A stretch of 64,000 nucleotides of DNA from NCBI GenBank assembly GCA_903813345.2, contig CAIIXF020000012.1, positions 33,058,572 to 33,122,571 on the forward strand, in the 5' to 3' direction. Under the pieces are notes generated by a model. The model ran no database searches. It had not been told where the DNA came from and saw only the letters and a list, made by a program, of their open reading frames with translations. This DNA is from Owenia fusiformis. Lineage: Eukaryota > Annelida > Polychaeta > Sabellida > Oweniidae. A program made the position numbers and the translations under genes. Shown here one piece after another: positions 1 through 64,000 of the stretch (position 1 is the first letter of the stretch; every line of letters begins with the position of its first letter).

Positions 1-939
1 AGAAAGACAATTGTTCCATATATGGCAGTTCATTAACATATTCAGTGTTTACTACTGCTTTTCACGTCATGACAACACGAGTAGTAACCAATCAAGATGC
101 CGTATTTTATCACGTGAGTTCAGAGTGACACGCACGCGACATGTTGTCTGGGGTGATCGCGATGTTGAACAATTTCTTCTCGGAATTTGTCCAGAGAAAT
201 CAGCGATTCTAAATTAAGGTAGGATCTGCCATTTTTTCCTGTACAAGTTATAACTTATCTCTATCGAATCCTAAAGTTTTGGAAGAAGATATGAAGCGTA
301 GGTTTAAAAACGAAGCGATTAATTTGACGATCTGATTTTGCAATTTGCAATGGCCAATTTACTGCAAGTCCACTGCATGTATTTGACAAGAGATAGCGCC
401 AAGTCTGGTATCTAAATGCTTGTTAAGCCACTCAAAAACAAGATCCATATCTTCTAAATTTGATAACTTTGCAGAAAACCTGTTTTCATAATCTGTTTTC
501 CGCGTCTAGATTCAAACTGAGTATGATAATAGTATCAGTCAATGGCAACGGGTCTTCATTCCAGAACTCACATTTTTAGTTGATTCTCCGTCATATCCTT
601 AAATTGTCTTCATTCAAATTACACCCTCTCGCCGATTTATATAGTCATTTCCCAGAACCCGGGAATCAGAATCGCTGATGTTTGCCATATTGAACATATT
701 ATATGTACTGTAATATCTGTACATTGACTGCTACGTGTAATGGTCACGTGACTAGCGCGATACAGGAAAAATGGGGAATTTCGAAACAACAATTTTTGGG
801 CACTTTTATTGCAAATTTCAGGTATTTATAAAGTGTTTGTGGTATAAAATATAATCCACAGACATAAATGAACATCCAAACTACATATTTCATTAAGTTT
901 TGGAGCCTTTTTTGCTCTTAAATCAACATCTTTAAAGAA
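1..939. other. Intergenic stretch, no gene recognised
   Basis: No convincing coding exon is seen; the short open frame at 11-217 has no recognisable domain. Two CACGTG E-box-like hexamers lie near 111 and 745. Nothing else stands out. Confidence 0.4.
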
Positions 940-1149
940 ATCTAATATCAAAACGAGGTAAGCGGGCTATATCGGGGTAATCGGGCAATATCGGTGGATA
1001 TAGCTCGCTAACTTTCCCATTGACTTCCATACAAATGCTTCGCTAGGTATGTAATACTTAGAAATATAGCGCTACGCCCATGTCTGTGTGTATATGTGAC
1101 AACTGACTTATTTTGTCGAAGACTTTAACTTCCCTACAATAATGCACTG

Positions 1150-1925
1150 AGAGGTTTTGGATATAGGGTATATCCTGAGGTCCCTCAGGGAGATGTAAAT
1201 ATTTCCCGATGGATATACATGTACCCTATATCCAAAACTGACCAAACATAACTGGTGTTTATCCTACACTTAGTGTACTAAATGTATAATAACATCAAAA
1301 AACAAATTTGATATTTATTGGCAAAATGAATAACCGGAGGATATCGTGATGATATACTCCGGGCGGAGGATATCGTGACGATATACTCCAGAAACCCCAA
1401 TATGCGGAGGATATTGTGACGATATACTCCGCTTGTTTATTTCCCGCCAAATTGACTCTATTTGGCATGAAATTCATTTTGCAATGATATTATACATTTT
1501 GTACACTCCTTGTAAGTGTAGGATAATAAGAACATCCTATGATTTTTTTTCAGAATATCATTGTAATCTACTCGGTGATATTGATATATGCCCTCATTCG
1601 CTTTGCTCTCTCATGCATCAATATCACCTCGTAGATAAAAATGATATTCCTCAAAATCATAGGATATCCTATAAATCTCATACTTGAGGTGGTTTGGGGT
1701 AGATATAACATTTCCACCTTTTTCAAATGACAATTGTAACATTTAAACTTTTTAAAAATTACAAAATTTAAAATTTATTAAACTTTCAAAATCTTTTGAA
1801 AATTCCTGGGAGTGGGATGAATATATCTGCCGCATTTGGCTTGGAGCGGGACATATACAATATATCCTGCCCGCTCCTCAGATATGATGAGGTGATATCT
1901 ACCCCAAACCCACTAAGTATGAGAT
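1150..1925. repeat. Cluster of inverted repeats (hairpins) rich in ATATCC/ATATAC
   Basis: Four kinds of fold-back lie end to end. At about 1153-1242, GGATATAGGGTATAT pairs with its complement near GTACCCTATATCC. At 1334-1432 three near-palindromic units GGAGGATATCGTGACGATAT follow one another. At about 1530-1668, two arms of roughly 60 bases (starting ATCCTATGATTTT and ending AAAATCATAGGAT) enclose a short loop. At about 1676-1708 and 1893-1924, GGTTTGGGGTAGATAT faces GATATCTACCCCAAACC across about 190 bases. They look like small fold-back transposons inserted beside each other; no target duplications were resolved. Confidence 0.6.
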
Positions 1926-1940
1926 ACAGCTGCTTATATA

Positions 1941-3631
1941 TTCATTTAATTTGATTTTTGATCACCTGTTTTAGTTTTATCTTAGTGTTCCCTGAAGGAT
2001 TTTTTCTCAAGTGGGTGCAGAATTCTCATTTTCATAATTCAAACTGAAATTGGTCAAAATATGCCAATTTTTCATGATTTTCTTCATTTTCAAATGGGTG
2101 AAATGGATTTTCAGTTGGGTACAAGCCTGTGTTCAAAATCTCTGGTGGGTGCTGCGCCTACTCACTTTTAATGCTGCCTAATTATCAATGCTTTTGGGAA
2201 CATAAGTTTCATTTCTAACTTTCTCTGATACCGTCAGACAGCGGTATATCTCAGTCTCTACCTTTCATTTACTTATTAACCTAATCACTTGAAAAGTGTT
2301 CAAATGGTGAAAAACTGCATGAGTTTGAAAGAATCATTGGCTTAAGGGGTGGTTTCATAGTATTCAGAAATGTGAAGGAATTCATTGAATGAAATTGCCA
2401 GAGACAAATAACATTACATGTATGGTATTGTTGTGGAACTATATCCATTCTCTTACAAGGTAGTAGTTCAACAAGTTAAACCCCATACCACGGCTTTCAT
2501 TTATTAATCTGAATGTTCTTATTGCTGTGATTGGGTTTAACTTCCGTGCTATGCTTTCATTGGTTGCAAATTCTCACTATCAGTTATTAATAAAACGCGT
2601 ATGGAAATCCATGTGCTGCCATGGGCCACCATTAAAGGGCCGAATAATCACGGATGTTCAACCTAGGGCGTGCCACAAGATATGTCAGATAAGAAATACA
2701 TGTAAGGCCCAGACTAGGTTTAATGTTGAACTAACAAGGTTTGGACTGTAGTCAGCCATGTGGTAGAGATTAAGCTCTCCCTTATATTGTGTTTATAATC
2801 TCTTATTGTTTATAAAGTTATTGTATATTGTCACGGCGCCAGATTAATATTATCCCTTGTACCATGTGACATCTTTAACCTGAGAAAATATTTTTACTCT
2901 GATATTTACTTTCAGAAATGAATAAATGTCATATTTCTTTTTAGTTTGATTATAGATGTCACTTGCCTTATCTGTACTATTTGGTAGCCTATTTTGAGCA
3001 GACCCTATAGAAAAATATGAATAAAAGATGATCAGTCCCACATAATTTTTATTCATATCATCAATTAAATCAACTTATCTGAAGTCTTTGTTTCAAATTA
3101 TTAAAGCTGGGCCAAATGAGAAGTGATTCGATAGAATATTTTTCAGTGGGATTTGCTACTTTGCGATATTTCAAACCAAAATCAAAAGTGATTTGATAGA
3201 ATGTTTTTCAGTAGGATTTGATGTCTTGTAGAATTTCTGATCAAAATGAGAAATAATTTGATTGTTTGTTTTTTTGACAAACCTCAGAGTTATTTGTAGT
3301 CAATGTCACCAATAAAATTTTAAATTTGAAAATTTAAAATTAACATAAAAACAATGTTTATATTTTTATCTAAAGTTTAGACCATGAATAAATGAGAAGT
3401 CTAATTTCTATCACCATTTCCAAGTCATGGTGGTTTGAAAGCCCATATTGTCGCGATACATATTCCCTCAAGTGTGTGTATTTTATATACTCTCATCCAC
3501 TTGTATATGGTCTCTCTCAAATACTCTTATTTTTAACATCAGAAATCTTCACTTCAGCAAATCCACGACTCATTTATTTATGGTCCAAACTGTACATTTA
3601 TTCATTTTAAACATTTACAAATACATCATTT
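1941..3631. other. Intergenic stretch with minor repeat fragments
   Basis: No gene is recognised. The stretch 2290-2336 (AAAAGTGTTCAAATGGTGAA and following) matches part of the small element at 31852-32031, so it is a fragment of that family. A roughly 65-base motif around GATAGAATRTTTTTCAGT is repeated about three times at 3123-3270. The short open frames at 2527-2751 and 3392-3768 show no domain. Confidence 0.4.
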
Positions 3632-5681
3632 TTATGTCACCACCAAAAAGTGGTGACATATTGTTATGGTCTCCGTTTTTTTGCGACGGCGGTTGGTGGT
3701 TGGCGTCCGGCGTCTGGCGTCCGGCGTCCGGCGTCTGTAACAATTTCTTACAACTTCCTATAACTTAACAAATACTGTTTAGACTGACTTCAATTTTTTT
3801 CTAAATCATCTACATCTTCTCAGAAGTTCAAATCTGACTTTAGATTTGACATTTGACCTTCAATGACCTTCTCAAGGTCAAAAAGGTCTTTTTTCAACTT
3901 GCTTCACATTGACTAAATTATTTTTCAAAATCATCTACATGTTCTCAGAAATTCAAATCTGACTTAAGATTTGACATTTGACCTTCAAATCTGACTTTAG
4001 ATTTGACATTTGACCTTCAATGACCTTCTCAAGGTCAAAAAGGTCTTTTTTCAACTTGCTTCACATTGACTAAATTTTTTTTCAAAATCATCTACATGTT
4101 CTCAGAAATTCAAATCTGACTTTAGATTTGACATTTGACCTTCAAATCTGACTTTAGATTTGACATTTGACCTTCAATGACCTTCTCAAGGTCAAAAAAG
4201 GTCAGAAAGGTCTGTTTTCAACTTGCTTCAAATTGACTAAATTTTTTTTTCAAAATCATCTACGTGTTCTCAGAAATTCAAATCTGACTTAAGATTTGAC
4301 ATTTGACCTTCAATGACCTTCTCAAGGTCAAAAAGGTCTTTTTTTCAACTTGCTTCACATTGACTAAATTTTTTTTCAAAATCATCTACATGTTCTCAGA
4401 AATTCAAATCTGACTTTAGATTTGACATTTGACCTTCAAATCTGACTTTAGATTTGACATTTGACCTTCAATGACCTTCTCAAGGTCAAAAAAGGTCAAA
4501 AAGGTCTGTTTTCAACTTGCTTCAAATTGACTAAATTTTTTTTTCAAAATCATCTACGTGTTCTCAGAAATTCAAATCTGACTTAAGATTTGACTTTTGA
4601 CCTTCAATGACCTTCTCAAGGTCAAAAAAGGTCAAAAAGGTCTGTTTTCAACTTGCTTCAAATTGACTAAAAAAGATTTTCAAAATCATCTACGTGTTCT
4701 CAGAAATTCAAATCTGACTTTAGATTTGACTTAAGATTTGACATTTGACCTTCAATGACCTTCACAAAGTCAAAAAAGGTCAAAAAAGGTCTTTTTTCAA
4801 CTTGCTTCAAATTGACTAATTTTTTTTTTCAAAATCATCTACATGTTCTCAGAAATTCAAATCTGACTTTAGATTTCACATTTGACCTTCAATGACCTTC
4901 ACAAAGTCAAAAAAGGTCAAAAAGGTCTTTTTTCAACTTGCTTCAAATTGACTAAATTTTTTTTTCAAAATCATCTACGTGTTCTCAGAAATTCAAATCT
5001 GACTTTAGATTTGACTTAAGATTCGACATTTGACCTTCAATGACCTTCTCAAAGTCAAAAAAGGTCAAAAAGGTCTTTTTTCATCTTGCTTCAAATTGAC
5101 TAAATTTTTTTTTCAAAATCATCTACATGTTCTCAGAAATTCAAATCTGACTTTAGATTTGACATTTGACCTTTAATGACCTTCTCAAGGTCAAAAAAGG
5201 TCTAAAAGGTCTGTTTTCAACTTGCTTCAAATTGACCAAATTTTTTTTTCAAAATCATCTACATCTTTTCAGAAGTTCAAATTTGACTTTACATCTTCTC
5301 AGAAGTTCAAATCTGACTTTAGATTTGACATTTGACCTTCAATGACCTTCTCAAGGTCAAAAAGGTCTTTTTTCAACTTGCTTCACATTGACTAAATTTT
5401 TTTTCAAAATCATCTACATGTTCTCAGAAATTCAAATCTGACTTAAGATTTGACATTTGACCTTCAAATCTGACTTTAGATTTGACATTTGACCTTCAAT
5501 GACCTTCTCAAGGTCAAAAAGGTCTTTTTTCAACTTGCTTCAAATTGACTAATTTTTTTTCAAAATCATCTACATGTTCTCAGAAGTTCTTCTTTAGGTC
5601 AAAAGGTATTTTCCAACTTGCTTTAAATTGACCAAATTGTTTTAGGTGGTGACATTTTGTCATGTTAATGCCTTGTTTACT
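3632..5681 (+). mobile_element. Hairpin-headed element with satellite core (pearl/Helentron-like architecture)
   Basis: It starts with a short hairpin (GTCACCACC...GGTGGTGAC), then a GC-rich GGCGTCCGGCGTC tract, then about 1.8 kb of a degenerate tandem core containing TCAAATCTGACTTTAGATTT, TGACCTTCAATGACCTTCTC and AAGGTCAAAAAGGTC, and ends GGTGACATTTTGTCATG followed by TTAATGCCTTGTTT. The same head and tail recur elsewhere in the window, which marks the boundaries. A hairpin head, satellite core and fixed tail are known from nonautonomous Helentron-related elements of molluscs (pearl, CvA). The family assignment is inference; no coding capacity is seen. Confidence 0.6.
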
Positions 5682-5944
5682 ACCCTGTTTGAATAATGTT
5701 ACAATTAGTGATAAATATTATTTATAAATATATACAGGTAGTTTTTAATAATTTAAAGAGATATTTGCCAGGCGGTTTACCTTTAACATCAAATAACTTT
5801 TGATATTCTGCATTTTCAGATATGCAGCTATTTTTGCATTTGCAATAATTAAGAGGAATGCTCAACATTTTTAATTATTCTAAATCACAGCCAAGAAGTG
5901 TTTTTTATTACTTTAATTGCTAAAAATGTATTTACTGTACATAC

Positions 5945-7016
5945 ATGGAATCATTTTGTTTATCTCCGATTGATGGTGGTTACAAATTGATTTTTCAGTG
6001 TCCGTACATACATGGGGCGATTAGTCAAGGGGACCTTAAACTAGAGAGTTCTTATGAAGACTTTATTCCTGAAAAAATACACAATAAATTTTGCAAATTC
6101 CTTTTAGGGGTTAACAAATATACTTCAAGTTATGCTGTAAAAAAAGATTTAGGAAGATTTCCATTAGCTATAGACTCACTTATATATTCCATAAAATATT
6201 GGTTGAAATGTGTGCATCAAACAAACGCGGATAGCTTAATAAATATATCATTTCGGGATAAAAATAACATATATGTCAAACATATGGAATGCGTATTAAA
6301 GTACAAAAATGTACTTTCATTTTCAACATGTCTTTGAAAATGGGAGTACGTTTGGAATAAAACGATTACTAAAAGCAATTAAACTTGAAATGCAAAGAAA
6401 ATATATAGAACTTAATGATAGAGCCATAAGGGAAAATAGAAAACTTGGAAATTATATAAAAATTGATTACAATCTGGAAAGATATTTAACATTAAGCGTG
6501 AACAAAATGTTAATTTTTAAAATGGCCAGGTTTAGATTAGCAAACCATAATTTAAGAATTGAAACAGGGAGACACGAGAAAAAGAAAAAAGATGGCACTA
6601 AACAGCATCGACTTGAAATAAATGAAAGAATTTGTCAGATTTGCAATAAGGGGGAAGTAGAGGATGAAAAACATTTTCTTCTTGTGTGTGATGGCTATAA
6701 AAAATGTAGATTTGAATTTTTTAATAAACTAAGTTTTATTGACACATTTGATAATATGTCAGATGAAGAAAAATATAACTTTTTGATGACTTCTGATGAT
6801 TTTGAAATTGTTAACGAATTGATACATTTTATAAATAAACTTTTTAATCAGCGTCGGGAGCTATTTGAAAAAGGAAAGATTGTATGATGGTATTTGTGAA
6901 ACAATGCATGTTTTTTTTTTTTTTTTAACTGTATTATTATATGTAAATGTCTTGTAATTGATTTTGTGAGGAAACCAAGTGTTTGGTTTGAAACACAATA
7001 AAATCTTGAATCTTAA
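5945..7016 (+). pseudogene. 5'-truncated, frameshifted non-LTR retrotransposon (ORF2 C-terminal end)
   Basis: Two overlapping open frames, 5945-6337 and 6309-6887, read as one protein end broken by a frameshift near 6310-6340. The first resembles the post-reverse-transcriptase region of LINE ORF2 proteins (FCKFLLGVNKYTSSYAVKKD, then DSLIYSIKYWLKC). The second carries FRLANHNLRIETGRH and a Cys-rich motif ICQICNKG..EDEKHFLLVC, typical of LINE C-termini. A 3' tail with a T-run, AATAAA-like ATAAAATC and the end CTTGAATCTTAAT follows. The reverse-transcriptase core and endonuclease are missing, as in most 5'-truncated insertions. The clade is uncertain. Confidence 0.75.
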
Positions 7017-7017
7017 T

Positions 7018-7102
7018 CCATATATTCTGATAAAATGCTCTCATTTTGTGATGTTTAAAAACAAAATCACAAAATTACAGCATTTTTATCAGAATATATT
7101 GA
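7018..7102. repeat. Perfect-like hairpin directly after the LINE tail
   Basis: Arms of about 32 bases, starting TATATTCTGATAAAATGC and ending GCATTTTTATCAGAATATA, are separated by a short A-rich loop. It is either a small MITE or a fold-back at the LINE insertion edge. Confidence 0.6.
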
Positions 7103-7289
7103 TCGCCCCTTGTATAACATAGTTTAACCCCTTTTGCAATAATTTAGCAGGTTGTGACCTATGTATATAATAGCCTTGCCTCAGAATATAATTACTGCAT
7201 ATTTTGTACAATTAAAACCTAATGTCATATTGTCACAGAATATAACTAGATTGGTAAATTGAACAAAGTTCAATTTAAGTCTCCAGATT

Positions 7290-7520
7290 GATTTACTTGA
7301 GTAGGTAGCTGAGTAAGTAACTGAGCAGCAAGCTGAGTAAGTAGATGATTAAGTAATTGAGTAAGCAGCTGAGTAGGTAGCTGAGAAGGAAGCTGAGTAA
7401 GCAGCTGAGTAGGTAGCTGAGTAAGTAGCTGAGTAGTTAGCTGAGTAAGTAGCTGAGTAGGTAGCTGAGAAGTAGGTAGCTAAGTAGGTAGCCAAGTAGG
7501 TATGTAGGTAGGTAGGTAAG
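7290..7520. repeat. GTAGCTGAGTAA minisatellite
   Basis: Short units of about 12 bases (GTAGCTGAGTAA, GTAGGTAGCTGA) repeat about 15-20 times with drift. The minus-strand open frame across it (YSATYSA repeats) is a by-product of the repeat. Confidence 0.8.
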
Positions 7521-9240
7521 TAGGAATTTTTGACCGAAAGTCGGATTGAAATTTGGTTTGCAGATTCAGATTCCTGAGTAAATTCTACGCTTGTGTCATA
7601 ACTCATACACTGTACATTGAATTTTGAGAACTTTTTGTGTTGACCTACTTTCCGTACGCCATTCCTCAAAATCGGTAAGAGTAATCAAAAAAAGACAGTG
7701 ACATTAATAAAAGGGCTGTGTCTAAGCTACGTGATGAAAAAAAGATAAAGGAATAATGACGAATAGTGACCCAGATAATTGACAGAATGTTAGAAATGTA
7801 AGATTTAACCCAGTTCTTGACCTTGGCTTTTCAGTGTCCAAATTTTATATTAAATGAGCTTCGGAGGTCCTCGTCTGTTGTAGGCTTTCATTTATTTTAT
7901 TTGTTTCCAGTCTTTATCTCGTATATTTACAATTCATAATTTTCTTGAGCTCCATAGATTTAACAGAGGGATATCATAATATCGATTTTTTTAAACTTCG
8001 AAACATCATAACTACCGAACCGGAAATCAAATCGAAATTTTGTTTGCAGATTTAGATTCCTAGGAAAATTCTACCCTTATTTCATAACTCATACATTAAA
8101 TTTGGAGATTTTCTTATTTTGACCCACTTTTAGGACACCATATCTCAAAAATGGGTCAAAATACTTTCCGACGGCAAAAGGCTATCACTATTAGCACACT
8201 CTTTTCTACCTGTATACAAAATTTTGAAGCAAATCCTAAAAGTGTAGTGCCAGAATCGCAAAAATAAGGAAAAACTATGAATTTGACCTAGATTTTGACC
8301 TAGGCATTTTGGTGTCCAAATATTGAAATTAGGTAGCTTTTGAGGTCCCCTTCTTTTATAGGAATTCATTATCTTAAGCTGTACTCAGTCTATATCTCGT
8401 ATTTTACACTTCAAAAAAATCTTTTTTCCTTGACTTTCTATCAGGATACCATCAGATCGATTTTTCTCGAAATTTCAAACCGCCATATACATTGAATTTG
8501 GAGAACTTTTTGTTTTGACCTACTTTCCAGACGCCATATTTCAAAATCAGTAAGAGATATAAAAAAACGAATGGCACAATTATGAAAGGGCTGTTTATAA
8601 GCTACATGATGAAAAAAATATGAAGATGTTTCGATAAATAACGACGAAGATAATTGATAGAATATTGAAAATGTAAGATTTGACCCAGTTCTAGGATAGG
8701 ATAGGATATAGAATAGGAAGGAAGGATAGGATAGGAAGGAAAGGATAGAAAGGAAGGATAGATAGGAAGGATATGATCAGACAGGATAGGAAGGAAGGAT
8801 GGATGATTTTTTCTATATTTTCTTTGCTACCCTTGGCTTTCTATCAGGATATCATCAGATCGATTTTTCTCGAAATTTTCAAAGCGCCATAACTTTCGAA
8901 CCGGAAGTCGGATCGGAATTTGGTTTGCAGATTCGGATTCCTGAGAAAATTCTACACTTATTTCATAGCTCATATGTTAAATTTGGTTAACTTTTTAGTT
9001 TGACCTACTTTCCGGACGCCATATCTCAAAATCGGTAAGAATAATCAAAAAACGGATGGCATATTCTCGATTTGTTTTTTTCTAAGCTACATGATGAAAA
9101 AAAGATGAAGGAGTAACGACAAACAACAACGAAGATAATTGACAGAATGTTGATTTGACTTAAATTTGACCTAGTTCTTGACCTTTGACCTAGATAAAAA
9201 TTTGACCTAATTTCCCATAATCCCAGATACATTCCTAGTT
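7521..9240. repeat. Degenerate long repeat, about four copies 400-480 bp apart
   Basis: A block containing GAACCGGAAGTCGGATCGGA, TTTGGTTTGCAGATTCGGAT, TTTTGACCTACTTTCCGGAC and GCCATATCTCAAAATCGGTA recurs near 7540-7680, 7990-8160, 8460-8560 and 8860-9050. A GGATAGGAAGGAAGGATA microsatellite interrupts it at 8690-8800. No coding exon is recognised. A short hairpin, AGACTCCAGATT-TTC-AATCTGGAGTCT, follows at 9344-9370. Confidence 0.55.
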
Positions 9241-9394
9241 GATCATGTAGGCAGCTTAAAGTAAGTTCTTCTAGTTGGTGAGAAATCTTGTAAGGAGGAA
9301 GAATAAGAAAAAAAAGAAGAAGAAGAAAACTGGCAAAAGCAATAGACTCCAGATTTTCAATCTGGAGTCTAATAACAGTTATAACATGATAAAG

Positions 9395-9710
9395 TAACAG
9401 AATATTTTGTATAATTAAAACCTAATGTCATATTGATACATTGTCTCAGAATATAATAACAATTATAACACAATATAATAACAGCATATTGTGTACAATT
9501 AAAACTTGATGTTATTATATAATGGTATTTTCTTGTCACAAAATATAATAACAGTTAAAACACAATATAATAACAGTATATTTTGTACAATTAAAACTTG
9601 ATGTTATTATATAATGGTATTTTCTTGTCACAAAATATAATAACAGTTAAAACACAATATAATAACAGCATATTTTGTACAATTAAAACCTGATGGCATT
9701 ATGTCTTGTT
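9395..9710. repeat. Tandem AT-rich repeat, about three copies, ending in a shared transposon tail
   Basis: Units with AATATAATAACAGTTAAAAC, ATTTTGTACAATTAAAAC and TTGATGTTATTATATAATGG repeat about every 105 bases. The last copy runs into TTGTTAATGCCTTGTTT at about 9704, the same tail seen at 5665 and 14472, so this is probably another member of the satellite-cored family. Confidence 0.55.
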
Positions 9711-9891
9711 AATGCCTTGTTTCCACTGAAAATGATTTATAAGCATTTTTTGTCAAAACCAACCGCTCTCCTTTTTACATTCTTTACCCAAGGGAGTGTA
9801 GAGGTGCTCACCCTCCCCCCCCCCCCCTTATCAAAAATTCTTTCAAAATCAGGCAGTTTCTCACTGGCTATGGGCCTGCTTATCTTCTATT

Positions 9892-11913
9892 CTAGCAGCA
9901 TTTGAGATCATTTTGTACCATAAACACAGAACCTGAATTAATTGCTATAAACAGAAAAATCACATGAAATACTCCTAAGACTACAATACCCAAATGGATG
10001 CCCTGTTTGTAATTCAGTTCTCCTGTATTAAGATAAGCATGTGTTGTATGCCCAGTCTCACCTGCAGACTTTTCAACTTCACAAGTGTAATTAAAGTATT
10101 TTATGTAGACCTCATCACAAGAAACTCCATATTCATGTATCTCATTATCCAGATAAATGCCAGCGCCGTGGACACTAACCATCGCTAGGACCACAACCAT
10201 TGAAACAGTTAATAAAATTAGTTGGACTTTATAACGCTTCTTTTTCTTGTCACCCTTTGGTAGAAAATGTAACTTGTGTGCATGAAATCCTGTGATAAGG
10301 AGAATACAACCAGATATCAGAGGGAGGAAAAGTTGCCACATCGTTGTCTTGAATACCACTTCAACTATAGATAAGAATGGGAAAGATATTGGTGTAAGTT
10401 TAAACATGAAACTTGTTTTGAGGAATCCTTTCTCCGTGTCATTTTTAAACGTGATTGGTGGTAATTCGTTGATGAAGTCACGTCTGGCATATAACGCCCA
10501 CACAACTATAACAAATACAATATATGCAAGTGCTATGTTACCAGTTTGGAAGAACTGTTGGTCGTTCCAGCCTATGACATTAGGCCCGGTATATGTCTCG
10601 TTACTTGTTGCATTATGGTCACATGTTAAGTTTAACGTCTTTAGAAGTTTATCATCACATGATGTGCCATTGACATGTATTTCCCTGTCAATGTACATTC
10701 CGTAAGCTGAGGTTGCCATGGTTACCAAGCAAGCTACAAGTGCCAAATGAAGCAATACACTCATAACTATAAAGAAAGTCTCAGTAACTGAATTTCCTGC
10801 TGGTAATTTCTTAATTTTGTCCCCATAAAACACAGCTATTGCGATGATAATAAAGACCCATAATCCCGTAAAATACTTCCATGTTGAAGTATTGTTAAAG
10901 GCTGATGCTATACTTATACCAAGCAAAGGAAAACAAAACCAAATTGCTAACCAAGTTAAATCGATCATTGCTTTGCCGTATGGGTTAGTATAAGAAAATT
11001 TTGCTTTCTTTTTTGGTTGTTCAGTGGCTATAACAATCTTGTCATCTTCGCAGACAGGAGCTTGTCCTACTTTGGCAGCCTTTTTGGGTGAAGCTGTTGT
11101 CTTTTTAGCTGCTGTTTGTGCTTTGGGAGTGTCTGCTTGTGCATTTGTTTTCTTGCCTGATTCTTTAGGTGGGTCTTGTTCCATGGTAACAACAATCTTG
11201 TCATCTTTAGAAACAGGAGCTTTTGCAGCCATCTTAGGTGCAGCTGTTTTCTCTTTAGCAGCTGATTGCGCTTTGGGAGTGTCCGCTTCTGCCACATCTG
11301 TTTTCTTTTTTGGTTGTTTTTCTGGGTGTTTTTCTGTTGCGACGACAATCTTAGCATCTATGGGTACAGTAGCATGTTCTACTTTGGCAGCATTCTTCGG
11401 TGCAGGAATTTTTTTTGCAGAAGTTTTTAGAGCATTTGATTGTGCTTGTGAAGTAGCCGATTGTCCTGGTTGTGTCGATGTACCAGTTGGTAGATCTACT
11501 GTAGAGATTGATTGCGCTGATGGAAAAGTCATGCTTTTCGGTGGAGGATGCACATCCTGTAGTGGAGGAAGTCGGGTATTTGATGAGTACAATGTCTCCA
11601 ATGGAAATAATTCCCCAGGTGCTGGAGGGGGGTCTCCATGTGTGAGTGTATCATATGCTGGGGGTGCCATATATGAAGCAGGGCCAGGGATAGAATTAGC
11701 ACTTGATGAAGTCAACCAAAGTTTGTGGATGGCCTCTTTCAGCAGTAAGCGCTGGCCAAGATTCTCCATCTCTAACTCTGCATCAATAATAGGCTGTGTA
11801 ACAAGCCTGAGCGTATCTTGATTTGTAAAGCCATGATCCAGCAACATTTGTACTGTGTTCTCAGTTAGGCCTTGTGTTTGACACCATGCTCTGAAGTCTT
11901 CCGATTCTGCCAT
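9892..11913 (-). CDS. SAM-like domain protein with duplicated four-helix membrane module, intronless
   Basis: A single uninterrupted frame of 673 aa. Residues about 5-65 look like a SAM-type helical domain (GLTENTVQMLLDHGF, then LGQRLLLKEAI). Residues 70-130 are proline-rich. Residues about 165-305 hold three imperfect Lys/Ala-rich repeats, each with a KIVV(A/T)xE core and a (K)PKKK-like end. The rest has about eight hydrophobic segments in two related modules: about 315-475 and 505-658. Each module has a matching loop, YIDREIHVNGTSCD (about 407-420) and YLDNEIHEYGVSCD (about 587-600), followed by N-x-T/S sites and a second Cys (LTC, YTC), so these loops are probably extracytoplasmic and disulfide-bonded. 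The chain ends in CC, a possible lipid site. I do not recognise the family; a SAM-tethered membrane scaffold is a guess. The long plus-strand frame at 11024-11821 is antisense shadow. Confidence 0.85.
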   Translation of the reverse strand: MAESEDFRAWCQTQGLTENTVQMLLDHGFTNQDTLRLVTQPIIDAELEMENLGQRLLLKEAIHKLWLTSSSANSIPGPASYMAPPAYDTLTHGDPPPAPGELFPLETLYSSNTRLPPLQDVHPPPKSMTFPSAQSISTVDLPTGTSTQPGQSATSQAQSNALKTSAKKIPAPKNAAKVEHATVPIDAKIVVATEKHPEKQPKKKTDVAEADTPKAQSAAKEKTAAPKMAAKAPVSKDDKIVVTMEQDPPKESGKKTNAQADTPKAQTAAKKTTASPKKAAKVGQAPVCEDDKIVIATEQPKKKAKFSYTNPYGKAMIDLTWLAIWFCFPLLGISIASAFNNTSTWKYFTGLWVFIIIAIAVFYGDKIKKLPAGNSVTETFFIVMSVLLHLALVACLVTMATSAYGMYIDREIHVNGTSCDDKLLKTLNLTCDHNATSNETYTGPNVIGWNDQQFFQTGNIALAYIVFVIVVWALYARRDFINELPPITFKNDTEKGFLKTSFMFKLTPISFPFLSIVEVVFKTTMWQLFLPLISGCILLITGFHAHKLHFLPKGDKKKKRYKVQLILLTVSMVVVLAMVSVHGAGIYLDNEIHEYGVSCDEVYIKYFNYTCEVEKSAGETGHTTHAYLNTGELNYKQGIHLGIVVLGVFHVIFLFIAINSGSVFMVQNDLKCC

Positions 11914-12840
11914 GGTTGAATTCTAGTTATGTGGATTTTATACTTGTTAATGTTATACGAAATATCAAGTCCAATTCTCACTGTGTCAAATCCAAATGTT
12001 CATGAATTACGTGTCTATTAAGTATATTTAACAATACATTTTACTATAGATGTTAAACTGTTTATAGCAGATTAACTTCACTTCTAATCCGTTTTCATAT
12101 ATTTCCAAGAGTCTATAGAGTCTTAGTGTAGACACAGTCTCCAAAGCACCAATTTCAAAACATAACTACCTTCTTAATTTTCCAATTCATCAATACATAG
12201 AGTGTACGTACTGAGTCATGATCTAGCGCTTAAATCTACACTATATTCAGCAAATGCCATACAGCCAATTGGATAAGTCTTTATACCTTATTATTGATTG
12301 CCAATGCTTTATTCCTTTATATTCACCTGTGGTCGTTATGTACACAAAGGAGGGAATATGTGTAAATTGATCCATGCTACAGGCATGTCGTAGGCTTTAT
12401 TATATATACGCATGTAAATCTTTAGAAATTTCTAGAAAGGCTCTACGTATATGTAGAAATCAATACCGAAGATGGGTAACAATACAATCAGTCATTATAA
12501 TCATTATTGCCATAGTGACAACAGTGTTGTCAAATCACCAAACATACACATCATTATGTGTAATATATTTGATAATAATATTTAAAGTATAGCTCAAATT
12601 TCCTAAGATATAACCTTTTTGTGATTAGCCAATAAAAGTATTTAAACTAATTGGTATGTTAACTAAGATATGACATTAACTAATGACAAGCACCTGTTGA
12701 TAAACACATTATCTGGCAACTTAAATTGAAGGCATTGAATCTCAAAATATTTCTTATTGGGTGAATTTTGATGTCTATAATGACACACCACATGCTGGTT
12801 TACATGGAGAATGCACAGGCTAGAAACATGTTTTGTCTTA
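11914..12840. other. Upstream flank of the 673-aa gene
   Basis: AT-rich flank that should contain the promoter of the minus-strand gene starting at 11913 and possibly the missing first exon of the FKBP6-like gene. No clear TATA box or exon is identified. The open frame at 12374-12592 shows no domain. Confidence 0.3.
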
Positions 12841-12844
12841 CAAT

Positions 12845-13908
12845 AAATCAGAGTCTCTCACAATATTTAGATAGAGAGGGGCTCTGATAAATCAGTGTCT
12901 TTCACAAGCTTTAGGCAGGGAGGGGCTCTGATAAATCATAGTCTCTAACAAGCTTTAGGCAGGGAGGGGCTCTGATAAATCATAGTCTCCAACAAGCTTT
13001 AGGCAGGGAGGGGCTCTGATAAATCAGTGTCTTTCACAAGCTTTAGGCAGGGAGGGGCTCTGATAAATCATAGTCTCTAACAAGCTTTAGGCAGGGAGGG
13101 GCTCTGATAAATCATAGTCTCCAACAAGCTTTAGGCAGGGAGGGGCTCTGATAAATCAGAGTCTCTAACAAGCTTTAGGCAGGGAGGGGCTCTGATAAAT
13201 CATAGTCTCTAACAAGCTTTAGGCAGGGAGGGGCTCTGATAAATCATAGTCTCTCACAAGCTTTAGGCAGGGAGGGGCTCTGATAAATCATAGTCTCTAA
13301 CAAGCTTTAGGCAGGGAGGGGCTCTGATAAATCATAGTCTCTAACAAGCTTTAGGCAGGGAGGGGCTCTGATAAATCAGAGTCTCTAACAAGCTTTAGGC
13401 AGGGAGGGGCTCTGATAAATCATAGTCTCTAACAAGCTTTAGGCAGGGAGGGGCTCTGATAAATCATAGTCTCTCACAAGCTTTAGGCAGGGAGGGGCTC
13501 TGATAAATCATAGTCTCTCACAAGCTTTAGGCAGGGAGGGGCTCTGATGAATCAGAGTCTTTCACAAGCTTTAGGCAGGGAGGGGCTCTGATAAATCATA
13601 GTCTCTCACAAGCTTTAGGCAGGGAGGGGCTCTGATAAATCATAGTCTCTCACAAGCTTTAGGCAGGGAGGGGCTCTGATAAATCATAGTCTCTAACAAG
13701 CTTTAGGCAGGGAGGGGCTCTGATAAATCATAGTCTCTCACAAGCTTTAGGCAGGGAGGGGCTCTGATGAATCAGAGTCTTTCACAAGCTTTAGGCAGGG
13801 AGGGGCTCTGATGAATCAGAGTCTCTAACAAGCTTTAGTCAGGGAGGGGCTCTGATAAATCAGAGTCTCTAACAAGCTTTAGGCAGGGAGGGGCTCTGAT
13901 AAATCAGA
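12845..13908. repeat. 44-bp minisatellite, about 24 copies
   Basis: The unit contains AGGCAGGGAGGGGCTCTGAT and AAATCATAGTCTCTAACAAG. The period of 44 is measured between successive AGCTTTAGGC motifs (12907, 12951 and on). Copies differ mainly at AATCATAG/AATCAGAG and TCTAAC/TCTCAC. The first unit (about 12845) is the most diverged. The unit is not a multiple of three and has no coding sign. Confidence 0.9.
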
Positions 13909-14064
13909 ATGTGTATTCTCACTTCAGAAGTTTTTAAAATCCATGCAATACTGTGAATGTAAATCTGATTGGACAACTGAGTTTTGATGATCTTAATCTG
14001 AATGTATAAGGCAATGGCAAAAAAGGATCATCTCTTATTCAAAGAGGGAAGATGAAACCCAACT

Positions 14065-14238
14065 CAGAGGTTTCACGAGAATTTCTCACAACAGGCTAAA
14101 TAAATGATAACAACAGCCAAAATTAATGGAAATTGTAAATTTAACATGGACGAGTTGTGAAGTCCCTAAAAATAACAGGCGATTTTGTGAAAACAACCAA
14201 TGAAAATCGCCTGTTGCCTGCTGCTTATGAAACCCCTG
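14065..14238. mobile_element. Small TIR element, copy 1
   Basis: Terminal inverted repeats CAGAGGTTTCAC and its partner GAAACCCCTG, with an internal palindrome AACAGGCGATTTT...AAAATCGCCTGTT. A second copy is at 25682-25847. Flanks CAACT and TAACT suggest a 5-bp target duplication with one change. No coding capacity. Confidence 0.65.
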
Positions 14239-14588
14239 TAACTTCAATAAAACAAAATCAAATTGAAAATGGCATGGCAACTTTGGGAATAAACAATAAT
14301 TCAAACTTCTCTGTTATTTTAGAGTTCAAAAAGTATAAGAAGATGTAATACTGTGGTGGTAACAAAATTTGTTGTAGTGAACCTTTTGTGAAACATTTTC
14401 GGCAGTTGGTGTTTGAAAATTTGTATTCAATGGTCAGCATCTGTAACAAATACCAGGTCATGACATTTTGCATGTTAATGCCTTGTTTTAGTGAATAGGA
14501 TACATCAAAAAGGTATCTAAATTTTCTCAGACTCGAAGGAAAAAACTATACATGTAATTAAACAGTTATCATAATTTTATATTTATAG

Positions 14589-14779
14589 GATTTGGGAATT
14601 TTGATCAAAAAAGATTGGAATATACTGACTCTACAATAGATAAATTAATTCAATCTTTCTCATAATTTTCTATTTTATAGGATATCAGAATTAAAATCAA
14701 GAAAGGATAGAATATATTGAATACATATACTCATAAAGATAAACAAATTCAATCTTTCTCATAATTTTCTATTTTATAG
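14589..14779 (+). repeat. Acceptor-side partial copies of FKBP6 exon A (2 extra copies)
   Basis: Intron end TTCTATTTTATAG plus the exon start GATATCAGAATTAAAATCAA is present at 14681 and again, complete, at 14780, 99 bases later. A more decayed copy starts at 14589 (GATTTGGGAATTTTGATCAA). Only the copy at 14780 continues into open coding sequence and a donor. Confidence 0.75.
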
Positions 14780-17700
14780 GATATCAGAATTAAAATCAAG
14801 AAAGGATTGAATATAGGGGAGTTGCGGCAAGAGAATGGAACAACATTTGAAGTTGATGTAGATAACATGGAAGGTAGGCTCATTTAAAATAACATTTTTA
14901 TTCCTTCGATCATGGAGTTTTGTGATTTTATCAAGAGAAAGGTCTTGAAATTTAGATTTGAAATTACCTTAATGACCCTCACAGCAAGTTACTGATACAG
15001 CTCAGCTATGTTGACTTAACTTGTTTTGATGTTTAAGGGTTAGAGCAACAGACTCTGAACTGGAAGGTCCTGGGTTCAATTCCTGCACAATCGAGGCAAA
15101 AAACGAGTATTGGTCTTCATTTTACAGTTCCAATTGTGACAAAAAAGCAAACTTAACCAATAAACACAAAGAAATAAAAAAAATTATGTTGAGTTTAATT
15201 TCAGCTAGAATCTTACAAAACTATTTTTTGCATGGAAATACAAATCTATTCTCATCTCAAAAAGTAGTTTTTTTATGAATTAGTAAGACATTACTTCATT
15301 AATGAACCAAATAAAAGAGGCTTATGGCAGCCAAGGCAAAAAGCTGAGAAAAGGGCAGCCTGTTATACTTTTATGTTATTTGTGTTATGTCACTTGACTT
15401 TCAAAATAGAATCCAAAGAACTTAATACACATATTTTATTTCTGAACCAAACACTATTAATTGGGGAATACACCAAGGTTCAATATTAAGTCCTCTTTTC
15501 TTTATTGTTTAATACATGATATAAACTTATCATTGCCAAGCTCAATTTTTGTTCTTTTTGCATTAGCTGCAAAAAGCTGATAAAGTAATGCAGATTGTTA
15601 GATGATTTGAAATTATCCTGTCAACAAAAAACTTCTTTTGATAATGACTTTTTCTGAAGCAAAGGTCAGAAAGTATCTTAGTCACACTTTTAACAATAAA
15701 TGAACAATGAGTCATTGGCCAAATCAGACATTTATTTATGCACATGCAAAAAAGTATTTACAATATAAGTTGAATACTTATGAAATGATTTACAATAATC
15801 TGAAATATTTATAACAAATCTATTATTTTCTAATAAACTTATTATTTATAATAAATTGTTAAGCTAAAATGTGTGAACTATTTACATTAGAGTAGCCTAA
15901 ACTACTTTTATAAAATTGTTCTCATAATATATCATAGGTTTTGTGTCAATCAATCAATCTGGATACAGGATGTCACAAAAAGGTAGATTTTTAAATGTGA
16001 GTGCCATGACAAGAAACATGAATTCTCTGAATTTGAGAGTCTAAATTTAAGTGCCATGACAAGAAACATGAATTTTCTGAATTTGAGAGTCATATGATAT
16101 AAGTATACCATTGATTCCCCCATTGAGTGCCCTGTCAATGCATTAAAATTTGTGAAGATTTCATGACATGTGATCGAAATTCCAAAATGGAGGTTTGTTA
16201 TTTTTTGTGTCACCCTGTATAATAAATCAATTACTATATACAGGTTGTCTCAATAATGTCAATTGCTCGAATGATACAATAAAACCTGACAAATGGAATA
16301 CCTCTATAACCTATTAATCTCCCAAGGTGGTATACTTCAAAGTCTGGTAACCCAATTACATAACGTTCAAAATGAACATCTATAGAGCACCTTCCAAGTT
16401 GAATACTATTTTAAGATTAAGGTACTATAGGTGTTCATTTTCAACAGGATTTAGTGTTCATCAATGCTTACGTTCAAGATACCATCATGAAACTTTAATA
16501 TATCGGTCATTTCACGTGGGGTTTCATCAGAATGAAACCAGTAAAGTAGTTAAGATGATGATGTAAAATCCTAATTATCAGTCTTATTCATTGTGGTTGT
16601 CCATGGGAAAGGTCATATGACATTTTTCATAATCTGCCGTTCCAAATATCTATCATAACAGGCAGTTAATATCATTGATTTCTCTTAGTCATCGACCAAC
16701 CATCAGCGCCATCTTTATTTAAACCATGACAACTGACATGAGGGCAGTTAAGGCTGCAACCAACATGCTGGCAGTTTTGATCTCGGCTGAAAATAGATGT
16801 TATATAATATTACATTATATTATATTATATAATATTACATTATATTATATTATAGTGTATTATTTATATTATATTATCATTGATTTTCATCATTAAATAT
16901 TCTGTTAATGCCCTAACATATCATGACCTCGGTCTTAAAACAACACATTCAAATATGTTAATGCCCTTACATTTAATGTAATAACTATAATGCCCTTACA
17001 TTGAACACCCTTACTATTAAGCCCCTGATATTTATGTTAATGCCCTTACATTGAACACCCTAACTATTAATGCCCTGACATATATGTTAATGCCCTTACA
17101 TTGAACACCCTAACTATAATGCCTTAACATACCTCCACTGCCACCACTGCCTCCGTCATTTCCTCCGACAGTATCAGAAACTGAAGAAGCCGTGCTGCAT
17201 TTTCCCAAAAGTTTATTGGTGCTAATGGATTGGTCACCGCACATTACACAGTAGGGGGCAGAAGAGGAGCAAACGTCCAATGTTGTTGTGCCATCGCCAG
17301 AGACTTGACAAGACTCCCCAGAGTTCTTTGATGTGGAACCTGTTATTTAAAAATTAAAACACATGTCTTAGAATGAGATAAAGCATATCCTCTCTAATGA
17401 GAAAAAGCATATCCTCTCTAATGAGATAAAGCTTTGTCCTCTCTAATGAGATAAAGCATATCCTCTCTAATGAGATAAAGCATATCCTCTCTAATGAGAT
17501 AAAGCCCGGCAAGGTGGAAATAATGTTTGGTATTATATGTAACTTGAAATAATACATTCTTAATAATTAACACAAAGCTAACTATACTTACCAGTGTATA
17601 CACACATGTCCAATCCACCCAAATCATTCTGGATTGTAGCTGTGGGAAAGAGTGCATTAAAACCGTAGACCTTTTGAGCGGTGTAGTTTGTTTGGCATTG

Positions 17701-20700
17701 GCACGTGCTGTTCACGCAAACAGACAAAAAGGCGGTTGCAGAGCAGTCTGCGTCGAGTGTGCATGCGCTTCCTATTACCTCTGAAAACATTAAAAGTAAA
17801 TGTATACTAGTAACTAGGAAGTTAAATCAAAGCAAGTTTTAGAAGCTTTATGAAGACTCTCGCATGGGGATTTTCCTCAGATTTAGAATTTGAACACCAA
17901 GGTCAGACAAAGGAACTACTTACAACAAAATTACTTTGAAAGTGAATTTAAAGTTTTGGAAATGCGACCATGTATCACTTTTTCAAAAATTTGGTAACAA
18001 TGAGCATTGGTATTGATAACCAATTTGGTAACAATAAATAACAATAAGCATAGTGATAACAATGCCTATTTTGGTAAAAATGAGCATTGTTATTTATAAC
18101 CAATTTGGTAACTATAAATAACAATAAGCATAGTGATAACAATTCCTATTTTGGTAAAAATGAGCATTGTTATTTATAACCAATTTGGTAACTATAAATT
18201 ACAATAAGCATAGTGATAACAATTCCTATTTTGGTAAAAATGAGCATTGTTATTGATAACCAATTTGGTAACAATAAATAACAATAAGCATAGTGATAAC
18301 AATTCCTATTTTGGTAACAATGAGCATTGTTATTGATAACCAATTTGGTAACAATAAATTACAATAAGCATAGTGATATCAATTCCTATTTTGGTAAAAA
18401 TGAGCATTGTTATTGATAACCAATTTGGTAACTATAAATAACAATAAGCATAGTGATAACAATTCCTATTTTGGTAAAAATGAGCATTGTTATTGATAAC
18501 CAATTTGGTAACAATAAATTACAATAAGCATAGTGATATCAATGCCTATTTTGGTAAAAATGAGCATTGTTATTGATTACCAATTTGGTAACAATAAAGT
18601 ACAATAAGCATAGTGATAACAATGCCTATTTTGGTAAAAATGAGCATTGTTATTGATAACCAATTTGGTAACTATAAATTACAATAAGCATAGTGATAAC
18701 AATTCCTATTTTGGTAAAAATGAGCATTGGTATTGATAACCAATTTGGTAACAATAAATTACAATAAGCATAGTGATAACAATTCCTATTTTGGTAAAAA
18801 TGAGCATTGGTATTGATAACCAATTTGGTAACAATAAAGTACAATAAGCATAGTGATATCAATGCCTATTTTGGTAAAAATGAGCGTTGTTATTGATAAC
18901 CAATATGGTAACTATAAATAACAATAAGCATAGTGATAACAATGCCTATTTTGGTAAAAATGAGCATTGGTATTGATAACCAATTTGGTAACAATAAATT
19001 ACAATAAGCATAGTGATAACAATGCCTATTTTAGCAACAATGAGCATTGGTATTCATAACCAATTTGGTAAAAATGACCATTGTGATTACAATAAACATA
19101 CTGTTAACAATGACTATTGTTGTGACAATATACATTGTAGAAACATCCTAACGATTAACTCAGGTTATTGATAAAGATTTTGATTGGTCCTCCTGACTAG
19201 GACAAAGAAGTGCCAAAACTAAAGCAATTAACGATATATGATGGCATAATTTACGTCGTTAAAATAATGATCTATTTAAATATTTAAAGTATCAATATTA
19301 ACTTACTGTTATATTTGCATACCCCATTGACCTCCCTCTGTGAGCATACACAAGTGTTATTTGTGCATGTCTGATAAGCTGTAATAGAAAAAATATATAG
19401 GCATAAAATGTATGGGTCAAGAGTTAAGACTCTTCTGTATTGAAACAAGTGGGTGCTTGAGAAATTTAAAGAAGTCATACACCCACATGAAATGTCATTT
19501 TCACCCATTTGAAACAGAAAAATCACGACAAATTATCAATATTTTGATTTAAACTTTGTGCATTAACGCAGATGCGAGTAGGTAGTTACCAGATTCACCA
19601 CCAGGTGGCTCGTTCGGGTCAGATAGCATGGCGGGTATAGTAGAAAGTTCCCTTTAACTTAACTTACATCTATTTGCGTGCTTCAATTTTCAAATAACCC
19701 TTATGTATCTAATAGTTATGCAAATTAAAATATGTTCAGTAAAAGAAAATGTTATCTGTCCAATACAAGAGAAGAGAATTCACTTTTTGTGATTTTGTAA
19801 CATGGGGTCTATGGGGAATCAACCCGAACAAGAAGTCACATTTTCAAAAAAATTAAATTTTCAAAGATGAAAGACAATTTTCGAAACCATATTTGTAGAT
19901 GTACTTTTACATGCAGATTTCAAATATGACATCACTTTGACTGAATTTTGAATATTTAATGACATAAATCAAGATTATTTCTACTCGCATCTAGTCTTTT
20001 GTCACCCTATTACAAAAAGCTCATTGCATATTTTATCACATAATGCTAACAGAACAGCTTAATGCATAATTTGTCACATAATGCTAATAGAACAGCTTAA
20101 TGCATAATTTGTCACATAATGCTAATAGGACAGCTTAATGCATATTTTGTCACATAATGCTAAAAGAACAGCTTAATGCATAATTTGTCACATAATGCTA
20201 AAAGAACAGCTTAATGCATAATTTGTCACATACTGCTAATAGAACAGCTTAATGCATATTTTGTCACATAATGCTAATTGACAGCTTAATGCATAATTTG
20301 TCACATAATGCTAATAGAACAGCTTAATGCATAATTTGTCACATAATGCTAATAGAACAGCTTAATGCATAATTTGTCACATAATGCTAATAGAACAGCT
20401 TAATGCATATTTTGTCACATAATGCTAATAGAACAGCTTAATGCATATTTTGTCACATAATGCTAATAGGACAGCTTAATGCATAATTTGTCACATAATG
20501 CTAATAGAACAGCTTAATGCATATTTTGTCACATAATGCTAATAGAACAGCTTAATGCATAATTTGTCACATAATGCTAATAGAACAGCTTAATGCATAA
20601 TTTGTCACATAATGCTAATAGAACAGCTTAATGCGCAATTTGTCACATGATGCTAATGGAACAGCTTAATGCATAATCTGTCACATAATGCTAATAGAAC

Positions 20701-23700
20701 AGCTTAATATATAATTTGTCACATAATGCTAATAGAACAGCTTAATGCAAAATTTGTCATATAATGCTAATAGAAAAGCTTAATATATAATTTGTCACAT
20801 AATGATAATAGAACAGCTTAATGCATATTTTGTCACAAAATGCTAATAGAACAGCTTAATGCATAATCTGTCACATAATGCTAATAGAACAGCTTAATAT
20901 ATAATTTGTCACATAATGCTAATAGAACAGCTTAATGCATTATTTGTCACATAATGCTAATAGAACAGCTTAATGCATATTTTATCACATAATGCTAATA
21001 GAACAGCTTAATGCATATTTTGTCACATGATGCTAATAGAACAGCTTAATGCATAATCTGTCACATAATGATAGCTAAACAAAGCCACTTACTTCCAGTG
21101 CAGATTTTAGTTGCGTTACAGGCACCACCAAGTGTAGCTTGGGACTCATAAGTTGAAAGGGCACATGCATCAGACACAGAAAAATAGGCCTGTCCTGCTC
21201 CAGTGCATTGGCAGGTACCATTGGTACAGGTAGCACCAGTAGTTTTACAGTTGGTACTCCCTCCCGAAGTCAGACAAGCTCCTGCATGTGCCACGGCTTT
21301 TGAAAAAAATTATGATTTATTTAAACATATGTTTTTATATCCATTACCCATTTTTGGTTCATTTTAGTTATGGACTCTTTTTATTTTCATTTGAGGGCAA
21401 TTCCACATAATCAAAACTATAGTGTCAGAAGTGGCTCAAAATCCATTGTTAACATCACATTTCATATATTTTGAATATTGGAAATAATGTTTAAAACATC
21501 AAACAAGGAAAAAGATAACTTACGTGTTATCTATTTACAAATGGTATATTGAAAAATGTGTGAGTAACTTAAATACTCTTTATGAATTCAAAACCTCATC
21601 TTTGTACCATACCTGCAAATAATTATGTTAAACTGAAATAAATTTTATAAAAAAAATAATAAAAAAAACTTACGTGTTATGCAGCTAGAATTAAAGACCA
21701 CTTCTCCTGTGGGGCACTCGCATGTCCCAGTTGTACAAGCTCCTTGAACATTACAGACCTAAATCAAAATATAATATAAATTTATATAAAGAATCCCCTC
21801 TTAACACACCATTCATAGACTACTTGAATTTAGTGTTTAATCATTTTCACTGACTGAAAAGTTGTTTGTTCTTTTATTTTTCTTTAATTTTTAAATATAT
21901 TCAGATACGTGTTGGAAATACCCTTTTTTAGCCCAGATCCTCATGCCAAGGTTCCTGTCAAATTTAGAGTTTAATGTTATCTAAATATAAGTTATGACTC
22001 TTTAAAATCTTTATGATATTCAATCAGATTTCATCAGAATACAATGCAACTTTGAAATCTTAGTGATACTTTGGAATCCTAATGATATTCAATCATATTT
22101 CATCCAAATACAGTATGCAACTTTGGAATCTTAATGATACTTTGAAATCTTAATGATATTCAGTCACATTTTATCTGAATGCAGCATGCAATTTTAAATC
22201 TGAATGATGTTCAATTACATTTCATCTGATGCAATTTTGAAATCTGAATGATGTTCAATCACATTTCATCCACCTACAGTATGCAACATTGAAATTTTAA
22301 TATGATAAAAGGACGAACCTCTCCAGTATTAACAGTGCAGTTTGCAGTGTGGGTACAGCTTACGGCAAAACAGCTTCCAATACTGCACAGCAAAACAATG
22401 CAGCTTAATTGAATAATCTATAAAATAGTTATAGAAATAATTACTATCTTTTATGATTTCCATGCTGTGATACTCATTTCTCATTGGTCAATCACGTACC
22501 ATGTGACTAGAAATAAAAAGAGCTGATATACAGTAAAATTTTAGATGTTTGGAACTACTTTTAATTTAAAAAATAAGCAATCAAAGGACCATAGAAACAG
22601 GATATGTAAAAATGGAAACATTCATACATGTCCTAACTTTTGAATATTTTAGTTTGTTTTGTAGTTTAGCTATCATATCTGTGGCCTCTTATATTTTGAT
22701 GGTTCTCTGCTATGTTATTTTCGGAAAAATTAACATGGCTGAAACTCGCTAAATTACAAAAGGCCACAGCTTTGCTGCACATTATACATAACTATCTGAA
22801 ATATACAAAAGTTAGGACAAGTACATTAATGTTTCTATTTTTTTGTAAACTGTTGCAATCATTTGATTGCTCTTTTTTAAATTCAAAATAGTTCCAAACA
22901 TTTAAATTTTACTGTAGACTACATTTCCATTAATGTAATTGAAACACTTTTGGCCTGGAGGCTAGTTAATATTGGTTAGACCATTAAAACCAGAATTCTT
23001 GAACAATTCAATGGAAATTGGGAATTTTATCCATTCTGTCAGGGGACATTAGCAAGGCCACTTTAAAATCATATTGTGAAACCAGTATATTCCTTCAGGG
23101 TACTTTGTAATACCTTGACGGATCAAAATGCTTTGTAATATACACAGTGGCTTAAATTCAATACAGCTAATTTAGAGATCATATCAGCATGTACACATTA
23201 CATTTATTTGTCTTTCTCAGAGTGGTATTATTTCTGCTTACTTTTGGGTTTCAGAGTAAATGGATCATGGTGATTATTTGAAAGTTATAATGTGTAATCC
23301 ACTCTTAAAGGCATTATATTACTTAATCCTAATATGGTCATTGTGATTGCCACTGTCGACAATAGAATATAACAAACCCTATAAATATAAACCAATTACA
23401 GCACAAGGTAGTGGAAGGGCAACAGGTAGCATTTGTATTTGAATGAGTAATAGCCATGAAATAGTAGGTTCACACGTCAGCCCCATTGGCAATTGAATTC
23501 ATGAGTGAACTATCTAAGTTTCAAAAATTAAATCCCAAAAATAAGCAGTCAAAAGAACAATGTACTTCAATAAGCTTCAGTAAGCCTCTCCATTTAATAA
23601 GTAATTCCATTTAATAAGCATTTCCATTTAATAAGTGTTTCCATTCAATAAGCATTTCCATTTAATAAGTGTTTCCATTCAATAAGCATTTCCATTAAAT

Positions 23701-26700
23701 AAGCATTTCCATTCAATAAGCATTTCCATTCAATGAGCATTTCCATTCAATAAGCATTTCCATTCAATGAGCATTTCCATTCAATAAGCATTTCCATTCA
23801 ATAAGCATTTTCATTTATGTTGAGTGTCTAGATCTTATCCTAAAATTACCTCAACATTTTGATAATTCATATCGATATGTCACCAATTGCACCTCAATAG
23901 ACTTATAACTCTAAACATTCTTTTCAATTATTACCAAATAATATAAGATATATATTTATTTAAGGGAATGATTTAGATTTGCAATATTTCGATTTATTCA
24001 ACAAATCTTTTTTAAGAAATTGAAAATGTTTCTTATTATTATGACAGGAAATAAATTAATTGCAATTTAAATAAAAGTGAGTTCTAAAATTCAATTTGGA
24101 ATTTGCCGCTTTATGTACTTTAAAGTGAGAAATTTTCTTCCCACTTTGATATATTAAGAAAATAATTTGCAGGGTTTGCCTTAGTTGATTGACAACATTA
24201 TTTAAGTTATAGATTTGATTGTTCAATGGACGTTGTTATGTATGTTACCAGCAATAAGGCAGGCGAAATAACTACTTTACTAAATTTAAATGTTTCTCAA
24301 GTAGTAATGTGGAAATGAAGTCTATATCTATTTAAATGCCTTTAAGCCTAAATTTGCATCGCATTACAATTTTTGCCCCGCCTAAATTTAGATCTTAGCT
24401 ATGCCTCTTGTTATTTCTAGAACGATTCATTGATTTTGATTCATTTAATACATGTGGGATGGATGGTAATATAACATTACTACATGAATAACTTATGACC
24501 AAGAAATATGTCTTAAACAGAAAGTATTCATGCAGGTTTTATCAGAAAGGACCCACAAGGGTCTATGAATAATCATATACAACAAGTAATAATGTGATCT
24601 GTAAACGACTCAAGGATTTTTTAACAAGCTAGTTGTGATTTAAAAAATCTCTTCAATATAAAATATTTGACAGTTAAAGAATATGAACACCCCGCATGTC
24701 TGTCTTGATATTATGAGGTTATATTCTAATAACTTTTTTTTTTAATAACGTCTTAATTTTTTCAATTTAGATACCAAATTAGACCTTTCTTGATTATGAA
24801 TTCTAAAATCTTTCAATGTTGACTGAATATTAGAATTGTTGTTTTGAAAAATATGATAAAAATGTGGAAAGAAACGGCCATGCCCATTTTTGTAAAGAAT
24901 GTCCTCTATATGTTTCCCTCTTAACTATTTCCTTCTCCTTTTACTATTATTTTTCAGTTCATTATTAGTTATACCAGTGTGTTCATATACAGCATTTATC
25001 ATTTAAAATAAATAAAGAATATATTGTTACCTTTTGCATTTTGGTTTTTTGGTTCTTCGATTTAGAAAGCTGGATGCTCTTAGTTTCTTGTCGTCAATGC
25101 AAAGTCTGGACCGCTCTAATAACGGAATTCTAGTACTAAGAAATGGATTATCCCATAAGAGAAAGGGTTCCAGATATCATACTCATTTCATAAATTTTCT
25201 CTCTAAATTTATACAAATCGCATAATTTTATGTCAGTTTGATACAGTTTATAGCACCGGGTATCTCTTATTGTTCATGAATTTTCTCAGAATTCTCAAAT
25301 TTTGTTTTTATTTCATTTTTAAAGAAATAAATTTGACATTTTTGTTACAGGTATTGCTAGGGTATTAAGGTAAATATTGTAGTCACTGGTTATGCTATTG
25401 TAAGTTAAAGGAATTATAAAAACATTATAAATTTAACAATGCCCTTATAGGATTAGCCATATATGGAGATTCTTTGCCGCCTATATTGGATGTGATTGCA
25501 TGCATTATTCATGTTATATTACTTATGTAAGTTCAGAAAATTCTGAAACTTGAATTATTAATACAAATAATGACCCTTTTGAATCAAGAGACCTATAGGG
25601 AAACATTTACTCTCGTGATCACAAATAATGTTATATTGCAGTATGCACGTTATCCACATTCTTGCAGTGATATCTATAGGTCAGGGGCTTCACTAGAATT
25701 TCTTACAACAGGCTAAATAAATGAAAATTAAGAATTAAGAATTAATGGAAATCATAAATTTAACATGGCAAAGTCCCTAAAACAACAGGCGATTATGTGA
25801 AAACAACTGGTGAAAATCGCCTGTTGCCTGTTGCTAATGAACCCCTGTAGGTGTTGTGCATATGATGCTTAAGTCACATTTGCTCCTATTCATCTGCTGG
25901 TACCCGGCCGATTGATTATTTTGTTCAAAATTGAAGGTCAAATCTCAAATTTGAGGTAAGATGTTAACTCCTGAGAACTTGTACATGATTTAAAAAAAGG
26001 TTGAAATCAGATTTGACCTTAAGGCATCACTCCTGGCTCTTTAATGCGATATTTCGTTCACATACAAAACATGACAACTATAAAATAAATCCTCATGGTC
26101 AAAATACTTTGTATTTCTGACTAGTCTGAAATTAGAATCCAATCTCTACCATATTAATGTTGGCGTGAAATGGGAATTGTGACATGGGTATTGTGACATG
26201 GGAATGGTGACAATTACTCAGTGGTGTCACAGGACAAGCAGTAAAATCATTAAACCCTTTGATATAAGAGCTATTTTTGTATCAATCTATTCAAAAGCAT
26301 AAAATCTTATCTCCATGACCATATTAATGTTGGTGTGAAATAGGAATTGTGACATGGGAATGGTGACAAGGGAATGGTGACAGTTGCTCATTGTTATCAC
26401 AAGACAAGCAGCAAAAATTATTAAACCCTTTGATATAAGAGCTATCTATTCAAAAGCATGAAATATTTTTGACCAGAAATATGGCTTACAAAAAGTAATT
26501 GTGAAAATGCTCAATGCATTAGAAATATGGCTAAAAATGTCTGATTTTTATCTGGGGAATTTGTGTTTTGTGTTTTAGAGATGGAGTGCCTGTATAAAGC
26601 CAAAGGCCAAAGCATATATACATGTACTTTGAAATATCCTAGTGGTTGAAAATTTCTGATTTCATCTTTGGGTCTTGCATCAGTTTTAGTGTATATTTCT

Positions 26701-29700
26701 TAAGGTGGAGCACAAAATAAAAAGCCAAAAACCAATTCATACTTTGATAGGCTTTAGTAGCCCTTGAGAAAAAATTGATTTCTGATTTTTATCTTTGGAA
26801 CTTGTATCAATTTTGTTGTGTATTTTCAGAGGTGGAGCGCTATTAAAAGACAGACCAATACACTAAATAGCCCTTGTGAAAGAAAATAGCTTTTTTACTT
26901 TTATCCTGGGAACTTGTTTTTTTCAGAGGTGGAGCATTATTATATAAAGACACGAGACCAATACACTCGTACTTTGAAACATGGCTTAAATAGCCCTTGA
27001 GAAAGAAAATTGATTTCTTATTTTTATCTTGGGAACTTGTATCAGTTTTGTATATTTCCAGAGGTGGAGCGCTATACAAAGACAGAGACCAATGCACTCG
27101 TACTTTGAAATATGGCTTAAAAAGCCCTTGAGAAAGAAAATTGATTTCTTATTTTTATCCTGGGAACTTGTATCAGTTTTGTATATTTTCAGAGGTGGAG
27201 CGCTATACAAAGACAGAGACCAACGCATACTTTGATCAGGAAGATGTCTTCAAATATTCCAAGTTTCAAGAGACACATGGAGGAGGTAGCGATACTGAAT
27301 CAGGTGAGGTATTGACATCCCATAATGCAATATGCAATAGTTTACCCATAATGCATACCTGGGGGTAGTAATCGTTGAGTTAGATGAGGTATGAACATCC
27401 CATAATGCAATAAAGTAAGATAAGTCTACCCATGATGCAAACCTATGGGAAGTATATGTATACCAATAATACACCTTCGGAGAATAATAATTGTGAGTCA
27501 GCTGAGGCATTAATTAAAAAACTGTACTCGTATTCATGATGATTTTTTACGTAAGTGATCATTTAATGTTTAGTTTTTCACAACAATGATGATTTTTTAT
27601 GCCATCACCAAAAAGTGTTATTGTCTCCTTTTTGTGACAGCAGTTGGCGAATGGCGGTTGGTGTCTGTAACAAATGGGGGTGTCATTTTGCATGTAAATG
27701 CCTTGTCTACATAAGTGTTCATTTTATTATGTCCCCACCACATAGTGTTGGTCCATATTGTCGGCCCAGGTGCGTCCGTTTGTCAGTCCGTCCATCCATC
27801 CGTACATCCGGCAGTTAACATAAGTTCATTTTATGTTATGTTTTATCCGAAGGCGATGACACTGATGACCTCAGCCCATTTGAAAAGCTTGGAAGAAAAA
27901 TGGAAGATATTACCGAGGAAAAAAATGGAGGAGTCTTAAAGAAAGTTCTGACACCTGGCCATGGTCCCCTCTGTCCTGAAGAAGCATCTGTATTAGGTAA
28001 TGGCTTAACTGTATTAGATAAGTTATGGTTTATCTGTATAAAGTGAGTGGGTTTAACTGTAAATAAGTTGAGAAGGGTTTAACTGTAAATAAGTTGAGTA
28101 GGGTTTAACTGTAAATAAGTTGAGTAGGGTTTAACTGTAATTAAGTTGAGTAGGGTTAAACTGTATGATGTAAGTAGGGTTTAAATGTATTTAGTGATTA
28201 GGGTTTAACTGTATTAAATAGGTAAGGGTTTAACTGTATTAGGTGAATAGCGTTCTTAAAACTGCATATATTGCATTATATTTTATGTTTTCAGTGCATT
28301 AAACTGTATATTTTCAGTGTATTATACTAAACATAACATGTTTTCAGTGCATAAATTATATTTCAGTGCACTTCAATGGTTACCTTGAATATAAGGACGA
28401 GCCATTTGATTCAATGCATAAATTATATTTCAGTGCACTTCAATGGTTACCTTGAATATAAGGATGAGCCATTTGATTCAATGCATAAATTATATTTCAG
28501 TGCACTTCAATGGTTACCTTGAATATAAGGATGAGCCATTTGATTCAATGCATAAATTATATTTCAGTGCACTTCAATGGTTACCTTGAATATAAGGATG
28601 AGCCATTTGATTCAATGCATAAATTATATTTCAGTGCACTTCAACGGTTACCTTGAATATAAGGATGAGCCATTTGATTCAATGCATAAATTATATTTCA
28701 GTGCACTTCAATGGTTACCTTGAATATAAGGATGAGCCATTTGATTCAATGCATAAATTATATTGCAGTGCACTTCAATGGTTACCTTGAATATAAGGAT
28801 GAGCCATTTGATTCAATGCATAAATTATATTTCAGTGCACTTCAATGATTACCTTGAATATAAGGATGAGCCATTTGATTCAATGCATAAATTATATTGC
28901 AGTGCACTTCAATGGTTACCTTGAATATAAGGATGAGCCATTTGATTCAATGCATAAATTATATTTCAGTGCACTTCAATGGTTACCTTGAATATAAGGA
29001 TGAGCCATTTGATTCAATGCATAAATTATATTGCAGTGCACTTCAATGGTTACCTTGAATATAAGGATGAGCCGTTTGATTCAATGCATAAATTATATTT
29101 CAGTGCACTTCAACGGTTACCTTGAATATAAGGACGAGCCGTTTGATTCAATGCATAAATTATATTTCAGTGCACTTCAATGGTTACCTTGAATATAAGG
29201 ACGAGCCGTTTGATTCAATGCATAAATTATATTTCAGTGCACTTCAATGGTTACCTTGAATATAAGGACGAGACCTTTGATTCAATGCATAAATTATATT
29301 TCAGTGCACTTCAACGGTTACCTTGAATATAAGGATGAGCCATTTGATTCAATGCATAAATTATATTTCAGTGCACTTCAATGGTTACCTTGAATATAAG
29401 GACGAGCCATTTGATTCAATGCATAAATTATATTTCAGTGCACTTCAATGGTTACCTTGAATATAAGGACGAGCCATTTGATTCAATGCATAAATATATT
29501 TCAGTGCACTTCAACGGTTACCTTGAATATAAGGATGAGCCATTTGATTCAATGCATAAATTATATTTCAGTGCACTTCAATGGTTACCTTGAATATAAG
29601 GACGAGCCATTTGATTCAATGCATAAATTATATTTCAGTGCACTTCAATGGTTACCTTGAATATAAGGACGAGCCATTTGATTCAATGCATAAATTATAT

Positions 29701-32700
29701 TTCAGTGCACTTCAATGGTTACCTTGAATATAAGGATGAGCCATTTGATTCAATGCATAAATTATATTTCAGTGCACTTCAATGGTTACCTTGAATATAA
29801 GGATGAGCCATTTGATTCAATGCATAAATTATATTTCAGTGCACTTCAATGGTTACCTTGAATATAAGGATGAGCCATTTGATTCAATGCATAAATTATA
29901 TTTCAGTGCACTTCAATGGTTACCTTGAATATAAGGATGAGCCATTTGATTCAATGCATAAATTATATTTCAGTGCACTTCAATGGTTACCTTGAATATA
30001 AGGATGAGCCATTTGATTCAATGCATAAATTATATTTCAGTGCACTTCAACGGTTACCTTGAATATAAGGATGAGCCATTTGATTCAATGCATAAATTAT
30101 ATTTCAGTGCACTTCAATAGGTACCTTGAATATAAGGATGAGCCATTTGATTCAATGCATAAATTATATTTCAGTGCACTTCAACGGTTACCTTGAATAT
30201 AAGGATGAGCCATTTGATTCAATGCATAAATTATATTTCAGTGCACTTCAATGGTTACCTTGAATATAAGGATGAGCCATTTGATTCAATGCATAAATTA
30301 TATTTCAGTGCACTTCAATGGGTACCTTGAATATAAGGATGAACCATTTGATTCAATGCATAAATTATATTTCAGTGCACTTCAATGAGTACCTTGAATA
30401 TAAGGATGAGCCATTTGATTCAATGCATAAATTATATTTCAGTGCACTTCAACGGTTACCTTGAATATAAGGACGAGCCATTTGATTCAATGCATAAATT
30501 ATATTTCAGTGCACTTCAATGGTTACCTTGAATATAAGGATGAGCCATTTGATTCAATGCATAAATTATATTTCAGTGCACTTCAATGGTTACCTTGAAT
30601 ATAAGGATGAGCCATTTGATTCAATGCATAAATTATATTTCAGTACACTTCAACGGTTACCTTGAATATAAGGATGAGCCATTTGATTCAATGCATAAAT
30701 TATATTTCAGTGCACTTCAATGGTTACCTTGAATATAAGGATGAGCCATTTGATTCAATGCATAAATTATATTTCAGTGCACTTCAATGGGTACCTTGAA
30801 TATAAGGATGAACCATTTGATTCAATGCATAAATTATATTTCAGTGCACTTCAATGAGTACCTTGAATATAAGGATGAGCCATTTGATTCAATGCATAAA
30901 TTATATTTCAGTGCACTTCAATGGTTACCTTGAATATAAGGACGAGCCATTTGATTCAATGCATAAATTATATTTCAGTGCACTTCAATGGTTACCTTGA
31001 ATATAAGGATGAGCCATTTGATTCAATGCATAAATTATATTTCAGTGCACTTCAATTGTTACCTTGAATATAAGGATGAGCCATTTGATTCAATGCATAA
31101 ATTATATTTCAGTGCACTTCAATGGTTACCTTGAATATAAGGATGAGCCATTTGATTCAATGCATAAATTATATTTCAGTGCACTTCAATGGTTACCTTG
31201 AATATAAGGATGAGCCATTTGATTCAATGCATAAATTATATTTCAGTGCACTTCAACGGTTACCTTGAATATAAGGATGAGCCATTTGATTCCAGCCGAC
31301 TACGGAACAAGCCAGACAGAATAAAACTTGGAGGTCAGTATGTTGTGGAATAATTCAAGAACCCAATCTGATAAAAGAAATGGTTATTGGTCGCTATAAG
31401 CCTATTAAATATTGATTGATGTACAATGTATATTCCTGTGTAATTGTTATACAGTAATTGTACTCCAATAATTGTTATACAGTAATTGTAATACAAAGTC
31501 TGTAAAGTGTAAAGAGACTTTATGGACTTTTGTTTTTAAGAAAATGAATTTAGATCTTACCTCCTGACCAATCCCAACTTAACAATCTTTCTGATTTTAC
31601 AGTTTTGGAATTTATTTCCTACATCTGCTTGAGGCCTGCCCCCTTCGATATATCCCTTTGGATTGTTTTAATACAATGAAACCTGTATATCTGGACACCT
31701 TTCTATTCCACACACCTGTTAATGTTAACACTTTTTCTCAGTCCCAAACTTGGCTTGAAATGTGAACACCTGCTAATGTGAACACTTGCAAATGTGAACA
31801 CCAGCTAATCGGAACATTTTTGGCTGGTCCCAGAGGTGTCCGGATGAGACTGTCAGGCCCGTAGCCAGGATTTGCCAAGGGTGTTCACTTTTTGAAATAT
31901 TCCAGGGGGGTTCACTTTTGACAATTTGGGTCCAAAAATGGCGAAAATCACTTAAAAAGTGTTCAGAATGATGAAAAACTGCATGATTTTGAAAGAATCC
32001 TCCCCCGAACCCCCCCTGGATAGGGCCTGACTGTAATATTTTTATTGTTCCATTCTAGACTGTATACTTGGCTGGACCATAGGAATCAAAACAATGAAGA
32101 AAGGTGAACTGTCACGCTTCATAATCAGATCTGACTATGGATGGGGTCCACAAGGCTGTCCCCCTAGAATACCAGAAGATTCTACAGGTAGACCATCATT
32201 TTTGTTATACCTTAAGATTTGTTTTTGTATCCCACTGAACATAGTTTGTGAGGAATATGGAGAAGACGTCTTTCTGTGTGGAGTTTGGGTGGGTGATATC
32301 TCAAATATCGGTCAATAGATTTGGTTCTTATATTTTTGCACATACTTATTTTTTTTTATTTATTTATCACAAGATAAATTCTCTGTACCTACTGGCTAAA
32401 TATTCGATTCTTTCATGGTATAATATGTTACGTTATCGAACCATTTTATCACCAGTTTTATCCTGTAATGGCAAAGGTCGCATTCTGGCTATTCCTAAAA
32501 GGGCACTGTATTCCTTCTAAAGAATGCACATCCCTAAAGAGTGCCCATGTGACTATTATGACAAATGCGGTGTTGGCGAAATTGAAAATTGAATTACCTT
32601 CATGTGAGATTTTACCCCTTTCCAACAGGGCTTTGAACTTTTTTGATATATTTCTGATTACATTTGATGTTAAAGAAAGTAAATGAGAGCCATAGAGTTT

Positions 32701-35700
32701 TCATAACATAGTGATAACAGCTAAACTGAAATTGAAAATCAGGTATTCATTGATTTTTAGAGATTTTTGTTGATATGAAAATTTAGTTTTTTGCTCATGT
32801 TTGATTAATTGTACTTTAATACGTTAGCTCGTTCACTAATATGTTGTTATTATTAGCTATTGTAATGATCCACTTGTCTGAAAATTTAGTTTTTGGGCAT
32901 ATACAAGGTGTCCCATAAGTAATGATAATTATGCTCTAATATTTTGAAGGAAACATTGTGGGTTATATAATATTTATTTATTTCGACTTTATATTTTTAC
33001 AATTTTACATTAAACCAATCATTGAGATTGTTCACATTGAACTGATTGTTTTATTGAACTGATTCTTTATTTTAGTTATGTTTGAGATTGAGCTGATTGA
33101 AGCATTTGCAAGGGCAGGTGTTGACGACTACGAGAGCACTCCAATGGTGAGAGATTTGAATTTGAATTTGGTGGGAACAATGACAAATCTGGACCTTTTT
33201 CACTGGCTCGTTACCATTTTACTTTTACTCAGATTTTATCAGTGTTAATAAAATTTAGCGTTATTCCTCTCAGTATGAGTAAGCATATCTGTAAAAATAA
33301 ATCAAAAATATTGTAAACAAACGATGTCTTGTTACTGAGTGGGGTATTTTGTGGATCCATAGATTCAATTTCGATTTTTATTTTTTTCAATTTGCAATAG
33401 TTTGATGCAAAATCCTCGTAAAATCCATAGTTTTTAAATCACAAAATCCACAATCTTATTTGCGAAATTTTGAAAAAAGCAAATTTCTGAGGGGACATTA
33501 TTGAATAACAGATTATTTCACACTTTTTCAGTCTGAGAGGAAATTCCTTCCATTTGAAAAGATCTACATGGCTGCTCACAGTGCTAAAGATGTAAGTATA
33601 GTCACCCTGCATAGTAACAATGTTTAGTGGATAACTGTTTTTAGGGGATAGCCATCTTGGGGATAACTATATTTAGGGATAACCATGTTCACAGATAATC
33701 ATCTTTCACACTTAATCCCATATCTTAATGAATGTAATTTGATGAAAAAAACTATAAAAAATTATGTTATGTTTCCATGTTGGTGGGCAGGCATCACATC
33801 TTGTCATCAAAATTCAAGGAAAAGGATATGTTCAACATTTGAGCCAGGCCACAGGAAAAGGGGTCTTATTACAGATTTTTCAATGTTTTGATTTTTTGTT
33901 TTTCTTAAAAAGCACAAAGAGACCTTTCAAATGAGCCATGGTTTGTGTCTTAACAATTTTTCCTTGCAGATATAGACCATAAAGACTGATTTTAATTTAG
34001 CACATTTTCCTTTTAATCTTGGGCACATTTTTGGCTCTGTAGCAAAATTTAAATTTTTGTGACAAGACTGGTTTTCCTATGGCCAGGCTCATTAAATGTT
34101 TACAGAGTAAAGAGCAGACGTACTGCAGCCAATTTGCAACAGTAATGTATGGTACTGTTTTGACTATGGCACTGTACAGTACCATGAAATATGGTACCAT
34201 AGACAAAAATGGTACCGTGAACGGTGTAATTGATGCCATACTCAAACAGTACCATACAGTACCATACTCTTAATGGTACCGTGATCTCAGAGTGTGGATT
34301 GGGGTGTAGAGCTAAAATCTGCAAACTTTAAGAAAAACGGCTTCACAGTTGCTTTTAAAACTTTAAGATCTTGTTCAGCTCACTTCATTCTAGATGTGAT
34401 TAGGTTTTGGACCTGTAAGCTCAGTCATGTCAGCCATTTTGAATGTCTTAAGAAAAGTTAGCGCGCGATAATACTTTGTATCATATTGAATGGTGTTTTT
34501 GAGTTTTCATACTTAAACTATTTAGTAGCTTTATAAATAATTTCAGATGTACTTTGTTGTAAAAGCCTATGTTATTGTTAACAGTACTTATATGTGATAA
34601 TTTTGTAAAAAGAAATCAGCAAAAACTAAGACTTTTTTATTGTCGGCCATTTTGGATTTTTTGGTCCTAAAATCTTGTCTGTGAAGTCTTGTCTGCGCGT
34701 TTTCAGGTGAACCGTTTGGTGGATCAATTTCAAATTTTCAGGGATGATTCTTAGTATGACAGTCTAGATCTGATAAGTTTTTTGGCATTCTGGGTAAATG
34801 TCAAGGCAGCCATTTTGGATTTTCCGTCCTGAAATCTTGTCTGTAAAGTCTTGTCTACGCATTTCCAGGTGAACCGTTCTGTAGATCAATTTCAAATTTT
34901 CAGGGATGATTCTTAGAATGAAAATCTAGATCTGATTAGTTTTTTGGCATTCTGGATAAATGTCAAGGCAGCCATTTTGTATTTTCCATCCTGAAATCTT
35001 GTCTGTAAAGTCTTGTTTACATGTTTTCTGGTTAACTGTGTGACGGATCAATTTCAAATTTTCAGGGGTGGTTCTTAGTATGAAAATCTAGAACTGACTA
35101 AATTTTTGCCATTCTGGATAAATTTTAAGGTGGCCATTTTGGATTTTTCGTCCTCAAATAGTGTTGGTAAAGTCTTGTCTACTCATTTTCAGGATAACCA
35201 TTTGACGGGATCACCCATTGGTGGGGACATTTTGTACACATTTGTGTTCTTGTGATTTCTTAGTTAAAAAGTGTGATCACTTTGTGTCTTGTTTGTTATT
35301 AATTAGTAAATCTACTTCTTTTTATTCAGGAAGCTAAGACACATTATCACAATGGTCACTACAGACAAGCATCCAGAAAATATGAGAAGGTATGTTTGTA
35401 ATTTGAAAATGTTAAACCTAAATTGAACCATTATCCCTTAAACGGCAGATATGCCCCCTCCCCTAAATGTTGGTGTAATTCTCTATAGTGTAACTGTTTA
35501 TTAGGCTTAACACAGTATTTTACGTAAGAATGTCAATAAATACAAATTAAACTTAAATCATTTGTCAAATGTGCAAGATGAAATTGCTTGTGAAATTCTT
35601 TATTACTTGTAATTATCTACAACTTGCAATTATGTGTAAAACCAATATAACAGTAACCCTTGCAAGTGAAATGCCCTAGGGACCCCAAAAAGTGTTCCAC

Positions 35701-38700
35701 TTGGGAGGTGTTCCACTTACAGAGGTTCAATTACCTGCAGTCAATGGGCTGCAGGACTTTTAGAAACCCTTTCTACTTGTGAGGTGTTCACCTGGGCAGT
35801 TTCTACTGTACTTACTTGTATAAGAAGCAAGAACATCTCAAAGGGACACTGTCGCTATTAGTATCCATGCATCCTCTGCTTGTATTACTATGATCTAAAA
35901 ACAATGCATACTTTAGGCTTTGTCACCCATTTGAGCCAGATTCACACATTTTAGAATCATACATTTTAGGCTATTCGAATACTGGAAGAGTGTTGTTTAA
36001 GAAATGATGATGAAGAAAGAAAACAGCAAGAAATGTTAAAGGTATGTACCTTTAAGGGCCTTCGAATGACAACTGTCAATTTTGAATTTCGTAAGCACGA
36101 CCATTCTTCAAGATTGGCCTTATTCAAGGGTTTGTTTGATACCCTGGGCTTATAGTTAGTATGAATTCGGAACAAAAGGAAAGAATATCGCTATATGGCA
36201 TTCTGGGAGCCAATTACAATGTGATATAATATTGAAGAGCCAGGTGTCGTCTGCTACTAAACATATTGCATTATGGGTAATATTTGTTTCAGACACTCTA
36301 CTTGAATTGTGCCACCTGTAAGGATAAACTCTCCAGCCCAAAGCCAGTGATAACATTGTGTAATAAAGCTCTAGAGATTGATAAAGATTCCGTCAAAGCA
36401 TATTATCTATTAGGAGTGGTGAGTATTACCCACAATTCCTCCCTAGATTGACACTTCTTAGCAGTACTATACTGCAGCAAATAAACTCGAAATATTTCAC
36501 CCAAACCTGGTAAAGCTCTAGAGATTGATAAAGATTCCGTCAAAGCATATTATCTATTAGGAGTGGTGAGTATTACCCACAATTCCTCCCTAGATTGACA
36601 CTTCTTAGCAGTACTATACTGCAGCAAATAAACTCGAAATATTTCACCCAAACCTGGTAAAGCTCTAGAGATTGATAAAGATTCCGTCAAAGCATATTAT
36701 CTATTAGGAGTGGTGAGTATTACCCACAATTCCTCCCTAGATTGACACTTCTTAGCAGTACTATACTGCAGCAAATAAACTCGAAATATTTCACCCAAAC
36801 CTGGTAAAGCTCTAGAGATTGATAAAGATTCCGTCAAAGCATATTATCTATTAGGAGTGGTGAGTATTACCCACAATTCCTCCCTAGATTGACACTTCTT
36901 AGCAGTACTATACTGCAGCAAATAAACTCGAAATATTTCACTCCTCTAATCAAGGCTTTCAATAGAGACAAGATTGTATTTTGTTTCCAAATGTCTTCAA
37001 TAGTGCATCAACAGAAACATATTTACTTTTGGGACCAGATGCATATATTCCAAAGTGCATAAGTAAATTGTGCTATGAAATATAGATTAAAAATGCCTTT
37101 AGCTTTTAATCACACGTGTTAGGTTGTTGTCATCTTGGGTTGATGTTTGTGCGTTCATGCATCTGGGCAGACAGGTGTCACCTAAATCTTGTCGCCAAAT
37201 TCCGTGCATTACAAGAGCCAAGATCTGATTAGATTTTGGCCAGGCTTGGTTAATTACTTGGTGGCCATTTTGAATTTTTTGATAAAGAAGTGCGATATTT
37301 ATCTCTGTGTATCTTGTTCTTGCAGGCTTATTTAAGACTTGGTGATTTCACAGCAAGTAGGAAGAAGCTGATGGTTGCCAGGAAATTAAAACCTCAGTTT
37401 AAATGTGTTTCCAAGGCACTCGCAGAACTGGAAAGGTATGTCGTCTGCTAAAAAACTATTGCATAATGGGATACCTATTTTGCTTTCTTCGGATTTGAAT
37501 GTGTTTTCAAGGCATTTGCAGAACTAGGAAGCTTTGTAGTCTGCTAAATGATTTATTGCATTATGGGATACTTTTTGCATTATGGGATTGAAATGCCATT
37601 CCAAGGCTCATTCCAAGGTAATCCAATGCTGGGAGAAGTCAAATAATTTGATGTTGTTTGTAGTTATGGAAATTTCAAATTTTATATGTGCCTACTTAAA
37701 AGCATATTACAATTTCTGATGACAATTTAGCTATATAGTGAGCTATACACTTCGTTTGTAAATATGCCAGCCATGGCTGTTTGATGGGACTTGCTACGCT
37801 TTGGCGTTGCTGATGTCTAGTTGATATTAAATTTCTCTTGTCTATTCATATCCAGTGTAGAAAAACAGCTTCGGAATGAGGAGGCAGCAATGTACAAACG
37901 AATGATCTCAGGAGCGGGTAAGAATGAGGAAAATGAGACGGGAAGGTCTGTGACCCAGAGGACAAATCTTCCCCCAGACAGTGTCGATCAGCTCGACCCT
38001 GAATATAAAGCCAACATTAAGACACGAATACAGTAAGTAAAATGAGTGAATATACATATAACACTAGTTCTTAGAGTTAAAGTTTATAGATCAAATTTCC
38101 TTTTGATTATTTCACCACCAGAGGTGGTGACATATTGTGATAGTCTCTAACTTTTTTTGTGGCTGGTGTTTGGCGTCTGTAACAGTGTTCAATGTCTGTA
38201 ACAGCGTTCGGCACCAGTTTGGGACCAGTATGAATAAAAAAAATTGATCAAAGGAAAGATATTTGTGTTCCAAAAGTATACATCTTGAGGGTGTTCAATT
38301 AAAGGAGTTAATACTTGTTACATTTATCCGATATTAATGTTGTAGAGCCTTCAAACACAACCAAGATCTGGACAGTCTAGATATTGGGTCTCTAGGAATG
38401 ACCCCTGTTGAGATTGCATACATCATAGATCTAGCAGAGGAACTTGGGATTGAATGGAAAGAGTATGGAACGGTATGTATTTCCCATCATTCCTTTCTAC
38501 CCATAATGCAATTCATTCTGCAGACGTGATGTTTTACATCATAGATATAGCAAAGTAACCTGGGATAGAGTGGAAGGAGAAAACTGCATGTATTTCCCAT
38601 AATGCAATGCAAATCACAAACCATGTTCTTGGGATATGATCCCAGCATGCATTTCCATGGTAACATGGTTATACAAAGGTTAAATGGCACATTCTTCTAG

Positions 38701-41700
38701 ACATTAGTTTCAGACTACAAGAAAAAGTTTAATTTAAAGATACAAATATTAGTTTTGAGATATTGTCATTTAGCGGGATCAGATGTCCAGATATAACCCC
38801 TTTTTTGTTCGGCTTTTTCAGGAAAGCAACAAACTTGGCACATTTGTAGAAACATATGATTTGAGTGGAAAATGATTTCAGGGCAAGTGGTTGGGGGTGG
38901 TCTTCATGGATTTTTTTACCTCTGACCCCCACCCCTATCAGGTGGGGAGGGGTAAATTATAAAAAAATAAATAAAAATGGTTTTAAAGTATTTTTGTTTA
39001 AATGACTTCATTTGGTGATTGCTTTGAGCCTTGAAATGATGTAAAACTCATTTTAGAAGTGGTATTTAGTGAGGAAAATACATTTAAACCTAATTATCCA
39101 GGAAAAATTCATTATTTAAAGGGCCAAATATGGGACGTCGATTACTGTATTTCAAGAATGTGATGACTAATAGCCTTAAAAAAATTCACAGTAATAGAAG
39201 TATAAGTGTTTATTGCAGATAGAAAATATTGCTTTGGTAGCTGATGTATTCTCAGAGAAAAAAAATATCGAAATTTCAATTTTTTGGTGCATTTGGCTCA
39301 GGGGTAACCTTATCTTACCTCAATAATTTTTAAGATAGTCAATGTATGCATCTCATATGAGCTCAGAATGGTGCTTCTAGTCTTGTTTTGTCATATTATT
39401 GCTAATTAGATGTACAAAAAAGATTGGAATCAAAAAAAATTCAAATTTTCATTTTTCGATTCTGAATGGCCAGGGGTAACCATATTGTACCTTAATAATT
39501 TTCAAAATATGTAATATATCCATCTCAAATGAGCTCAAAATGGTGCATCTAGTCTTGTTTTGTCATAATATTGCTAATTAGAAGTAAAAAAAGATTGGAA
39601 TTTTTTTTTTAATCTAATTTTCATTTTCGCTTCTGAAGGGCCAGGGGTAACCATATTGTACCTTAATAATTTTTGAAATATGTAATATATCCATCTCAAA
39701 TGAGCTCAATATGGTGCATCTAGTCTTTTTTAATCATATTAACCCTAATAAGATGTAGAAAAATGATTGATAATTCTTAAAACTCTAAATGTTCATTTAA
39801 GCTTCAGATGGTCCAGGGGTAACCATATTTTAGCATAATAATTTTCAAGATACTTAATATATGCATCTCAAATGAGCTCAAAATGGTGCATATAGTCTTG
39901 TTTTATCATACCCCAAATAAGATGCAGAAAAACTATTGGACATTTCTTAAAAATCTGAATTTTCTATTTGACCATATTTTTAACATAATAATTACATATT
40001 ATTACATATGCATCTAAAATGAGCTCAAAGTGGTTCATATACCAGAAGTCTTGTTATCATATTTCTAATAATAATATAAAAACATAATTTGACATTTCTA
40101 AATATCTAATATCTAAAAATCTAAATTTTATATTTGAGCTTTTGACAGCCCAGGGGTAACCATACTTAGGATAATAATTTTCAATGTATGTTACATATAT
40201 GCATCTCAAATGAGCTTGAAATGGTGTATATAATCTTGTTTTGTCATATCATTTCTAAGGAGATGGAAAAAATGATCAGATTTTGATTTAGCTTTTGACT
40301 GGTTATAGGTGGCCTCATTTTACCATAATAATTTTCAAGATATGTCACATTTGCAATTTAAATAAGCTCAAAATTCATTTTGTCATATTCATATGTTCAT
40401 ATATTCATACTGAGATATAAAATGATAAATCAATGAAGTATGATATAAAGATATTAGGTTTAAGAACACTTGCATCACCTCAGGGTACACCTTCCATTCC
40501 TTCAAATCAGATGATTTAGAGTAGTAGTTAAATGCAGATGTGACATCGCATAGAATGATTGAATGAAAAATGGGGAGGACTAAACTTTGGTCATGGCCAA
40601 TTGATCTTGCAATATCATGCACAGATAGTTATTGAATGGATTTTCTTTTACCAATGCAATCCAAGATGTAGTGGGAACAAGAGGGAGCTGTCCTCCTTCC
40701 AGGCATCAACACTGAAACCCTCAAGAACTTGGCAAGATGATAGTGACCAAGTAATGCAATGTCTTAGGCGCCATCAAGGATATTTCTCCAAACGAGAGAC
40801 TGCTTCAATCATTGCCTAACAATTGATTTTGATGTAGTAAAACTGAAAATGTCAATTTGGATTGCATATGGTAAGGGGAAATCCTTCCAATATCTACATG
40901 CCCACAATATTACAAGACCACTTGGCCATGACCAAAGTTTAGCCCTCCCAATTTTTCATGCAATCAATGGATTTGATATGTCACCTTTGCATTCTACTAC
41001 TTCTCTAAATCATCTGATTTGAAGGAATGGAAGGTGTATACCCAGAGCCATTGCAGTTGTTTTTAAACTTTGAATCTTTTTTTAGAAACATTGCAGTTGT
41101 AGAGTCATTTGTTATTCTGATGCATTCTAACCCACAGTTTCTATCACCACATGAATATGGTTGGACTACTCCCACTGCTGATACTGAGGCCACAACATAT
41201 GAAAATGTAGGTCCTATGAGGCGGATATCTGTATAATAACAAAAGATGTTGCATCCGAGGCATGCAAAAAACTTGTTTGATGTTTAAGGAGTGTTGAGGG
41301 AACATATGCAAATGTTTGAAATCATATCTCATTTGCTCTGGGCTATGTAGCCGCAGGGGAGACTGTCTGAATCTATAAATCCTGACCTGTTTGATTATGT
41401 TTTATGGATTTGGATTATATTTTCAAATGATTATACATAGAATCTTAACAATGCTACTAACATTTTCAAATCTTAGAAAAGTGCTCGATAAAACTATAGT
41501 ACAGTATTGAGCTAGTGGTACTAAAAAGGAATACCGGTAAATGGATGTTGTGATTCTTTATATAAATAAATAAATGGATGTTGAGATTTTTATAATTTTT
41601 TCTTATTTCAGAAGGAATAAATGGCAAAACTTGACTATAATCAACATTTTGAGCTCGTTTGAGTAACAAGTGTGATATATCTTTATTTAAATTATTACGG

Positions 41701-43334
41701 TAAAATGGCATCAAAAGCTAAGGTCGTAAGAATTAGATTCTTTGTTTTGCTTCCCCTTGCTTGCATGATTTTGACTAAATCAGAAAAAACAAACACATCC
41801 AAATAGCAACCACAAGGGTCTGAAAGTAACATCTCATTTCATTCAATCAGAATCAGACGAAATGGCGGATAAATTGATGTGCGTCAAAATTGACAGTGTT
41901 ATTGATTACTTAGGCATACATTTTTTATTTTACCCTTGAATAATACCTATATTTAAATATATTGTATAAACGTATAGATCTGTGTTTGTATCACTGCAAA
42001 TTGGTATGTCATTCCTTTTAATGCCCATAAAATGTATACATTTCTCAGCAAACAAGTTTGTGTTTTTTTGAGTTTGTGTTTGTTTCCTTGAACCCTTGCA
42101 TGATTTGGATTTTGCCAGGACGCAAACCAGAGAATCTAATTCTTATGGCCTAATATGCAAATATCATTTTTTCAAGTTTCCAAACATTTTTTACATTCCC
42201 TAGAAATAATATATGACAGAAGAAGATTAAAAAACCCTTTAAAGCTCATTTGAGATGCATATGTCTTGTACTTTGAAAATTATTAAGGTAAAATATGGCT
42301 ACCCATAGGCAACAATAAGCTAAAATGAAAATTTAGATTTTTAAGAAATGTAAAATCATTTTTCTACATCTAATCAAGGGTAATCTGATAAAACAAAGCT
42401 ATATGCACCATTTTGAGCTAATTTGAGATGCATATATTACATATCTTGAAAATTATTAAGGTAAAATATGGTTACCCCTGGCCTTTTAGAAGCGAAAATG
42501 AAAATTTGGATTTTTGAAAAATTTCCAATAATTTTTTTACATCTTATTAGGAATAATATGACAAAACAATGCTCTATGCATCATTTTGACCTCATATGAG
42601 ATCCATACATTGCATATTTTAAAAATTATTAAGGTAAAATAAGGTTACCCCTGAGCTGCATGCACTAAAAAATTGAAATTTCGAGAATTTTTTTCTCAAA
42701 AAATACATGAGCCGACCCGTGGTATATTTTCTATCTGTGATAAACACTTAAACCTCTACTACTATGAATTTTTTCAGGACTATCAGACATCACATTCTTG
42801 AAATACAGTGCTGGATGTTCCGTATTTGGCCCTTTAAACAACGAATTATTCTTAGATAATTGGGTTAAAATGAGTTTTTTCTTGCTACAGACAACTTCTT
42901 AATTGGGTTTTACACAATTTCAAGGCTCAAAGCAATCACCAAATGAAGTCATTTAAAGAAAAATACTTTAAAACCATTTTTATTTAATTTTAATAATATA
43001 CCCCTCCCAGTCTGGTAGGGCTGGGGGGTCAGAGGCTAAAAAATCCATGAAGACCACCCCAAATCACTTGCCCTGAAATCATTTTTTACTCATATCATAT
43101 GATTCTACAACTGTGCCAAGTTTGTTGCTTTCCTGAAAAAGCCGAACAAAAAAAGGACATCTGACCCCGCTAATTCTACAATGTGGGTCAACAAAAGCAA
43201 CTGGTCCTTTATAAGCTTTAACATGTAAAAATCAACATGTAAGAAAAATTGACATATTTTTTCAAGATGTTTTATATTTAATTTTTTTTTATTTCCAGGG
43301 TGAAAGTTATCAAGTGAAGCTGGTAAAATCCTAG
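14780..43334 (+). CDS. FKBP6: FKBP6/shutdown-like FKBP-TPR co-chaperone (14 exons, 5' exon not found)
   Basis: Exons: A 14780-14873, B 27193-27303, C 27853-27996, D 31247-31333, E 32059-32187, F 33076-33146, G 33532-33591, H 35330-35389, I 35970-36041, J 36293-36418, K 37326-37435, L 37856-38032, M 38346-38472, N 43299-43334. All have AG/GT borders, phases match, and the 1404 nt read through to TAG (467 aa). Exon C carries SPFEKLGRKMEDI and GGVLKKVLTPGHGP, a hallmark of FKBP6/shutdown proteins. Residues about 95-195 are the FKBP fold: PFD and ILGW keep the F36, D37, I56 and W59 equivalents of FKBP12, but Y26 is F and Y82 is W, so isomerase activity is doubtful. Exons G-K (about 230-355) form three TPRs, the expected HSP90 contact. 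A tail of about 110 residues follows, longer than in human FKBP6. Known family role: piRNA loading and meiosis. Exon A starts in phase 0 after an in-frame stop, so at least one upstream exon is missing. Confidence 0.9.
15027..15175 (+). mobile_element. tRNA-derived SINE
   Basis: A tRNA-like head contains an A-box-like GGGTTAGAGCAACAG and a B box GGTTCAATTCC (15073-15083) at normal spacing, but the cloverleaf is incomplete. An unrelated body and an A-rich tail (CAAAGAAATAAAAAAAATT) follow. This pattern is a Pol III SINE, not a working tRNA gene. It lies in the FKBP6-like intron. Confidence 0.7.
15966..16217. mobile_element. Tc1/mariner-type MITE
   Basis: Ends CAGGATGTCACAAAAAGGT and TTTTTTGTGTCACCCTG are inverted repeats of the common CAGGGTGTC type, flanked on both sides by TA (15964-15965 and 16218-16219). 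The 252-bp body has a 55-base internal duplication (GTGCCATGACAAGAAACATG) and no transposase. A second end of this type, TACAGGTTGTCTCAATAATG, starts near 16239. Confidence 0.75.
16719..25039 (-). CDS. Secreted Cys-rich (EB/EGF-like) protein, probably GPI-anchored; nested gene
   Basis: Eight exons on the minus strand: 25031-25039, 22319-22417, 21674-21758, 21093-21296, 19307-19378, 17592-17780, 17133-17339, 16719-16786. They total 933 nt, giving 310 aa and a stop. Exon 1 encodes only MQK; with exon 2 it makes a signal peptide (MQKIIQLSCIVLLCSIGSCFA). Then come Cys-rich repeats of CxxGxCxC type: CNVQGACTTGTCEC, CTNGTCQC, CTNNTCVC, CVNSTCQC. A Gly/Ser-rich stretch (GGNDGGSGGSG) and a short hydrophobic end (ASMLVAALTALMSVVMV) follow, as in GPI-attachment signals. 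Introns from exon 3 onward are all phase 1, normal for extracellular modules. The exon 2 donor GTTCGT is weak. The whole gene lies inside intron A-B of the FKBP6-like gene, opposite strand. Exact family unknown. Confidence 0.8.
16885..17130. repeat. Intronic repeat TTAATGCCCTTACATTGAAC, about 4 copies
   Basis: Units of about 55-60 bases (TTAATGCCCTTACATTGAAC, ACCCTAACTATTAATGCCCT, GACATATATG) end at the donor of the 17133-17339 exon: the last GCCTTAACATAC is the minus-strand donor context GTATGTTAAGGC. Confidence 0.7.
17385..17512. repeat. 27-bp minisatellite, 5 copies
   Basis: TAATGAGATAAAGCATATCC TCTC units lie between two exons of the nested Cys-rich gene, about 45 bases from the acceptor of the 17133-17339 exon. 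No exon sequence is included. Confidence 0.8.
17985..19085. repeat. 80-bp intronic minisatellite, about 13 copies
   Basis: Units with TTTTGGTAAAAATGAGCATT, GATAACCAATTTGGTAAC and ATAACAATAAGCATAGTGAT recur every 80 bases in the intron between the 17592-17780 and 19307-19378 exons of the nested gene. The unit itself is built from shorter diverged motifs (TTTGGTAACAAT). Confidence 0.9.
20020..21075. repeat. 39-bp intronic minisatellite, about 27 copies
   Basis: Unit ACAGCTTAATGCATAATTTG TCACATAATGCTAATAGAA, period 39. The array ends about 18 bases from the donor of the 21093-21296 exon. It has no exon sequence. Confidence 0.9.
22531..22914. mobile_element. Fold-back MITE with long TIRs and TA target site
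   Basis: The ends CAGTAAAATTTTAGATGTTT and AAACATTTAAATTTTACTG are the tips of imperfect inverted repeats of more than 100 bases. TA lies on both sides (22529-22530 and 22915-22916), as for Tc1/mariner-derived elements. It sits in intron 1 of the nested gene. No open frame. Confidence 0.8.
23570..23815. repeat. 20-bp minisatellite AATAAGCATTTCCATTCAAT
   Basis: About 12 copies with small changes (AATAAGTGTTTCCATTTAAT, AATGAGC). Intronic to both the nested gene and the FKBP6-like gene. Confidence 0.85.
23816..25030. other. Intronic, no feature recognised
   Basis: AT-rich intron 1 sequence of the nested gene without clear repeats or exons. Confidence 0.4.
25682..25847. mobile_element. Small TIR element, copy 2
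   Basis: Same family as 14065-14238, with ends CAGGGGCTTCACTAG and CTAATGAACCCCTG and the internal palindrome AACAGGCGATTATG...AAAATCGCCTGTT. TAGGT immediately precedes and follows it, so the target duplication is 5 bp. Confidence 0.75.
25910..26576. repeat. Intronic stretch with a satellite-core fragment and a 170-bp duplication
   Basis: At 25925-26025 there is a reverse-orientation fragment of the core of the 3632-5681 element (GGTCAAATCTCAAATTTGAG). At 26140-26290 and 26320-26460 the sequence ATTAATGTTGGYGTGAAA and the following GACATGGGAATGGTGACA recur, a diverged tandem duplication. Confidence 0.55.
26577..27192 (+). repeat. Acceptor-side decaying copies of FKBP6 exon B (about 5)
   Basis: TTTCAG plus AGGTGGAGCGCTATACAAAG, the start of exon B, appears at 27062 (near perfect for about 45 bases), 26927, 26830, 26703 and weakly near 26577, spaced 97-135 bases. 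Similarity falls steadily with distance from the intact exon at 27193. Copies turn into intron-like TGGCTTAAAAAGCCCTTGAG before reaching a donor. Confidence 0.8.
27304..27520 (+). repeat. Donor-side decaying copies of FKBP6 exon B end
   Basis: The exon end plus donor GAATCAG|GTGAGGTATTGAC is echoed at about 27384 (GAGTTAG|ATGAGGTATGAAC) and 27502 (GAGTCAG|CTGAGGCATT). The intron part CATCCCATAATGCAAT is repeated with it. The donor GT is lost in both echoes. Confidence 0.65.
27598..27830 (+). mobile_element. Two short hairpin-headed element remnants
   Basis: 27600-27711 has the head CATCACCAAAAAGTG, TGGCGGTTGGTGTCTGTAAC and the tail TCATTTTGCATGTAAATGCC TTGT, a core-less version of the 3632-5681 element. 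27730-27820 has TGTCCCCACCACATAGTG and CCGTCCATCCATCCGTACAT, a head of a related type. Confidence 0.6.
28021..28260 (+). repeat. 27-bp minisatellite next to FKBP6 exon C donor
   Basis: About 8 units of GGGTTTAACTGTAAATAAGT TGAGTA. The unit variant AACTGTATTAGGTGAATAGC resembles the exon C end and donor TCTGTATTAG|GTAATGGC, so a donor-side origin is possible but weaker than in the other arrays. Confidence 0.65.
28345..31246 (+). repeat. 67-bp array made from the 5' part of FKBP6 exon D, about 43 extra copies
   Basis: Each unit is the acceptor ATAAATTATATTTCAG followed by the first 46 bases of exon D, coding VHFNGYLEYKDEPFDS, then ATGC leading back to the next acceptor. First exon-like start 28367, intact exon at 31247: 2880 bases, 43 periods. 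Only the last unit goes on past GATTC into CAGCCGACTACGG and a donor at 31334. 67 is not a multiple of 3, and reading from one unit into the next meets TGA. A 7-unit (469-base) higher-order period is visible from the GGGTACC/GAACCAT variants near 30318 and 30787. Confidence 0.95.
31674..32031. mobile_element. Two abutting MITEs in FKBP6 intron D-E
   Basis: 31674 to about 31852 has ends CAATGAAACCTGTATATCTG and CGGATGAGACTG and internal GTGAACACCTGCTAATGTGA repeats, resembling pogo/Tigger-type ends. 31852-32031 has ends GTCAGGCCCGTAGCCAGG and CCTGGATAGGGCCTGAC, an inverted pair, with G- and C-runs inside them. Neither has an open frame. Confidence 0.6.
32188..33075. other. FKBP6 intron E-F
   Basis: No repeat family resolved except a mariner-like end TACAAGGTGTCCCATAAGT near 32901. 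The open frames starting in exon E and running past the donor are read-through, not extra genes. Confidence 0.4.
34136..34285. repeat. GGTACC/GTACCAT-rich palindromic cluster
   Basis: Motifs ATGGTACCAT, ATGGTACCGT, CAGTACCATA and their complements occur about ten times in 150 bases. This makes many short hairpins possible. Function unknown. Confidence 0.6.
34380..35260. repeat. About 175-bp tandem repeat, four copies, ending in a shared tail
   Basis: Units contain GCCATTTTGGATTTTCCGTC, GAAATCTTGTCTGTAAAGTC and TTTCAAATTTTCAGGGATGA. The last runs into CACCCATTGGTGGGGACATT TTGT, like the end of hairpin-flanked elements elsewhere here, so this may be the satellite core of another element. It lies in FKBP6 intron G-H. 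Confidence 0.65.
35650..35820. mobile_element. Degraded MITE-like repeat with GTGTTCCACTT motifs
   Basis: GTGTTCCACTTGGGAGGTGT, TTCCACTTACAGAGG and GAGGTGTTCACCTGG resemble internal parts of the 31674 and 59844 elements. Ends are unclear. Confidence 0.4.
36364..36951 (+). repeat. 147-bp donor-side array of FKBP6 exon J, 4 near-identical copies
   Basis: The unit starts TAAAGCTCTAGAGATTGATA inside exon J, includes the last 55 coding bases (KALEIDKDSVKAYYLLGV), the donor GTGAGTATTACC and about 90 bases of intron. Starts at 36364, 36511, 36658 and 36805. The copies look identical by eye, so the event is recent or homogenised, or it is an assembly effect. Only the first copy is joined to the exon's acceptor. 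Confidence 0.95.
37490..37575 (+). repeat. Decayed donor-side copy of FKBP6 exon K
   Basis: GAATGTGTTTTCAAGGCATT TGCAGAACTAGGAAG|CTTTGTAGTCTGC copies the exon K end AATGTGTTTCCAAGGCACTC GCAGAACTGGAAAG|GTATGTCGTCTGC about 95 bases downstream. Its donor has become CTTTGT. Confidence 0.8.
38104..38215 (+). mobile_element. Hairpin head of a satellite-cored element
   Basis: TTTCACCACCAGAGGTGGTG ACATATTGTGATAGTCTC and GGTGTTTGGCGTCTGTAAC match the head at 3632. No tail or core is seen. Confidence 0.6.
38525..38612 (+). repeat. Decayed donor-side copy of FKBP6 exon M
   Basis: TACATCATAGATATAGCAAA, GTAACCTGGGATAGAGTGGA and GCATGTATTTCCCATAATGC mirror exon M TACATCATAGATCTAGCAGA, GGAACTTGGGATTGAATGGA and its donor region GTATGTATTTCCCATCATTC, about 113 bases downstream. 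The donor GT has become GC. Confidence 0.8.
38770..43173. repeat. 4.4-kb imperfect palindrome in the last FKBP6 intron
   Basis: The left tip TTAGCGGGATCAGATGTCC and right tip GGACATCTGACCCCGCTAA are complementary. Matching pairs continue inward: GGCTTTTTCAGGAAAGCAAC (38810) with GTTGCTTTCCTGAAAAAGCC (43123), GGTGATTGCTTTGAGCCTTG (39015) with CAAGGCTCAAAGCAATCACC, down to an inner pair TTTGGTCATGGCCAA (40589) and TTGGCCATGACCAAA (40926). The arms contain about 172-bp subrepeats with CAGGGGTAACCATATTGTAC. The right arm holds roughly 1 kb (about 41060-42130) without a visible partner. It looks like a fold-back transposon; no transposase is recognised. A TIR-type target duplication was not found. 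Confidence 0.8.
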
Positions 43335-43795
43335 TCAATAATCTAGTCACTACAGGTGGCTTTAAAGATTAACTCTGGTCAGCATTGGTGCCTATAGATA
43401 TTAGTACGTACAGGTGGCTTTAACCTGGGCTGTTTTCAACAATGGAGCATTAAACTTTGACCTTTATCAAAGGTTATTTTAACCCTAGAATGCATTCTAA
43501 ATCAGCTGATACATTTGAACTTTACTGAACTCTGGAAATCAGTGACCTGCAAGCTGTACGAGCTTAATTAAAGTTGGACTGAAGCCTACAAAGATTAACT
43601 TCTACTTTAGACAAGTCTAAAAAAATAGTTTAGACAAGTCAACATTCATATGTACGTCTGAACTTAGTCACAGACTTTAATTGGAGTGACAATGTTTCTT
43701 TAATATTCGAGTTGGATTGAGATTTACAATTGTCCTTATTTTAACCTGACTTGGTTCCGTTAATATAAAGTTGATGATGGATGCTAATCCACCTG

Positions 43796-44658
43796 AGGGG
43801 TCATTCATCAAGCTATCGCAATCACTGCGACGTCGCAGACACTGCGACCACCGTGCGACGTCGCAGTGACTGCGACTGCGACCTATTCATTAACAAATCG
43901 CAGTCTGCGATGTCCCTGCGACCAGTCGCATTGATTACCACGTGTACGTGCTTGTACACGTGTTTGTTATCCTTTCGAGATCCTCTTGTATCATTTCGTA
44001 AAGTTTTATAATGGTTAACCTAGGCATGCGATATCGCAAAATAAGGTCCACATCATCGTATATTTGAAGAGGATCTGTACGATCTCTAAATACGCATTCT
44101 CTAGGTAAAGTGTTGCGGTGGAAATCAACCATCAGTTGCGTCATTTTGAACGAATAAACGCTGCTAATAGAGTATTAAACACGTCATGCAAGATTGACAA
44201 TGTGATATTGATGGATACTGAGTGGGTACAGTCACGTGGGTTCAAACCACGTGTAACGCACAATCACTGCGACCGGTCGCACGGTGAAATACTTAAAAAT
44301 ACAAGCCAAAAACTAGCTGTTTTTGATAGCATCACAAACATGTTAAACATAATGCATATGTTGTGCAATTTTAATATATCATGGATCGAATATCGAACTG
44401 TACGTCCTAGAATTTCCGTATAATTTCATAAAGAAATTCAATTAATTTAAGACATTTTTCTTGAACTTAAATCACTGCGACTGGGTACCACCGGTCGCTT
44501 AAATTTGGGCCATTTTAGGGGTATTTCACTGCGACGCCGCAGAAAATTCTACCGATCGCAGTCGCACGATATTGATGAATAGGACGTAATCGCTTAAAAG
44601 GGCCCTTGCGACATCGCAGGCTTGCGATGTGCTTGCGATAGCTTGATGAATGACCCCT
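43796..44658. mobile_element. PIF/Harbinger-type transposon remnant, internally deleted
   Basis: Terminal inverted repeats AGGGGTCATTCATCAAGCTA and TAGCTTGATGAATGACCCCT, flanked by CTG at 43793-43795 and 44659-44661, a 3-bp target duplication as in PIF/Harbinger. Subterminal ACTGCGAC/GTCGCAGT motifs occur many times near both ends, likely transposase binding sites. A fragment of transposase is inside. The Myb-like protein and the catalytic core are missing. Confidence 0.85.
43935..44144 (-). pseudogene. HARBI1-like transposase N-terminal fragment
   Basis: 69 aa with VFRDRTDPLQIYDDVDLILR followed by YRMPRLTIIKLYEMI, the conserved start of Harbinger transposases (FRDR.DPL..YDD.EL..RYR). The frame ends soon after, before the DDE catalytic region. 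It cannot make an active nuclease. Confidence 0.75.
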
Positions 44659-44734
44659 CTGGCCGCTCACCACCATGCAGATGATATATAGACTTTGTAG
44701 ATTAGATCTGTAGATTAGACTGCACCAAGGTGTA

Positions 44735-44940
44735 AATATGTACAGTTTTATACAGTATCTCACTATCCCAACGAACGAAATTCGGTAGGGATATAGTGAA
44801 GTCCTCCGTCCGTCAGTCTGTCTGCACGTCCATCCAGAAGATAACTCAAATACTAGAGGACAGATTTTCTTCATATTTGGTGGAAAGATGTAAATTGGTA
44901 CTACGCAATAATTCCCTGATCTATTCAAAGTATGGCTAGG
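44735..44940. mobile_element. Hairpin plus CCGTCCGTC element head
   Basis: The hairpin CACTATCCCAACGAACGAAA TTCGGTAGGGATATAGTG is followed by CCTCCGTCCGTCAGTCTGTC and GGACAGATTTTCTTCATATT. The design is the same as in the other hairpin-headed elements here but the sequence differs, so it is a separate family. Confidence 0.55.
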
Positions 44941-44949
44941 AAGGAAGGA

Positions 44950-46280
44950 AATTTAGAGTAGATCACAATTATTGTATTGTTTTTCTCATTCATGCTTCAG
45001 GAGTTGCCGTTTTCTAGTTATGAATAAGTTTTACATAAAAATTGGCTAAAAATAAAATTAAATAAGCTACTTAATGACTGGGTCATACATTTGTTTGGAA
45101 ACTATGATAACGTAAATTAACTTAATTAAGCACTAACTTCAAGTAAGTGCTCGCCCAATTCTGTACCAGGAGGTCATTAACAGAAATTTTGTAATTTAGG
45201 AAATCCATTGTTTTCTAATTATGGCATCATTATATCCATCATCTGATGGTTGATTAATGAATTAGTAACTTTACGAAGTTTCAGTTAATGACCCCCAGAT
45301 TACGAATTTAAATATAAACCTTGGATAAAGTTCTGTAATATTCTTAGCCAATTAGAGAGTCCGTTGTAGTAAACAACAATAGAATTATGAATTTATTATT
45401 TAGAATGCTATTGAAAATGTACTTCAGGCTAGCATTGTTATCATAGCAGTTGTGTTTTGATAAAAGCCATCATTGTTCTCAAAACAGCAAGTTCAACTAA
45501 CCAAAAGTCAAGTTACGATCGTAGCATTATTTTTCGCCAATCAAATAAGAGACGCTGATATTTTAAGAATCAAAGAGAAAATATATGTTACACATTGTGT
45601 GAAAATTTCGTGAGAAAAATCAAAATCTTTGAAATGAGAGCATTTTTCCACGAACTTATTGAACGACCTGGTACATTTCTGGAATTGCATCCACGTTTTA
45701 TCCTTGATTCTGCTTAATAAGGATATCTTCCCCTCTTACTCTCCATCATTTAGTGTTTAGTTATGACCCTCATGTCATGATAACATCAGTATACAGCCCC
45801 TCACATTGGATATGCTCAATTTGTTATGGAAAAATACATGTAAGGATAGCTATGGCAGAATGGTGTTGTGAAACTTCTGTCTTTGCAAACAATTATCAGT
45901 ACAATGGTCAAATATATAGTGGAATTAAGATACGCAAAATATAGAAAATGTGAATCAAGTGAAATACTGTCTCTTGGTGAACATCTCAAAATGAAATTTT
46001 TTTTGTTAAACTTTTTTATTACCTGGTACCTCATTTTCGGACCCTTATGTTTTTTATTTGAAATTGTTTCATACTAAGCTATAGCCTTTTTGGGGTCAAA
46101 GGTATATCTAGTTCTGTATACTGTTTTATTGTAATATTAATAAATAACTTTTGTACTGAGTAAACGTTGACGTGTTTGTTAGATGAGCTTTGAAGTAATG
46201 TGCAACTGAGAAGGTCTTGTTGTGCAAATCAAGCAGTCAAATAAATGTGTGATAGAGTAGTTGTTTAATTAAGAAATATA
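44950..46280. other. Intergenic stretch, no gene recognised
   Basis: AT-rich, with short open frames lacking domains. No repeat family resolved. Confidence 0.4.
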
Positions 46281-46286
46281 GACCGA

Positions 46287-46366
46287 AAAGGGCTAGGCAC
46301 AAACGTTTTCTGTACCCTGAACGACCAAAGGGAGTGAGGGGTTCGAAAGCTTTTGTGCCTAGCCCT
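46287..46366. repeat. Hairpin GGGCTAGGCACAAACG
   Basis: AGGGCTAGGCACAAACGTTT pairs with AAGCTTTTGTGCCTAGCCCT across about 40 bases. Probably a tiny MITE. Confidence 0.65.
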
Positions 46367-46692
46367 GAGGGGTGTATTCAACGATATTACCCCTGCTCTG
46401 AGATCTATATTACGATTCGACAAGAAAACTCACCAGAATGTTTCGAATATTCATCGTGGTCCGCCATTACTACGACCCACCATTATGACGTCATACATTA
46501 CACATATTACCAGGGGTATTGATAGCGAATATATGCCGGGTGAAATGTTGACTTTGTTTACAGTTTATAGAAGGCGTGAATACAGTCATGTTCGAATCAA
46601 GCAGTCTTAATCAATGTACAGAACCAGAAACATAGGCCACATACAGTAGTGTCCATAACATCTCTGATTAATTTTATTGTCGTGCAATACAA

Positions 46693-46729
46693 AGTCTGTA
46701 TTTGTGTAAAGTTTACACAAATACAGACT
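46693..46729. repeat. Perfect 18-bp-arm palindrome
   Basis: AGTCTGTATTTGTGTAAA, one G, then TTTACACAAATACAGACT. Nearby ACTTTATGGACAC repeats suggest it belongs to a small repeat; a related AAAGTCTGTAAAGTGTAAAG lies at about 31496. Confidence 0.85.
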
Positions 46730-47461
46730 AAAGAGACTTCAGGACACTTTATGGACACTTCCGGAGACTTTATGGACACCCTTTAAAAAATCATAGCTTG
46801 ACTATACAGCAATTTTCAAGTTGACCAAATTTTTATTAATTTTTTGTTTTGTTTTTTTCACCTCTCATTATCCTATGATTAAATCTAACTACTGGATGTT
46901 AAATATATTATATAATCAACTTTGAATGGCCTTATTGGCAGAAAATGAAGCTTTCGTCATTGAAGAAACCAGCTCAATTTATTGTACATTGTAAAACTAT
47001 TATTTTATTGTTTCTATAAATATATACATAATTATTTACATTTATTTCTGAGACATACTACTTCCAATTCCAATAGCAATAGATTGGGAGATAAGTCTAC
47101 TCAATCCAATCCTCATCTCCATAGCAACATTTATCTTTGGAGTCGTCCACAGAGTGGGTCTCAAGAATGTAAAGCTCTATTTAGACAAATATGTCATTTT
47201 TCAATTTTTACTTATATAGGGTATTCTCGATTCCAAAGAGTAAGTTCTAGACCAGAGTTAAATTACATGCAATCTCTACCACAGAGCAAAGACGGTTATT
47301 TTTCTTATTTATATTTTATGCTTAACTTGGATATGTAGCATTTATGCTCCAAGCAGCAAGTTTTGAAGAAGCTGACAGTCCTTTTTCATGTTCTTTGTAT
47401 CTGCACATATATACTTAATAGGCAGTTTGTTATAGATTCTGATTACTCAACACATAATTGT

Positions 47462-48481
47462 TTATTCATCTTCGATAACTTCTGCTTCTTGTTCTTTCTC
47501 AATGGCTTCTTGACGTCTTTGTTCAAAAGTCTCTTCAGCCTCCTGTCGCTCATCTTCATTGTATTCATCCTTGTCTAGACGTTCAAGTTTTCTTATCGCG
47601 ATCAAAACTTCAAGACGGTATTCTTCATCTTCCGCTACTGGGTTTTCTGAGAGTACGAGAGCTCTCAGTTTCGGGAGTACCTTCAATTTTTCACATTCTT
47701 TTATATCAGAGATGTTGTTTCCACGGAGATTGATATACTGAAGGTTACGGTTCATTTCGCTAAAGCCATCAAGCGATTCGATTTGATTGTCACGTAAATG
47801 TAATGTAGTTAGATGCTCCAGGCGTTCAAGGCCTTCAAGTTTCTTGATTACATTCGCACCTACGAATAAATTCTTGAGGTTTGGTAGATAGATACCATCG
47901 GTGGTCTCAAGTTTGTTACTACGCATTTCTAGTGTATGTAATCTACTGAGCTTGACTGAATCTAGCTGTTTTACCATTGTGATCTGATTAAAGTTTAAAC
48001 TCAAATGTTCAATAAGTGGATGGCTGACTCCTTCAGTTGTGGTAATACGACAGTTATTGAAACTTGCGACTTGAAGATATGGCAGTTCTTCTAGCTTGGC
48101 GCAGTTGATCAACAGCCCATCAGCTTTTAAAGTGAGAAGATGAGTCAGGGAATTCAGGGGGGAGATATCCTTTAGGTTATTCTTTGAAATGTCCACATAA
48201 CGTAAATGAATGTATGAATTTAGAAGGCTTATGTCAGTTAAATCTCTCTCGTGTAGGTCAACCCTGACATAAGCATGCGCTAAGCCATCACCAGTCTTAC
48301 AAAGTAATGATAAACATTCCGCCATCATCTCTTCTGTAAGAGGAACTTCCGGTAACTTTTCTTCCTCTTCTTCTTCAACATTCTCCTCTTCTTCACCTGA
48401 CTTGTCCTCTTCTTCTCCTAATTCATCATCTTCACCTTCTTCTGCCGCAGGATCATAATCGTCATCTTCATGATCAGACAT
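47462..48481 (-). CDS. LRRC23: LRRC23, radial-spoke leucine-rich repeat protein
   Basis: 339 aa from the ATG of MSDHEDD, the first Met after a likely acceptor (TTAATTTCAG at 48487). Residues 1-45 are acidic. PLTEEMMAECLSLLCKTGDG, then LAHAYVRVDLHERDLTDISL and SYIHLRYVDISKNNL match the conserved LRRC23 start. About eight leucine-rich repeats of SDS22 type fill residues 65-280 (LHLRDNQIESLDGF, INLRGNNISDI, LVLSENPV), capped by RKLERLDKDEYNEDER and a charged coiled tail. In other animals LRRC23 is a component of radial spoke 3 in motile cilia and sperm tails. The coding part has no intron here, unlike the vertebrate gene. It is complete, with TAA at 47462. Only the identity of the far N-terminus is open. 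Confidence 0.93.
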   Translation of the reverse strand: MSDHEDDDYDPAAEEGEDDELGEEEDKSGEEEENVEEEEEEKLPEVPLTEEMMAECLSLLCKTGDGLAHAYVRVDLHERDLTDISLLNSYIHLRYVDISKNNLKDISPLNSLTHLLTLKADGLLINCAKLEELPYLQVASFNNCRITTTEGVSHPLIEHLSLNFNQITMVKQLDSVKLSRLHTLEMRSNKLETTDGIYLPNLKNLFVGANVIKKLEGLERLEHLTTLHLRDNQIESLDGFSEMNRNLQYINLRGNNISDIKECEKLKVLPKLRALVLSENPVAEDEEYRLEVLIAIRKLERLDKDEYNEDERQEAEETFEQRRQEAIEKEQEAEVIEDE

Positions 48482-49502
48482 TGTATCTGAAATTAAACAA
48501 AATTTTGAAATGTAATAAGTACTGTTCACCGATAAAAAAAATCAATGATTTTTTATCAACAACATTGCACAATTGTCGTTTTCAGCCATCTTCTGTGACT
48601 TTTAAGATTTGTATATCATCAAAATTGCAGATGAGACTGCATTCTTCATGACCTTATTTAGGAGAAGGCAATGTGTGCCCGTTGCCATTCATCTGTGAGT
48701 GTGCGCCTAAGGAGGGGCACAGTCAGCAGTCAGCACCATCTATCTAATATATAATATAATAGAATCAGTCAAGGCCTAATAACTGTATAATGAAGATTGA
48801 TAGTGCTGACTGTGAGGAGGGGGGGGGTGGAAGGGATACATTAACTGGCCTTTTGTGTTACTTTTAGTTACTGTGTTTCGAATATGCTGCCTTAAACAAG
48901 TGATATAGTCTTTCTGATTTTAATTGCAAAGCCAAACAGCCTAAATCATAAAATCATGGCAAACAATATTTTACAATCAATCAGTGACTGAGTGAGTGTC
49001 ACAGTTCCTCTTCTTTTGACAAATCTCAAATGATACATTCAATGTAAGTGGATTCAACCTAAAGTGTTTAGTGTTATGAACATTTCATGAGCTTGAAATT
49101 AATTTATAAGCTATAATATATTCATAATTACCTGATTTTAGCAAAGGTCTAATTTTTGCAAAAAAAATTCGTTGAAAAATGGCGGCGTTGTCACCAGTCT
49201 CCGAGCCTTTCACTATAACAACGACTGATATCGGAAGCCCGAGATTTCTATTTAATCACATTTTACTGAATCAAACAAATTTTTATTCATGGATACCCTA
49301 ATTAATGGAATAATTTTGACCTTGTTGAACCAAATAAAGATTTTTAGACTATTTTTTAAATAATTAAAACCAATGACGTCATTGTGCGCGAAATATGAAG
49401 CGCAGTAAAACGAAAACAATTTTCTTGAAATATTTTGCACACATCTGCCTTTATACAAATCGCATTTAACTGTATTGGGTATCGATTCAAAGATTAATTA
49501 TA
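48482..49502. promoter_or_regulatory. Head-to-head promoter region of LRRC23 and the rhodanese gene
   Basis: On the minus strand a 5'-UTR intron of LRRC23 is likely: donor CAG|GTAATT at 49131 and acceptor TTTCAG| at 48487. The 5' exon would start near 49200, where AAAATGGCGGCG (49177-49188) fits the YY1 site often found just downstream of animal start sites. TGACGTCA (49373-49380, CRE-like) lies between the genes. No TATA box is clear. The distance from that exon to the rhodanese ATG is about 300 bases, so a bidirectional promoter is plausible. Confidence 0.5.
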
Positions 49503-52500
49503 ATGGTAGACGGCGACAATAATACAACTAGCACATTTTCAGCCACGAATCTTACTTTATTTGGGCTTCGTAAGAAATTCCCAGGCGTTGAAAATGTGTC
49601 AACTTCAACTCTGCAAAAGTGGATGGAACCCGGAAGTGAAATCAACTCTGAAGCAGGAATTCATCATAAGTGCTCAAATTTACTTATTTTGGTATGTAAG
49701 CTTATTATTCAGATCGTGGGCTCTGTATCATTGGGTTTCAAGAAATGACCATGTAAGGGCTCCCCAAGAGGGTAGACTATATCCTATTTAGTCTGAATTA
49801 TATTCAGACTATAAGGCACCTATGTTAAAGTTTGGTAATGTGAAATATTTGTTTACATAGGAAGTGCTATTCAAAATGGTCGATTGGTAAAATTAATTTG
49901 CACATTTGTTACTTCAACTAGCTTTATTTCCACTTGACAATATGCTGTGTTACTTTTTATTGCATTTAATTGTACCTTACTATTTAATTGAAATTTTGTA
50001 ATGTTTATTTTATTGAAAAAATGGTTCCTCTAATTGATAATTTTGTGCAAAAAATTTCACTGCAATTTCCACAGGAAAGTAGTACATCATAACAGACTGA
50101 CTTCTAGTCAGTCTGTTGGATACATACTACCCAAGAGGGGGCAGTGAGGTTGCTTTAGTCACTTTTAAATCCAAAATTGGTCACAATCATTCCTTTTTAG
50201 TCAGTCAAAACATTTAATGCAACAAGTGGTCTGTTATGTTCCACAGGTTGAATACTTATTAGAATAGGTCGCCTTTATTTACATTCAGAACAAATTGTCT
50301 ATTTTTGTATTTTTCGAAACCCTTGTCAGTCAGATTATTGGGGCGGGCAGATCGTTTATCGTAAGCATGGCATGGCAACTTTGTAATAAACAACTGACGT
50401 GACGTGATTGGTTCTTGTCTCATGCTGGTTTCACGTGATTGTAAAATCTAGACATGTTCATTGGTTGGATTGCACGTATTAACTAATAAACGCACGTGCG
50501 GTGAAACATTATCAACAAGACTTTTCACTCTAAATCCTACCGCGTATATTTCTTCTTATATTTCTTGATTTTCGGGACATTTTGACAAAATAAGGATTGG
50601 GGAACGTAAAAGAATATATATTTTATAAGTTTTGTGAAAATTGAGTATCTCCTGTGATGAAAACGGGGACTATCTTCTCCAAATTTTGGTGATTTCTTCA
50701 TCTGCCTACCGCAGTGTCTATTCCGAAACACTGTATGGGAGTTTGTCAGATCATTGTACAAAATTGTCACTTGCAAGCATTGATTTGTTGCATTTGTTCG
50801 TTTTTAGATACCCCCAAGTCACATTTGGTCACATTTTAGAGGCCAGGTCACCTTGTCACTTGTCACATACTAGTACCACTTGGGGAGCCCCCATGTTCAT
50901 ATCACAGGGACTTGTATCAACACCTGACATCTATTGGGCAACCTGGAAGACAAAGACCATGTATTCTTTAACTAAACCTCAATATACATTGATGTCTTAT
51001 TACAGGATACACGGCCAGAAGAAGAATACAAAATAAGTCATTTGCCAGGTGCTCTACGGCTACAACCTGATGCTACGGATGAACAAATAAAGTCCCTTCT
51101 CGAAGCAGAAAATGCTTTCAATAACTCAAGTAATGATGGTAAGGAATGTCATCAGTTGTGGGAAAACAAAAAATTAATTTTAATATGGGAAGAGTGTAAT
51201 TGGTAAATACCTGGTGATATCTAATGATTAATTAGTGACAAAAAAAACAATTTCAACAATTCAAATTTTGTTAAGGGGGAAGAAAGAGGCTACACTATAG
51301 GGGGCCCACTATATTGTCAATTTTTACAGATCATAATTGGACACGACCCTGAGGTTTGCAGCGGTTTGCTAAAAGCACGTCAGGCATAAGGTTCCATGGT
51401 AAACAGCATGATGTCAAGATTATCAGAATGTAGTCCAACAACATTAGACCTAGTCAGGGGCCTCGTTTCTTATCTGACATGTCTTTTGGCCCTGACTAAT
51501 CCAGCCCAAAGTAAGATCAGATTAATGAATCAGAATGAAGCATGGGATAACAACATAACACAATGTATCTTTTAATTCATTGCTTCCATGTTAAATCATT
51601 AAAATATGTTTCTATTCTGTTAAATATTTTATATTCCAGATGTGACTAGAATAGTGTGTTACTGTTCTGTTGGGTACAGGTCATCTGCAATGGCTACAAA
51701 ACTGATGGCACTTTAGGAAAATGTTTTACATTCCAGATGTGACTAGAATAGTGTGTTACTGTTCTGTTGGGTACAGGTCATCTGCCATGGCTTTAAAACT
51801 GATGACACTTGAGGAAAATGCTTTACATTTCAGATGTGACTAGAATAGTGTGTTACTGTTCTGTTGGGTACAGGTCATCTGCAATGGCTACAAAACTGAT
51901 GACACTTCAGGAAAATGTTTTACATTCCAGATGTGACTAGAATAGTGTGCTACTTTTCTGTTGGGTACAGGTCATCTGCCATGGCTTTAAAACTGATGAC
52001 ACTTGAGGAAAATGCTTTACATTTCAAATGTGACTAGAATAGTGTGTTACTGTTCTGTTGGGTACAGGTCATCTGCAATGGCTACAAAACTGATGACACT
52101 TTAGGAAAATGTTTTACATATCAGATGTGACTAGAATAGTGTGCTACTGTTCTGTTGGGTACAGGTCATCTGCAATGGCTACAAAACTGATGACACTTTA
52201 GGAAAATGTTTTACATTTCAGATGTGACTAGAATAGTGTGTTACTGTTCTGTTGGGTACAGGTCATCTGCAATGGCTACAAAACTGATGACACTTTAGGA
52301 AAATGTTTTACATATCAGATGTGACTAGAATAGTGTTTTACTGTTCTGTTGGGTACAGGTCATCTGCATGACTACAAAACTGATGACTCTTCAGGAAAAT
52401 GTTTTACATTCCAGATGTGACTAGAATAGTGTTTTACTGTTCTGTTGGGTACAGGTCATCTGCAATAGCTACAAAACTGATGACACTTCAGGAAAATGTT

Positions 52501-55500
52501 TTACATTCCAGATGTGACTAGAATAGTGTGCTACTGTTCTGTTGGGTACAGGTCATCTGCAATTGCTACAAAACTGATGACACTTTAGGAAAATGTTTTA
52601 CATTCCAGATGTGACTAGAATAGTGTGTTACTGTTCTATTGGGTACAGGTCATCTGCCATGGCTACAAAACTGATGGCACTTCAGGAAAATGTTTTACAT
52701 TTCAGATGTGACTAGAATAGTGTGTTACTGTTCTGTTGGGTACAGGTCATCTGCAATGGCTACAAAACTGATGACACTTCAGGAAAATGTTTTACATTTC
52801 AGATGTGACTAGAATAGTGTGTTACTGTTCTATTGGGTACAGGTCATCTGCAATGGCTACAAAACTGATGGCACTTCAGGAAAATGTTTTACATTTCAGA
52901 TGTGACTAGAATAGTGTGTTACTGTTCTATTGGGTACAGGTCATCTGCCATGGCTACAAAACTGATGGCACTTCAGGAAAATGTTTTACATTTCAGATGT
53001 GACTAGAATAGTGTTTTACTGTTCTGTTGGTTACAGGTCATCTGCAATGGCTACAAAACTAATGACACTTGAGGAGAATGTTTTACATTTCAGATGTGAC
53101 TAGAATAGTGTGCTACTGTTCTGTTGGGTACAGGTCATCTGCAATGGCTACAAAACTAATGACACTTGAGGAGAATGTTTTACATTTCAGATGTGTCTAG
53201 AATAGTGTTTTACTGTTCTGTTGGGTACAGGTCATCTGCAATGGCTACACAACTGATGACACTTTAGGAAAATGTTTTACATTTCAGATGTGACTAGAAT
53301 AGTGTGCTACTGTTCTGTTGGGTACAGGTCATCTGCCATGGCTACAAAACTGATGACACTTCGGGAAAATGTTTTACATTTCAGATGTGACTAGAATAGT
53401 GTGTTACTGTTCTGTTGGGTTCAGGTCATCTGCAATTGCTACAAAACTGATGACACTTCAGGAAAATGTTTTACATTTCAGATGTGACTAGAATAGTGTG
53501 CTACTGTTCTGTTGGGTACAGGTCATCTGCAATTGCTACAAAACTGATGACACTTTAGGAAAATGTTTTACATTCCAGATGTGACTAGAATAGTGTGTTA
53601 CTGTTCTATTGGGTACAGGTCATCTGCCATGGCTACAAAACTGATGGCACTTCAGGAAAATGTTTTACATTTCAGATGTGACTAGAATAGTGTGTTACTG
53701 TTCTGTTGGGTACAGGTCATCTGCAATGGCTACAAAACTGATGACACTTCAGGAAAATGTTTTACATTTCAGATGTGACTAGAATAGTGTGTTACTGTTC
53801 TATTGGGTACAGGTCATCTGCAATGGCTACAAAACTGATGGCACTTCAGGAAAATGTTTTACATTTCAGATGTGACTAGAATAGTGTGTTACTGTTCTAT
53901 TGGGTACAGGTCATCTGCCATGGCTACAAAACTGATGGCACTTCAGGAAAATGTTTTACATTTCAGATGTGACTAGAATAGTGTGTTACTGTTCTGTTGG
54001 TTACAGGTCATCTGCAATGGCTACAAAACTAATGACACTTGAGGAGAATGTTTTACATTTCAGATGTGACTAGAATAGTGTGCTACTGTTCTGTTGGGTA
54101 CAGGTCATCTGCAATGGCTACAAAACTAATGACACTTGAGGAGAATGTTTTACATTTCAGATGTGACTAGAATAGTGTTTTACTGTTCTGTTGGGTACAG
54201 GTCATCTGCAATGGCTACACAACTGATGACACTTTAGGAAAATGTTTTACATTTCAGATGTGACTAGAATAGTGTGCTACTGTTCTGTTGGGTACAGGTC
54301 ATCTGCCATGGCTACAAAACTGATGACACTTCGGGAAAATGTTTTACATTTCAGATGTGACTAGAATAGTGTGTTACTGTTCTGTTGGGTTCAGGTCATC
54401 TGCAATTGCTACAAAACTGATGACACTTCAGGAAAATGTTTTACATTTCAGATGTGACTAGAATAGTGTGTTACTGTTCTGTTGGGTTCAGGTCATCTGC
54501 AATTGCTACAAAACTGATGACACTCCAGGAAAATGTTTTACATTTCAGATGTGACTAGAATAGTGTGTTACTGTTCTGTTGGGTACAGGTCATCTGCAAT
54601 TGCTACAAAACTGATGACACTTTAGGAAAATGTTTTACATTACAGATGTGACTAGAATAGTGTGTTACTGTTCTATTGGGTACAGGTCATCTGCCATGGC
54701 TACAAAACTGATGACACTTGAGGAAAATGTTTTACATTTCAGATGTGACTAGAATAGTGTGTTACTGTTCTGTTGGGTACAGGTCATCTGCAATGGCTAC
54801 AAAACTGATGGCACTTCAGAAAAATAACTGTAAGTTAAGAATATGATCATACTTTTCGTTGAAACAGGCCAGGTAAATTAAAAATTTGAGTTTCTATACC
54901 TAGTAATAATAAATATCAATGGAATTCATTGAAAAGATGTCTGAATGAATATTTGTCTGTAAAAGTAATGAAAGGCAAATTGCCTGCCATGCATGCCTCA
55001 TGTCTGTGTTATGCCAGTCTCATGTCTGTGTTATGCCTGCCTCATGTCTGTGTTATGCCTGCCTCGTGTCTGTGTTATGCCTGCCTCATGTCTGTGTTAT
55101 GCCTGCCTCATGTCTGTGTTATGCCAGTCTCATGTCTGTGTCATGTCTGCCTCATGTCTGTGTTATGCCTGCCTCATGTCTGTGTTATGCCTGCCTCATG
55201 TCTGTGTTATGCCTGCCTCATATCTGTGTTATGCCTGCCTCATCTCTGTGTAATGCCAATCTCATGTCTGTGTTAGGCCTGCCTCATGTCTGTGTTATGC
55301 CTGCCTCATATCTATGTTATGCAAGTCTCATGTGTGTGTTATGCCTGCCTCATGCCTGTGTTATGCCTGCCTCTTGTCTGTCTTATGCCTGCCTCATATT
55401 TGTGTTATGCCTGCCTCTTGTCTGTCTTATGCCTGCCTCATATCTGTGTTATGCCTGCCTCATGTCTGTGTTATGCCTGCCTCATGTCTGTGTTATGCCT

Positions 55501-56406
55501 GCCTCATGTCTGTGTTATGCCTGCCTCATGTCTGTGTTATGCCTGCCTCATGTCTATGTTATGCCAGTCTCATGTGTGTGTTATGCCAGCCTCATGCCTG
55601 TGTTATGCCTGCCTCTTGTCTGTGTTATGCCTGCCTCATATCTGTGTTATGCCTGCCTCATGTCTGTGTTATGCCTACCTTATGTGTGTGTTATGCCTGC
55701 CTCATGTCTGTGTTACGCTTACCTCATGACTGTGTCATGTCTGCCTCATGTCTGTATCATGCCTGCCTGTCTGTGTTATGCCTTCCTCATATCTGCATTA
55801 TGTCTGCCTTACATCTGTGTCATACCTGCCTCTTGTCTGTGTCATTTCTGTGTCATTCCTGCCACATGTCTGTGTCATGCCTGCCACATGTCTGTGTCAT
55901 GCCTGCCACATGTCTGTGTTATGCCTGCCTCACATCTTTGTCATACCTGCCTCTTGTCTGGGTCATGTTTCTGTTAAATGTCTGTCTCATGTCTGTACCT
56001 CCCAAGATTTTTGGTAGATAAATTGTATGAATATATATTCCAACAAGGAAACAGTATTTGCATACAGAAATATCTGTCATATTCATGCTCACCAAAAAAA
56101 GGAAAAAGTAAAAAAAGATCACTGATCTTTAGTGCATCTGTTCAGATATACGCTCCCTCGGGATAAATCCCATATCTAACCCCCAAGTATACAGTCCTTA
56201 TGTAATTCATTCATATATTTGCAGGTCCAAGTGCTAGCTCCTTTAAGACAACCAAGATCTTCAACTTAGAAGGGAGCATATTTAAATGGGCAAATGAGGG
56301 CAGAGCAATGGTAGATTATGAGCAAAGACAGACAATACATGCACACCCTTATAGCGCAATATGGGGCAAACTATTGAACAGTGAACTTAGGAAATCTTCA
56401 TTATGA
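49503..56406 (+). CDS. Single-domain rhodanese (sulfurtransferase-like) protein, 4 exons
   Basis: Exons 49503-49691, 51006-51138, 54743-54829, 56225-56406; 591 nt, 196 aa and TGA. Phases 0, 1, 1 match across all joins. Exon 1 has LRKKFPGVENVSTSTLQKWM and the first strand LLIL; exon 2 continues DTRPEEEYKISHLPGALRL, the CH2A region; exon 3 gives IVCYCSVGYRSSAMATKL, the active-site loop with Cys before SVGYRS; exon 4 gives KIFNLEGSIFKWANEGR, the CH2B region, and HPYSAIWGKLL. This end and the KFP...STxxLxxW start resemble single-domain rhodanese proteins I associate with bacteria and some algae and animals. A persulfide-transfer role is expected from the Cys; the substrate is unknown. Exons 3 and 4 are both amplified in tandem arrays beside them. 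Confidence 0.88.
49692..51005. promoter_or_regulatory. Rhodanese intron 1 with a promoter-like patch at 50340-50500
   Basis: The patch holds GGGGCGGGCAG, two CCAAT-type ATTGG boxes (GATTGGTT, CATTGGTTGG), TGACGTGACGTGATTGG, TTTCACGTGA and CGCACGTGCG in otherwise AT-rich sequence. It could be an internal promoter or enhancer. The open frame at 50641-51036 has no domain. This call is tentative. Confidence 0.3.
51640..54742 (+). repeat. 97-bp array made from rhodanese exon 3, about 32 extra copies
   Basis: Each unit is the acceptor GTTTTACATTTCAG followed by almost the whole of exon 3 (ATGTGACTAGAATAGTGTGT through AAACTGATGACACTT). From 51640 to the intact exon at 54743 is 3103 bases, 32 periods of 97. 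Only the last copy ends AAAATAACT|GTAAGT; the others run CAGGAAAATG into the next acceptor. Many upstream copies have CTTTAG, an in-frame stop, where the last has CTTCAG. A 10-unit (970-base) higher-order period is seen, for instance 52511 against 53481. Confidence 0.95.
54985..55990 (+). repeat. 22-bp minisatellite CTCATGTCTGTGTTATGCCTGC, about 45 copies
   Basis: Lies in rhodanese intron 3. Because 22 is not a multiple of 3 and the unit has no stop in any frame, long frames open in all three registers (for example 55000-55977). These are repeat by-products, not genes. Later units drift (ATATCTGCATTATG, GCCACATGTCTGTG). Confidence 0.95.
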
Positions 56407-56444
56407 AACTATGCAATATTGGGCAAAACTAATGAATAGTGATG

Positions 56445-57290
56445 TTTGGTTTAAACTATAGTGGACTATGAACAAAGATAGACAATATATACACACCCTT
56501 ATAGCACAATATGGGGCAAACTATTGAACAGTGAACTTAGGAAATCATCATAATGAAACTATGGTGTGACTATGAAATAACATAGACAATATATGCACAC
56601 CCTTATAGTGCAATATGGGGCAAACTATTGAACGGTGAACTTAAGAAGTCATCATTATGAAACTCTGGTAGACTATGAACAAACATAGACAATATATGCA
56701 CACCCTTATAGCACAATATGGGGCAAACTATTGAACGGTGAACTTAAGAAGTCATCATTATGAAACTCTGGTAGACTATGAACAAAGATAGACAATACAT
56801 GCACACCCCTATAGCTCAATATGGGGCAAACTATTGAACGGTGAACTTAGGAAATCATCATAATGAAAATCTGGTTGACTATTAACAAACATAGACAATA
56901 TATGCACACCCTTATAGCACAATATGGGGGAAACTATTGAACGGTGAACTTAAGAATTCATCATTATGAAACTCTGGTAGACTATGAACAAAGATAGACA
57001 ATACATGCACACCCCTATAGCTCAATATGGGGCAAACTATTGAACGGTGAACTTAGGAAATCATCATTATGAAACTCTGGTTGACTATGAACAAAGATAG
57101 ACAATAGATGCACACCCTTATATATGGGGCAAACTATTGAATAGTGAACTTAGGAAAATCATCATTATGATGTTTGGTAAACTATAGTGGACTATGAACA
57201 AAGATAGACATTATATGCACAGCCATAGAGTGCAAAATGGGGCAAAACTAATCAATAGTGAAGTTAAGAAATCATTACTATGATATGTGG
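56445..57290 (+). repeat. 103-bp array made from the last rhodanese exon, about 8 copies, in the 3' flank
   Basis: After the stop at 56406, the coding stretch from GACTATGAACAAAGATAGAC through GCACACCCTTATAGC and GGGGCAAACTATTGAACAGT to TTAGGAAATCATCATTATGA recurs, with GCACACCC at 56491, 56595, 56698, 56801, 56904, 57007, 57110 and 57218. Most spacings are 103 bases. Copies include the stop codon (ATTATGAAA) and a piece of what follows it. Frameshifts and changes in the copies show they are not translated. Confidence 0.9.
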
Positions 57291-57411
57291 AATGCCATGT
57301 CAAAAATGCCTGCAACCTGGTGGTGGACATAAGATGTATCATACCATATATCACCAACACATAAATCCGGTCAAAATTTGGGAGATGATAGGTGTGTTTC
57401 TTTTTCACCAG

Positions 57412-57747
57412 GAGCTGTGAATTTGTACGATACGGAATCCAATCCGGATAAATTTTGTCATGGTAATGATGCATTGTGGGATTGATCTTAGAATTAATCC
57501 AAAAACTTGTGCGATCCTGGGATTAATCTCGGGATAAATCTCGATCAATCCACCTCTTGAAGTGGATTACTTTTTGGATAAATTTTATCTGAATTCCACT
57601 GCAAATTGGATATTTCTTGGGGATTCGCCCTCATAATCCCTGTATCGTACAAATTCATCACACATTTACCGGATTAGTAATCCAAGATTTATCCCAAAAG
57701 ATGAATTTTATCCGGATTGGATTGAGGATCGTACGAATTCACAGCCC
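57412..57747. mobile_element. MITE with 3-bp CAG target duplication
   Basis: Ends GAGCTGTGAATTTGTACGAT and ATCGTACGAATTCACAGCCC are inverted repeats, with inner pairs AATCCAATCCGGATAAA and TTTATCCGGATTGGATT. CAG flanks it at 57409-57411 and 57748-57750. The 3-bp CWG site matches the Harbinger-type element at 43796, so the two may use the same transposase. Confidence 0.85.
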
Positions 57748-58174
57748 CAGGAAACTTTGATAATGTTGGATGTTATTTATTTTGGCTCTCTATAATTTTA
57801 TAGATACAGACTGTATGGCTTAAGTGCAGGGAGTTAAGATGGAGAACTGAATTTCTTTTAGATACAATCACAAAATGACTAGCAAAATAATATAGCTACC
57901 GCCACCACTGTAATCAGACAGGCCTTAAATACTCAGAAATTAAAGAAAACACAATATGGTATATTTAATAGATTTATTTTACACAGTATAGTATTTTAGT
58001 ATATTTAATAAAGGATAATATGAATAATTTTTCTAAATTAAATTCAGTATTGTGTTTCAATATATATATATTCTATGACACCACCAGGAAGTAGTGATAA
58101 GCCTATAAAATATTGTGATAACTTCAGTTTTATTGGATGTGATTGACACAAGTCATGGTGGATTGGAATGGAAG

Positions 58175-58422
58175 CCATTATTCAAACATCCAAAATAAAT
58201 ACATACATACAATAAGCGCTATGCTTAAAGAATTCACGTCGTAAGCAAATATTACCTTGCCTTACTCATTTCGCCACATATTGTTATTTTGTATCTATTG
58301 TATCTAATGTATATATTGTAATTTAATAATTTGTCCTTTGTATTAATTTGCTCTCCAAATTGGAGGAAATAAAGAACCATACCATACCATACCATTATTC
58401 AAACATCCAAAATAAATACATA
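58175..58422 (+). mobile_element. Short LINE/SINE 3' end with 31-bp target duplication
   Basis: CCATTATTCAAACATCCAAA ATAAATACATA occurs at 58175-58205 and 58392-58422. Between them about 186 bases end in GGAGGAAATAAAGAACC and an ACCAT microsatellite, a typical LINE 3' tail. A 5'-truncated insertion explains it. Confidence 0.85.
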
Positions 58423-58979
58423 GTACAATCTCAATAATACTCAAGGGGCGAGGAGGAAAATTCTCAATAAATGGTGTATAGTTGGTTTGGCAGCATTTTC
58501 AGGTAGGGGAGAGTCTTTGATGAAAGTTCCACCTAGGTGATAGCTTCGCAGAGTGGTAGGAAGTTCTTTTTTTTGAGGAGTTAGACCCCCACCCCCCAAA
58601 AACACACAACCCCAGGGAAAAATATTGTTCACACTAAATAGCCTTAGATATTCTGATGTTTGTAAGTGACATACATAGATATTATATATATGAATCATTT
58701 GTAGTATAATTGATGCTAATTACTCCTAGAGCATTTGAATATTAGTACAAAGTGTGTACCCTAGGGGGCAAATCCGTGACTCATTTTCTTACTATTTTGT
58801 TTCTAACTTTTCAATTAGACACTGTAAGAGGTTGAAAAAATTTATATGAAGTGCCCAATAGCAGGGTTAGTGACCCTGAAAGAAGCAAAGCCATGGAAGA
58901 GGTAGGAGCTGAGAAAAAAATTGTTGATTTTTCGAAAAATTTGACATTTTTGACAGCTGGATTTTGTGTACGACTATAG

Positions 58980-59705
58980 CTGACCCCTATAGTTTCTAGA
59001 TCCATCCCTCTATGATGATATTTATGGTTTTATAGTGTGGAACTAAGATGTAAAACATAATTTAGATGGGTTTTAAGGAAGTTAAAGATTTTAAACAAGT
59101 CCAAAATTTGAAAAATTGTAAATATAGGGTTTCAAATTTACGAATTCCAGGTATAGCCATGGCTGACCCCTATAGTTTCTAGATCCATCCTTCTTTGATG
59201 ATATTTATGCTTTTATAGTGTGAAACTAAGATGTAAAACATAGTTTAGATGGGTTTTAAGGAAGTTATAGGTTTTAAACAAGTTCAAAATTCGAAGAATT
59301 GTAAATATAAGGTTTCAAATTTACGAATTCCAGGTATAGCCATAGCTGACCCCCATAGTTTCTAGATCCATCCCTTTATGATGATATTTGTTGTTTTGTT
59401 GTGTAGAACTAATATGTAAAACACAATTTAGAAGGGTTTTAAGGAAGCTTAAGGTTTTTAAGAAGTCCAAAATTTGAAAAATTGTAAATATAAGGTTTCA
59501 AATTTACGAATTTCAGGTATAGCCAAAGATGACCCTTATGGTTTTTACGTCTATACCTCAGTGATGAAATATATAGTTTTAGAGTGTTTAACTAAAATGT
59601 AAAAGACAGCTAAGATGAGTTTTAAGAAGTTCAAGGTTTTAAACAAGTGCAAAATTTGGAAAGTTGAGAAATATCATGTCTCAAATTCACATTATTCAGG
59701 TTCAG
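58980..59705. repeat. About 180-bp tandem repeat, four diverging copies
   Basis: Units contain GCTGACCCCTATAGTTTCTA, GATCCATCCCTCTATGATGA and TTCAAATTTACGAATTCCAG, starting near 58979, 59162, 59344 and 59527. The last is the most diverged. No coding sign. Confidence 0.8.
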
Positions 59706-59843
59706 CCTTGAGTGAGCCCTGATAATCAAAGGTTATGAGCATATTAGTATCAACTATGATATAGCTTAGAGACCAGGTGTTGAACAATACCTGTTGCATC
59801 AGTTAGTCTGCTGCATATAGATGGAGTGAAAAGTCATGAACTA

Positions 59844-60345
59844 CAGTAAAATCTCCCTTATCTGAATGCTATTTGGACTAGCTAAAAGCATTCTAATAAG
59901 GAGTATTTGAATTTTGAGGTTTTTACATCTGCAATATTCTGAATTTTGAAGAAATATGAATGCATTCTCAATGAAAAATATTAATAAATATTAATAATAT
60001 TTATACTGACCACATAAAAAGCTTAATAGCATTCCAAAATCCAATTCAAACGTTTTGATATCATAACAATTCGGTGTTAAACTGACAATATTTGAGCAAT
60101 TTTGTGAGAAATATGTGATGTTTGGTAAAAAGGGTTCAAGTAAGACAGGTTAATCTTTCAAATATGAGTGTTCACTGTTCGAATTAAGAGGTGTTCAGAT
60201 TTCAATTTTTTTAAACATAGGAGTCAATGGGAGGAAAATGGACTGGGAAAAGTGTTCAGATTGGTGGGTGTTCAGATTAGTCAGGTGTTGGGATGATTGG
60301 TAGGTGTTCACAATAGTCAGATGTTGGGATATACAGGTTTCACTG
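59844..60345. mobile_element. Pogo/mariner-like MITE
   Basis: Ends CAGTAAAATCTCCCTTATCT and GGGATATACAGGTTTCACTG are inverted repeats; TA precedes the left end but TT follows the right. The interior has GTGTTCAGATT repeats like those at 31674. No transposase. Confidence 0.65.
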
Positions 60346-60948
60346 TTGATATATCATTTATACAAGATGATGAACTAGAACTACTGTACTAGGTGCCTTT
60401 GATAATTTTTACCACAAAGTTAATACTATGTCAGGAAAAGAAAGTACCCATGACACTATGCTTGTACAACTTGAAAATCAACAACACTATAACATTTAAT
60501 AAAGGTGTCTACCAGATGAGTAATCCACATAAATTCAAATACAAGCACTTGGCATGCTATTCCCTAAGATGCTATTTATAGATTTTTAATCAATGAAATT
60601 AATCAGCTTATTGGTTTCATATAAGTTTCTCTAGAATCTAAAATTGACCTTGGGTTTATGAGAGTAGTAAATTGGAATGCAGTTATATGAAGTATTGAAT
60701 TGGCTGGAATTGGACACACCTTGCCTAGCTATGTGGGAGTAAACTATGATCTTATATTGATACAAACATTTCGTTTGACAATGATCATGTATCTTATCCT
60801 GTAAAATCAGAACTTAAAAAGGGGTTTGAAATGGAGATCGATGAACCCATACCACAAATTGATAAAACTTTTGTGATCAATACAATGGCTATGACAAAAG
60901 GAAAATTAGGATTAATTTATATGTTGAAATTTGGAGTTTTGGAAAGGT

Positions 60949-61125
60949 TTATTGGGGGGGGGGTGTATAGAGGGTCTTGGAAATGCATATACAATATTTT
61001 TCAGCTCTCTTATACCATATACAATATTTTTTCACCCCTTTTATACCATATACAATATTTTTCACAGCTCTTATACCATATACGATATTTTACAAAAGTT
61101 CAGGTGAAATACAATATACGATAAT
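60949..61125. repeat. G-run plus ATACCATATACAATATTTTT repeat, left member
   Basis: GGGGGGGTGTATAGAGGG is followed by four units around CTTATACCATATACAATATT. A facing set at 62935-63092 ends CTCTATACACCCCCCCCC. The two tips are inverted, the inner units are not, so these may be two insertions and not one element. Confidence 0.5.
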
Positions 61126-61806
61126 TTTGAAACTGCTGTTGATTAAAGTTTGGATATTTATAAGGAAATAATATTAGGAGAGAATCCATGTACTAAAGTA
61201 AATGTATTATTATTATAAGGCAAATAGACTCCACATACATACCACAATGATTTCATTTATTACATTATGAATAAGGCACCATTCGGGTACATCCGCATTC
61301 CGCATGTTCAGAAAAGCTGTGACCACATTTTAATTTCAGCAAGTTGATTTAAAACACATTTATGGTATAAGATTCATGACTTCTCTTTAGTGATTTCACA
61401 ACCTACTTTGACCAAAAAACTAACTTAACATTTCTGCAATTTGCTACAGCCATTACCTGTAAAAGTACCATAAAGATATTCAAAATAAGCATAAAACCTG
61501 CATCATTGGAATGGGTGGAACTCTGAGTGTTCCTCTTTCTTATGACTTACTTTCCCATGACTTATTTTAATGTCAAGAGAATTCATCATAGTGAGCCAGG
61601 GAAAAAATTCCTTGAAACATAATTGATCAAAATTGAGAATGTGGAATAAAAGATTCATCATGTTTTCTATGAAAATAAAGTTTGCTGAGTAAAATATGTA
61701 TCAGATAGATAATGAAGATTCACAATGCACAATAATTTTGTAAAGCAGTTACCTGGAAAATATTAAGTATTGAAAACAGTTTCAGAAATAAAGGACTTCA
61801 ACTTCC
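61126..61806. other. Intergenic, no gene recognised
   Basis: AT-rich with no clear repeat or exon. Confidence 0.35.
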
Positions 61807-61809
61807 ATG

Positions 61810-62693
61810 TAGATGATCTGAAGAAATGAACGGAGGGGCGAGTAGCTGATTTATATGTTAGGTCTTCTTGGATTTCTTTTGAACTGATGGAGTTCTAAGA
61901 TTAAAGATCTATTAAAAAAGGTGCAGCGTAGCCAACGTGCAAATGCCAATGTTTTTGCTATAAATCAAGCAACAATGGTCTGCTCGACCTGTAATAAATA
62001 TATATAAGCGACACTTTTATCACAAAATTAATTTCATTGCCGGTTTTTTAGAATAATTTTCCAAATGATAGATAAAAAATAATCGAAAATAATTAAAAAT
62101 GAACGGAGGGGGGAGTGAACGGAGGGGGGAGTAATATGTCTTTAAGGTGGAAGAAATCTCCAAGAAATTCGAGTACTTGAAAAATGAACTCAGTAACTCA
62201 GTAACAGCTTGATGTTACAACTCTGAAAAGTGAAAAATGGGGACATATGGAGTTATTGGAAATAAAGTCAAGTTACATCTCTTTTCATATGTCTTATAGA
62301 CACATTACTCCCCCCTCCGTTCAATTTTAATAATTTTCGATTACTTTTTATATAACGTATGGTAACGTTTTTTTGCAAAACCAACGATGACAATAGTTTT
62401 GTGATAATTACTCCACTTACAAGTATTTATTACAGGTCGTGTAGACCGCTGTTGCTTGATAGCAAAAACATTGGCATTTGCACGTTGGCGACGCTGCACT
62501 TTTTTAATAGATCTTTTATCTTAGAATTCCACAGTTCAAAAAAAATCCAAGAAGACCTAACATATTTCCCTGTTCACTGCGCCTATTCATTTAGCCATTC
62601 AATTGTAAACTTTCTCTTGAAAAAATAAATTTTCAAATTTGTTGAATTTTCTACCGAAAATCAGCTACTACCCCTCCGTTCATTTCTTCTGAT
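61810..62693. mobile_element. Large fold-back element, arms about 340-390 bp
   Basis: GAAGAAATGAACGGAGGGG (61819) faces CCCCTCCGTTCATTTCTTC (62672-62690). Matching pairs run inward: AGGTCTTCTTGGATTT with AAATCCAAGAAGACCT, CAACGTGCAAATGCCAATGT with ACATTGGCATTTGCACGTTG, CGACCTGTAATAAATA with TATTTATTACAGGTCG, to GAACGGAGGGGGGAGTAATA (about 62117) with TATTACTCCCCCCTCCGTTC. The loop is about 150 bases. Target duplication unresolved. The open frame 62359-62628 lies in an arm and shows no domain. Confidence 0.85.
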
Positions 62694-62934
62694 CACCGGG
62701 CGGATTCTTATTCGAGACCGTATTTAACACCTCCTGTGAAAATTTGAATGAAAAGGCCACAAAACTCTTAGTTTGAGAATGATTTTCTCTAAACATACAG
62801 TATTGATTGACCTGGAATGTGGAACCAATTAGAGAGACTACTTTTCCATGTTTTTCCAACCAGTTACAGTAAGAGAGTTGGCACAATTGGGAACTTTAGG
62901 GTACAATTTCTTCATAATTAGCCTTATTAATTCT

Positions 62935-63092
62935 AGATACCATATACCATATATTTCTATTATACCATATACCATATTTTCTACACCTCTTATACCATAT
63001 ACGATAAATTTTGCCCCCTCTTATACAATATACAATAAATTTTCAGCCTCTTATACGATATACAATATCTCTATACACCCCCCCCCTTTATT
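62935..63092. repeat. ATACCATATACAATA repeat with C-run, right member
   Basis: CTTATACCATATACGATAAA and related units occur about five times and end CTCTATACACCCCCCCCC. Confidence 0.55.
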
Positions 63093-64000
63093 TGACTACT
63101 CCATCAAATCTAGTGAAGGAGCCCAAAGAATAGATTTCATATTACACTCCTAGTAGCCTCCATAGGTAAAGGATTCTGAAAGAATGCGAAGAATGGATGC
63201 TTCCCCTATTGAACTTTAATCCATAGAAGAAATTACACCATTACCTAAAAATATGAATGCCTTTTGGCCAAGTAATATAAGACAAATTTTCATAGATTAC
63301 AAAGAAATTCAAATAGCAGCATTCTAAAAGTGTGCCAAATGTCAAGATTTTTGTAAGTGGAACTATTGGAGAGAACTCAAATATCTTTGAAAATGATAAC
63401 TGAAATCCCTGTTAAATTCTACTCTTGAAGAGGATTCAGCAGGAGAACATTTGGGACTGCAGTAATTTGCATCAAATGACACTGATATTCTAATTTTAGG
63501 ACTATAATTTCAATAAATGTAAAAAATTCTTAAACTATGCTAGAAAATGTCATCTGATAAGTCAGTATCTAAACATTTTCTACAATGTACTTTTTTTGAT
63601 CTACATGGAGATTTTAGTGTGACAAGACCCTTTTACGACCCTGTAGAGTTCCTAATCTCACTGCACTAACGGGAGTTTCTAGGCCCTGGGGGTATAATCC
63701 TTATATTCCTTATTTTCCCAAATAATTACTGTTGCCTGATGACAAGTTGTTTTATTGGGAGTGTAGTGATTATAATTTGATAATTTATAATAACATTTTG
63801 TATTAGGAGATGATCATTGCTTAATTACAGTAGGGGTATACCAAAATATAGAGAAATCATGTTTCTTTTAATTAACCATGTCTTTATGTATTTTGACAAT
63901 GTAGAACATAACATCGAACATGTTGATGTGAAAAAGTAAAAATGCTACATCACATAATACATATCATCAAATAATAATTAATTAGTTATAATCCATTTAA
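63093..64000. other. Intergenic, no gene recognised
   Basis: AT-rich; no exon, repeat or transposon end identified. Confidence 0.4.

Follow-up and report, generated by a model that had tools for sequence, protein, structure and literature searches.

Mirage-type minisatellites as a probable account of tandem arrays across exon–intron junctions in the annelid Owenia fusiformis

Tandem arrays whose repeat unit straddles an exon–intron junction are found in many genes of the annelid Owenia fusiformis, including two neighbours, an FKBP6-like gene and a rhodanese gene, in a window of 64,000 nucleotides (Table 1). At exons A, B, D and J of the former and exon 3 of the latter, a piece of the exon is joined to its own intron edge in the unit, and the terminal unit continues into the real exon. 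With a probability of roughly 80%, these arrays are minisatellites of the type known from amphioxus as ‘mirages’, tolerated since the intact exon survives at the end of the array.

The FKBP6-like gene model is supported by one open frame, with phases matching across exons A–G and across exons I–M; exon H was looked for between exons G and I and was not found. The proteins encoded in the window match the Pfam families FKBP_C (4.1e-21), TPR_17 (1e-6) and Rhodanese (8e-13). An earlier note on this DNA had reported splice-edge copies at eight exons. Such copies are present at seven of the 28 edges tested, from which rhodanese exon 1 and the exon 2 donor were left out, namely at exons A, B, D, J, K, M and rhodanese exon 3 (four acceptors and three donors). 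The eighth case does not hold: at rhodanese exon 4 the repeated unit consists of the final ~100 bp of the coding region together with the stop codon and 3′ DNA, with no splice junction in it, so that border-spanning is not a rule even within the window. The edge of exon A (±15 bp) has an exact copy at −99. The single copies of the exon K and exon M edges are below the threshold of TRF, and their local alignment scores are 37 over 55 bp and 44 over ~72 columns, respectively, against maxima of 18 and 17.5 in shuffles (n = 200). The same note had also placed the intact exon at the end of every array, which is true of the five array cases (A, B, D, J and rhodanese exon 3).

Table 1. Exons, splice-edge arrays and lone edge copies of the two genes (positions within the window; TRF, values given by that program)
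Feature	Position	Strand	Description
FKBP6-like exon A acceptor-side array	14569-14815	+	~99-bp unit x 2.6 (TRF): intron tail + TTTTATAG + exon start
FKBP6-like exon A (DIRIKIKKGLNIGELRQENGTTFEVDVDNME..)	14780-14873	+	open frame, splice sites, phase fits exon B
FKBP6-like exon B acceptor-side array	26941-27227	+	131-bp unit x 2.2 (TRF)
FKBP6-like exon B	27193-27303	+	phase-consistent
FKBP6-like exon C, leading into FKBP domain	27853-27996	+	edges without array
FKBP6-like exon D acceptor-side array	28343-31292	+	67-bp unit x 44, 97% matches (TRF)
FKBP6-like exon D (VHFNGYLEYKDEPFDSSRLRNKPDRIKLG), intact end unit of array	31247-31333	+	
FKBP6-like exon E (FKBP domain)	32059-32187	+	edges without array
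FKBP6-like exon F	33076-33146	+	edges without array
FKBP6-like exon G	33532-33591	+	edges without array
FKBP6-like exon I	35970-36041	+	edges without array
FKBP6-like exon J (TPR), intact first unit of donor-side array	36293-36418	+	
FKBP6-like exon J donor-side array	36364-36941	+	147-bp unit x 3.9, 100% matches (TRF)
FKBP6-like exon K (TPR)	37326-37435	+	
Lone old donor-side copy of exon K edge (37398-37452)	37494-37548	+	GTATG decayed to CTTTG
FKBP6-like exon L	37856-38032	+	edges without array
FKBP6-like exon M	38346-38472	+	
Lone old donor-side copy of exon M edge (38419-38490)	38535-38603	+	donor decayed
Rhodanese exon 3 acceptor-side array	51622-54825	+	97-bp unit x 33, 95% matches (TRF)
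Rhodanese exon 3 (VTRIVCYCSVGYRSSAMATKLMALQKNN), intact end unit with own donor	54743-54829	+	
Rhodanese exon 4, last coding exon (..LRKSSL)	56225-56405	+	end coordinate takes in first two bases of stop codon
Array beyond rhodanese exon 4	56453-57283	+	103 bp x 8 (TRF), aligned to exon 4

It had also been stated that acceptor-side units carry AG without GT and donor-side units GT without AG. This is too strong as worded: GT occurs in three of the four acceptor-side units (five times in B, twice in D, nine times in rhodanese exon 3 and never in A), and the donor-side unit of exon J contains 12 AG. Since each unit takes in a single edge, it does carry a single consensus splice site, and that part of the statement stands.

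These features can be understood if a short stretch across an exon–intron junction was duplicated head to tail and the duplicated unit was then amplified, presumably via slippage or unequal exchange. As the duplication covers only one edge, the original exon would be preserved whole at the array's outer end, and each inner unit would be an incomplete exon whose single acceptor or donor lacks a partner. Exon definition should ignore units that lack a partner site, so that regular splicing would be preserved and the array could drift nearly neutrally in the intron. A local origin is observed for one array: in a genome search with the exon D unit, which can miss common words, 21 of 21 matches lie inside its own array. 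For the exon D unit, the only one searched, a dispersed satellite or transposable element was considered and rejected, none of its 21 matches lying at an unrelated locus.

The genome of O. fusiformis has been assembled into 12 chromosome-scale scaffolds of 505.8 Mb (PMC9977687), and 88 further loci from five gene families were sampled from it (64 first loci and 24 SNF2 loci); aldehyde dehydrogenase (PF00171) and AMP-binding (PF00501) families, with few usable multi-exon matches, were left out. The assembly has four matches to Eryth_link_C, a haemoglobin linker family of annelids, and none to COX1 (PF00115). Outside the window, 24 splice-edge arrays were accepted in the 88 loci, corresponding to ~24 of 675 exon boundaries. 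The recurrence claimed for two genes thus extends to unrelated CCT, tRNA synthetase, myosin, kinesin and SNF2 genes, with both acceptor- and donor-side arrays. In the first 64 loci, 20 of 23 candidates were accepted as splice-edge-spanning on direct reading, two of which (L004 368-428 and L020) include just four exonic bases each. The other three were not accepted as crossing arrays: L007 3607-3649 is ambiguous with a period of 18, the acceptor of L026 5026-6123 is not resolved, and L054 2736-2846 stops short of the acceptor. All four crossing arrays in the SNF2 loci were accepted, two of them being paralogous copies. Repeat units measure 67–147 bp in the window and 28–159 bp in the sampled loci, and the extreme case is a kinesin locus (L043) with 18 units, each consisting of an acceptor and ~127 bp of exon. 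Copies match one another at 76% to 100%, which fits the continuing process that had been proposed from ages ranging from identical to faint.

The earlier note knew of no named system of this kind, which was mistaken, as the same structure has been described in amphioxus. Mirages are reported there in Adh3, in the globin genes BflGb6 and BflGb9 and also in troponin C and PGBD5, with units of 10–72 bp in Adh3 and 150–160 bp in the globins; length polymorphism and somatic instability are reported for them, and regular splicing is described as undisturbed (PMC3087553, PMC3902484). It has been suggested that new introns can arise from them (PMC3087553). The Owenia arrays share with them tandem units of minisatellite size, overlapping in length, that lie across the exon–intron boundary on the acceptor or donor side, the authentic exon at the end and the many units with AG or GT. 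They differ in reaching up to 44 units and occurring in many genes at once, and in their host, an annelid instead of a cephalochordate, although the latter is a matter of reported range and not a structural trait. A search of the open-licence PubMed Central literature with limited terms found no report of the same structure outside amphioxus. So far reported as a peculiarity of amphioxus, mirages now appear in an annelid, and hence either belong more widely to animal genomes rich in minisatellites or have more than one origin.

Tandem mutually exclusive exons occur, for example, in myosin heavy chain genes. They resemble the Owenia arrays in placing copies of exon sequence side by side, but the inner units here have one of the two splice sites and are therefore not complete exons. 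Intron gain by tandem genomic duplication, described for potato RdRp with AG/GT proto-splice sites (PMC4974935), is similar in that a local tandem duplication copies splice signals. In Owenia, however, the copies stay within the existing intron, and no new intron is seen. The arrays constitute natural tests of how splicing disregards up to 43 near-identical decoy acceptors. A duplication process that seeks borders becomes directly countable in an annotated genome, and borders, if they are truly hot spots, would provide raw material for new introns as well as tests of exon definition.

The comparison with random placement that the earlier note had called for gives two answers in the sampled loci, where edges lie below introns counted per base and above chance counted per array. 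Per base, arrays cover 35 of 675 boundaries of HMM matches versus 12.2% of non-exon DNA (TRF arrays). Among 118 inferred splice edges, six are covered, versus 15.2% of 24,460 intronic positions. In the window, 30% of which is TRF arrays, 6 of the 28 edges are duplicated (at least 80% identity over 30 bp) versus 43% of 2000 random intronic positions. Such figures favour a reading, given somewhat less than an even chance, in which borders are not preferred at all: the genome is rich in minisatellites, arrays lie everywhere and some fall on edges by chance, those within exons being purged and those crossing an edge tolerated. The counts per array argue against it. Among arrays with units of at least 30 bp, with placements inside exons barred and three loci left out, 19 of 51 cross an exon boundary in the pooled sample (9.44 expected, P = 0.0008). 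This test on HMM boundaries can count too many or too few, as an HMM match does not end exactly where the exon does; L011, for example, holds an accepted array that it does not count. The pooled tests were run with and without L043 and L073, whose arrays had been seen before selection, and L080, a paralogous copy of L079. The lists of HMM matches leave out 17 decoy copies in L043, four in L073 and five others (one each in L002, L008 and L077, two in L012), and the pooled count with these five restored is 18 of 49 (9.32 expected, P = 0.0016). Crossings are likewise in excess at inferred splice edges, with 11 of 232 (3.45 expected, Poisson P = 0.0009); this count is free of the error from HMM ends but omits junctions without a confident splice pair, e.g., 25 neighbouring match pairs. 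For units of at least 30 bp the excess lies on the edge itself and not beside it, three arrays being found less than 25 bp away versus 3.1 expected; for units of at least 15 bp, ten lie within 25 bp versus 6.0 expected, and 31 of 400 simulations are as high. In the window, which was chosen for its arrays, there are four crossings at the 24 edges of the FKBP6-like gene (1.13 expected, P = 0.028) and one at the four rhodanese edges (0.43 expected, P = 0.35).

The excess per array, about two-fold in seed counts over the five families pooled, is seen among arrays with at least 96% matches (9 of 19 crossing versus 3.55 expected) and among those of lower identity (8 of 21 versus 3.28) in the first 64 loci, and it suggests a border-seeking duplication process. 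Borders would then be hot spots where, across unrelated genes, arrays start or expand at roughly double the rate of other non-coding positions, which is possible, yet doubtful. The excess is not explained by base composition, non-crossing arrays having 34.0% GC versus 33.0% in the surrounding, mostly intronic DNA. On the other hand, replication in the SNF2 loci with the measure fixed beforehand gives no excess (4 of 13 crossing versus 3.22 expected, P = 0.41; 2 of 11 versus 2.61 after exclusions and 4 of 12 versus 3.20 with left-out matches restored), in agreement with an absence of preference, as is the small excess among arrays with fewer than 2.6 copies (4 of 12 versus 2.31, P = 0.16). By a measure added afterwards, which omits 28 junctions without a confident splice pair in this set, 2 of 52 inferred SNF2 splice edges are crossed (one of them in L073) versus 0.62 expected. 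The pooled result also weakens without kinesins (P = 0.037). The same is true once four doubtful rows are removed, in which the exonic part is shorter than eight bases or the edge is not resolved; 15 of 49 then cross versus 9.32 expected (P = 0.026). No preferred breakpoint is present within the unit (mean exonic share 0.56 in 23 units, KS versus uniform P = 0.14), and the inspected flanks show no clear pattern of microhomology at the duplication joints. We know of no mechanism for border-biased duplication, which counts against hot spots as well. For the claim that duplications start at borders, the per-array excess is offset by the SNF2 set, the depletion per base and the shrinkage without doubtful rows, and the claim is at most suggested. 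Neutrality and tolerance do not account for the two-fold excess unless retention differs. Arrays anchored in an exon might escape large deletions that remove purely intronic ones, and an edge excess would then arise without any special process; this is rather unlikely, as edge-crossing arrays are not older than the others (median matches 96%, n = 17, versus 94%, n = 23; Mann–Whitney P = 0.29).

Long, near-identical arrays are difficult to assemble, and the arrays could in principle be assembly errors, but this is scarcely credible in view of the many distinct unit variants in the exon D and rhodanese exon 3 arrays and the same anatomy across many genes. It is also very improbable that the decoy splice sites regulate splicing, even though almost every copy keeps its AG or GT in the six arrays that were counted in register (L008b and L049c lie one base off the junction). 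Including the real site, AG is kept in 44 of 44 copies at exon D, 32 of 33 at rhodanese exon 3, 24 of 25 in L019, 9 of 9 in L007 and 18 of 18 in L043, and GT in 4 of 4 copies at exon J. These arrays are young, however, and at exon D, rhodanese exon 3, L019 and exon J the splice core is kept no better than the rest of the unit, with no gap in conservation between exonic and intronic columns. Moreover, the donor is lost in the old copies of exons K and M, and the frame read on from an exon D decoy is closed by a stop after 29 codons. Conservation in L049 is 0.997 for exonic columns versus 0.793 for intronic ones, which may reflect either an effect of register (a period of 55 or 110) or constraint.

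The arrays at the exon edges of this window are real and recurrent, and they belong to an already named kind of minisatellite. Their amphioxus counterpart, minisatellite-like tandem units spanning an exon-intron boundary, bears the name mirages (PMC3902484), and the earlier note, which knew of no named system of this sort, is corrected on that point. The Owenia arrays have the structure that defines the amphioxus mirages. Within the open-licence PubMed Central papers searched, no report of this structure outside amphioxus was found. An annelid host agrees with four matches, all in one cluster, to the Pfam family Eryth_link_C, which takes its name from the giant haemoglobin linkers of annelids.

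In the window, Tandem Repeats Finder (TRF) and direct reading agree that each array unit consists of a piece of the exon together with its own intron edge (see the table). Exons K and M of the FKBP6-like gene carry one decayed donor-side copy apiece, which brings the splice edges with an array or copy to 7 of the 28 tested. Of the eight exons named in the earlier note, A, B, D, J, K, M and rhodanese exon 3 stand, whereas rhodanese exon 4 was rejected as a splice-edge case: in the array that follows it, the final stretch of coding sequence is repeated along with its stop codon and adjoining 3' DNA. The proposed rule that acceptor-side units hold an AG but no GT survives only as one consensus splice site per one-edge unit, since both dinucleotides are present in 4/5 units counted. 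TRF arrays make up 30% of the window, and five large minisatellites among them cross no identified exon edge.

Features of the window and of loci elsewhere in the genome (G000:C2 and G000:C9 are other contigs)
Feature	Position	Strand	Unit x copies	Basis
FKBP6-like gene	about 14.8 to 38.5 kb of the window	+		open frames, splice phases, Pfam
Rhodanese gene, exons 2-4	about 51.0 to 56.4 kb of the window
Acceptor-side array, exon A			99 bp x 2.6	TRF, direct reading
Acceptor-side array, exon B			131 bp x 2.2	TRF, direct reading
Acceptor-side array, exon D			67 bp x 44	TRF, direct reading
Acceptor-side array, rhodanese exon 3			97 bp x 33	TRF, direct reading
Donor-side array, exon J			147 bp x 3.9, 100% matches	TRF, direct reading
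Large minisatellite	window 3827-5589
Large minisatellite	window 12843-13906
Large minisatellite	window 17990-19075
Large minisatellite	window 20018-21070
Large minisatellite	window 54989-55967
Cysteine-rich open frames	window 17113-21309	-
Leucine-rich-repeat open stretch	window 47465-48541	-		LRR_4, 6.5e-24
L043, kinesin	G000:C2:23266200-23269950		159 bp x 18
L073, SNF2-family gene, acceptor-side array	G000:C2:4913874-4918169		137 bp x 4.8
L079, SNF2 paralogue, acceptor-side array	G000:C2:7807074-7809627		119 bp
L080, SNF2 paralogue, acceptor-side array	G000:C2:7836439-7839462		119 bp
Myosin-head matches	G000:C9:37986009-37994334	-

The genome was sampled through Pfam families that mark exons singly (CCT, tRNA synthetases, myosin, kinesin and SNF2), giving 88 loci and 295,040 bases; the main test drew on 338 HMM hits, from which 675 boundaries could be used. 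On reading, 20 of 23 candidates in the first 64 loci were accepted as splice-edge arrays, two of them with only 4 exonic bases, and the last 24 loci added 4, two being paralogous copies. Such arrays thus lie at about 24/675 boundaries sampled; the claim that they recur in this genome is borne out, and the phenomenon is therefore not special to the window. At the kinesin locus L043, whose junction fell below the automatic score cut-off and was accepted by reading, each unit joins the acceptor to about 127 bp of exon, the array terminates in the intact exon, and the repetition is directly visible as repeated protein-model matches. Repeated model matches are also seen at L073. The neighbouring paralogues L079 and L080 have their array in common, and hence it was either present before the gene duplicated or carried along in the copy. 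On G000:C9 a single segment of the myosin head (positions about 18-84) is matched twelve times in tandem, and these matches are likely to be alternative exons of a muscle myosin heavy chain.

All 21 matches of a genome search with the D unit fall within its own array, which points to a local origin of that array. Counting the real site, AG is kept in 44/44 units of D, 32/33 of rhodanese exon 3 (R3), and 24/25, 9/9 and 18/18 at the sampled loci L019, L007 and L043, and GT in 4/4 of J. Exonic and intronic columns are almost equally conserved (0.980 and 0.984 in D, 0.959 and 0.975 in R3, 0.970 and 0.997 in L019, 1 and 1 in J), except at L049 (0.997 vs 0.793), where the gap may be a register fault. 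The donor is gone from the older copies at K and M. Retention of splice sites in nearly all units of the young arrays, the even conservation of exonic and intronic columns and the donor loss in older copies fit nearly neutral decay.

Whether arrays prefer borders receives opposite answers when counted by base and by array. By base, 6/118 inferred splice edges are covered vs 15.2% of intronic positions, and 35/675 HMM boundaries compared with 12.2% of the DNA outside exons; intronic base coverage is, however, inflated by amplification. In a seed test, each array was reduced to one unit and placed at random anywhere except inside an exon. Among the first 64 loci without L043, 17/40 arrays with units of at least 30 bp cross a boundary (6.82 expected, P 0.00005), and units of 15-29 bp show no excess (1/36 vs 0.52). 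The SNF2 loci, for which the replication plan was fixed beforehand, show none either (4/13 vs 3.22, P 0.41; 3/12 vs 2.84 without the locus already known to carry an array). The five families pooled give 22/54 vs 10.55 (P 0.00016), or 19/51 vs 9.44 (P 0.0008) without L043, L073 and L080, with observed/expected ratios of 2.5 for CCT, 1.4 for tRNA synthetases, 2.7 for myosin, 2.6 for kinesin and 0.8 for SNF2. Restoring left-out HMM hits gives 18/49 vs 9.32 (P 0.0016), and dropping four doubtful rows as well, 15/49 (P 0.026). A stricter splice-edge test finds 11/232 edges crossed vs 3.45 expected (P 0.0009), the SNF2 share being 2/52 vs 0.62. For duplication that seeks borders, as the earlier note proposed, over random placement, the pooled 2-fold excess is suggestive, but it is absent from the SNF2 loci, the one replication planned in advance.

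Base composition is rejected as a cause of such an excess, the GC content being 34.0% in non-crossing arrays and 33.0% in their mostly intronic surroundings, compared with 37.4% in crossing arrays and 41.8% in exons. Longer survival of arrays anchored in exons is not supported, because crossing arrays are not older than the others (median matches 96% vs 94%, P 0.29). A mutational bias at borders is possible, although arrays of fewer than 2.6 copies, which are nearest to first duplications, show little excess (4/12 vs 2.31, P 0.16) and the units have no preferred breakpoint.

Each of exons A-G and I-M of the FKBP6-like gene has a single open frame with agreeing splice phases; no exon turned up in the interval from G to I. 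Pfam recognizes FKBP_C (4.1e-21), TPR_17 (1e-6) and Rhodanese (8e-13), and residues 68-197 match FK506-binding protein 6, whose structure has been solved (1.3e-31). In the same structure search the overall score is higher for FKBP4, which has TPRs and two FKBP domains, so that the name FKBP6 is likely, not proven. Between this gene and the rhodanese gene lies an open stretch of 359 codons, apparently one exon, that encodes several leucine-rich repeats, and the several cysteine-rich frames in the intron between exons A and B are possibly a nested gene.
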